Source: Bacteroidales bacterium
GTDB taxonomy: Bacteria > Bacteroidota > Bacteroidia > Bacteroidales > F082
Reading direction: 5' to 3'
Assembly: GCA_017461665.1 (NCBI GenBank)
Contig: JAFTXI010000011.1
Location: forward strand, 1 to 37,761
Length of the DNA: 37,761 bases
The translations under genes and the position numbers were made by a program. This document shows, piece by piece, positions 1-37,761 of this stretch. How positions within the stretch are numbered: position 1 is the first letter of the stretch; the number at the start of each line of letters is the position of its first letter. The notes under the pieces are model-generated. The model did no database searches, was not told the DNA's origin, and saw only the letters and a program-made list of their open reading frames with translations.

Positions 1-259
1 AAATAAATAAAGGCTGTCCTATTTACTGAATATTTCACTTGTTTAAGAGAGTTTTAATTATAATGGTAGATATAATAAATCACAATTTAAAAGTCAAGTA
101 AAAAAATCATAATTATACAAAATAATGAGTTGTTCTAATAATAATCGACCTACGGCACTTTTATCCTACTAAGGCTCATTTCTTACAGGTAAGACGTGGA
201 ATATTCCAGAAGATGCGGCATTACCTGCAAAAGGAAAGCATTCTAAAAAGAGTTCGCCT
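1..259. other. Region upstream of the fic open frame, no intact gene
   Basis: No gene is supported here. A 15-codon frame starts with ATG at 125 and stops at 170-172, in the same frame as the fic reading frame that follows. From 173 onward the frame is open and encodes residues that look like the middle of a Fic protein (GKTWNIPEDA at 188-217), although no ATG is available. I checked the three forward frames of 1-172 and found no helix-turn-helix coding sequence that could be the missing N-terminus. Confidence 0.5.
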
Positions 260-979
260 TTGTTGCAGGCATTACGTGCGGAAAAAGATAATGGAATAAA
301 AGGCGGCATTTATCATAAGACGCAAATTGACTTGACATATAATTCTAATCATATAGAAGGAAGTAAGTTGTCGCACGACCAGACAAGATATATTTTTGAG
401 ACAAATACCATCGGCATTGAAAAGGAATCGATACCTGTAGATGATATCATTGAGACAATAAGCCATTTTAAATGTGTCGATTATATTATCGACTGCGTAG
501 AGGAACGCCTGAGTGAGAAAATAATTAAGGATCTTCATCGAATGTTGAAGTTCGGTACGCAAGATACTTCAAAGAAATGGTTTACGGTTGGTGATTATAA
601 GAAATTTCCAAACGAGGTGGGAGGTAATGAGACGACATTGCCTGAGGAGGTACAATCTGAAATAAAGAAACTTCTTAAATCATATAACTCTAAAAAGCAG
701 AAGAAGCTCGACGATTTATTGGATTTCCATCATCGTTTTGAGAGCATCCATCCATTTCAGGACGGCAATGGTCGCGTTGGTCGCTTGATTCTGTTCAGAG
801 AATGTCTTGCCAACGACATAGTTCCATTTATCATAACTGATGATTTGAAATACTATTATTACAGAGGTCTGCGAGAATGGCAATCGGTGAAAGAATATCT
901 CCGCGATACATGCCTCAGCGCACAAGATAATTATAAGCTTTTGTTAAAATATTTTAGGATTGAATATAGCAATTCATAA
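260..979 (+). CDS. Fic-domain protein (AMPylase-like), 5'-truncated
   Basis: Fic enzymes transfer AMP or another nucleotide phosphate moiety to hydroxyl side chains of target proteins. The core motif HPFQDGNGRVGR lies at residues 164-175 and is complete, with His164 as the catalytic base. An inhibitory helix motif of the S-x-x-x-E-G type is seen at residues 29-34, as expected for a class II Fic protein with N-terminal autoinhibition. The start is doubtful: TTG at 260 is the only plausible start in the listed frame, yet the frame is open back to 173 and encodes GKTWNIPEDAALPAKGK, which resembles the linker after the N-terminal helix-turn-helix of long Fic family members. That DNA-binding part is missing, so the gene is probably a 5' remnant or pseudogene with an intact catalytic domain. 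The last two codons and the stop lie inside a heptamer repeat tract that begins at 971. Confidence 0.8.
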   Translation: MLQALRAEKDNGIKGGIYHKTQIDLTYNSNHIEGSKLSHDQTRYIFETNTIGIEKESIPVDDIIETISHFKCVDYIIDCVEERLSEKIIKDLHRMLKFGTQDTSKKWFTVGDYKKFPNEVGGNETTLPEEVQSEIKKLLKSYNSKKQKKLDDLLDFHHRFESIHPFQDGNGRVGRLILFRECLANDIVPFIITDDLKYYYYRGLREWQSVKEYLRDTCLSAQDNYKLLLKYFRIEYSNS

Positions 980-1031
980 TGCATAATTCACAAATCATAA
1001 TTATGAACTATGCATTATGAATTATGATTTG
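971..1031. repeat. Palindromic heptamer repeat, AATTCAT/AATTATG family
   Basis: Eight consecutive 7-base units run from 971 to 1026, all variants of AATTCAT in the left half and of its complement ATGAATT in the right half. Two alternative hairpins are possible: 971-989 with 1005-1023 (18 of 19 pairs), or 991-1002 with 1020-1031 (12 of 12). The tract supplies the fic stop codon and sits between two convergent genes, so it may act as a bidirectional terminator. Confidence 0.85.
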
Positions 1032-1034
1032 TCA

Positions 1035-2714
1035 TCAGCATTCTTTCGTCGCTGCTTCTAGCTTCTTCATGATGGAGAAGATGAAGATTGCTGACAATAA
1101 GCATAAGACGACGAGAACTCCCCATACCATCCATAATGGCATTCCGGTTCCCCAGATCTTCGCGATGACGCTGGTTAAATAGTTTCCTATCGCGGTGACG
1201 CAGAACCAGCAGCCCATCATCATGCCTTTATATTTTGGAGGAGCTACCTTTGTCACAAATGAAATACCGATTGGACTTAACAACAACTCAGCGAATGTCA
1301 AAACTAAATATGTGCTGATGAGCCAGTTTGGTGATACTAATGTGCTGCTGACGCCACCGGTAGCTTTTAACTCTGCCGGACTTAACAAATGTATCGATGC
1401 CATCGCCATGATAGCGAAACCCAAACCTGCTACAACCATACCCATACCAATCTTCTTTGGTGATGAAGGTTCTTTGCCTCTCTTAGCCAAGGCACCGAAT
1501 ACTGCCATCGAGACGGGTGTCAAGGCGACGACGAAGAATGGGTTGAATTGTTGGAATTCTTGTGGTAAGAGGTTGATGGTTTCCGGCATTCTGAGATATA
1601 ATACTGCTGCGCAACTCCATAGTAATAAGGTGATGACTCCGCAGATGATTCTGTTTTTCTTTGTCTCTGATTGGAATGTGGAGAATAAAGTATAAACCGA
1701 GATTGCTATTAATGTCAAAGCCCAGATATTGAATCCTATGCGTGAGATTCCTGTTGCAGTGCTTGCTGTGTAGTCGCGGGCGAAGAAGGTGAGACACAAT
1801 CCGCTTTGTTGGAACGACATCCAGAAGAAGATGACGACGGCGAATACCATGAACAAAGCTGTCATGCGAGAACGTGTTTGTTCTGGACTGAGTTCTTCGA
1901 CTTTAACTGTAGTGTTGCCCATTTCTTTGGCTTGTTTGCTGTTGACGTCGGCATGTTTGAACCAGTTGCGGCAGCAGACGTAAATCGCCATCGAAAGTAC
2001 TAATGAGATACAAGCTACTCCGAATCCGTAGTTGTATGCTGTTGACAATGAATCGATGTAGTTGTTGGCGAAAGTCATTAAGTCGCCGGTGTAACCTTGT
2101 TGTGCTGCGAGTGTTTCAAATGTCTGCGAGGCTTCAGGTGTTATTGTGCCGTTAATGTATTGATGAGCGAGTGATGGAATCTGTGGCACGTAGGTAAAAC
2201 CAGCTTTACCGAGGAAGAGGTCGGTGACTTTTGTCGCTGTCATAGGAGCGAACATAGAACCGATGTTGATAGCCATATAGAAAAGGCTGAATCCGTTGTC
2301 GCGGAAAGGACTGTATTTTGCTTCGTCGTAGAGGTTACCTACCAAGACTTGAAGATTTCCTTTGAAGAGCCCTGTTCCTATGGCGATGAGGGCGAGTGCT
2401 GAGAACATGGTGGTTTTAGCTGTGGCTCCCATCATCGGGACTGCGAGGAGCAGATAGCCGAGGAACATGACGATGATACCGGCTCTGACCATCTTTCCGT
2501 AACCGAAACGGTCGGCGAGGATACCGCCTATGAGTGGCATGAAATAAACACAACCGAGGAAGATACCGTAGATGTTGCCGGCTTGCGCCTCGTTAAAACC
2601 GAATTTAGCTTGCAAGAAAAGAACGAAGATAGCAAGCATAGTGTAATAGCCAAAACGTTCACCGGTGTTGGCTAATGCTAAGGCGTAAAGCCCTTTTGGA
2701 TGACCTTTAAACAT
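1035..2714 (-). CDS. POT-family (PTR2) peptide:proton symporter, copy 1
   Basis: Inner-membrane MFS transporter of the proton-dependent oligopeptide family, importing di- or tripeptides. The protein is 559 residues with 12 or more hydrophobic segments. The N-terminus FKGHPKGLYALALAN leads into GERFGYY in the first helix, and the PTR2 signature FYMAINIGS is present. In classic POT proteins the first-helix motif is ExxERF; here the first glutamate is Asn (NTGERF), as in the neighbouring copy. I chose ATG 2714 over the longer frame to 2750, because the paralogue begins with the same residues at its Met and because a TATTTTTG -7 element lies at 2732-2739. The longer start would add a lysine-rich stretch overlapping that promoter. 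Confidence 0.9.
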   Translation of the reverse strand: MFKGHPKGLYALALANTGERFGYYTMLAIFVLFLQAKFGFNEAQAGNIYGIFLGCVYFMPLIGGILADRFGYGKMVRAGIIVMFLGYLLLAVPMMGATAKTTMFSALALIAIGTGLFKGNLQVLVGNLYDEAKYSPFRDNGFSLFYMAINIGSMFAPMTATKVTDLFLGKAGFTYVPQIPSLAHQYINGTITPEASQTFETLAAQQGYTGDLMTFANNYIDSLSTAYNYGFGVACISLVLSMAIYVCCRNWFKHADVNSKQAKEMGNTTVKVEELSPEQTRSRMTALFMVFAVVIFFWMSFQQSGLCLTFFARDYTASTATGISRIGFNIWALTLIAISVYTLFSTFQSETKKNRIICGVITLLLWSCAAVLYLRMPETINLLPQEFQQFNPFFVVALTPVSMAVFGALAKRGKEPSSPKKIGMGMVVAGLGFAIMAMASIHLLSPAELKATGGVSSTLVSPNWLISTYLVLTFAELLLSPIGISFVTKVAPPKYKGMMMGCWFCVTAIGNYLTSVIAKIWGTGMPLWMVWGVLVVLCLLSAIFIFSIMKKLEAATKEC

Positions 2715-2731
2715 AATTTTTTTCTTTTTTG

Positions 2732-2739
2732 CAAAAATA
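2732..2739 (-). promoter_or_regulatory. -7 promoter element TATTTTTG for POT copy 1
   Basis: Matches the Bacteroidetes TAnnTTTG consensus on the minus strand, 17 bases before ATG 2714. Heptamer repeats of the GACAACG family lie just upstream. Confidence 0.55.
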
Positions 2740-2745
2740 AGAAAA

Positions 2746-2773
2746 GACAACAGACTACGGACAACGGATTACA
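2746..2773. repeat. Heptamer repeat, GACAACG family
   Basis: Four 7-base units beginning at 2746, 2753, 2760 and 2767, all variants of GACAACG. The same family occurs at 5464-5491 (opposite orientation) and at 37557-37591. Confidence 0.75.
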
Positions 2774-2810
2774 GAAATTTTTGCCGTATCATGGTCTTTT
2801 GTTTTTTTAC

Positions 2811-2843
2811 AAAAAAAAGAGACGCCACTCCTGTGACGTCTCT
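2811..2843 (-). terminator. Rho-independent terminator of POT copy 2
   Basis: An 11-base stem (2818-2828 with 2833-2843, one mismatch) and a four-base loop are followed on the minus strand by eight T residues (2811-2818). The stem ends in AGAGACG ... CGTCTCT, like the palindrome family described at 26707-26760. Confidence 0.8.
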
Positions 2844-2845
2844 AC

Positions 2846-2880
2846 TTATAGTCTTATAGACTCATAGACTCATAGTCTTA
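2846..2880. repeat. Octamer repeat, TCATAGAC family
   Basis: Four 8-base units (variants of TCATAGAC and TTATAGTC) begin at 2846, 2854, 2862 and 2870. The tract abuts the stop codon of the upstream POT gene at 2881-2883. Confidence 0.75.
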
Positions 2881-4440
2881 TTATTGAGTTACTCTCTCTA
2901 ACCATTTAACCATGCCGAACATGACACCCATTGAGATGAGACATACTACCAAGAATACTGTCCAGCATTGCCAGATTGGCCAAGCGTTGTACATGAGAGG
3001 TCCGATCCATAACAAGAGGTTGCCGAGTGCTGTTGCACCTAACCATAAACCTTGACATAAACCTAACATGTGTTTTGGAGCTACCTTTGATACGAATGAT
3101 AATCCGAGAGGTGAGATGAAGAGTTCAGCAACTGTCAAGAAGAAGTAAACAGCGATGAGAACCCACCAGTGTGCTTTGTCAGCTACTTGTTCTGCGATAG
3201 GTAATGCTTTGAATTCGTTTGCTGATGGATAACCTTTCATATATGAGAAGATAGCCAAGAACAAGAATGCTAAACCAGCGATGAACATACCGATACCAAT
3301 CTTACGAGGAGTTGAAACTTCTTTACCTTTTCTTGCTAAAGCTGCGAAGATACCCATGATGATAGGAGTAAGAACGATAACGAAGAATGGGTTGACAGCT
3401 TGCCAGATTTCTGGAGCGATAGCTGAAGAGTCGACGAAGTCACGAGCGAAGAATGACAACGACATACCATTTTGGTGGAATGAGAACCAGAAGAAGATTA
3501 CGATACCTAACACTGCGAATAAAGCTGCCAAACGTTGTTTGATTTCTTTAGCCATAGCGAGTTTTTCTGCTTCGGTGTATGATGCTGATTCAACTTTTTC
3601 TTTCTTAGCAGGTGTTGGGAATCTCTTCTTGTTTGTGATGAATATTGTCAAAGAGATTAACATAGCTGCTACAGAAGCGATGAATGAATAGTGGATACCT
3701 TCGTTGAAGATTTGCAAATATCTTGAGCAAGAACCTGCCATGTCAGCGATGTTACCGCCAGCAGCTTCCATCATAGTCTTGAGGTTGTCCATAGCTTGTG
3801 CGCTCATGCCGGCAGCGTTGTTGATGAACTCGTGGCAGAGAGCTGGAAGAGCTGCGTTATATACCATGCCGTTTGTTTCTAACCACCATTCGCGGAGCAA
3901 TGGTGCTACGAAAGGAGCGATTAAACCACCAACGTTGATGAATACGTAGAAAATTTGGAAACCAGAGTCACGTTTGCTCTTTGCAATTCTTAAAGCTTCT
4001 TCACCTTTCTTGGCTTCTTCAGCTTCGAAGTTGTCGTACATCTGACCGACGATGGCTTGTAAGTTACCTTTGAATAAACCATTACCGAAAGCAATCATGA
4101 ATAAAGCGACGCATGTCAATGGTAATAACCATGTTTGGTTTGTAGCTGTAGCTGTGATTGGGATAGCTAAGAGGATATAACCTGCAGCCATTGTCATTAA
4201 ACCTTTTTGGATGGTGCCTTTGTAGTTTTGTGTACGGTCGGCAATCAAACCACCAACTAAACTGAGAAGGTAAATGCCTGCATAGAATACTGAATAGATA
4301 CTTCCACTGGCGCCTTCGCTTAAACCGAATTTTGAACAGAGGAACAACACGAGAACCGCGTTCATGATGTAGTAACCGAATCTTTCTCCCATGTTACTGA
4401 GAGCAGCGGCTAATAATCCTTTTGGATGTCCTTTTAACAT
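2881..4440 (-). CDS. POT-family (PTR2) peptide:proton symporter, copy 2
   Basis: A second 519-residue POT transporter, paralogous to the gene at 1035-2714 and read in the same direction. It begins LKGHPKGLLAAALSN, has GERFGYY in helix 1 and FYVFINVGG as the PTR2 signature, and ends in a hydrophobic helix followed by a short basic tail. A charged, alanine- and glutamate-rich stretch (around residues 155-170) replaces a short loop of copy 1. The first glutamate of ExxERF is again Asn. The gene has its own promoter (4507-4514) and a strong terminator (2811-2843), so the pair is two separate transcription units rather than an operon. Substrate differences between the copies cannot be read from the sequence. 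Confidence 0.9.
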   Translation of the reverse strand: MLKGHPKGLLAAALSNMGERFGYYIMNAVLVLFLCSKFGLSEGASGSIYSVFYAGIYLLSLVGGLIADRTQNYKGTIQKGLMTMAAGYILLAIPITATATNQTWLLPLTCVALFMIAFGNGLFKGNLQAIVGQMYDNFEAEEAKKGEEALRIAKSKRDSGFQIFYVFINVGGLIAPFVAPLLREWWLETNGMVYNAALPALCHEFINNAAGMSAQAMDNLKTMMEAAGGNIADMAGSCSRYLQIFNEGIHYSFIASVAAMLISLTIFITNKKRFPTPAKKEKVESASYTEAEKLAMAKEIKQRLAALFAVLGIVIFFWFSFHQNGMSLSFFARDFVDSSAIAPEIWQAVNPFFVIVLTPIIMGIFAALARKGKEVSTPRKIGIGMFIAGLAFLFLAIFSYMKGYPSANEFKALPIAEQVADKAHWWVLIAVYFFLTVAELFISPLGLSFVSKVAPKHMLGLCQGLWLGATALGNLLLWIGPLMYNAWPIWQCWTVFLVVCLISMGVMFGMVKWLERVTQ

Positions 4441-4506
4441 AATGTTTTAAGTTTTTTAATTATACAATAAATTTGATTTCGTTTTCAATGCCCATTTAAA
4501 AGCGTA

Positions 4507-4514
4507 CAAAGATA
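4507..4514 (-). promoter_or_regulatory. -7 promoter element TATCTTTG for POT copy 2
   Basis: Perfect TAnnTTTG match on the minus strand, 66 bases upstream of ATG 4440, leaving a moderately long leader. Confidence 0.65.
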
Positions 4515-4570
4515 ATGAAATTTTCGTAATATCAAAGAGTAATTTTATAACGCTATGGTTAAATAAAAGA

Positions 4571-4598
4571 AAAAAGGTCGGAAATGATTTCCAACCTT
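4571..4598 (-). terminator. Terminator of the 4628-5176 gene
   Basis: On the minus strand a stem AAGGT-GGAAAT / ATTTCC-ACCTT with one mismatch is followed by a run of T residues. Confidence 0.75.
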
Positions 4599-4627
4599 AA
4601 TAAATCTGAATAATATTTTCGTCTGAA

Positions 4628-5176
4628 TCAGAACTTCAATGTGAATCCAATGCCGTTGTTGGTAGCACCGAAATTGAGAGTTACGTCAGAAGTCTTTTGA
4701 TTGAAACTGTCAACAGCCTCGTTGATGTTTTTGTTACTTGTTATCGTAAGTACTGTTGCCGGAATGGCGTAAATGACAGCTCCGGTTGCCATCATACCTC
4801 CTATTAACCAAAATGCGAGATTTCCGTTGTTACAGAATGCTCCACTTTCAAATTCATGTGTATGATTGTGGTTTTCAATACAATCGTTTGCTAATGAGTT
4901 GGCTTCTACAAATAATAAGGTTGAAGTTACAGCGCAAGTGGCAGAATAACCCCAGAATGTATATGATGCTATTCGTTGTTTCCTTCCTTTGGCATAATTG
5001 TCATACGCTTCTTCATCGAGAATCGACTTTAAGTTATATTTGGATAACTTCTCGCCGGTTTCAACATTGACTATGCTGCCGCCTTTCTTTTTAATTTCTT
5101 TAACTTCGTTCGATGTCTGTGCAAACGAAAACATTGTAATGAATAACAATGCCAATAATACGATTGATTTTTTCAT
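4628..5176 (-). CDS. Secreted or membrane protein of unknown function
   Basis: I do not recognise the family. The 182-residue protein starts with a clear signal peptide (KKSIVLLALLFITMFSFAQ) and continues with a charged segment (KEIKKKGGSIVNVETGEKL). Two hydrophobic stretches follow, around residues 75-95 and 120-145, separated by a His/Asn/Cys-containing loop (CIENHNHTHEF). The tail ends GIGFTLKF, and a final aromatic residue is common in outer-membrane proteins. I chose ATG 5176 rather than 5206 because it begins the signal peptide and because a TACCTTTG -7 element lies at 5204-5211. It is a single-gene unit with its own terminator at 4571-4598. Confidence 0.75.
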   Translation of the reverse strand: MKKSIVLLALLFITMFSFAQTSNEVKEIKKKGGSIVNVETGEKLSKYNLKSILDEEAYDNYAKGRKQRIASYTFWGYSATCAVTSTLLFVEANSLANDCIENHNHTHEFESGAFCNNGNLAFWLIGGMMATGAVIYAIPATVLTITSNKNINEAVDSFNQKTSDVTLNFGATNNGIGFTLKF

Positions 5177-5203
5177 AAACTTAAATTTATTAAATTGCGT
5201 TCG

Positions 5204-5211
5204 CAAAGGTA
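5204..5211 (-). promoter_or_regulatory. -7 promoter element TACCTTTG
   Basis: TAnnTTTG match on the minus strand, 27 bases upstream of ATG 5176. Confidence 0.6.
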
Positions 5212-5312
5212 ATGATTATTTCGTTAGATGCAACATTTTTTTAATAAAATCGGGGAGGGTAATATGTTGATTTGTAATGTTTTAAATTTGAAAAGTAAGT
5301 CGCCAAGTCTGG

Positions 5313-5370
5313 TAGAGACGTATCAACAACACCTTTAGAAATAGACAACAGGTTGTTGCTGCGTCTCCTA
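5313..5370. repeat. TAGAGACG-type palindrome, copy 1
   Basis: Left arm 5315-5330 pairs with right arm 5352-5367 at 14 of 16 positions, with outer sequence TAGAGACG ... CGTCTCCTA. The arm core differs from the other copies (TCAACAAC instead of TCAATTAC). It lies in the 340-base gap between divergent genes. Confidence 0.7.
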
Positions 5371-5377
5371 TTTAAAG

Positions 5378-5458
5378 TCACCGAGATTTTGAAGTTTTGA
5401 GGTTTTGAGGTTTTGAAGTTCTGAAGTTTTGAAATTTCATAGTTCCAGAGTTCCAAAA
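5378..5458. repeat. Octamer repeat, TTTTGAGG family
   Basis: Nine consecutive 8-base units run from 5387 to 5458, variants of TTTTGAGG drifting to TTCCAGAG. One copy of TCACCGAG (5378-5385) stands just before, the same word that is repeated inside birA and at 28157-28188. Confidence 0.85.
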
Positions 5459-5463
5459 AAAAT

Positions 5464-5491
5464 CTGTTGTCTGTTGTCTGTTGTCAGTTGA
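5464..5491. repeat. Heptamer repeat CTGTTGT upstream of valS promoter
   Basis: Three perfect CTGTTGT units and one CAGTTGA. The tract ends seven bases before the valS -7 element, so its TTG trinucleotides occupy the place of the -33 element. Confidence 0.8.
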
Positions 5492-5498
5492 CTTTTAT

Positions 5499-5506
5499 TA
5501 TATTTG
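5499..5506 (+). promoter_or_regulatory. -7 promoter element TATATTTG for valS
   Basis: TAnnTTTG match 39 bases before the valS ATG. The upstream -33 position falls within the CTGTTGT repeat. Confidence 0.65.
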
Positions 5507-5545
5507 CAAGTTTAACAGAATAATAAATAATAAAATACGATATAC

Positions 5546-8173
5546 ATGGAAATCAGCAGTAAATACAATCCGCAGGATACCGAGACAAAATGGTATCTGC
5601 ATTGGTTAGATAAGAATTATTTTCATTCAACACCCGACGAACGCGAACCTTACACTATCGTCATTCCTCCGCCGAATGTTACTGGCGTGCTTCACATGGG
5701 GCATATGTTGAATAACACAATACAAGACGTCCTCGTGCGTCGTGCTCGTATGCAGGGCAAAAACGCTTGCTGGGTTCCTGGCACCGACCACGCTTCCATC
5801 GCTACTGAAGCTAAAGTCGTCAACAAACTCGCTCAACAAGGCATCAAGAAAACAGATCTCACTCGTGAGGAGTTCCTCAAACACGCCTGGGACTGGACTC
5901 ACGAACATGGCGGAATCATCTTGAAACAGCTTCGTCGCCTTGGCGCTTCCTGCGACTGGGAACGCACCTCATTCACAATGGACGAGACTCGCAGCAAGAG
6001 CGTCATCCACGTATTCTGCGACTTATATAAAAAAGGTCTCATCTATCGCGGCGTCAGAATGGTCAACTGGGATCCTAAGGCTCTCACTGCCCTCAGCGAT
6101 GAAGAAGTGGTTTATAAAGAAGGACATAGCAAGTTATATTATCTCCGTTATAAAGTTGAAGGTGAAGAAGGATACGCTATTGTCGCAACAACGCGTCCTG
6201 AGACTATCATGGGCGACACCGCAATGTGTATCAACCCTAACGACCCTAAAAACGAACATCTTAAAGGCAAGAAAGTCATCGTTCCTCTCGTAGGTCGCGC
6301 TATTCCTGTCATAGAAGACGAATACGTTGACATAGAATTCGGTACAGGTTGTCTCAAAGTGACTCCGGCTCACGACGTGAACGACTATATGCTCGGCGAG
6401 AAATATGGTCTCCAAAGCATCAATATCTTCAACGACGACGCTACTATCAGCGAAGCCGCCGGCATGTACGTCGGAATGGACCGCGACGATGTCCGTAAGC
6501 AAATAGTGAAAGACTTGGACGCCGCCGGTCTCTTAGAAAAAGTGGAAGACTATAATAATAAAGTGGGTTACTCAGAACGTACTCACGTAGCTATAGAACC
6601 AAAACTCTCAATGCAATGGTTCCTCAAGATGGAACATCTCGCAGAAATAGCTCTCAAACCTGTTCTCGATGGCGATATTCAGTTCTATCCTTCAAAATAT
6701 GTGAACCTCTATCGTCACTGGTTGGAAAACATAAAAGACTGGTGTATCAGCCGTCAACTCTGGTGGGGCCATCAGATTCCTGCTTATTATCTTCCAGAAG
6801 GTGGCTACGTCGTGGCAGAAACAGCTGAAGAGGCTCTCCGTCTCGCAAAAGAAAAAGCCGGCGACAACATCACAATGGACGACCTCCGTCAAGAGAGCGA
6901 CTGCTTAGATACTTGGTTCTCATCATGGCTCTGGCCTCTCTCATTGTTCGACGGTATCTTAAATCCTGACAACGAAGAATTCAAATATTATTATCCTACC
7001 AACGACCTTATCACAGGTCCGGACATCATCTTCTTCTGGGTCGCTCGTATGATTATGGCAGGCGAGGAGTATCAGAAAGAAGTTCCTTTCAGGAAGGTTT
7101 ATTTCACAGGTATCGTCCGCGACAAACTCGGTCGTAAGATGAGCAAGTCATTAGGAAATTCTCCAGACCCAATCGAACTTATCGATAAATATGGCGCCGA
7201 TGGCGTGAGAGTAGGAATGATGCTCACGGCTCCTGCTGGCAACGACCTTCCTTTCGATGAAGCTCTCTGCGAACAAGGACGTAACTTCTGTAACAAAATG
7301 TGGAACGCCCTCCGTCTTGTAAAAGGCTGGAACGTCGATGAAAACATCGCTCAGCCAGAAACAGCAAAGATGGCAGTGAGATGGTTCGAACAAAGATTCT
7401 ATCAGGTTCTTCAAGAAACAAACGACAACCTTGACAAATATCGTCTCTCCGATGCTTTGATGGGTATATACAAACTCGTTTGGGACGACTTCTGCTCATG
7501 GTACTTAGAAATGGTGAAAGCTCCTATGAATCAGCCAATCGACGCTGCGACATACAACGCTACTGTCACTTTCTTCGAAAACCTTATGAAGATTTTACAT
7601 CCATTCATGCCTTTCATCACAGAAGATATCTGGCATCTCTTGAGAGAACGTCAAGAGGGCAACGACATCATCATCGCTCAACAGCCTGAACAACAAAAAG
7701 TCGATGAAAATATCTTGAATCAATTTATATTTACACAAGACGTTATCAACAACATTCGTAAGATTCGCGCTGAGAAAAACATCTCGATGAAAGAATCTAT
7801 CGAGCTTATCGTAGTTGATAAAGACGGTAGCATAAATAAGGAATTCGATTCTGTTATTATGAAGTTATGTAATGTAAGTTCAGTGAATTACGTGACAGAA
7901 AATCCACAAGACGCGTTTGGTTTCTTGGTGAAAGCTACAGAGTTTTTCATTCCTGTCACAGACAATATCGACACTGAAGCTGAGATTAAGAAGTTGGAAG
8001 AAGAGTTGAAATATGCTCAAGGTTTCTTGAAATCGGTCGAGGCAAAACTGTCGAACGAGAAGTTTGTCAACGGCGCACCTGCTGCTGTCGTCGATAAAGA
8101 AAGAAAGAAGAAAGCCGATTCCGAAGCGAAGATAAAAGTTATAGAACAACAATTGGCAGCGCTGAGGAAGTAG
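5546..8173 (+). CDS. valS: Valyl-tRNA synthetase
   Basis: Charges tRNA-Val with valine in the cytoplasm and edits mischarged threonine. The 875-residue protein has the usual class I layout. The HIGH-type motif HMGH is at residues 50-53 after PPPNVTGVL, and KMSKS is at 531-535. The CP1 editing domain holds [12 protein letters not shown] and a [12 protein letters not shown] segment, followed by [12 protein letters not shown] in the catalytic domain. An anticodon-binding domain follows, and the last 75 residues form the charged coiled coil typical of ValRS. Codon use is strongly biased (CTC, CGT, AAC, ATC), as in a highly expressed gene, in contrast with the AT-rich accessory genes nearby. It is a single transcription unit with a promoter at 5499-5506 and a terminator at 8243-8268. 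Confidence 0.98.
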
Positions 8174-8178
8174 GTTGT

Positions 8179-8241
8179 AATTCATAATTCATAGTGCATA
8201 ATGCATAATTATGAATTGTGAATTATGCATTATGAATTGTA
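8179..8241. repeat. Heptamer repeat, AATTCAT/AATTATG family, copy 2
   Basis: Nine consecutive 7-base units with left-half variants of AATTCAT and right-half variants of AATTATG, the same family as 971-1031 but only partly self-complementary. It begins six bases after the valS stop codon. Confidence 0.85.
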
Positions 8242-8242
8242 G

Positions 8243-8268
8243 GGGCGTATCGTATACGTCCTTTTTTT
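8243..8268 (+). terminator. Terminator of valS
   Basis: An eight-base stem (8243-8250 with 8254-8261, one G-T pair) and a three-base loop are followed by seven T residues. The palindrome GGGCGTAT-CGT-ATACGTCC has the same build as the GGACACAT hairpins at 28703 and 37735. Confidence 0.8.
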
Positions 8269-8271
8269 GTT

Positions 8272-8305
8272 TAAAAAATGTAGTTACAAAATTTGTAATT
8301 ACATT
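8272..8305 (-). terminator. Terminator at the end of the surA-moxR cluster
   Basis: A 14-base stem (8277-8290 with 8292-8305, one mismatch) is followed on the minus strand by a T run. It lies 54 bases after the moxR stop codon. Confidence 0.7.
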
Positions 8306-8359
8306 CTTTTGTTATATCAACCTTTATTTAAATCTATAGTTCCCCAAATTCTTATTTTA

Positions 8360-9319
8360 CTACAAAATCTGAGAGACAATCTTATTGATGTCGATTCCTT
8401 CAGCTTCGGCAGTGTAGTTTCTTACGAGACGATGACGTAATATCGGAAGCGCGACTTCCTGAACGTCTTCGATGTCGGGTGAGAACTTTCCTTTGAGAAG
8501 GGCGTTACCTTTTGCACCTATTATCAAATATTGAGAAGCGCGAGGCCCGGCGCCCCAGCTGAGGTATTTGTTGCTCCATTCGTGGGCGCGTCCGGTATTG
8601 GGTCGCGTCCTTGACACTAAACCTACTGCATATTCATAAACGTTGTCTGCCACTGGAACACGACGTACCAAGTTCTGGAAATATAAAATCTCTTCTGCCG
8701 TCATCACCGGATTGATGTCGGTGACTTTTGCCGTCGTGGTGTTCTTAACGACTTCAATCTCTTCCTCGTAAGTAGGATAATCCAATTGAAGGTTAAACAT
8801 AAAACGGTCTAACTGAGCCTCCGGCAATGGATATGTACCTTCTTGTTCTATAGGGTTTTGTGTTGCAAGGACGAAGAAAGGCTCGTCTAATTTATATGTC
8901 TTGCCCGAGATGGTGACGTGTTTCTCCTGCATCGCTTCCAAGAGGGCGGCTTGTGTTTTGGGCGGCGTTCTGTTAATCTCGTCGGCGAGTATTATGTTGG
9001 AAAAGATTGCTCCTTTCACGAACTTGAATTGACGTGTGTCGTCTAATATCTCTGTTCCGAGTATGTCGGATGGCATGAGGTCGGGAGTGAATTGTATTCT
9101 GTTGAACGACAATCCTAAGGCGCGACCGATGGTGCTTACCAACAAAGTCTTGGCAAGTCCGGGAACTCCAACCAAGAGGACATGTCCCTGACAAAAGACA
9201 GATAATATGGTGTTATGAATTATATCATTCTGACCTACGATGACTTTAGAAATCTCTTTCTTCAGTTGCTCATATTTTTGTACGAGTGCCTTGGCACCTT
9301 CCACATCAGACTTATACAT
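8360..9319 (-). CDS. MoxR-family AAA+ ATPase
   Basis: AAA+ ATPase of the MoxR group (AAA_3), thought to act as a chaperone-like maturation factor for partner proteins, often with von Willebrand A domains. The 319-residue protein has Walker A GVPGLAKT near residue 55, Walker B with DEINRTPPKTQAALLEAM, sensor ATQNPIEQEGTYPLPEAQLD, and an arginine-rich lid segment. The usual partners (DUF58 and VWA genes) do not follow. The gene is the last of the cluster and is followed by a terminator at 8272-8305. It lies 21 bases after surA, so it is probably co-transcribed with the folding factors. Its substrate is unknown. Confidence 0.9.
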   Translation of the reverse strand: MYKSDVEGAKALVQKYEQLKKEISKVIVGQNDIIHNTILSVFCQGHVLLVGVPGLAKTLLVSTIGRALGLSFNRIQFTPDLMPSDILGTEILDDTRQFKFVKGAIFSNIILADEINRTPPKTQAALLEAMQEKHVTISGKTYKLDEPFFVLATQNPIEQEGTYPLPEAQLDRFMFNLQLDYPTYEEEIEVVKNTTTAKVTDINPVMTAEEILYFQNLVRRVPVADNVYEYAVGLVSRTRPNTGRAHEWSNKYLSWGAGPRASQYLIIGAKGNALLKGKFSPDIEDVQEVALPILRHRLVRNYTAEAEGIDINKIVSQIL

Positions 9320-9340
9320 ACCTATTATTATATATTAATG

Positions 9341-10699
9341 TTATTCAGCAAAATTCCAATCGAACGTAAAGTCACAGTCTTTAAAGTCGTCGATGACTTT
9401 TATATATGCCTTTTGTGATTTATTTGCAATCCATTTGTTGATGATGTCTTCGCGTTTTTTCTGCATTGCCCAGTCGCGGATGAGGGTGTAGTCGTCTTTG
9501 AGGTTAGCCTTGTGAGGCGCTGTTTTTCTCTTGAGGTAGAGGAGACGATAGGCGTCTTTGTTGTCGGATGTCTTCATCGGCACCGGCGCGCTTATCTCAC
9601 CGACATTCATTCTGTTTACGGCTACCGACACTTGTTGATCTAACTCTGAAGCGTCGAAGAGCGTGCTGCCGTCGTTAGGGTTGACGAGCAATCCACCGCT
9701 TATCTTGTCTTTCTCATCGCTGAACTTACGTACCGCGTCTTCAAAAGTGATGCTGTCGTTATGTATGAGAGCAGCGATAGAATCTAACTCGTCGTAGGCA
9801 GTTTGTAAAGCTTCTGGCGATACCTTCACTGTCAATAAAATATGACGCACGTTGATGAACTCGCCGCGACGTTCTATCATCTGAATGATATGAAAACCGA
9901 ACTCTGTCTCAACGACTTCCGAAATCTCACCGTCGCGAAGGTTGAAAGCAGCAGCCTCAAACTCTGGAGCGAACTCGCCTCTTCCGTGAAAACCAAGCTC
10001 GCCGCCTTTCTTGGCAGAACCCGGATCTTCAGAATAAAGCAATGCTAAAGTTGAGAAACGCTCACCATCAAGGATACGCTTGCGCATCTTGTAAAGTCGG
10101 TCTTTAACTTCCAACTTCTCGTCTAAAGTGATTGGTGGCTTCTTAACCAAATGTACAATCTCATATTTTGAATTGACCATAGGGATACTGTCTTTTGGAA
10201 GTTCGTTGTAACATCTTCTCACTTCGGCAGGAGAGACTTCCACATTAGCCAGGATAGTTTGCTGAACTTGTTCTTGCAACATCTGGTCTCTTCTCATCCG
10301 GCGCAGCTCTTCCTTAATCTCGTTCATATCTTTTTTGTAATATTTCTCGAGATTCTCTTGGGAACCAAGTTGTGAGATGAAATAACGAATCAGACGATCT
10401 ACTTCACTCTCTACTTGTTCGTCGGTGACGGTGATACTGTCCATCTCGGCTTGGTTGAGCATGAGCTTCTGAAACATCAAGTCTTCCAAAATCTCACAGC
10501 GAATGGAACTCGCGCTGCCTTTGATACCGCCTTGCAAACGAAACTGCATATACTGAGCTTCAATATCAGATTGAAGGATGATATTCTGTCCGACAACTGC
10601 TACCACTCTGTCGATGACTTGTGCTTCTTGTGCGCGACATGGGACAAGAAACGAAAATAAAGTTAATATTACAAAAAATCTTTTCATCTTAAAAAACAT
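9341..10699 (-). CDS. SurA-like periplasmic peptidyl-prolyl isomerase
   Basis: Periplasmic chaperone and PPIase for outer-membrane proteins. The 452-residue precursor has a signal peptide ending in PCRAQ. A SurA N-terminal chaperone domain follows (VIDRVVAVVGQNIILQSDI). The first parvulin domain spans about residues 175-275 (FSTLALLYSEDPGSAKKGGELG, FGFHIIQM), and a second spans about 285-390 and starts VRHILL. ATG 10699 overlaps the stop of the preceding gene as TAATG, which suggests translational coupling. ATG 10687 is an alternative that gives a shorter signal peptide. It is the third of three consecutive SurA-like genes. Confidence 0.9.
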   Translation of the reverse strand: MFFKMKRFFVILTLFSFLVPCRAQEAQVIDRVVAVVGQNIILQSDIEAQYMQFRLQGGIKGSASSIRCEILEDLMFQKLMLNQAEMDSITVTDEQVESEVDRLIRYFISQLGSQENLEKYYKKDMNEIKEELRRMRRDQMLQEQVQQTILANVEVSPAEVRRCYNELPKDSIPMVNSKYEIVHLVKKPPITLDEKLEVKDRLYKMRKRILDGERFSTLALLYSEDPGSAKKGGELGFHGRGEFAPEFEAAAFNLRDGEISEVVETEFGFHIIQMIERRGEFINVRHILLTVKVSPEALQTAYDELDSIAALIHNDSITFEDAVRKFSDEKDKISGGLLVNPNDGSTLFDASELDQQVSVAVNRMNVGEISAPVPMKTSDNKDAYRLLYLKRKTAPHKANLKDDYTLIRDWAMQKKREDIINKWIANKSQKAYIKVIDDFKDCDFTFDWNFAE

Positions 10700-11541
10700 T
10701 AATAAATCTCAAAAGCTTTCTCTTGTAATGCCTTTGAATATAAATCTTCATATAAATTTTCCAATAAAACTTTCTTTCTGTTACTCATGATGATGTACTT
10801 GATTCTGTCCATCTCCATCTCGCAGGGAGAAATATCGGCAACAAGTCGGTATTCGCAGAAACGAATCAATGTTGTTTCATCATAGCCGTTCACAATCACA
10901 AACTTGTTTTTCTCCAAATATGTTTTATTGTCGTTTGCTTTCAAATTAAATTTCTCGACTACTTCGTCGAAGTTATGCCATTGTTCGATGTTCATGTCGA
11001 AAGATGACGCGTATTGTTCTGCCATCGACCTTATTGAATCGACCATTATGCTGTCGTAGTCGCGGAGCAATTTGGTGATAATCCATTTTTTCTTGCTGTC
11101 TTTTGGCAGTGTCACTGAGGCATATCTAACAATATCGCGATTCAGTCTGAACTCGTCACTGTTATTGTTATAATATTCATAAATCTGGTCTTCTGTTACT
11201 TCCTTGTCGATATTTTGGTTGATGAGTTCTGTCTCGTATCTGTTTATTACTAAGGAGTTACGATATTCCTCCAATCTCTTTGAGAAGTCTAACTGACTTG
11301 GATCTAAGTTGTTTTCTGCTTGACGTACCAACAATTGGTTGCGAATCCATTTGTCAATGTACACCTTCGACCTCAACACGCTGTCGTTGTAGCTTATACC
11401 TTCGTAGAAGATGTTTTCCAAGTCGGACCTATAGAGATTCTTTCCATAAACGGAGACTATAATCTCGCCCTTGTCTTCTTTCTTTTGTTGACAAGCAGAT
11501 AGAAATACAATAAGTATAAGACCGACTCGGATTAAACGCAT
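10699..11541 (-). CDS. SurA-like lipoprotein without a parvulin domain
   Basis: The 280-residue protein has a lipobox, FLSAC, with Cys17 as the likely lipidated residue. After it comes a segment typical of SurA/PpiD chaperone domains (VSVYGKNLYRSDLENIF, then WIRNQLLVRQAENNLD). No parvulin core such as HILL or GFHIIK is visible, so it is probably a chaperone without isomerase activity. It sits between two double-parvulin genes, two bases after the upstream gene and overlapping the downstream one, so all three are likely made together. The place in the cluster and the N-terminal similarity support a role in outer-membrane protein folding; this is inference. Confidence 0.75.
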   Translation of the reverse strand: MRLIRVGLILIVFLSACQQKKEDKGEIIVSVYGKNLYRSDLENIFYEGISYNDSVLRSKVYIDKWIRNQLLVRQAENNLDPSQLDFSKRLEEYRNSLVINRYETELINQNIDKEVTEDQIYEYYNNNSDEFRLNRDIVRYASVTLPKDSKKKWIITKLLRDYDSIMVDSIRSMAEQYASSFDMNIEQWHNFDEVVEKFNLKANDNKTYLEKNKFVIVNGYDETTLIRFCEYRLVADISPCEMEMDRIKYIIMSNRKKVLLENLYEDLYSKALQEKAFEIY

Positions 11542-11543
11542 CT

Positions 11544-13562
11544 TTAATTATTATAATTTTTCTTGACTTTTTCTAAAAGTTTCTCGTTGATAGTCGCAGG
11601 ATATTTTTCTCTAAGTTGTTTTAACCATTGAGTTTCCAACTCGGCTTGGTATCCTGATGTAACTACGCCTCTTGCTTCTTTGAAAGTCTTAGGCTCTGGT
11701 TGACGAACTTCAACAATCTTGATAATCTGTGTGCTGTTGTCAACTGTCGATGGAAATTCTTTCATAGTACCGACTTTCCATTCTGTGGCGTCGATGTTTA
11801 CGTTATCGCCTTTTTGATAGAATGAAAGACGTGCCGATGCCTGAGCTTTTGTTTCTTTGAAGAATGAACGTAACGAGTCTATCTCGATGCCTTCGTTAAT
11901 CATATTCCAGATGTCTTCTACATTGTCTTTGCGATGACATGTCACGACTAAAGCCTTGACTCGATCGCTCCACATATATGAGTCTTTGTTTTTCTCGTAA
12001 TAGTTTTGCAAACCGAGTGTGTCTTCAACTGCTTTGTTCCAAACCTGATTTTCCATCAGAGAGAACAACAAGATTCCATCGTGATATTCTTGTACCAATG
12101 TCTTGAACTCAGGATATTTCTCTTCCAATTTAGAATCTTCGTAAGCGAACACTTCTTGTTGTAAGAAGCTGTCATATAATTGATAAGCGTAAGCTGTTGG
12201 TGTGAGGAAACCTTGTCTCTTTTGGTTTTTGTAGACATAATCGATGAAGTTTTGTAAGGTCCATGATTTATCTTTTGTTGAGAAGAGGATTTGGTTGCCG
12301 TCGATTTCTTCTGTTGCTTGATATTTGGCTTCTATGATTGTGCTGTCGATGGTAGCTATGAAAGCGTCTTTAACTTTTGCATTTTCTTTGAAGTTGTTGT
12401 CTTTCATGATGCGTCTCATTGCTATCTCTTCGCTGAGTTGACCGCGCATATCCCTGTTGACTCTTTCTTCGATTCTGCTTTTCTCTGTTTCAAAGTCGCC
12501 TGGAGGTGTTGTTCCTACCAACTTCACGATATGATAACCGAAGTTGGTTTTTACAGGTTCTGAAATTTCGTTAGGTTCTAAACTCTTCACTGCTGAGATA
12601 AACTCCGGTACTATCTGATTGACTCTGAATGGAGAGAGGACTCCGTTGTTGGCGATGGTACCTTTGTCGTCGGAATATCTTCTAACGAAGTCAGACCAAT
12701 CGGCGCCTTCTTTCATCACTTCGTTGTAAATGTTATAAGCCTTGGCCTTGACTAACGAATCAGATTTGTTAGGGTCTTTAGGATCTACGGCGAGGAAGAT
12801 ATGAGCTGCTCTGATGAGGCCGCTTGCCGGTGTCTTGCTGTTGAGCTTGATGATATGATAGCCGAAGTCGGAGCGTGCTGGCATCGAGATGCCACCTACT
12901 TCTGTGTTATAAACACCTGTCTCGAAAGGATAGACCATGTCGAATGCTGTGAAGTAGCCGAGTTCGCCGCGGTTGCCTTTATAAGCTTTTCTCACGCCTG
13001 GAATCTCTTCCATGTCGCGTGCCGATGGGTCGTCTGACATTTCCACTGCCACGTCGCCGAAGTCTTCACCTTTTAATATACGCTCGCGAATTGACATGGC
13101 TTTCTTGTAAGCAGCCAAGGTATCGGCTGGAATTGCATTGGCATCGCATCTGATGAGGATATGTGCAGCGTTGATGTCGTACTGCATTCTCTCGTAAGCT
13201 TCTTTAATTAATTCTTCTGTGATATCGTCGTTGGAGAAATAAGGCTTTGCAAGTTGTTGACGATAATTTTGTAATTCTTTGATAAATGATGCTGCAGTGT
13301 CCATCTTAAGGTTCTCTGCTTCTGTAACCTTAAGTTTGAAGTCGATGTATAAGTCGAGATAATCTTCAACATTTTTCTTGTCGATGACATCAGTCTTGAT
13401 GTTGTTTTTCTCGTAAGTATCCATGAACTCTCTAACAGAGATCTCTTTATCGCCGAGAGTGATAAGAGTTTTCTTTGTATAGGACTGCGCTGTGAGCAGT
13501 GAAGGCATCATCATGAGAGACAATGCTACGATACAATTTTTGATGGTATTTTTTCTTAACAT
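11544..13562 (-). CDS. Peptidyl-prolyl isomerase with two parvulin domains
   Basis: The 672-residue periplasmic folding factor has a signal peptide ending in SLLTAQ. It has a PpiD/SurA-like N-terminal region, two parvulin domains in tandem and a long C-terminal chaperone region. The first parvulin contains AAHILI, FGDVAVEMSDDPSARD and DFGYHIIKL. The second contains AAHIFL, FVRRYSDDKG and NFGYHIVKLVG. I chose ATG 13562 because it begins the signal peptide; the longer frame to 13604 would add 14 unsupported residues. It is the first of the three SurA-like genes. The gap to guaB (13563-13700) is mostly a self-complementary repeat, and I see no TAnnTTTG element there, so a weak promoter or read-through from guaB is possible. 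Confidence 0.9.
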   Translation of the reverse strand: MLRKNTIKNCIVALSLMMMPSLLTAQSYTKKTLITLGDKEISVREFMDTYEKNNIKTDVIDKKNVEDYLDLYIDFKLKVTEAENLKMDTAASFIKELQNYRQQLAKPYFSNDDITEELIKEAYERMQYDINAAHILIRCDANAIPADTLAAYKKAMSIRERILKGEDFGDVAVEMSDDPSARDMEEIPGVRKAYKGNRGELGYFTAFDMVYPFETGVYNTEVGGISMPARSDFGYHIIKLNSKTPASGLIRAAHIFLAVDPKDPNKSDSLVKAKAYNIYNEVMKEGADWSDFVRRYSDDKGTIANNGVLSPFRVNQIVPEFISAVKSLEPNEISEPVKTNFGYHIVKLVGTTPPGDFETEKSRIEERVNRDMRGQLSEEIAMRRIMKDNNFKENAKVKDAFIATIDSTIIEAKYQATEEIDGNQILFSTKDKSWTLQNFIDYVYKNQKRQGFLTPTAYAYQLYDSFLQQEVFAYEDSKLEEKYPEFKTLVQEYHDGILLFSLMENQVWNKAVEDTLGLQNYYEKNKDSYMWSDRVKALVVTCHRKDNVEDIWNMINEGIEIDSLRSFFKETKAQASARLSFYQKGDNVNIDATEWKVGTMKEFPSTVDNSTQIIKIVEVRQPEPKTFKEARGVVTSGYQAELETQWLKQLREKYPATINEKLLEKVKKNYNN

Positions 13563-13614
13563 ATTAAATTTATTTTTCAGGGGATAACGTACAAATCCTA
13601 ACAAATATTATTTT

Positions 13615-13700
13615 AACTTACAATTTACAGTTAACAATTAACAACTCTTAAAATTGTCAACTGTTAACTGTAAATTGTAAATTGTCAATTGTACATTGTA
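13615..13700. repeat. Palindromic heptamer repeat, AATTGTA/AGTTAAC family
   Basis: About twelve 7-base units with one two-base slip near 13650. The left half is made of AATTTAC/AATTAAC words and the right half of AACTGTA/AATTGTA words, giving a stem of about 22 pairs (21 match). The tract abuts the guaB stop codon at 13701 and may serve as its terminator. The same words recur at 28086-28141. Confidence 0.85.
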
Positions 13701-15173
13701 TTAAGCTTTTGTGCTATAGTTAGGAGATTCTTGAGTTATAGTGATGTCGTGTGGGTGGCTTTCGCGCATACCCGAAGCGGTAATCTTGATGAACTGAGCT
13801 TTTTGTAAGTCGCTGATAGTTCTTGAACCTGTGTAGCCCATACCTGCGCGGAGACCACCGACCAATTGATATACGACTTCAGAGAGGCTGCCTTTGTAAG
13901 GGACACGGCCGACGATTCCTTCTGGAACGAGTTTCTTGATGTCGTCTTCCATGTCTTGGAAGTAACGGTCTTTGGAACCACATTGCATTGCTTCTAATGA
14001 ACCCATGCCGCGGTATGTCTTGTATTTTCTACCTTCGAAGATGATGGTGTCGCCTGGTGACTCATCGACGCCTGCGAACAAGGAGCCTGCCATGATTGTT
14101 GAAGCGCCTGCTGCGATGGCTTTCACTATGTCGCCCGTGTAACGGATACCGCCGTCAGCGATGACAGGGATGCCTGTGCCTTGGAGAGCTTGCGACACGT
14201 TATATACTGCTGTGAGTTGTGGAACGCCGATACCTGCGATGATACGTGTGGTGCAGATAGAACCTGGTCCTATACCTACCTTAATAGCGTCGATCTCTGT
14301 CTTTGCCAATTCGCGTGCTGCATCTGCTGTAGCGATATTACCTACCACGATGTCGATGTTAGGGAATCTGTGACGCAACTCTTTAGCGACATTGATGACG
14401 TTTTGTGAGTGACCGTGAGCAGTGTCGATGTTGATAGCGTCGACGCCTTCTGCTACTAATGCCTCAGCACGTTCTATTGTGTTGGCAGCGATACCTACCG
14501 AAGCAGCTACGCGTAAACGACCTAAAGAGTCTTTGCTTGCATTAGGACGTGCCTTAATCTTAATGATGTCTTTGTATGTGATGAGTCCGATGAGGTGATT
14601 GCCTTCATCTACTACAGGTAATTTCTCTATGCGGTGTTTTTGAAGTATATCGGCTGCTTCTGCAAAATCGGTGAACTCTCTTGTTGTGACTAAATTGTCT
14701 TTTGTCATGACTTCGCTGATGAAGCGTTTCATATCTTTGATGAAACGGAGGTCTCGGTTGGTGACGATACCGACTAAGACATTGTTCTCGTTCACTACAG
14801 GGATACCGCCGATACGATATTCATTCATCATGCGGAGCGCTTCGCCTACGGTAGCATTTTCTCTGATGGTGACAGGATCGGTGATCATGCCGTTTTCAGC
14901 ACGTTTAACCTTACGGACTTCAGCAGCTTGACGCTCGATAGTCATGTTCTTGTGAAGAACACCGATACCGCCTTCTTGAGCGATGGCAATAGCCATAGAT
15001 GCTTCTGTTACAGTATCCATACCTGCTGTCACGATAGGAATGTTGAGTTGAATGTTACGAGAGAAGTTGGTACTTAAATTAGTATCTCTTGGAATGATAT
15101 CGCTGTATGCCGGCACTAACAAAACATCGTCGTATGTTAAACCGCCTTCGATAAATTTTACTGTATCTGACAT
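13701..15173 (-). CDS. guaB: IMP dehydrogenase
   Basis: Oxidises IMP to XMP with NAD+, the first committed step of GMP synthesis. The 490-residue protein matches the usual bacterial length. Two CBS domains occupy about residues 95-205, inserted into the catalytic barrel. The active-site loop GPGSICTTR carries the catalytic Cys307, and the flap region holds RGMGS and KDRYFQ. The promoter at 15204-15211 lies 30 bases upstream. Co-location with SurA-like genes and moxR is seen in other Bacteroidetes, and no functional link is obvious. Confidence 0.98.
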   Translation of the reverse strand: MSDTVKFIEGGLTYDDVLLVPAYSDIIPRDTNLSTNFSRNIQLNIPIVTAGMDTVTEASMAIAIAQEGGIGVLHKNMTIERQAAEVRKVKRAENGMITDPVTIRENATVGEALRMMNEYRIGGIPVVNENNVLVGIVTNRDLRFIKDMKRFISEVMTKDNLVTTREFTDFAEAADILQKHRIEKLPVVDEGNHLIGLITYKDIIKIKARPNASKDSLGRLRVAASVGIAANTIERAEALVAEGVDAINIDTAHGHSQNVINVAKELRHRFPNIDIVVGNIATADAARELAKTEIDAIKVGIGPGSICTTRIIAGIGVPQLTAVYNVSQALQGTGIPVIADGGIRYTGDIVKAIAAGASTIMAGSLFAGVDESPGDTIIFEGRKYKTYRGMGSLEAMQCGSKDRYFQDMEDDIKKLVPEGIVGRVPYKGSLSEVVYQLVGGLRAGMGYTGSRTISDLQKAQFIKITASGMRESHPHDITITQESPNYSTKA

Positions 15174-15203
15174 GATGAAACTTTTTTAAATTATATTAAT
15201 TTG

Positions 15204-15211
15204 CAAAGATA
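15204..15211 (-). promoter_or_regulatory. -7 promoter element TATCTTTG for guaB
   Basis: Perfect TAnnTTTG match on the minus strand, 30 bases before ATG 15173. Confidence 0.7.
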
Positions 15212-15229
15212 AAAAAATTCTTGAACGAA

Positions 15230-18208
15230 TTATTTATTTAATTCTAAAATTCTAAAAACTCCTTTTCCTTTCTCACTTTCTATATCTACAAAATATACTC
15301 CTGAGTCTAAACCGCTGATAATGTATGTGTCGCAACTTAATATTTCTTCCTTGACCTTACTTCCTAATAAATTGTAAATCGCTACTTTTGTCATACCTTC
15401 ACACTCGATGGTGAAGTCACCTTTAGATGGATTTGGATAGATGGAACATTCTACGACATTATTTTCTCTTATCATCGTCAGAATATAATGTACGCTTATG
15501 TTTTGGAACATTCCCTTACATCCATTAGAGATTTCTCTTACGCTGTATATAAATTCACCTTCTTCTTCGATGTTCTCGTCGATGAAGGTCGTTTCTTCCG
15601 TAGTCCCTAAGAATCGAGTTCCTCTATAAACCTCGAATATCGATTCAGATTCTTGTTCTTGCCACGTAAGTGTTACGTTATTCCCGACTTGTTCGCCGCT
15701 TAAGTCTTGAACGGCTTCGCATATCTCTTCGTAAATATTTACACAAGGACAGTCGCTGACCCATGAGAACAAAATCTCGTCTTTGCTCGTAAACATCGGG
15801 CTTGAATAGATTACTCTGCCGTTCTCTCTCTTCACGACGAAGGTGATGCCGGCATCGTTTTGTCCGCTCTTCCATTCTAAAGACACTTCGACATTCGTTT
15901 CCATCGTCAAGCTGAATGAGTCGTGACTTCCGTCTAAAAGTGTCAGACTATCGGAAGGTCTTCCGTTGTCGTAATTAATCATAAGGTATGCTCCCTCCCA
16001 GCCGTTGCCGTGATAGTCGTTTAGTTCGAAGATATAATCGCATTGATTGTCATAGCTGAAGTCGAAGTGATTCTCATTGCCTAAAGCATCTGTTGTTGTT
16101 AATGTGAAAGGAATGCTGAACGATTCTTCTAAATCGTTGGTTGCCGTCACTTTAAAATAAGCCACTGCCGACGACTCGCCACCTATCGAGTTGTAGTGGC
16201 TCTCGTTTTGGTTTATGCTGATGAGCTGACTCTCGCTCGTTAAGTTAGCATCGACTTTCACTGCAATCTCGTTTCCTACATTATTCAAGACGATACCCAT
16301 GTCGGCACTCTCTCCAGCTTCAAGAACGCCGTTTCCGTTATCGTCGTTTTCAATGATTACAGATGCAAATTGAAGCTGACTCTCGCTGACGTAAATCATT
16401 ACACTGAAAGAAGATACGGCATTATTGTTTTCATCATAAAATTTAAAGTCGAATAGGAGTGGTTCCTTACATTCGGCTTCTTCACTTAACGAAAGAATGA
16501 ACTCGTCAATGAGCGTCTTCTCTTCGTGAGGCGCAATATTTTCTATGACGGCTTCTGAATCTGTAAAAGAAACCAAGTCGCTGCTACAACTGACAACTGC
16601 CTTGATATTATTATATGTCTCGTCAGAATTATTTAAGAAAGTCAGACTCATCGAGACATTTTCCCCAGCGTTGAAATTGCCGTCGTTGTTGTAATCTTTG
16701 TCGTTAATTGTTATGCCGTTGAATATGATATTTCCTTTTCTAATATTGATGACAGCTTCGTAGGCGTCTATGAGACCTGAGCCTGTGAAGTTGCTTTTTG
16801 TCTCGCTGAGTTTTTTTGCTGTTGTCTCTAATGTCATACATATCTCTGTCGGTGTGAGGCTGTTTTCTTTTTCGAGCATGAGAGCCATGACACCTGCCAC
16901 ACAAGGCGTTGCCATTGAGGTCCCGCTTCTGAGATGATGACCGTCGTTGTCGTAGTAGTTTGCAGATTTTATTGTCACGCCTGGGGCGCATATGTCGGGG
17001 CGGATGAGTCCGATGTTAGGGTTATAAGGATAATCGCCGAACTGAGTGTCGGTCCATGTGACCGGACCCTGTGAGCCGTTTTCATATATCGTCTCGTCGA
17101 AGTCGATGGCGCCTACTGCCACCACGCAAGAGAGTTCGCCTGGATTTGCTTCTTGGTCGGGATGCAGCCATGGAGGAGGACAGCTGCCTGGAGTACGCAC
17201 GTTGTTTGGAACAGGTGCCATCATCATATAGGCGTCGTTGCCGACAGCCACAGCAGCGATGATTCCAAGTTGAAGGGCGTTGACGCAGGTGTTACGCATC
17301 AGTGTCTTGTCGCTGGCGCTGGCATTCATCACACCTAAAGAGAGACTGATGATGTCGGCTTGATGTTCTATAGCGAACTCCATCCCAGCGTTGAAACTGC
17401 TCGTGGTGGCATAACCGTAATCGTCGATAGCTTTGATACACATCAAGGTAGCATCGGGTGCTATGCCGGTATATACTCCCGAAGTACCGTCGCCACATAT
17501 CGTTCCGGCGCAGTGCGTGCCATGACCGAAACGATCCATGGTGTCGTCGTTGTCGTTGATGACATTATATCCATGATGTGGATATAACGCGCCTCCGTCC
17601 CATAAATGGTCGGCGAGGTCAACGTGGTTGTAGTTGACACCCGAATCGACGATGGCGACAAGGACGCCCTTGCCTGTATATCCTAAGTCCCAAACCTTGT
17701 CGGCTTTCACCATGGTGACATTTTCAGCAATCTCACATTCTTCGTATGTGGATTTATCATTGATAATCTCAGTACCGTCGCACGCCATCTGTCTCATCTC
17801 GTCATATCCTATCAGTTCTATGTCGTGATGTTTTTCAAGAAGATAAATGACCTCGCGACTTGCGGTGCAGCTGATGGCATTTGAGAGCCAATGTGAATGG
17901 ATGTCGCTCACTCTGTCGTTTCTTTTCTCAGCCTCAAGAATCGACATCACCTCGCTCTGACTTCTCTCCGAAAAGAGTTTGAGTTCATCGACGAGTTTGT
18001 CGCGTCTTGTCTCCTTATCTTTGAAATCTTCCGATATACCTTTTAATATATTATGATTAATCTGCGATTTGAAGATGATATTGATTCTTATCATCTCGTC
18101 GCCTCTTTCGTTCAAAATATTTCGTAATACAGGGTCGATGACATCTTGCGAGAAAGTCACCTTACATAATATCATGACGAATGTTAAAACAAATACTAAT
18201 CTTCTCAT
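15230..18208 (-). CDS. Secreted S8 subtilisin-like protease with T9SS tail, copy 1
   Basis: The 992-residue secreted serine protease has a signal peptide ending near TFSQ, then an N-terminal propeptide-like region to about residue 160. The subtilisin domain has catalytic Asp188 (VAIVDSG), His229 (GHGTHCAG) and Ser431 (SGTSMATP), with oxyanion Asn324. Several beta-rich modules follow. The last 70-80 residues form a type A Por sorting domain: SIYPNPSKGDFTIE, then ASN-rich strands with GVYFVDIES. This tail directs export by the type IX system and is normally cleaved. It is a close tandem paralogue of the gene at 18273-21254. No TAnnTTTG element is visible just upstream, so expression may depend on read-through past the hairpin at 18228-18256. 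Confidence 0.93.
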   Translation of the reverse strand: MRRLVFVLTFVMILCKVTFSQDVIDPVLRNILNERGDEMIRINIIFKSQINHNILKGISEDFKDKETRRDKLVDELKLFSERSQSEVMSILEAEKRNDRVSDIHSHWLSNAISCTASREVIYLLEKHHDIELIGYDEMRQMACDGTEIINDKSTYEECEIAENVTMVKADKVWDLGYTGKGVLVAIVDSGVNYNHVDLADHLWDGGALYPHHGYNVINDNDDTMDRFGHGTHCAGTICGDGTSGVYTGIAPDATLMCIKAIDDYGYATTSSFNAGMEFAIEHQADIISLSLGVMNASASDKTLMRNTCVNALQLGIIAAVAVGNDAYMMMAPVPNNVRTPGSCPPPWLHPDQEANPGELSCVVAVGAIDFDETIYENGSQGPVTWTDTQFGDYPYNPNIGLIRPDICAPGVTIKSANYYDNDGHHLRSGTSMATPCVAGVMALMLEKENSLTPTEICMTLETTAKKLSETKSNFTGSGLIDAYEAVINIRKGNIIFNGITINDKDYNNDGNFNAGENVSMSLTFLNNSDETYNNIKAVVSCSSDLVSFTDSEAVIENIAPHEEKTLIDEFILSLSEEAECKEPLLFDFKFYDENNNAVSSFSVMIYVSESQLQFASVIIENDDNGNGVLEAGESADMGIVLNNVGNEIAVKVDANLTSESQLISINQNESHYNSIGGESSAVAYFKVTATNDLEESFSIPFTLTTTDALGNENHFDFSYDNQCDYIFELNDYHGNGWEGAYLMINYDNGRPSDSLTLLDGSHDSFSLTMETNVEVSLEWKSGQNDAGITFVVKRENGRVIYSSPMFTSKDEILFSWVSDCPCVNIYEEICEAVQDLSGEQVGNNVTLTWQEQESESIFEVYRGTRFLGTTEETTFIDENIEEEGEFIYSVREISNGCKGMFQNISVHYILTMIRENNVVECSIYPNPSKGDFTIECEGMTKVAIYNLLGSKVKEEILSCDTYIISGLDSGVYFVDIESEKGKGVFRILELNK

Positions 18209-18224
18209 AGTTCTTAATTAATTA

Positions 18225-18256
18225 AAAAAGTCTATAAGCTAAGAACTTATAGACTT
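18225..18256 (-). terminator. Terminator or attenuator between the two subtilase genes
   Basis: A perfect 11-base stem (18228-18238 with 18246-18256) and a seven-base loop are followed on the minus strand by a short T run. It separates the upstream protease gene from the downstream one, which has no visible promoter of its own. Confidence 0.7.
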
Positions 18257-18272
18257 ATGTATTTTCTGTTTA

Positions 18273-21254
18273 TTATAATCTTACGATTTTGCAGACAGCG
18301 CTGCCGTGCTTTGTTTCTATTTTTACGAAATAAACGCCGGCTTCTAATTCGTCGATGACAAATCTGTCGCTGCTAATCTGATTGTCGCTGACCATCGCAC
18401 CCATCACGTTGATGACAGAGATTCTTGTCATGTCGTTACATTCGATGGTGAATTTGCCATTCGACGGGTTAGGATAGACGGTAGCGTTTATATTTGAGTT
18501 GATGTCAGTAACGTTTTCAACGAAATCGACAAATATTGACACGAATGTACCGTAGCAGTTTTCATATACAGGTCTTACGCTGTAATGGTAGAAGAATGAG
18601 CCTGATGTTGTTTCATCGGTGTAAGTGAGTTCTTCTGTCGTTCCCATGAATTTAGAGTCGCGATATATTTCATAATGTAAGACGTTGCCATTTTCAGGAG
18701 CGTCCCATCTGATGTTGGCAGGATGTGTCTCTTCATGATAACTTTCAAGGTTTCTGACAGATTCGCACATTTCGTAGTTTGGTTTCATCATAGAACAATC
18801 GTTGACCCATGAGTAGAGGAATCCGTTGTCTAAGAATCCGCCGTTGCTATAAATCTCGGTGCCGTTTTCTTTCATCACCACGAAGCTGCATTCAATGTCC
18901 CAAGAGCCTTTTATCCATTCCAAGGTGACTTCGACGCCATTTCTGACTTCTCTTGTGAAAGTCTGCGAAGCTCCGGTTGACAAGGTGAGAGCGTCGTCGG
19001 GAGTGCCGTCGCTGTATTTCACATAGATAGCTGCTCCGTCCCATCCATCGCCGTAGCTGTCGTTGAGGACGAAGATGACATTACATTTGTTGTTATATGA
19101 GAAAGGAAATTCGTTAACAGTTTCATCGTTTGAGGATGTTGTTGTCAATTTAAAAGGAATGCTGAAGGAGTCACCGGCGTTTTCTGATAATGTTACGTTG
19201 AAGAATGCCACGTTTGACGATTCTCCGCCGATAGAGTTGAAGTAAGCCTCCGACTCGTTGACAGTTATGTTGCTGTTGCTGCTCGACAATTCTCCTCTGA
19301 TGTCAAATGAAAGCTCATTTCCGATGTTGTTAAGAACTACGCCGAAGTCGGCTGTCTCACCCGGTTCGAGTATGCCGTTGTCGTTATCGTCGTTTTGGAT
19401 TATTACCGTAGAATATTCCAACTCGCTTCCATAGACGCTGACTGGCACTCTAACAACGGAGATAAGCTCGTTGTTTTCATCGTAGAGACATACGTCGAAG
19501 GCTATTGTGGATTTATATTCTGCTGTCACATCTACCATAAAATCAAATTCGTCGATGATGGAGACTGTCTCGTTGGCACCGATGCTGTTGACTTGAGCGA
19601 TAGAGTCTTCTATTGCGACTAAGATATTGGTGCTTCTCAAAACAGCGGTAATGTTGTTGTACGATTCGCTTGAAGTGTTTTCGAAGGTTACGTTGAGTTT
19701 GGCTTGTTCCATCGGGTTGATGTTTCCGTTAGCGTTGCCGTTCTCATTGTCGTTGATGGCATAGCCGACAAATTTAAAGTTGCCGGTGCTTATGTTTTCT
19801 ATAGCTGCCAAGGCATCGACGCGTGCCGATCCGGTTACGTTACTTTTGTTATTGGAGAGTTGTACGCCTGTCGTTTCCAAAATCTGGCATATCTCAGCTG
19901 GTGTGATGTTAGGATTTTTCTCTATCATAAGAGCCATGACACCTGCTACACAAGGTGTTGCCATTGATGTCCCGCTCATGATTGTATGACCGTTGTTGAC
20001 GGCATAGTCTGCCGAGACGACATCTTTACCTGGTGCGCATACGTCGGGACGGATGAGGCCTATACCCGGGTCGTAGGCGTAGTCGTTGTATGAAGTTCCT
20101 TGCCATGTCACTGGACCATGAGAGGTGAAGTCGGTGGCATTGTCGTTATAATCGACGGCGCCGACGGCTACGACACATGAGAGTTCTCCCGGATTGACGT
20201 CGGCTTGGTCAGGATGAAGCCAAGGAGGAGGACAGCCTCCCGGAACTCTTACGTTGTTAGGTATTGGATACATCCATTGCATGGTACCGTCGTTACCGAC
20301 AGCCACAGATGCTACTACATCTAATTGAAGGGCGTTGACGCATGTGTTACGTAACAAAGTCCTTTCTGTCGTGGTAGCGCTTGGAACACCTAAAGATATA
20401 CTCATGACATCTGCACCGTGTTCTATAGCCCATTGCATTCCTTCAACGATATGGTTCGCTGTTCCGGATCCTTCGTCGTTTATTGATTTGACACACATTA
20501 TCCTTGCCTCTGGAGCTATGCCTGTCTTAGTGCCTGAGGTGCCGTCGCCAGCGACAGTGCCGGCACAGTGCGTGCCATGACCGAACATATCCATTGGGTC
20601 GTTGTCATCATAATAGGTGTCGTATCCGTGATTTGGGAACTCGGCACCACCATCCCATAAATGGTCGGCGAGATCGACATGCTCGTAGTTGACTCCAGTG
20701 TCGATGACAGCTACCACCACGCCATAACCGGTATAACCTAAAGCCCATACATCATCGGCATTGACCATGGTAACGTTTTCTGTTATTTCGCTCTTGCCCA
20801 AATCGACGGACTTAGGTTTCTCGTCTTCAAGGAGATATTTCTCCTCGTCATAACCTATCATCATGACGTCAGGGTGTTTTGCCAAGAGGTAAATAACGTC
20901 GCGACTTGCCTTACAGTTGATGTAATTGGCAATCCAGCGACTTTCAACGTCACTCACTCTGCTGCCTTTTTCTTCAGCCTTGAGGATAGATAAGATTTCG
21001 TTTTGTTCTTTCTCTGCGAATAATTTAAGTTCGTTGATGAGCACATCGCGTCTGACTTTCTTGTCGCTGATGTTTTCTGCTCTACTCTGTAAATCGTTGA
21101 TGTCCATTTGCGATTTTAAGATGATATTAATGCTGACCATATCATCGCCTTTTTCTTTCAATACATTTTGTAGTTCAGGTTCTATGGTGTTTTGAGCGAA
21201 CCCTAAGCCGCAAAATGATAAGATAACCATTAAGGTAAAAACTAACTTTCTCAT
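18273..21254 (-). CDS. Secreted S8 subtilisin-like protease with T9SS tail, copy 2
   Basis: The 993-residue paralogue of the neighbouring protease has the same order of parts. A signal peptide ends in GLGFAQ and is followed by a propeptide. The subtilisin domain has Asp185 (VAVIDTG), His226 (GHGTHCAG), Asn321 and Ser430 (SGTSMATP). Beta modules follow, and a Por sorting domain closes the protein (TVYPNPSNGKFTIE, GVYFVKIET). Both copies keep an unusual conserved insert in the catalytic domain, CPPPWLHPDQ with NPGELSCVVAVGA after it. Strong similarity over the full length points to a tandem duplication with later divergence, greatest in the C-terminal modules. A clear promoter lies at 21281-21288. 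Confidence 0.93.
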   Translation of the reverse strand: MRKLVFTLMVILSFCGLGFAQNTIEPELQNVLKEKGDDMVSINIILKSQMDINDLQSRAENISDKKVRRDVLINELKLFAEKEQNEILSILKAEEKGSRVSDVESRWIANYINCKASRDVIYLLAKHPDVMMIGYDEEKYLLEDEKPKSVDLGKSEITENVTMVNADDVWALGYTGYGVVVAVIDTGVNYEHVDLADHLWDGGAEFPNHGYDTYYDDNDPMDMFGHGTHCAGTVAGDGTSGTKTGIAPEARIMCVKSINDEGSGTANHIVEGMQWAIEHGADVMSISLGVPSATTTERTLLRNTCVNALQLDVVASVAVGNDGTMQWMYPIPNNVRVPGGCPPPWLHPDQADVNPGELSCVVAVGAVDYNDNATDFTSHGPVTWQGTSYNDYAYDPGIGLIRPDVCAPGKDVVSADYAVNNGHTIMSGTSMATPCVAGVMALMIEKNPNITPAEICQILETTGVQLSNNKSNVTGSARVDALAAIENISTGNFKFVGYAINDNENGNANGNINPMEQAKLNVTFENTSSESYNNITAVLRSTNILVAIEDSIAQVNSIGANETVSIIDEFDFMVDVTAEYKSTIAFDVCLYDENNELISVVRVPVSVYGSELEYSTVIIQNDDNDNGILEPGETADFGVVLNNIGNELSFDIRGELSSSNSNITVNESEAYFNSIGGESSNVAFFNVTLSENAGDSFSIPFKLTTTSSNDETVNEFPFSYNNKCNVIFVLNDSYGDGWDGAAIYVKYSDGTPDDALTLSTGASQTFTREVRNGVEVTLEWIKGSWDIECSFVVMKENGTEIYSNGGFLDNGFLYSWVNDCSMMKPNYEMCESVRNLESYHEETHPANIRWDAPENGNVLHYEIYRDSKFMGTTEELTYTDETTSGSFFYHYSVRPVYENCYGTFVSIFVDFVENVTDINSNINATVYPNPSNGKFTIECNDMTRISVINVMGAMVSDNQISSDRFVIDELEAGVYFVKIETKHGSAVCKIVRL

Positions 21255-21280
21255 ATAGTAATAACGTGTTTAATAATCCG

Positions 21281-21288
21281 CAAAGATA
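21281..21288 (-). promoter_or_regulatory. -7 promoter element TATCTTTG for subtilase copy 2
   Basis: Perfect TAnnTTTG match on the minus strand, 26 bases before ATG 21254. The upstream promoter region overlaps the AATTAGG repeat at 21294-21328. Confidence 0.7.
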
Positions 21289-21293
21289 AAAAT

Positions 21294-21328
21294 AATTAGG
21301 AATTGGGAGTTAGGAATTAGGAATTATT
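21294..21328. repeat. Heptamer repeat, AATTAGG family
   Basis: Five 7-base units, variants of AATTAGG, beginning at 21294. The same word recurs at 30181-30208 and inside the ORF at 37632-37666. Confidence 0.8.
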
Positions 21329-21342
21329 TTTTTAAGGATTAA

Positions 21343-21392
21343 GTAGAGGCGCGTCAATGTTTGTTCAGTTTTGCAGGAAACATTGGTACGTC
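21343..21392. repeat. TAGAGACG-type palindrome, copy 2
   Basis: Left arm 21345-21362 (TAGAGGCGCGTCAATGTTT) pairs imperfectly with right arm 21378-21392. It is followed closely by a second palindrome of the same family. Confidence 0.65.
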
Positions 21393-21407
21393 TTTTCATA
21401 TAAGACT

Positions 21408-21451
21408 TATAGACGCATCAATTACTAAAGGTGTAATTGGTACGTCTCTAC
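21408..21451. repeat. TAGAGACG-type palindrome, copy 3
   Basis: Left arm 21411-21425 pairs with right arm 21433-21447 (13 identical positions, one G-T pair). The right end is ACGTCTCTAC. It lies eight bases past the stop codon of the LUD gene and could end the rsfS-ftsH-LUD transcript. Confidence 0.75.
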
Positions 21452-21458
21452 AATTATA

Positions 21459-22127
21459 TTATTCCTCAATTAAAAATAGTGCTATTTGTTTGCATCCGAA
21501 GGCTCCGATGACGAGGGTGTCTTCGATGTCGGTGCTGCGTGACGGTCCGCTGATGATGCTTATCTCAGCAGGTGTGTTGTCGCAATATTTTTCTTTCATA
21601 AGCCAGAATGCATCTTTTATCTTTGCCACTATCTGCGATGGACGTCCGACGATGAGTAAGGTGTCGGCAAAAGAATATGCTGTTCTCGAGCCTGCTGTGG
21701 CATCGGAAACCATGATACTTCCTGTTTGTGCTATCATACACTCGCAGTCGATGAGACTCACCTTGTTTTTACGTTCTGCGTTTCTATAGTCGTCGGAAAA
21801 TTCTATCTCGCTGTCGGATAGAATCTCTTTGATAAAAGGACTTGTCGTAAGCAATGGCGACCAGTTGTTTTCTGTGACGAATTGTTTTATCGCCTCTTTG
21901 AAATGTTCCATCTCTTCGAAATACATAAAGATGCCACCGTTTCCCTTGAAGCGTTCTATGAAGGTGAACTCGTTGCCGTCTTCTTCCTTGAAAGGAATCC
22001 AAGTGTCATCTTGAAGGTTTATTGTGGAGAAGTGTTTCTCGTCTTTCTCCAAGATGGCACTGCGAACCTTTGCAAGAATCTGCTCCTTGTTGGTACAATC
22101 TTTATATCCTCCGAAAGGGAAATTCAT
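21459..22127 (-). CDS. LUD-domain (LutC-like) protein
   Basis: The 222-residue protein belongs to the LUD family related to LutC/YkgG, whose members take part in L-lactate oxidation together with iron-sulfur partners. Typical features are visible: IAQTGSIMV, then the SGPSRSTDIED segment and a final strand with GAFGCKQIALFLIEE. In place of the usual G-x-H-G-P end there is GAFGCKQ. No lutA or lutB gene is near. The gene follows ftsH by 15 bases in the same operon, an arrangement found in other Bacteroidetes, so its job may not be lactate use. The exact role is unknown. Confidence 0.8.
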   Translation of the reverse strand: MNFPFGGYKDCTNKEQILAKVRSAILEKDEKHFSTINLQDDTWIPFKEEDGNEFTFIERFKGNGGIFMYFEEMEHFKEAIKQFVTENNWSPLLTTSPFIKEILSDSEIEFSDDYRNAERKNKVSLIDCECMIAQTGSIMVSDATAGSRTAYSFADTLLIVGRPSQIVAKIKDAFWLMKEKYCDNTPAEISIISGPSRSTDIEDTLVIGAFGCKQIALFLIEE

Positions 22128-22142
22128 TGCAAAAATATTTTT

Positions 22143-24200
22143 TTAATTTTTTTGTTCTTCTTCAGAATCTGAATTTTTATTAAGATTATCGTCTGACACA
22201 TTGTCATTATTTTCTTTGTTGCTGTCAGACTGCTGTCCATTGTCGGTTGTTGATTGATTTCTTTTTTGGAAACCTATCTCTTCTTTAACCCAAGGTCGTT
22301 TGCCGAATATCATCTCTAAGTCGTCGCCGAAGACAACTTCCTTGTCGATGAGTTTGTTGGCAAGTTGTGTGAGACCGTCGATGTTTTCTTCCAATATTCT
22401 AAGAGCTTCTTTATAAGCGCTTTCGATTAATTCGCTTACTTGCTCGTCTATTATCTCTGCTGTTTTCTCGCTGAAAGGTTTTGTCAGAGCGAAGTCTTGC
22501 TGACCTGTTGAGTCATAATAACTTCTGTTACCAATTCTTTCGTCAAGGCCGTAATAAGCTACCATTGCTGTTGCTTGTTTTGTGACTTTTTCTAAGTCGC
22601 TGAGCGCGCCGGTGGAGATATGACCGAAGATGAGTTGTTCGGCGGCGCGTCCTCCGAGCGTTGCTATCATCTCATGGTACATCTGCTCTTTCGTTGTGAT
22701 TTGACGCTCGTTAGGGAGATACCAGGCAGCGCCTAATGCTTTGCCGCGTGGTACTATCGTAACTTTTACGAGAGGATGAGCGAACTCTAAGAGCCAGCTT
22801 GTAGTGGCGTGACCAGCCTCATGGAAAGCGATGACTTTCTTCTCTGAGTCGGTGATGACTTTATTTTTCTTCTCCAATCCGCCGATGATACGGTCGATGG
22901 CATCTAAGAAGTCTTGTTTCTCAATAGCTTCCTTATTACGACGTGCTGCTATGAGAGCTGCTTCGTTACAGACGTTGGCGATGTCGGCTCCCGAGAATCC
23001 CGGTGTCTGTTTTGCCAAAAACTCCTTATCTACATCGTTGGATAACTTGAGGTTACGCATGTGAACCTCGAATATCTCTTTACGACCGATGAGGTCGGGG
23101 AGTTCTACGTAAATCTGACGGTCGAAACGTCCAGCACGCATGAGCGCTTTGTCTAAGATGTCGGCGCGGTTGGTAGCTGCTATCACTATTACGCCTGAGT
23201 TGGTACCGAAGCCGTCCATCTCTGTAAGGAGCTGATTCAGCGTACTTTCTCTCTCGTCGTTGCCACCGCTCATAGAGTTCTTGCTACGTGCGCGACCTAT
23301 GGCGTCAATCTCGTCAATGAATATAATACTCGGTGATTTTTCTTTAGCCTGCTTGAACAAGTCTCTCACTCTCGAAGCACCGACACCCACGAACATCTCT
23401 ACGAAGTCGGAACCTGAGATGCTGAAGAAAGGAACGTTGGCTTCACCTGCAACCGACTTGGCTAACAATGTCTTACCTGTACCAGGAGGGCCTACCAACA
23501 AAACGCCTTTAGGAATCTTACCGCCTAAGCGTGTATATCGTTTTGGGTTCTTCAAGAAGTCAACGATTTCAACGACTTCTTCTTTAGCTTCTTCCAATCC
23601 GGCCACGTCTTTAAACGTGACTTTCACATCAGTAGCGTTGTCGTAGAGTTTTGCTTGTGCCTTACCGATATTAAAGACGTTGCCGCCTCCACCAGCACCG
23701 CTGTTACGTCCCATCATTCTGATAATCAAAAACCAAAATCCGAAAATCAAGACGATAGGAAGAACCCATGAGACAATCTCTGAGCCCCAGTTGTGACGTT
23801 TTACGACATGCGGATAAATAGGGTTTTCTATGCCTTCTTGAGCCGACTCGATGTCTTGTTCAAAGCGTTCCACAGAGCCTATACGGAGAGTATAGTTTGG
23901 CATTTGGTTGAAACTGTTAGACTTGTCGTTTGGGAAATATTTGCTAAGACCGTTGTCGTTGAGATAAATCTCAGCTATTTCACCATTGATGAGATCTATC
24001 TTCTCTACGTCTCTGTCTCTTAATAAGGTAATAAGTTTGCCTTTGTCGATTTCTTCTGCGTTTTTTGGTCCGTTGAGAAAGATTGAACCGAGAAATATTC
24101 CGGTTAAGATGACGTAAATCCAATAAAAATTGAATTTCTTCTTTGGGTTTTTGTTGTTTTTGTTGTTCGAAAAGTTGCCGAAAGGATTATTGTTCTCCAT
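22143..24200 (-). CDS. ftsH: ATP-dependent zinc metalloprotease FtsH
   Basis: Inner-membrane hexameric AAA+ protease that degrades membrane and short-lived cytoplasmic proteins. The 685-residue protein has two transmembrane helices, at about 24-44 and 141-161, flanking a small periplasmic domain. The AAA+ domain has Walker A GPPGTGKT at about 237-244 and Walker [10 protein letters not shown]. The second region of homology is [21 protein letters not shown], cut here only by reading. The zinc site HEAGH is at 460-464. The C-terminal 40 residues are a low-complexity tail of Asn, Ser, Asp and Glu. The gene lies 29 bases after rsfS and 15 bases before the LUD gene, sharing the promoter at 24626-24633. 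Confidence 0.98.
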
Positions 24201-24229
24201 CTAATCAGTTGTTTTAAAATACGTTAAAC

Positions 24230-24601
24230 TTAGTCTTCGTAGGAAGTCCGTTCAGCGTCAGCCCATAAAGATTCTAACTGATAGAACTCGCGTTTAGGTT
24301 CCAAGAAGACATGAACTACTACGTCGATGTAGTCTATCAAAATCCATTCCGCATTTTCGAAACCTTCGTAGTGGTAAGGCTTCACGTGATGCTTGTCGCG
24401 AAGATTGTCTAATATCTTATCTGCGATGGCAGAGACCTGTGTCTTGGATTGTGCATGACATATCACAAAATAATCTGTCACTGCTGAATGAATATCTCTT
24501 AAATCTAATGAAACAACGTCTTTGGCTTTAAGTTCTTGCATGGTCTCAACGATAGCGGAGACTACAAATTCCGGATTGTCTGACTCGTGTCTAACTCTCA
24601 T
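24230..24601 (-). CDS. rsfS: Ribosome silencing factor RsfS (YbeB)
   Basis: Binds ribosomal protein L14 and blocks joining of the subunits when nutrients are short. The 123-residue protein has the family signature YFVICHAQSKTQVSAIAD and EWILIDYIDVVVHVF. I chose ATG 24601 over the longer frame to 24649, because the TATCTTTG element at 24626-24633 would lie inside the longer version. First gene of the rsfS-ftsH-LUD operon. Confidence 0.95.
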   Translation of the reverse strand: MRVRHESDNPEFVVSAIVETMQELKAKDVVSLDLRDIHSAVTDYFVICHAQSKTQVSAIADKILDNLRDKHHVKPYHYEGFENAEWILIDYIDVVVHVFLEPKREFYQLESLWADAERTSYED

Positions 24602-24625
24602 ATTCTTACGTAAATTTATTTTTTG

Positions 24626-24633
24626 CAAAGATA
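24626..24633 (-). promoter_or_regulatory. -7 promoter element TATCTTTG for rsfS-ftsH-LUD
   Basis: Perfect TAnnTTTG match on the minus strand, 24 bases before ATG 24601. The octamer repeat at 24641-24680 lies directly upstream, at the place of the -33 element. Confidence 0.7.
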
Positions 24634-24640
24634 ATAAAAA

Positions 24641-24680
24641 AGTCAACAAGTCAACAAGTCAACGAGTCAACAAGTTTTTT
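24641..24680. repeat. Octamer repeat AGTCAACA
   Basis: Five 8-base units, three of them perfect AGTCAACA, one AGTCAACG and one degenerate. On the minus strand the unit reads TGTTGACT, so it can supply TTG words upstream of the rsfS promoter. Confidence 0.8.
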
Positions 24681-24724
24681 GAATCAGAGAAATTAAAAAA
24701 AATGAAAACCTGATAATTTTGTAG

Positions 24725-25348
24725 TTAGTCATTTTCTTTAATTCTCAAATATATCACTCGGAATTTATATTTGTTATTAAACTTTTCAATATATTTTTTT
24801 ACCTGACGAAGATGACGTTTCATATAGTAGCCGCCATAATAACTCCAAACGACAATAATATTATAATCGTAATTTTTCAAAGTCTGTGATGTCTCTTTTT
24901 TCTTTGCAAAATCTGTATCAAACAAATCGATGTAATTGTCAAACTTTATGATTTTAAATATGGTGTCATTGTAAATGTTTCTTTGAAAGATTGGAATGTG
25001 ATCATAAACATCAAAAATTTTTGCATTGCCATAGCAGAATTCATATCCGCCAACGCATTTTCCTTCATTGTCGAACATAATTGTCTGTATAGGAGAAGCT
25101 GGCGAATCGTATTTCAGTCTCCATCTATAAGTGCAATATTTTTCATCGTGTAAGAAATTATCGCGTAATGATGAATCCATATCGTAAGAAAGATAATCGC
25201 ATTCGGGATAATATTTCGACCAACTGATGTCGGATTCTTCCATATTATATTTAACGAAAGGAGATACCGTCATGTCCCAAACAGCTTGACATGATGACAG
25301 TAACAAAACGGAAAATAATAATGATATATGTGATATAAATCTTTTCAT
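24725..25348 (-). CDS. Predicted lipoprotein of unknown function
   Basis: The 207-residue protein has a lipoprotein signal peptide ending in LLLSSC (Cys20). No family is recognised. The mature part is rich in Tyr, Asp, Phe and Lys, with a VWDMTVSPFVKYNMEESDISW segment just after the cysteine and a strongly basic C-terminus (KKYIEKFNNKYKFRVIYLRIK). I chose ATG 25348 because it starts the signal peptide and because a TACATTTG element lies at 25366-25373; the frame back to 25432 has no support. It stands alone between the rsfS operon and birA and is AT-rich, so it may be a late insertion. Confidence 0.75.
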   Translation of the reverse strand: MKRFISHISLLFSVLLLSSCQAVWDMTVSPFVKYNMEESDISWSKYYPECDYLSYDMDSSLRDNFLHDEKYCTYRWRLKYDSPASPIQTIMFDNEGKCVGGYEFCYGNAKIFDVYDHIPIFQRNIYNDTIFKIIKFDNYIDLFDTDFAKKKETSQTLKNYDYNIIVVWSYYGGYYMKRHLRQVKKYIEKFNNKYKFRVIYLRIKEND

Positions 25349-25365
25349 TCTAAAATATTGCAATG

Positions 25366-25373
25366 CAAATGTA
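25366..25373 (-). promoter_or_regulatory. -7 promoter element TACATTTG
   Basis: TAnnTTTG match on the minus strand, 17 bases before ATG 25348. Confidence 0.55.
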
Positions 25374-25483
25374 TGAAAAAAACAGAAATTATTTATGTAA
25401 AAGAAATGTTGTTTGCTAAATGAAAAGTGCAAAATTTTATCAAAACTGCACTTTCAATAGTGCAAAATGTTTATTTTCGCATC

Positions 25484-26221
25484 ATGAAAATCACGCGTTT
25501 TAAAAATATAGATTCTACTAATTCTTATCTTCAGAATCTTCTCGATGAAGGCGAAAATGTTATTGATAATATTGTCGTTACAGATTTTCAAACTTCAGGG
25601 AAAGGTCAGGGAAAGAACGTCTGGCAAAGCGAGGAAGGAAAGAATCTGCTTTTCAGCATAGCCTTAGATATGAGTTTCCTTAAAGCCGAAGACCAGTTCC
25701 TTCTCACTCAGATTGTCTCTTTGTCGATGGTCGAGGTTTTAAAGAAATATCTTCCAGAAGAATCTCTCTTCATAAAATGGCCTAACGATATTTATTTCAA
25801 CGATAAGAAAATCTCAGGCGTACTGATAAATAACGAGATAAAAGGAATGATGATGGGAACTTCTATTATCGGAATAGGTCTCAACGTAAATCAAACGTCT
25901 TTCGATGAGAATCTCCCAAATCCTATTTCTATGAAGATGATAACGGGAAAGGATTACGATTTGGAAGAGATTCTTTTAGCTGTTTATAAGTCACTGAGTT
26001 ACCGAGTCACCGAGTCGCCGAGTGATTCTAACACATCGTTCGTAGTTCAAAATTATAACAAACACCTATTTCGTTACAAACAATGGGCTTTGTATGAACA
26101 CGAAGGTCTCATTAAAGAAATGATGATTGTCGGTTATGACAAATTCGGTCGTCTTATCTTAAAAGAAAAAAACGACCGTGAAGTCGTTTGTGATTTGAAA
26201 GATATTGTATTTAGAATCTGA
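25484..26221 (+). CDS. birA: Biotin--[acetyl-CoA-carboxylase] ligase
   Basis: Attaches biotin to the carrier lysine of biotin enzymes. The 245-residue protein has only the catalytic and C-terminal domains, with no DNA-binding domain, so it is a ligase and not a repressor. Visible motifs are IDSTNSYL, the biotin-binding loop TSGKGQGKNVWQS, and IKWPNDIYFNDKKISGVLI. ATG 25484 starts the conserved region; the frame back to 25427 has no support. A weak -7-like TATTTTCG lies at 25472-25479, just before the start. An octamer repeat (25991-26022) is embedded in the frame and encodes SLSYRVTESPSD between the catalytic and C-terminal domains. The stop codon lies inside the next repeat. Confidence 0.93.
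   Translation: MKITRFKNIDSTNSYLQNLLDEGENVIDNIVVTDFQTSGKGQGKNVWQSEEGKNLLFSIALDMSFLKAEDQFLLTQIVSLSMVEVLKKYLPEESLFIKWPNDIYFNDKKISGVLINNEIKGMMMGTSIIGIGLNVNQTSFDENLPNPISMKMITGKDYDLEEILLAVYKSLSYRVTESPSDSNTSFVVQNYNKHLFRYKQWALYEHEGLIKEMMIVGYDKFGRLILKEKNDREVVCDLKDIVFRI
25991..26022. repeat. Octamer repeat TCACCGAG inside birA
   Basis: Four 8-base units (TCACTGAG, TTACCGAG, TCACCGAG, TCGCCGAG). The reverse complement of the same words forms the intergenic tract at 28157-28188. Since 32 is not a multiple of three, simple insertion would shift the frame unless flanking bases compensated. Confidence 0.85.
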
Positions 26222-26289
26222 GAACCTTAAAAACTCAAAACCTGAAAAATATTTTTAAATTTTCAATTTTCGGTTTTCAATTCTCAATT
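26213..26289. repeat. Octamer repeat, AAAACCTG then TTTCAATT, self-complementary
   Basis: Nine 8-base units from 26213. The first half is A-rich, the second T-rich, so the tract can fold on itself. It contains the birA stop codon (26219-26221) and lies between two convergent genes. Confidence 0.75.
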
Positions 26290-26292
26290 ATA

Positions 26293-26682
26293 CTACAGGT
26301 TCTCAACTTTACTTGCCATCATATTCACTAAATTCTGGAGAGGGCGCGATGCCATCATCTGCATCAGTGGGTTGAGGTCGGCGTCTATTTCGAAGCAGCA
26401 CTCAGAATTTGGCTCGTTGTTTTTGATATGAATATTCAAAACAAACTGAAAAGGAACTTTACCTTTTGGTATGAGCTGAATGAATTTGTTTGGTTCTCTT
26501 TCTTTTACTTGTAATGCCACTTTTCCCATGCCCTGGATAGTAAACTCCAAGTTGTCGTTGTTGGCTGTGATGTCAACGACTTGTTCGGGTAAAATAGGCG
26601 GCATGTTGTTCATGTTGCCTATAAACGAAAACAACTTTTCAACTGATTTTTTATTCTTTGCCCAATTACTTTTGAAAATCAT
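26293..26682 (-). CDS. SRPBCC-family (START-like) protein
   Basis: The 129-residue protein resembles a small Bacteroidetes family of SRPBCC folds, which bind hydrophobic ligands in a helix-grip pocket. Visible parts are an N-terminal strand with VEKLFSFIGNMNNMPPILPE, a central LEFTIQGMGKVALQVKEREP, and a C-terminal helix with LNPLMQMMASRPLQNLVNMMA. I chose ATG 26682 over 26706 because an AGGA sequence precedes it and because the extra residues have no counterpart. It follows pyrE on the same strand, as in other Bacteroidetes, but the TAGAGACG palindrome lies between them. The ligand is unknown. Confidence 0.8.
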   Translation of the reverse strand: MIFKSNWAKNKKSVEKLFSFIGNMNNMPPILPEQVVDITANNDNLEFTIQGMGKVALQVKEREPNKFIQLIPKGKVPFQFVLNIHIKNNEPNSECCFEIDADLNPLMQMMASRPLQNLVNMMASKVENL

Positions 26683-26706
26683 AACTTTATCCTTTATAAA
26701 AAACAA

Positions 26707-26760
26707 AGACGTGTCAATTACAGATGTTTATTTTCGTTGATGTAATTGACGCGTCTCTAC
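26707..26760. repeat. TAGAGACG-type palindrome, copy 4
   Basis: Left arm 26707-26722 pairs with right arm 26741-26756 at 15 of 16 positions. The core is GTCAATTACA / TGTAATTGAC and the outer end is CGTCTCTAC. It lies between pyrE and the SRPBCC gene and is followed on the minus strand by a T-rich stretch, so it may end the pyrE transcript. Confidence 0.8.
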
Positions 26761-26792
26761 TTGTAGTCTTTTAGTCTTGTTGACTTGTGGTC
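26761..26792. repeat. Octamer repeat, TTGTAGTC family
   Basis: Four 8-base units, variants of TTGTAGTC, immediately beside the palindrome at 26707-26760 and ending nine bases from the pyrE stop codon. Confidence 0.75.
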
Positions 26793-26801
26793 TTAAAAAA
26801 A

Positions 26802-27449
26802 TCACATTCTTGCGTCGCTCCAGGCTTGTGGGTCTTGTTTCCATTCGACCAAAGAAGCCAAGTCGTTTTCTCTGATGTAATTCTCTTCTGCAGCTTTTTG
26901 AATCAAAGCATCGTAGTTTGTCAAGGTGAACAACTCGCATTTGTTGTTCTTGAAGTTTTGTGTTGCTACGTCCATGCCGTAGGTGAAGATGGCGAGCATA
27001 CCTTTGATGATGGCGCCTTTTTCACGTAATGCTTCAACTGCGTTCAAACTCGATTTGCCTGTAGATACTAAGTCTTCAATGATAACAACAGATTGTCCGC
27101 TGTTGATGATACCTTCGACTTGGTTGTTCATGCCGTGAGATTTCTTCTCGGAACGGACATACACAAAAGGCAATCCTAATTCTTGTGCTACCAAAGCTCC
27201 TTGAGGAATACCGCCTGTAGCTACGCCGGCGATGACGTCCGGTTTGCCGAATTTGTCCAAACACATCTTCACAAAACCCTCGCGGATAAATGTCCTAACC
27301 TGTGGATATGACAATGTTACGCGGTTGTCGCAATAGATAGGACTTTTTAATCCCGATGCCCATGTAAAAGGATTTGCAGGATTCAATTTAATTGCTTTAA
27401 TTTGCAAAAGAAAACTGGCAAGTGCCATTGATGTTTCTTGTTCGTTCAT
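26802..27449 (-). CDS. pyrE: Orotate phosphoribosyltransferase
   Basis: Makes OMP from orotate and PRPP in pyrimidine synthesis. The 215-residue protein has the family core: SGLKSPIYCDNR near the N-terminus, YVRSEKKSHGMNNQVEG, and the PRPP-binding loop VVIIEDLVSTGKSS. I chose ATG 27449, because the longer frame to 27533 would run across the TACATTTG element at 27474-27481 and overlap the divergent NUDIX gene. The start region is shared with that gene. Confidence 0.95.
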   Translation of the reverse strand: MNEQETSMALASFLLQIKAIKLNPANPFTWASGLKSPIYCDNRVTLSYPQVRTFIREGFVKMCLDKFGKPDVIAGVATGGIPQGALVAQELGLPFVYVRSEKKSHGMNNQVEGIINSGQSVVIIEDLVSTGKSSLNAVEALREKGAIIKGMLAIFTYGMDVATQNFKNNKCELFTLTNYDALIQKAAEENYIRENDLASLVEWKQDPQAWSDARM

Positions 27450-27473
27450 AAAATTAACCTTTAAATTTTTTGG

Positions 27474-27481
27474 CAAATGTA
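27474..27481 (-). promoter_or_regulatory. -7 promoter element TACATTTG for pyrE
   Basis: TAnnTTTG match on the minus strand, 24 bases before ATG 27449. The element overlaps the ATG of the divergent NUDIX gene at 27477. Confidence 0.6.
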
Positions 27482-28106
27482 TATACTTTTTTGCAATAAT
27501 AGGACGCTTGTATGCAGAAATTTTTTTGAACAATTTCTATACGATGATGTAAAAGAGGGAGTATGTTCTTCGCAAGTGTTTGAGAATACGTTAAATAAAA
27601 TAAATAACTGGCTTGAAAACAGCGATGAGAATCTTGTTATCGACGATGTGGATAACGATATTTTGGCGGCTGCCATAAAGAAAATATTTCGTTTTGCCCC
27701 GGCAGCTGGTGGCATAATCCATATCAATAATTCCATAGTAGCGATTGAAAGAAACGGAATCCTTGATTTGCCGAAAGGCCATATCGAACAAGGAGAGTCT
27801 CCTGAGGAGGCAGCGTTGCGCGAGGTGAGAGAAGAAACAGCAATCTCAAACTTATCTATCATCAAACAACTACCTTCATCACATCACTGCTATCTTCTTA
27901 ACAACCAATGGACTTTGAAAAAGACTTCTTGGTTCCTGATGTCAACAAACGACGAGTTTAAACCTAAACCTCAAACCGAAGAAGGAATTTCAAAAGTGTT
28001 TCTGCTGAACAAAGATAATGTCAATGAGTTTTTGGAAAAGACTTTCATCTCGCTGAGAATTACACTCGGAGAGGAAATCATTAGTCAATTAACAATTGAC
28101 AATTAA
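27477..28106 (+). CDS. NUDIX hydrolase
   Basis: Hydrolyses a nucleoside diphosphate linked to another group; the substrate cannot be told. The 209-residue protein has a Bacteroidetes-type N-terminal extension (MYILFCNNRTLVC) and the Nudix box GHIEQGESPEEAALREV followed by REETAI. The metal-binding REVREE core is intact, while the usual Gly near the end is Ala. The C-terminal residues QLTIDN and the stop codon are encoded by the heptamer repeat 28086-28141. The gene is divergent from pyrE, with its start codon inside the pyrE -7 element. Confidence 0.88.
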   Translation: MYILFCNNRTLVCRNFFEQFLYDDVKEGVCSSQVFENTLNKINNWLENSDENLVIDDVDNDILAAAIKKIFRFAPAAGGIIHINNSIVAIERNGILDLPKGHIEQGESPEEAALREVREETAISNLSIIKQLPSSHHCYLLNNQWTLKKTSWFLMSTNDEFKPKPQTEEGISKVFLLNKDNVNEFLEKTFISLRITLGEEIISQLTIDN

Positions 28107-28141
28107 CAGTTGACAATTAACAATAAAGGATAAAGGGATAG
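28086..28141. repeat. Heptamer repeat, CAATTAA family
   Basis: Eight 7-base units from 28086 (CAATTAA, CAATTGA, CAGTTGA and drifted forms). The first three units lie in the NUDIX reading frame and supply its stop codon. Confidence 0.85.
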
Positions 28142-28156
28142 AGAGATTGCAAATAT

Positions 28157-28188
28157 CTTGGTGACTCGGTGACTCAGAGACTCGGCGA
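28157..28188. repeat. Octamer repeat CTCGGTGA
   Basis: Four 8-base units (CTTGGTGA, CTCGGTGA, CTCAGAGA, CTCGGCGA), the reverse complement of the words inside birA. Two CCGTTGT-type heptamers follow at 28199-28212, directly before coaD. Confidence 0.85.
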
Positions 28189-28222
28189 CTTCGACATTCC
28201 GTTGTCCGTTGACTTTTAAATT

Positions 28223-28693
28223 ATGAAAAAAGCTGTATTTTCGGGTTCTTTCGACCCAATAACGAAAGGTCATGAGGATATTATTTTGAAGGCGATGCCT
28301 CTTTTTGATGAGATTGTCGTCGCTATTGGAGTTAACATTATGAAGAAAAACGCGTTTAGTTTAGAGCAGCGTCTGCAATGGATTAAAGATGTCTTCGCCG
28401 ATTATCCTAAGGTTAAAGTGGCACATTACGAAGGTCTTACTGTTGATTTCTGCAAAGAAATAGGTGCCGATTTCATCATAAGAGGACTACGCGGAACTCT
28501 CGATTTGGAATACGAATCGACGATAGCAGAAGCCAACAAGAAGATAAACCCCGGCATCACGACGGTTTTCTTCCTGACAGAGCCTGACTTACGCTGCGTC
28601 TCATCGACGGTGGTAAGAGATTTGCTGAAACACAATAATCCCGTCGATAAGTTCGTTCCTATGAAAGTCGCTGCGACGATGAGAAATAATTAA
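28223..28693 (+). CDS. coaD: Phosphopantetheine adenylyltransferase
   Basis: Adenylates 4'-phosphopantetheine to dephospho-CoA, the penultimate step of CoA synthesis. The 156-residue protein is of normal length. The nucleotidyl-transfer motif TKGH lies within GSFDPITKGHEDI at residues 8-20, and the conserved FIIRGLR and SSTVVRDL segments follow. The gene stands 116 bases after the NUDIX gene, a gap filled by three repeat tracts, and I see no clear promoter in it. Confidence 0.97.
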   Translation: MKKAVFSGSFDPITKGHEDIILKAMPLFDEIVVAIGVNIMKKNAFSLEQRLQWIKDVFADYPKVKVAHYEGLTVDFCKEIGADFIIRGLRGTLDLEYESTIAEANKKINPGITTVFFLTEPDLRCVSSTVVRDLLKHNNPVDKFVPMKVAATMRNN

Positions 28694-28702
28694 CAATTGT
28701 AC

Positions 28703-28721
28703 GGACACATTGCATGTGTCC
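28703..28721. repeat. Palindrome GGACACAT-TGC-ATGTGTCC
   Basis: A perfect eight-base stem with a three-base loop, preceded by GTAC. An almost identical copy with loop TGA lies inside the ORF at 37735-37753. A remnant of the TAGAGACG family follows at 28727-28740. It may terminate coaD, though no T run follows. Confidence 0.8.
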
Positions 28722-28761
28722 TCTTGTAGAGAGGCGTCTCATGGTTAGTGTAATTAAAAAT

Positions 28762-30156
28762 ATGAAAAAGAATATTTTAACATTGTTTCTGCTGTTGAAT
28801 GTTGCGAATTTGTTTTCGCAGAATGTAACGATTAAAGGTTCGTCGAATAAGCCGGAGGCTCTTGTGCGTCTTCTGACTTACAAAGAAATGCTGACGTGCG
28901 AGCAGACTTCGATATTTGAGACGAAATCGAATGAAGAAGGTGAATTTGTTATTGAGGCTGATATTGAAGAAATCACTTTGGCGCAGGTGGCGATAAATCT
29001 TGAACGCGTTGATATTCTGTTAAAACCAAATGCCAATTACGAAATAGAAATCGTTATTCCGGAACAAGAAGACGACGCCTCTTATTTCGAGCGTCAGCAA
29101 CCGACTCTAAAAATGATTGATGCAAAGGACGATAATCTTTATTATCAATATTACATGTCGGATATGATTATTGACGATTTTGTGTTAAATAATTTTAACC
29201 AATTATACAGAGGTCGGAAGTTGTCGCTTTTGGATACTTTAGATGTGGTAATAGAGAAGGAGTTGGGAAAGATAAATAACGATTATGTTAAAAATAATAT
29301 CCGTTATCGCAAGGCTGCCATTCAGATGATGGTGAATAACGACAATGCAAAGAAAGTTATAAATCAATATTTTAACAAGCAGGAAATACTTTATTCACAG
29401 GCGGCTTACATGAATCTGTTTCAAGAAATATTTACAAATTACCTTACATCGCGACAGTTCAATCCATCTGACATAAGAGATATGCTTTATGCTGATTATG
29501 GCAGATTTGTTAATTTTTTACAAGAAAAAGATGTCTTTTTGTCAGATAATAAAAATCTTGCTGAAATAATTATCGCCTGGAATTTAAAAAGAATGTATTA
29601 TGAAATGCCAGATGAGAAGAATTTAATTCTTAATTATTTGAATATTATGTTGCAAAATGCTAATAATGAAAATAATAAAGAAGTAATAAATGATATAATA
29701 AAACAAATGCATAGATTGTCGTTTAATGCTGAAGCTCCTAATTTTTCTTTAAAAGATGTAGATGGTAATATTGTTAAACTCTCTGATTTTAAAGAAGATT
29801 TACTTCTTGTTCAATTCTTGGATAAGACAACTTCCATGACCGATTATCAATTTGAAATGCTGAATGGATTTTCTCAACAATGGCAGGATACAATTCAAAT
29901 AATAAGCATTTCAGCAAAAGAATATTTCAATAGTTATAAGAAAGTATTTGACGACAGAGGATACAGATGGTTATTATTGAATTTGGATAATGATATTCTT
30001 CTCCTTGAAAAATACCAAGTTAAGACTTTTCCTGACTATATTATATTAGGTACTAACGGAAGAGTTGGTATGTCGCCGGCACCTTCGCCAGATCAATACT
30101 TAGACTACCACGTCAGAAGATTGTATAATTATTATAAAAAAAATGATAAAAAATAA
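28762..30156 (+). CDS. Secreted thioredoxin-fold protein lacking the CxxC pair
   Basis: The 464-residue exported protein has a signal peptide ending in NLFSQ and an N-terminal beta-rich region (VTIKGSSNKPEALVRLL, EGEFVIEADI). A long helical middle follows, and the C-terminal TlpA/AhpC-like domain begins EAPNFSLKDVDGNIVKLSDF. Where TlpA proteins carry WCxxC, this one has FLDKTTSMTDYQFEM, so the redox cysteines are absent. The cis-Pro region is retained (KTFPDYIIL). It is therefore probably a non-redox member. ATG 28762 starts the signal peptide; the frame back to 28714 reads through repeat sequence and is unlikely. Base composition is AT-rich compared with secA. Confidence 0.8.
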   Translation: MKKNILTLFLLLNVANLFSQNVTIKGSSNKPEALVRLLTYKEMLTCEQTSIFETKSNEEGEFVIEADIEEITLAQVAINLERVDILLKPNANYEIEIVIPEQEDDASYFERQQPTLKMIDAKDDNLYYQYYMSDMIIDDFVLNNFNQLYRGRKLSLLDTLDVVIEKELGKINNDYVKNNIRYRKAAIQMMVNNDNAKKVINQYFNKQEILYSQAAYMNLFQEIFTNYLTSRQFNPSDIRDMLYADYGRFVNFLQEKDVFLSDNKNLAEIIIAWNLKRMYYEMPDEKNLILNYLNIMLQNANNENNKEVINDIIKQMHRLSFNAEAPNFSLKDVDGNIVKLSDFKEDLLLVQFLDKTTSMTDYQFEMLNGFSQQWQDTIQIISISAKEYFNSYKKVFDDRGYRWLLLNLDNDILLLEKYQVKTFPDYIILGTNGRVGMSPAPSPDQYLDYHVRRLYNYYKKNDKK

Positions 30157-30157
30157 T

Positions 30158-30165
30158 TATCTTTG
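30158..30165 (+). promoter_or_regulatory. -7 promoter element TATCTTTG for secA
   Basis: Perfect TAnnTTTG match directly after the upstream gene, 53 bases before the secA ATG. The AATTAGG repeat 30181-30208 forms most of the leader. Confidence 0.7.
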
Positions 30166-30180
30166 CACAACATTTGATTT

Positions 30181-30208
30181 AATTAGGAATCAGGAATTAG
30201 GAATTAAA
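30181..30208. repeat. Heptamer repeat AATTAGG in the secA leader
   Basis: Four 7-base units of AATTAGG type ending ten bases before the secA ATG, so the transcribed leader is mostly repeat. Confidence 0.8.
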
Positions 30209-30218
30209 AAAAATATAT

Positions 30219-33200
30219 ATGGGATTTTTTGCTAAATTATTTGGTAACAAAGCAATGCGCGACAACAAAGCCTTGCAGCCAATATTAGATAAGACAATAG
30301 TAGCTTACGAACAAATTAAGACTTTAGATATTGATGCGCTTCGTCATAAGACAGTGGAATTTAAGGAATATATCAATAATTACATCGCTGACGAAGAAGC
30401 TCGAATCAAAGAACTGAAACTGAAAGCCGAAAACGAAGATTTAGAACTTGAAGAAAAAAATAATCTCTTTGAACAAGTCGATAAACTTGAGAAACAGCAA
30501 CTCGATAAGATTGAAGAAGCTCTTAACAACATCCTCCCTGAAGCTTTTGCAGTCTTGAAAGAAACAGCTAAACGTTTTAAAGAGAATGAAGTGATAGAAG
30601 CAACAGCTACCGATTTAGACCGCGAACTCGCATCGAAATTTGACCATATTAACATAGAAGGCGACAAAGTCTTTTACGACAACAGCTGGATTGCTGGTGG
30701 CAACATGATTCATTGGGATATGGTTCCTTATAATGTGCAGATTCTCGGTGGCTCTGTTCTTCATCAAGGTAAGATTGCCGAGATGGCAACAGGTGAAGGT
30801 AAGACTTTGGTAGCTACTTTCCCAGTGTATCTCAACGCCCTCGCAGGTCGCGGCGTTCACGTAGTCACAGTCAACGACTATCTTGCAAAACGTGACTCCG
30901 AGTGGATGGGAACAATATACGAATTCTTAGGTCTGACAGTAGATTGTATCGACAAACACGAACCTAACTCTCAAGCTCGTCGTAATGCTTATCTCGCAGA
31001 CATCACTTACGGAACAAACAACGAGTTCGGCTTCGACTACCTCCGCGACAACATGACAGGAAATCCGGAAGAACTCGTTCAACGCAAACATCACTTTGCT
31101 ATCGTTGACGAGGTTGACTCCGTTTTGATTGACGACGCTCGTACACCTTTAATTATATCAGGACCCACACCTCGCGGCGATCACCAAGAGTTCGATGTCC
31201 TTAAACCAGACGTCGTGAAACTCTTTGAAGCTCAAAAAAGATTGGTGACATTATGTCTCGCCGAAGCTAAAAAATTATTGACAGATCCAAAGGCAACAGA
31301 AGAACAAAAACGTCATGGCGCCGATCAACTCTTCCGCGCATACAGAGGTCTTCCTAAAAACAACGCCTTAATTAAATTCTTGAGCGAAGAAGGTATGAAA
31401 GCCTTGATGCAGAAAACAGAAGGTTTCTATCTCCAAGAACAACAGAAAAATATGCATATCATCGACGATGAGCTTTATTTCGTTATCGATGAGAAACTTC
31501 ATAGCGTCGATCTTACCGAAAAAGGTATCGACGAACTTACAAAAGCCTACAACGACCCTACATTCTTTATCCTTCCTGACGTAGGAAGCGAAATTGCTGA
31601 GTTGGAACGTAGCGGTCTCTCAGACGATGAGAAGTTGTTGAAGAAATCGGAATTGTTACGTAACTTCTCAGAGAAGTCGGAACGTTTGCATACAGTGCAG
31701 CAGCTTCTTAAAGCTTATACGCTCTTTGAAAAAGACGTCGATTACGTCATCATGGACAACAAGATTAAAATCGTCGATGAGCAGACAGGTCGTATCATGG
31801 AAGGACGTCGTTGGTCTGACGGTTTGCACCAAGCTGTCGAGGCTAAGGAAAACGTCCAGGTGGAAGCAGCAACACAGACTTACGCTACCATCACCTTGCA
31901 GAACTACTTCCGTATGTATCACAAACTTGCTGGTATGACAGGTACTGCTGAGACAGAAGCAGGTGAGTTTTGGGATATTTATAAATTGGATGTCGTTGTA
32001 ATTCCAACCAACAAACCTATCGCACGTATTGACGCGGAAGATTTGATTTATAAGACAAAACGCGAGAAATACAATGCTGTCATCGATAAGATTCAAGAGT
32101 TCGTGGAAGAAGGTCGTCCGGTTCTCGTTGGTACTACATCGGTTGAAGTATCAGAACTCTTGTCACGTATGCTCACTCGTAAAGGTATCAAGCATAACGT
32201 CTTGAATGCTAAGTTACACGCTAAGGAAGCTCAGATCGTTAAAGACGCGGGTCAGGCTGGAACGGTGACTATCGCAACCAACATGGCTGGTCGTGGTACC
32301 GACATCAAGTTGGGACCTGGCGTTAAGGAAGCCGGCGGTCTCGCCATTATCGGTACGGAACGTCACGAGTCACGCCGCGTCGACCGTCAGTTGCGTGGTC
32401 GTTCAGGTCGTCAAGGCGACAGCGGTAGCTCTCAGTTCTTCGTATCCTTGGAAGACGACCTTATGCGTATGTTCGGTTCCGATCGTATCGCTCCTATAAT
32501 GGACCGTCTCGGACTTAAAGAAGGCGAAGTCATCCAACACTCGATGATTACAAAACAAATAGAGAAGGCTCAGAAGAAAGTAGAAGAGAATCACTTCGGA
32601 ACACGTAAACATCTCTTGGAATATGACGACGTCATGAACTCGCAGCGTGAGGCTATCTATGAGAAGAGACGTCATGCCTTGTTCGGAGAACGTCTGTCGA
32701 TAGACATTAATAATATGATGTATGACTTGGGTGAGTCGTTGATAGAGAAACATCAAGATGCTAACGACTACGAAGGTCTTAAGTTAGATGTCCTCTCGAC
32801 AATGGGAATCGACCTTCCTTTCGATGAGGACGAATTCAAACGTGCTAAGTTAGATAAACTCGCTGAGATGTTGTTCGACAGAGCTCTTGAAGTATATAAC
32901 AACAAGACTCGTATCATAGGCGAGAAGACACTGCCAATCATAGAAAATGTTCATAAAAACACGCAATACGAAAATATATTGATTCCTTTTGCCGATGGCA
33001 AGAAGAGCATGAATGTCGTTGTTAATATCAAGAGAGCTGTCGAGAATGGAGCCAAAGAGATTTCGTTGTCGGTTGAGAAGTTCATCACTCTCGGCATCAT
33101 CGATGAGTCGTGGAAAGAACACCTTCGTGAGTTGGACGATTTGAAACACTCTGTACAAAACGCTCATTACGAACAGAAAGATCCACTCTTGATTTATAAG

Positions 33201-33503
33201 TTCGAGTCGTTCAATCTTTTCAAACAGATGATTCAAAAGATTAACACCGACGTTATTTCCTTCTTGATGAGATCGGACGTTCCTATGCAAGACAACACCC
33301 AGGTGAGAGAGCAGCGAGCACGCGCTATCGACAGAAGTAAGTTGAAAGAACAACGCAACGACTTGTTGTCGCAAGCACACAGCAACACACAAGAACGTCA
33401 GGTGACGCAGCCGATTCATGTGGAGAAGAAAGTAGGACGTAATGACCCTTGTCCATGCGGCAGCGGTAAGAAATACAAGAACTGCCACGGAAGAGAAGAG
33501 TGA
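30219..33503 (+). CDS. secA: Preprotein translocase ATPase SecA
   Basis: Motor that drives unfolded preproteins through SecYEG. The 1,094-residue length is normal for Bacteroidetes, which carry insertions relative to the E. coli protein, here a charged helical stretch at about 55-105 and another at about 330-440. Walker [12 protein letters not shown] is near 189-199, Walker [12 protein letters not shown] near 295-305, and helicase motif [10 protein letters not shown] is present. The C-terminal SEC-C zinc motif has Cys1078, Cys1080, Cys1089 and His1090. Codon use is biased like valS. Own promoter at 30158-30165 and strong terminator at 33565-33596. Confidence 0.98.
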
Positions 33504-33509
33504 TTTTTT

Positions 33510-33557
33510 GGAACTTCAGAACTTAAAAACTTCTGAATCTGAAAACATTAAAATGAT
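33510..33557. repeat. Octamer repeat, AAAACTTC family
   Basis: Six 8-base units (GGAACTTC, AGAACTTA, AAAACTTC and drifted forms), the reverse complement of the TTTTGAAG words at 5387-5458. It starts six bases after the secA stop codon and ends before the terminator. Confidence 0.8.
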
Positions 33558-33564
33558 AAGAAGA

Positions 33565-33596
33565 CCGTCTAATAAAAGAATTAGACGGTTTTTTTT
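33565..33596 (+). terminator. Terminator of secA
   Basis: A perfect nine-base stem (33565-33573 with 33580-33588) is followed by eight T residues. Confidence 0.92.
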
Positions 33597-33696
33597 ATTA
33601 TGTATTGATTATTCTGCAATTAATTATTATCAGTTTATCAATTTCTGAGCTTCTCTGTTTTAAAAAAAATCTCTTTTCTTTTCAACAAAAATATTA

Positions 33697-33704
33697 TAAC
33701 TTTG
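33697..33704 (+). promoter_or_regulatory. -7 promoter element TAACTTTG for the patatin gene
   Basis: TAnnTTTG match, 90 bases before the ATG at 33795. The leader would contain the whole palindrome 33724-33778. Confidence 0.6.
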
Positions 33705-33723
33705 TAGAATAAAAAAACAACAT

Positions 33724-33778
33724 GTAGAGACGCGTCAATTACACTTAAACAATAACAATATGTAATTGACAAGTCTCG
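33724..33778. repeat. TAGAGACG-type palindrome, copy 5
   Basis: Outer TAGAGACG; left arm 33728-33743 pairs with right arm 33761-33776 at 14 of 16 positions, with core GTCAATTACA / TGTAATTGAC as in copy 4. It lies in the leader of the patatin gene, so the hairpin may form in its mRNA. Confidence 0.8.
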
Positions 33779-33794
33779 GAATGACAATGCTATT

Positions 33795-36062
33795 ATGACA
33801 AGAAACAAAACAAAGGACAATATAAATAATCCTAAAGTTCTCATTAACTTTAGTCGTTTGTCGTTTGTTTTTTGCCTTTTGTCGTTAGTTGTTAACATTT
33901 CAGCTCAACAATCTACCGATTCCACAGAAAAGCTTCGTCGCCCTCGTGTTGGCGTCGTGTTAAGCGGTGGCGGAGCGAAAGGATTCGCGCATATCGGTGT
34001 GTTGAAAGTCATTGAAGAGGCTGGACTCCCAATAGATTATATTGCAGGCACGAGTATGGGTAGCATCGTCGGTGGACTTTATGCCATGGGTTATGATACC
34101 GAGACGATGATACGTCTTACAAGAGAACAAAATTGGGATGCTATAATGTCGGATAATATTCCACGAAAATATATCTCTATAGATGAGAAGATGATGGATC
34201 GTCATTATCTCGCGACGTTTCCCTTCAGAGGCAGGAGGATACAGATGAAATCCGGAATCTATGGAGGCGAGATGATAAACCTTCTCTTGGCACGACTGAC
34301 TTCTCCGGCATACGATGTCAGAAATTACAGTAATCTCTCCGTGCCGTTTTTATGTGTCGCTACTGACTTAGAGACGGCTGAGGCATACGAGATGAGTCAT
34401 GGTAATCTGCAACGCTCCATCAGAGCCTCGATGTCGATACCGTTTTATTTCGCTCCCGTCGAAGTAGATGGTAGACTGCTCGTCGATGGCGGACTGAGAA
34501 ACAACTTCCCCGTACATAACGTCCGCGAGAGAGACGTCGATATCATAATAGGCGTCGATGTGCAACGCGACTTCCATAAAAAAGACGACCTTAACTCCTT
34601 GGCAAAGATTATGGATCAGATTATCGCGATGACCGATATCGATGCGAATATAAAGGCGAGGGAAGAAGTCGATATTCACATAAAACCGAGACTATCTAAA
34701 TACGGAATGATGGATTTTAATTCATACGACACCATTATCGCGCTTGGTGAGGAGGCGGCACGCGAGTTTCTGCCACAGATGAAACAACTCGCCGACTCGA
34801 TAAAAAATATTCAGGATTATGAGATAAAACGTCCTCATGTCGAACCTTTAGATACTATCTTCGTGGTGTCTCTTAAAATAGATGGAGTGAAAGATGAAAA
34901 CGCAGCCTTTATAAGAAAGTCGATGGCAAAATATTATCCCATCAATATGTCAATATCCGACATCGAGACTGCCATCATGAGAATCTATGCCACAGGATAT
35001 TTTAAAGATATTTGGTACGAGTTTCGCCCTGCTCCTAAAGGCGTCAACCTTATTCTGCATTGTAAGGAAAAAGAAGAAGAGACAGTGTCGATAGCAGCTC
35101 ACTACGACACGGATTATGGAATAGGAATCTTGACAAATGTCACACTGAAAAACATCCTGAAGTTCCCTAAACGTTCCACCATCTCTGGCGACCTCAACAT
35201 AGCAGAAGACCCTTATTTCAAATTTAGATTCCATTCCAATGTCTCACGTAAATTCAAATATGGAACAGAAGCATCAGTGATAAGTCTCTTCATGAATCAG
35301 TATGACGACAAACTGATAAATAATTCATATAGTATACAAGACAACAAGATAGACTTGTTCGCAGAGTTGATGCCGACACTGGAACAGCAGTTTAGAATAG
35401 GTGCAGTGTTAAACTATGTTCACCTGAGAGATAATTTAGAACATACCGTAGATGCCGACAATTACGATTTTATCACATACGCCTATCTCAACTATAATCT
35501 TAATAATGAAGACTCACCGACATACGCATCGAGAGGATGGAAACTTAATGTCAATGGAAAATATATACTTCCTATGGTGAAGTTAGAAGACGGTTCGCGA
35601 ATGGGTAACTCTTTAGTTGTCAGAGCCGACTTGGATGGTTCCATTGCAATGGGGAAGAGACTCTCTATGAAATTGGGAGCTACAGTGGGAACTTCATTAA
35701 ACAGCAATGAACCTCCATTAAGTTATCGTTTCTTCGTAGGAGGACAGTCGTACATGAAATATTTTGACAACATCATTTCTTTCGATGGATTGAAGTTCAC
35801 GCAGTTATATGGCGACCATATAGCTCTCGCAAAAATATCGTGGCAGTATAACCTCTACAAAAATATTTACGCCATAGCAAATTTCAACGGAGGTTATGTC
35901 TCAAACAGTTATGACGAATGGTTTACCGACGATAATTTCGTCTTCGGTTGTGGCTTGACTTTAGGAATGAATACGGTGGCAGGTCCTATCGAAGTCAGTC
36001 TTATGGGTTCCAACAGATGTTCAGGTTTGGTGGGATTCCTAAATGTAGGATATTGGTTTTAA
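33795..36062 (+). CDS. Patatin-like phospholipase fused to POTRA and outer-membrane barrel
   Basis: The 755-residue outer-membrane protein has the plan of PlpD-type (type Vd) proteins. After a signal peptide (about 18-38), the patatin domain has GGGAKG at 58-63, GTSMG at 85-89 with nucleophile Ser87, and VDGGLRNNFP with Asp231 completing the Ser-Asp dyad. A POTRA-like segment follows (VVSLKIDGVKDENAAF, ATGYFKDIWYEF). A barrel of roughly 300 residues ends in FLNVGYWF with a terminal Phe. It would act on phospholipids at or beyond the outer membrane. The signal-peptide coding region is itself a heptamer repeat (33853-33894). pyrH follows after 24 bases and may be co-transcribed. Confidence 0.93.
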   Translation: MTRNKTKDNINNPKVLINFSRLSFVFCLLSLVVNISAQQSTDSTEKLRRPRVGVVLSGGGAKGFAHIGVLKVIEEAGLPIDYIAGTSMGSIVGGLYAMGYDTETMIRLTREQNWDAIMSDNIPRKYISIDEKMMDRHYLATFPFRGRRIQMKSGIYGGEMINLLLARLTSPAYDVRNYSNLSVPFLCVATDLETAEAYEMSHGNLQRSIRASMSIPFYFAPVEVDGRLLVDGGLRNNFPVHNVRERDVDIIIGVDVQRDFHKKDDLNSLAKIMDQIIAMTDIDANIKAREEVDIHIKPRLSKYGMMDFNSYDTIIALGEEAAREFLPQMKQLADSIKNIQDYEIKRPHVEPLDTIFVVSLKIDGVKDENAAFIRKSMAKYYPINMSISDIETAIMRIYATGYFKDIWYEFRPAPKGVNLILHCKEKEEETVSIAAHYDTDYGIGILTNVTLKNILKFPKRSTISGDLNIAEDPYFKFRFHSNVSRKFKYGTEASVISLFMNQYDDKLINNSYSIQDNKIDLFAELMPTLEQQFRIGAVLNYVHLRDNLEHTVDADNYDFITYAYLNYNLNNEDSPTYASRGWKLNVNGKYILPMVKLEDGSRMGNSLVVRADLDGSIAMGKRLSMKLGATVGTSLNSNEPPLSYRFFVGGQSYMKYFDNIISFDGLKFTQLYGDHIALAKISWQYNLYKNIYAIANFNGGYVSNSYDEWFTDDNFVFGCGLTLGMNTVAGPIEVSLMGSNRCSGLVGFLNVGYWF
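33853..33894. repeat. Heptamer repeat GTCGTTT inside the patatin signal peptide
   Basis: Six 7-base units beginning with two perfect GTCGTTT and then drifting (GTTTTTT, GCCTTTT, GTCGTTA, GTTGTTA). Read in frame they encode the hydrophobic core RLSFVFCLLSLVVN. Confidence 0.75.
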
Positions 36063-36086
36063 ATTATTAATATAAATTATGTAATC

Positions 36087-36791
36087 ATGAAATACACAAG
36101 AGTACTCTTAAAATTAAGCGGAGAAGCATTGATGGGTAATCAGCAATATGGCATCGACCCTGGGCGTCTCAACGATTATGCAGAAGAAATAGCAGAAGCA
36201 TCAAAACAAGCACAGATAGCAATTGTTATTGGTGGCGGCAATATCTTCCGTGGTTTGCAAGGAGCAAGTAAGGGAATGGACAGAATACAAGGCGACTATA
36301 TGGGAATGCTTGCTACTGTCATCAACAGCATGGCGTTACAATCTACATTGCAAGCCAAAGGTGTTAAGACAGCATTGTTGTCGGGTGTCTTCATCGACCG
36401 TATCGCCGACTCGATGAGCAGTGCCAAAGCGATAAAACTTTTAGAAGAAGGTAATGTCGTTGTCATAGGTGGCGGCTCCGGAAATCCTTTCTTCACAACC
36501 GACACAGCCTCAGCATTGAGAGCCGTTGAAGTCAGAGCCGACATCATCTTGAAGGGAACACGCGTCGATGGAATATACACTGCAGACCCTGAAAAAGACC
36601 CGACAGCAACAAAATTCGATCATATAACATACGACGAAGCTTACAGCAAAAACCTTAAAGTCATGGACTTAACAGCATTTACGTTATGTAAAGAAAACAA
36701 TATGCCGATGTATGTCTTCGATATGAATACTAAAGGAAATCTATTGAAAGTATTAAATGGAGAACAAATTGGTACTTTGGTAACAAAATAA
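36087..36791 (+). CDS. pyrH: UMP kinase
   Basis: Phosphorylates UMP to UDP; the bacterial enzyme is a hexamer of the amino-acid-kinase fold. The 234-residue protein has LKLSGEALMG near the N-terminus, the IVIGGGNIFRG loop, and DTASALRAVEV followed by TRVDGIYTADPEKD. It lies 24 bases after the patatin gene and 51 bases before frr. The pyrH-frr order is widespread in bacteria. Confidence 0.97.
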   Translation: MKYTRVLLKLSGEALMGNQQYGIDPGRLNDYAEEIAEASKQAQIAIVIGGGNIFRGLQGASKGMDRIQGDYMGMLATVINSMALQSTLQAKGVKTALLSGVFIDRIADSMSSAKAIKLLEEGNVVVIGGGSGNPFFTTDTASALRAVEVRADIILKGTRVDGIYTADPEKDPTATKFDHITYDEAYSKNLKVMDLTAFTLCKENNMPMYVFDMNTKGNLLKVLNGEQIGTLVTK

Positions 36792-36814
36792 TATCTACAT
36801 TAACGAAAAATTTT

Positions 36815-36822
36815 TATTTTTG
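36815..36822 (+). promoter_or_regulatory. -7 promoter element TATTTTTG for frr
   Basis: TAnnTTTG match, 20 bases before the frr ATG. It allows frr to be transcribed apart from pyrH. Confidence 0.6.
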
Positions 36823-36842
36823 TGCTCTAAAATAAATGTAAT

Positions 36843-37406
36843 ATGACAGACGAATCTCAATTTATCTTAGATGAAACAACTGAAACCATGGAAAACACCA
36901 TGAAACACATGGAAAACGAGTTTCAGAAAATTAGAGCAGGTAAGGCAAGTCCTGCTATGTTGCAAGGTGTTAAGGTAGAATATTATGGAACAATAGTTCC
37001 TATCGAGCAGACATCCAACATTGGTACACCAGACCCACGCCAAATCATAGTTCAACCTTTCGATAAAAGTTCAATATCAGCAATAGAGAAAGCTATCATG
37101 GCTGCCAACTTGGGCTTCAACCCTAAAAATGAAGGTGACTTCTTGCGTATTCTCGTCCCTCCATTGACAGAAGAACGTCGTAAAGATCTCGCAAAACGCT
37201 CAAAGACAGTGGCAGAAGAGACAAAGGTTGGTATCCGTAACATTCGTCGTAACGCCAACGACGACGCCAAGAAACTTAAAGACGAAGGTGTTTCGGAAGA
37301 CGAAGTCAAGATTGTTACAGAGAAGATTCAAGAACTTACTGACAAATATGTCAAGAAGATTGACGAACTCTGCGAGTTGAAAGTCAAGGATATTTTGACA
37401 GTTTGA
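36843..37406 (+). CDS. frr: Ribosome recycling factor
   Basis: Splits post-termination ribosomes together with EF-G. The 187-residue protein is of typical length and has the diagnostic segments FQKIRAGKASPAML, the QIIVQPFDKSSISAIEKAI stretch, and NEGDFLRILVPPLTEERRKDL. The C-terminal half is the long three-helix bundle. A repeat and a strong terminator follow (37416-37498). Confidence 0.98.
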   Translation: MTDESQFILDETTETMENTMKHMENEFQKIRAGKASPAMLQGVKVEYYGTIVPIEQTSNIGTPDPRQIIVQPFDKSSISAIEKAIMAANLGFNPKNEGDFLRILVPPLTEERRKDLAKRSKTVAEETKVGIRNIRRNANDDAKKLKDEGVSEDEVKIVTEKIQELTDKYVKKIDELCELKVKDILTV

Positions 37407-37415
37407 TTCTTTTTA

Positions 37416-37455
37416 AAACTCGGAAATTTAAAAACTGAGAAACTAAAAAAAATTA
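37416..37455. repeat. Octamer repeat, AAAACTGA family
   Basis: Five 8-base units (AAAACTCG, GAAATTTA, AAAACTGA, GAAACTAA and an A-rich one) between the frr stop codon and the terminator, the same word family as 33510-33557. Confidence 0.75.
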
Positions 37456-37498
37456 ACGCGTTAAGTGCAGAAAAACACCAGCATTTAACGCGTTTTTT
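37455..37498 (+). terminator. Terminator of frr
   Basis: A 14-base stem (37455-37468 with 37481-37494, one G-T pair) with a 12-base loop runs into a T run. Confidence 0.9.
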
Positions 37499-37501
37499 AT
37501 T

Positions 37502-37509
37502 TATCTTTG
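37502..37509 (+). promoter_or_regulatory. -7 promoter element TATCTTTG for the last ORF
   Basis: Perfect TAnnTTTG match only seven bases before ATG 37517, so the transcript would be nearly leaderless. Confidence 0.6.
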
Positions 37510-37516
37510 CGCAACC

Positions 37517-37761
37517 ATGAGAATGCTCCTGTTTTACATATTATTCGCTTTGCTCAGTCAACAGATAACAGACAACGGACAACAGACTTCGTCCACGGTC
37601 GCTGAGCCTGTCGAAGCGCAGATTGTTGAAGAATTAGGAATTAGGAGTGAGGAATTAGGAATTGATTCGGTCGCTGAGCCTGTCGAAGCGCCGGGCGATG
37701 TTGACGTGCCTTCGACAAGCTCAGGCACCTGTACGGACACATTGAATGTGTCCACGTATAT
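37517..37761 (+). CDS. Partial secreted protein with repeat-built N-terminus
   Basis: The frame starts at ATG 37517 and is open for 81 codons to the window edge. The first 14 residues (MRMLLFYILFALLS) look like a short signal peptide. The rest reads mostly as dispersed DNA repeats: GACAACG heptamers (37557-37591), the word GTCGCTGAGCCTGTCGAAGC twice (encoding VAEPVEA), AATTAGG heptamers (37632-37666) and the GGACACAT palindrome (37735-37753). Nothing in it matches a family I know. A -7 element and a preceding terminator support a real transcription start. What the protein does must be coded beyond the window. It could also be a chance open frame. Confidence 0.55.
   Translation, partial: MRMLLFYILFALLSQQITDNGQQTSSTVAEPVEAQIVEELGIRSEELGIDSVAEPVEAPGDVDVPSTSSGTCTDTLNVSTY
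37557..37591. repeat. Heptamer repeat GACAACG inside the last ORF
   Basis: Five 7-base units (GTCAACA, GATAACA, GACAACG, GACAACA, GACTTCG), the same family as 2746-2773. Confidence 0.8.
37596..37728. repeat. Three copies of a GCTGAGCCTGTCGAAG element
   Basis: Two identical 24-base direct copies (37596-37619 and 37668-37691) are 72 bases apart, thus in the same reading frame. A third copy (37710-37724) is inverted with 14 of 15 bases matching and sits in its own small hairpin, GTGCC ... GGCAC (37706-37728). I recall similar GAGCCTGTCGAAG words as dispersed repeats in many bacterial genomes; this is from memory. Confidence 0.85.
37632..37666. repeat. Heptamer repeat AATTAGG inside the last ORF
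   Basis: Five 7-base units, three of them perfect AATTAGG, in frame between the two direct GCTGAGCC copies and encoding ELGIRSEELGI. Confidence 0.8.
37735..37753. repeat. Palindrome GGACACAT-TGA-ATGTGTCC inside the last ORF
   Basis: A perfect eight-base stem, matching the intergenic copy at 28703-28721 except for the loop. Confidence 0.8.

Follow-up and report, generated by a model that had tools for sequence, protein, structure and literature searches.

Tandem arrays of 7- and 8-base words in a Bacteroidales genome and their association with predicted promoters

How can some twenty degenerate tandem tracts on a single Bacteroidales contig hold to a period of 7 or 8 bases while the repeated word changes from site to site? 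The initial annotation of the window, by which we mean the whole stretch of 37,761 nucleotides analysed here, suggested a genome-wide class of repeats with one generating process behind it. We address whether the class is genuine, where its members lie, and how they are likely to have reached their positions.

Two periods in the source genome

All tracts listed by the initial annotation hold the period assigned to them in a lag-match scan of the window (20/20), with the best score at 16, i.e., 2 x 8, for tract 37416 and weak scores at 2746 (10), 26213 (10.5) and 33510 (9); Tandem Repeats Finder recovers 19 of the 20 and misses 26213. The scan of the window returns 13 period-7 and 8 period-8 matches, whereas 20 order-2 local shuffles average 0.45 and 0.40, and the remaining periods are 3 (4 matches; shuffles 1.05) and 4, 6, 12 and 16 (1 each). 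In a genome sample of 437,761 bases, made up of the window and 20 stretches of the same genome picked by position, we count 65 arrays of period 7, 36 of period 8, 7 of period 14 and 4 of period 16, with at most 5 arrays for each of the other periods from 3 to 20. Five shuffles of this sample yield 0-2 arrays of period 7 and 0-1 of period 8, and a single control stretch of 50 kb from E. coli K-12 contains neither. Periods are not evenly spread; 7 and 8 dominate across the sample, which confirms a genuine class of 7- and 8-base tandem tracts in the source genome and bears out the proposed genome-wide lock. Chance or AT-rich composition is ruled out as the source of the arrays by the shuffles and the 50-kb E. 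coli control. According to a simple in-house gene scorer, which supplied both gene starts and intergenic fraction, 91 of 112 arrays are intergenic, though only 21% of the sampled DNA is; the score threshold of the scanner hides short arrays. Features of the window are collected in Table 1.

Table 1. Arrays and predicted promoter boxes in the window; G-numbers denote genomes, L-numbers loci, C-numbers places in the source genome
Feature	Position	Strand	Context
7-base palindromic array, CATAATT -> AATTATG	971..1030	.	adjoins end of Fic-domain gene (Pfam)
7-base array, GACAAC family	2742..2768	-	predicted promoter slot of POT transporter gene 1035-2714; G043 ortholog same family
-7-like box TATTTTTG of POT transporter promoter	2732..2739	-	read from sequence
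8-base array CTYATAGW	2845..2881	.	adjoins GAGACG...CGTCTC hairpin 2819-2842
8-base array GARGTTYT	5387..5455	.	immediately upstream of predicted valS promoter array
7-base array TCTGTTG	5463..5490	+	predicted promoter slot of valS (5546-8173); G056 ortholog TCTTTTG
-7-like box TATATTTG of valS	5499..5506	+	read from sequence
7-base palindromic array	8178..8238	.	between convergent genes
Inverted 7-base array pair, ACAATT / AATTGT	13615..13700	.	G056 ortholog arranged alike
33-nt AATTAGG element	21294..21326	-	predicted promoter slot of subtilase gene 18273-21254; G063 ortholog has 8-base array
-7 box TATCTTTG of subtilase promoter	21281..21288	-	read from sequence
8-base array CTTGTTGA	24637..24675	-	predicted promoter slot of rsfS-ftsH
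-7 box TATCTTTG of rsfS-ftsH	24626..24633	-	read from sequence
8-base array AGTCACCG	25989..26023	+	within biotin ligase coding frame; same family in G056 (L103), other words in G043 (L106) and G069 (L102), none in four farther congeners (partly by eye)
Weak 8-base array (score 10.5)	26213..26248	.	end of biotin ligase gene
7-base array TTTTCAA	26253..26289	.	absent from list of initial annotation
35-nt 8-base array CTTGTAGT	26760..26794	.	adjoins REP-like hairpin 26707-26756; G009 ortholog same family
7-base array CAATTAA/CAATTGA	28086..28136	.	before cytidylyltransferase-like gene; judged by eye, words differ in G009, G056, G063, G069, no array in G043
8-base array CTCGGTGA	28157..28190	.	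same gap as 28086..28136 array
AATTAGG array	30181..30206	+	secA 5' leader, downstream of secA TATCTTTG (30158-30165); word shared with G063, different in G069 and G009, no array in G043
Weak 8-base array (score 9)	33511..33532	.	after secA
7-base array GTCGTTT	33850..33894	+	within start of patatin-like gene
8-base array, best at 16	37411..37450	.	
GACAAC array	37560..37587	+	within open frame starting at 37517
33-nt AATTAGG element	37631..37663	+	within open frame starting at 37517; recurs with identical flanks at C4 and C5 of source genome (L215, L216)

Position at predicted promoters and among orthologs

Arrays are tied to predicted promoters, a lock that the initial annotation did not contain. 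Boxes of the TAnnTTTG type, as in the sigma-ABfr pattern, can be read upstream of genes, and many arrays lie before them in a slot of fixed order: an A-run, about four units, a T-run and TATCTTTG. Across six close species, 40 of 154 promoters with this layout bear an array, three of the 40 belonging to loci that were retrieved in order to compare rsfS. In four species, 209 TATCTTTG boxes lie between genes; 40 have an array of period 7 or 8 within 60 nt upstream, 7 have one downstream, and upstream arrays of other periods number 8. The distance from the end of the A-run to the box is 36-38 nt in 23/26 period-7 cases and 41-42 nt in 4/5 period-8 cases. The GACAAC array follows CAAAGATA at 20 distinct places (gap of 0-30 nt allowed; a manual tally in which overlapping rows count once), 17 of them at 8-10 nt and three further on in phase, and the reversed control of this search gives 0. 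Counted in the same way, the AATTAGG array occupies the slot at 9 distinct places, of which 8 keep a distance of 5 nt in phase; arrays in the opposite orientation at the slot number 0. Most arrays lie elsewhere than at promoters, so that the slot leaves part of them unexplained, and some, as in the secA leader, stand beside start codons, while most do not.

Position is also inherited between species. The rsfS-ftsH promoter carries an array in 6/6 close species, with three word families (in G056 the scanner misses the array, which is visible by eye only), and in 0/24 farther congeners; these loci were fetched because G000 carries an array there. Arrays are present in 12 ortholog groups, shared by at least two species in 8 and confined to one species in 4; about 15% of pairs would be expected to share an array if independent. 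These counts are small and non-independent, with rsfS giving 6 of the 10 both-present pairs. The words themselves turn over: in five of the 8 shared groups the families clearly differ, in some also the period, and similarity between arrays is on average no higher for orthologs than for the rest (mean rank 0.51, 13 pairs). Vertical descent also acts, given that the word family is unchanged in two shared groups (formate-THF ligase, G000/G056; POT, G000/G043), that valS arrays differ by one base per unit between orthologs, and that a CTTTAG-type word is common to three species at rsfS. No strain pair is close enough to catch a single array move.

It is quite possible, though we rate it somewhat below even, that promoter architecture here is set by structure, namely an A-tract, four direct repeats of any word, 7 or 8 bases long, that the genome currently uses, a T-tract and the -7 box, with the repeat block swapped en bloc. 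Such swaps between promoters of one genome would lead orthologous promoters to keep their architecture and lose spelling and period within the genus. The promoter array probably sets the geometry between A-tract and -7 box and would be retained for that whatever its spelling. We consider it unlikely that the arrays are instead operators, read by a DNA-binding protein of about four modules or by RNA polymerase, kept by selection alone and spelled according to the protein of each genome. Position, orientation and unit number are indeed constant though total lengths of 7- and 8-mer arrays differ, and arrays persist at orthologous housekeeping promoters such as valS, hisS and rsfS-ftsH; however, several unrelated words and both periods occupy equivalent promoters of one genome, one ortholog pair switches from CCTAATT to CTTGTAGT, and many arrays are found elsewhere.

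A small set of dispersed words

The 81 period-7 arrays fall into 9 word clusters, the four largest with 73 arrays, and the 43 period-8 arrays into 14, the four largest with 32. Pair similarity of units is 0.206 (period 7) and 0.120 (period 8) vs 0.053 and 0.011 for shuffled units. This clustering agrees with the early observation that words recur at distant sites and in both orientations. Arrays also have a preferred size of about four units and a fraction of one more, which makes 33 nt in 7-mers and 35-36 nt in 8-mers: in four species, period-7 lengths of 32, 33, 34 and 35 nt occur 20, 28, 16 and 3 times (290 arrays), and 55 of 169 period-8 arrays measure 35-36 nt. The 33-nt AATTAGG element has 39 + 29 matches at <=3 mismatches (overlapping registers counted), 11 of them exact, and 0 in the reversed control; fetched copies mostly have unrelated flanks and a sharp left edge. 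Its odd unit is in position 3 at 30 of 33 scored unrelated sites, a hand count that merges overlapping rows, omits places with several or no odd units and covers the AATTAGG family only. A small word set thus appears to be dispersed as short arrays, which would mostly not be products of independent slippage.

Polymerase slippage acting independently at each site, with 7-8 base steps favoured, decay by point mutation and words recurring through composition, is rather less likely again than a protein-read operator. It draws on a heptamer excess that is described as general in bacteria and put down to slippage in the introduction of PMC4679880 and the discussion of PMC4692102. It would also suit the lead of period 7 in other Bacteroidota, where words are many and different and where 74 loci (1.35 Mb) contain 26 such arrays against 7 for the runner-up period and 1-3 in shuffles, and the pure AATTAGG tracts of other genera: the 33-mer at <=3 mismatches occurs in 16 of 395 phylum genomes, the source genome apparently counted, and outside the latter mostly in pure tracts. 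Against it stand the unit order common to unrelated sites, the small word set, the preferred total size, the fixed promoter offset and orientation, and the change of word across whole arrays at several orthologous sites. The unit order of the AATTAGG family leads us to reject independent slippage as the main spreading route and to retain slippage for lengthening, as long pure tracts also exist and show that it acts. The interpretation of the initial annotation is thereby partly supported: one generating process is possible for the birth of arrays, since period 7 also leads in other Bacteroidota with varied words, but the words are not each made anew and a small set has spread as arrays of preferred size. 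Adenine-directed mutagenesis is unsupported, since substitution rates inside arrays (A 0.135, C 0.134, G 0.152, T 0.133) lack an adenine bias.

On balance, we lean towards the view that the dispersed arrays are block-copied from a small word set into tolerant places, partly a fixed promoter slot. The elements would be very small and non-coding, each a word of 7 or 8 bases repeated imperfectly about four and a half times, and tolerant places would include gene gaps and linkers in coding frames. We infer that movement could proceed by ectopic gene conversion or template switching, in which the A-run on one side and the T-run with the -7 box on the other might serve as shared ends, permitting one array to replace another en bloc. 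One-unit slippage steps would keep units alike and could lengthen an array, and fold-back copying may yield inverted pairs.

Such pairs are frequent, as the early remark on tracts that switch to the complementary word and form hairpins had implied. Neighbouring same-word arrays <200 nt apart in sampled loci of the genus are inverted in 29 cases and direct in 6, vs 345 inverted and 363 direct among 5,585 random array pairs, and the gap is 5-21 nt in 20/29; the arms are best partners in the sampled genome in only 11/33. Three palindromes fold strongly (window 965-1032, z -4.4; 8172-8245, z -6.4; 13610-13702, z -4.6), and at one orthologous site an array palindrome in G056 corresponds to a GAGACG-type hairpin in G069 and to 6 nt in G043. 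These observations could speak for BIME- or terminator-like RNA hairpin elements, retained for their effect on transcripts, yet we regard this as improbable. In 23 inverted repeats between co-directional genes, the arms of array palindromes show no excess of G.U over A.C on the sense strand (18 to 17; other inverted repeats 10 to 7), on which ground selection for RNA hairpins is rejected. Promoter arrays also lie upstream of the presumed start site, and single arrays fold little better than shuffles (21290-21330, z -1.1; 28080-28140, z -1.7). Some arrays are palindromic and many are not; Rfam gives nothing at gathering threshold in the window or at four reverse-transcriptase loci.

Elements borne by a transposase, of the REP/RAYT or MITE type, are very improbable despite the dispersed short copies and the REP-like hairpins adjoining several arrays, as the Y1 family searched for (PF01797) was not found in the 94% complete source genome, vs 5 of 14 control genomes with one, and neither terminal repeats nor target-site duplications were seen by eye at arrays. 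No enzyme tied to the arrays was found. The source genome has four RVT_1 reverse-transcriptase genes, which nothing links to the arrays; each of them hits generic RT profiles in a defence library and, with a score under the cut-off, the group II intron RT model, and their assignment to diversity-generating retroelements would be a guess.

Known parallels and spread

Heptamer repeats are known from elsewhere; added here are the many words, the 8-mers and the fixed promoter slot. The cyanobacterial heptamers called STRR, which we take to be those of Calothrix, were named as the closest parallel, a fair comparison. The small dispersed repeats of Nostoc are very small elements without a known enzyme, mobile through an RNA intermediate. 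The present arrays are likewise heptamer arrays, or tiny elements without a known enzyme, but what is dispersed here is the array itself.

Printed parallels are closer. Besides the heptamer repeats of Calothrix, PMC4692102 describes GGGAATC in Xanthomonas and GGGGA(C/T)T in Nostoc as degenerate heptamers, mostly intergenic, with four units commonest. GGGAATC arrays form close inverted pairs, their four units are tied to G-quadruplexes, and in two species most of them lie between corresponding genes but differ in length and sequence. The four-unit mode, close inverted pairs and kept place with changing sequence recur here, unlike the G-rich spelling: many words and also 8-mers are used, a promoter slot is fixed, and 0/124 arrays have four GGG runs on one strand (four GG runs, 18 arrays). 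As words of this kind are unable to form three-tier quadruplexes, the four-unit preference needs another reason in this clade.

The initial annotation knew of no Bacteroidales equivalent, which has to be amended: TAACTGA heptamers occur in Beggiatoaceae, cyanobacteria and five Bacteroidetes, including Paludibacter propionicigenes (PMC4679880), a member of the Bacteroidales according to a taxonomy look-up. They resemble the present arrays in being mostly intergenic, patchy among relatives and found in Bacteroidetes too. In the Guaymas genome they mostly lie just before start codons (PMC4679880), unlike the arrays here, which use many words and lie before a -7 box or elsewhere between genes; TAACTGA is not the unit of any word cluster in the 437,761 bases scanned. 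The accounts printed in the consulted parts of both papers invoke polymerase slippage, G-quadruplexes and translational control (PMC4679880, PMC4692102). As for promoters, the Bacteroides sigma-ABfr promoter comprises the -7 motif TAnnTTTG, as here, a -33 element and an AT-rich spacer (PMC7366714); the description consulted mentions no repeat array, unlike the slot found here, and in the literature, mostly open-access, we found no report of repeat arrays in a Bacteroidota promoter slot.

This clade of gut bacteria displays the known heptamer anatomy of about four units, inverted pairs and kept place with changing sequence. It also offers naturally occurring series of orthologous housekeeping promoters whose main difference is the block word, making the role of the block directly testable. 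Among 23 congeners, the word AATTATG is very patchy (0 to 186 matches), and in the parts fetched the far AATTATG-rich genomes G033 and G039 are led by other words and keep to their period less strictly. No gene that would account for the difference between rich and poor genomes came to light. The water-buffalo MAG RGIG7249 is a congener of the source genome.

Period lock and vocabulary of the arrays

The genome holding the window (G000) is an assembly of 2,491,993 bases in 60 contigs, and the gene content of the window is ordinary: valS, IMP dehydrogenase, ftsH, secA, rsfS, biotin ligase, two POT transporters and a gene of the amino-acid-kinase family. Among the 60 congeners searched, five (G009, G043, G056, G063 and G069) share 92-93% SecA identity with it and the next best at most 84%; SecA identity to MAG RGIG7249 (Bacteroidales, water buffalo cecum), a congener whose contig matches the G009 locus, is 92%, from which G000 is probably a gut Bacteroidales as well.

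Each of the 20 tracts with a period of 7 or 8 bases (here called arrays) that the initial annotation had claimed is present, and 19 also appear in the output of Tandem Repeats Finder. Period 7 gives 13 matches in the window and period 8 gives 8, compared with averages of 0.45 and 0.40 over 20 order-2 local shuffles. A genome sample of 437,761 bases, composed of the window and 20 position-chosen 20-kb stretches of G000, contains 65 arrays of period 7 and 36 of period 8; the doubled periods 14 and 16 contribute 7 and 4, and all other periods from 3 to 20 at most 5 each. Since this excess is accompanied by shuffled counts near zero (at most 2 arrays for each of periods 7 and 8, n=5), the sample displays neither an even spread over periods 5-10 nor equal periodicity after shuffling, the two outcomes that the annotation had set against its own claim. 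In 50 kb of E. coli K-12, zero arrays of period 7 or 8 were detected. Period 7 is likewise the commonest short tandem period in loci from other Bacteroidota (L027-L100), with words that vary by genome, e.g. in Mucilaginibacter.

The proposed sharing of words between sites also holds, as the consensus units form a small set whose pairs are far more similar than shuffled units (0.206 vs 0.053 for period 7; 0.120 vs 0.011 for period 8). By consensus unit, 81 period-7 arrays fall into 9 clusters, led by GACAAC(A/G), (T/G/A)ACAATT, CCTAATT, CATAATT, GAAAGTT and TAAAGTT, and 43 period-8 arrays into 14, led by AGTCACCG, GAAGTTTT and AGAC(nn)CA. The word sets of G009, G056 and G069 are of like kind, with different favourites.

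Arrays in a promoter slot

In Bacteroidetes, the housekeeping sigma factor recognises TAnnTTTG as its -7 motif (PMC7366714). Intergenic TATCTTTG boxes, read from sequence in four species, have a period-7/-8 array within 60 nt upstream in 40 of 209 cases and downstream in 7 of 209; arrays of other periods lie upstream of 8 of these boxes. Upstream arrays accompany 1/19 boxes in 18 farther-congener loci and 3/73 in 74 other Bacteroidota loci. Gene-linked boxes in the six close species carry an array in 40/154, three of these 40 promoters coming from loci fetched for the rsfS comparison. An A-run (at least 5) lies upstream of 31/40 promoters with an array vs 39/114 without. From its end to the box there are 36-38 nt in 23 of the 26 period-7 arrays having such a run, and 41-42 nt in 4/5 period-8 arrays; because this spacing differs between the periods, it seems that about four units, not the total length, are kept.

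The lock extends to phase. Across the whole of G000, a GACAAC array follows CAAAGATA, the box read backwards, in 20 distinct places (gap of 0-30 nt permitted; counted by hand, overlapping rows merged). The first matching unit begins 8-10 nt past CAAAGATA in 17 of them, and the remaining three start with one or two deviating units in unchanged phase; the reversed control pattern has 0 matches in G000. AATTAGG arrays follow CAAAGATA in 9 distinct places, 8 of them at 5 nt and in phase, with 0 matches in the opposite orientation. Window genes with array promoters are valS, rsfS-ftsH, a subtilase and a POT transporter; ten such genes looked up outside the window include thrS, hisS, ftsY, purB, formate-THF ligase, hutI and mgsA.

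Copies, inverted pairs and orthologous sites

With up to 3 mismatches allowed and overlapping registers counted, G000 contains 39 + 29 matches to the 33-nt AATTAGG element, 11 of them exact; the reversed control has 0. Unit order was examined with a pure AATTAGG pattern, neutral as to the position of the odd unit (80 rows), and counted by hand where exactly one AGT-type unit was present, arrays with several or none being excluded. This unit sits at position 3 in 30 places, at position 2 in 1 and at position 4 in 2, and at least four of the 30 (window, L215, L216, L004) are one gene family with common flanks. Copies at C19 and C52:726 likewise share flanks; most other fetched copies have a sharp left edge and flanks that are unrelated apart from the promoter box or an adjacent repeat. 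Judging by unit order, tested in this one family, AATTAGG arrays are copies rather than parallel births. The commonest size in four species is 33 nt among period-7 arrays (n=290; 20 arrays of 32 nt, 28 of 33, 16 of 34 and 3 of 35) and 35-36 nt among period-8 arrays (55/169). At one end of the window, an open frame with a signal-peptide-like start continues into a linker of GACAAC array, AATTAGG element and CTTCGACAGGCTCAG-type repeat copies; its AATTAGG part, flanks included, recurs at two other G000 loci (L215, L216).

Where neighbouring arrays of one word lie within 200 nt of each other, the pair is inverted in 29 cases and direct in 6, as against 345 to 363 for random pairs, and 20 of the 29 inverted pairs have gaps of 5-21 nt. 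The opposite arm is the best partner that the sampled genome offers in only 11/33, so not all inverted pairs are fresh mirror copies. Arm differences on the sense strand of 23 inverted repeats comprise 18 G.U vs 17 A.C cells, thus no selection for RNA pairing was found. REP-like hairpins (GTAGAGACG...CGTCTCTAC) adjoin several arrays and are sometimes nested between arms.

The place of an array is inherited, its word in many cases not. At the rsfS-ftsH promoter, A-run, array, T-run and TATCTTTG occur in 6/6 close species with three word families; 24 farther congeners have a period-7/-8 array there in 0/24 and a box in many, the G021 and G051 stretches possibly missing the promoter. Twelve ortholog groups have any promoter array, 8 in at least two species and 4 in one. 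Word families clearly differ in 5 of the 8 shared groups (rsfS, the gene divergent from it, hisS, subtilase and one more); valS arrays differ by one base per unit, and the family is unchanged in formate-THF ligase (G000/G056) and POT (G000/G043). In 38 ortholog pairs both members have TATCTTTG. Arrays are present in both members of 10 such pairs, in a single member of 7 and in no member of 21; rsfS accounts for 6 pairs of the first class and 4 of the second. Independent occupancy would predict sharing in ~15% of pairs with any array. For the 114 orthologous pairs over all gaps, the corresponding figures are 17, 19 and 78. Thirteen orthologous array pairs have a mean similarity rank of 0.51 among non-orthologous pairs, and therefore appear on average no more alike than these, with exceptions at 0.04 and 0.19; the period is identical in 8/13.

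The secA leader carries AATTAGG in G000 and G063, an 8-mer in G069, CATTATG plus a hairpin in G009 and no array in G043. Within the biotin ligase gene, G000 has an in-frame 8-base array of AGTCACCG, shared as a family by G056; at this place G043 and G069 have other words, and four farther congeners have no array. One orthologous gap measures 6 nt in G043 and holds a 65-nt array palindrome in G056 and a GAGACG-type hairpin in G069. In another gap, G069 has a longer tandem repeat that contains CACGAA words, fills the gap and adjoins 8-base arrays.

Locations and words of individual features (G, genomes; L, fetched loci; C, contigs of G000)
Feature	Location	Words or remarks
REP-like hairpin	window 26707-26756	
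REP-like hairpin	window 2819-2842	
REP-like hairpin	L012:7621-7786	
REP-like hairpin	L101:16340	
rsfS-ftsH array, G000		8-mers CTTGTTGA
rsfS-ftsH array, G056		degenerate 8-mer, CTTGTTGA family; missed by scanner
rsfS-ftsH arrays, G063, G069, G009		7-mers, CTTTAG/CTTTTG type
rsfS-ftsH array, G043		GTTGTCC
Biotin ligase in-frame array	window 25989-26023	
Open frame with repeat linker	window 37517-37761	
Longer tandem repeat, G069	L166:5323-5941	
RT gene (L222-L225)	C58:50816	
RT gene (L222-L225)	C31:5526	
RT gene (L222-L225)	C26:29299	
RT gene (L222-L225)	C44:56684	

Known repeat systems and a proposed mechanism

We place the arrays with the heptamer repeats, as a variant of that kind. The GGGAATC heptamers of Xanthomonas resemble them in having four units as the commonest size, in forming inverted pairs and in keeping their place while the sequence varies; unlike them, 0/124 arrays here contain four runs of GGG on a single strand, so the four-unit preference of this clade is not a three-tier quadruplex rule. 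TAACTGA heptamers are alike in kind but differ in word and place. Slippage repeats fit the period, but an independent origin of sites does not agree with the unit order of the AATTAGG family. The helper transposase of REP/RAYT was not found in G000.

Period, size, the unit order common to one family, the promoter lock, the inherited place and the changing word are all evident from the sequence itself. We propose that blocks pass from one slot to another by gene conversion or template switching, with the A-run on one side and the T-run with TATCTTTG on the other serving as shared ends. Whole-unit slippage would keep the units of a block alike, and selection on promoter geometry would keep about four of them. 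As to a helper gene, no Y1 transposase was found in G000; its 2.5 Mb contain four RT genes, for which no link to the arrays was found. N-terminal to the RT, three of the four show a weak match to Lcl_C or Fib_succ_major, so they may belong to diversity-generating retroelements.
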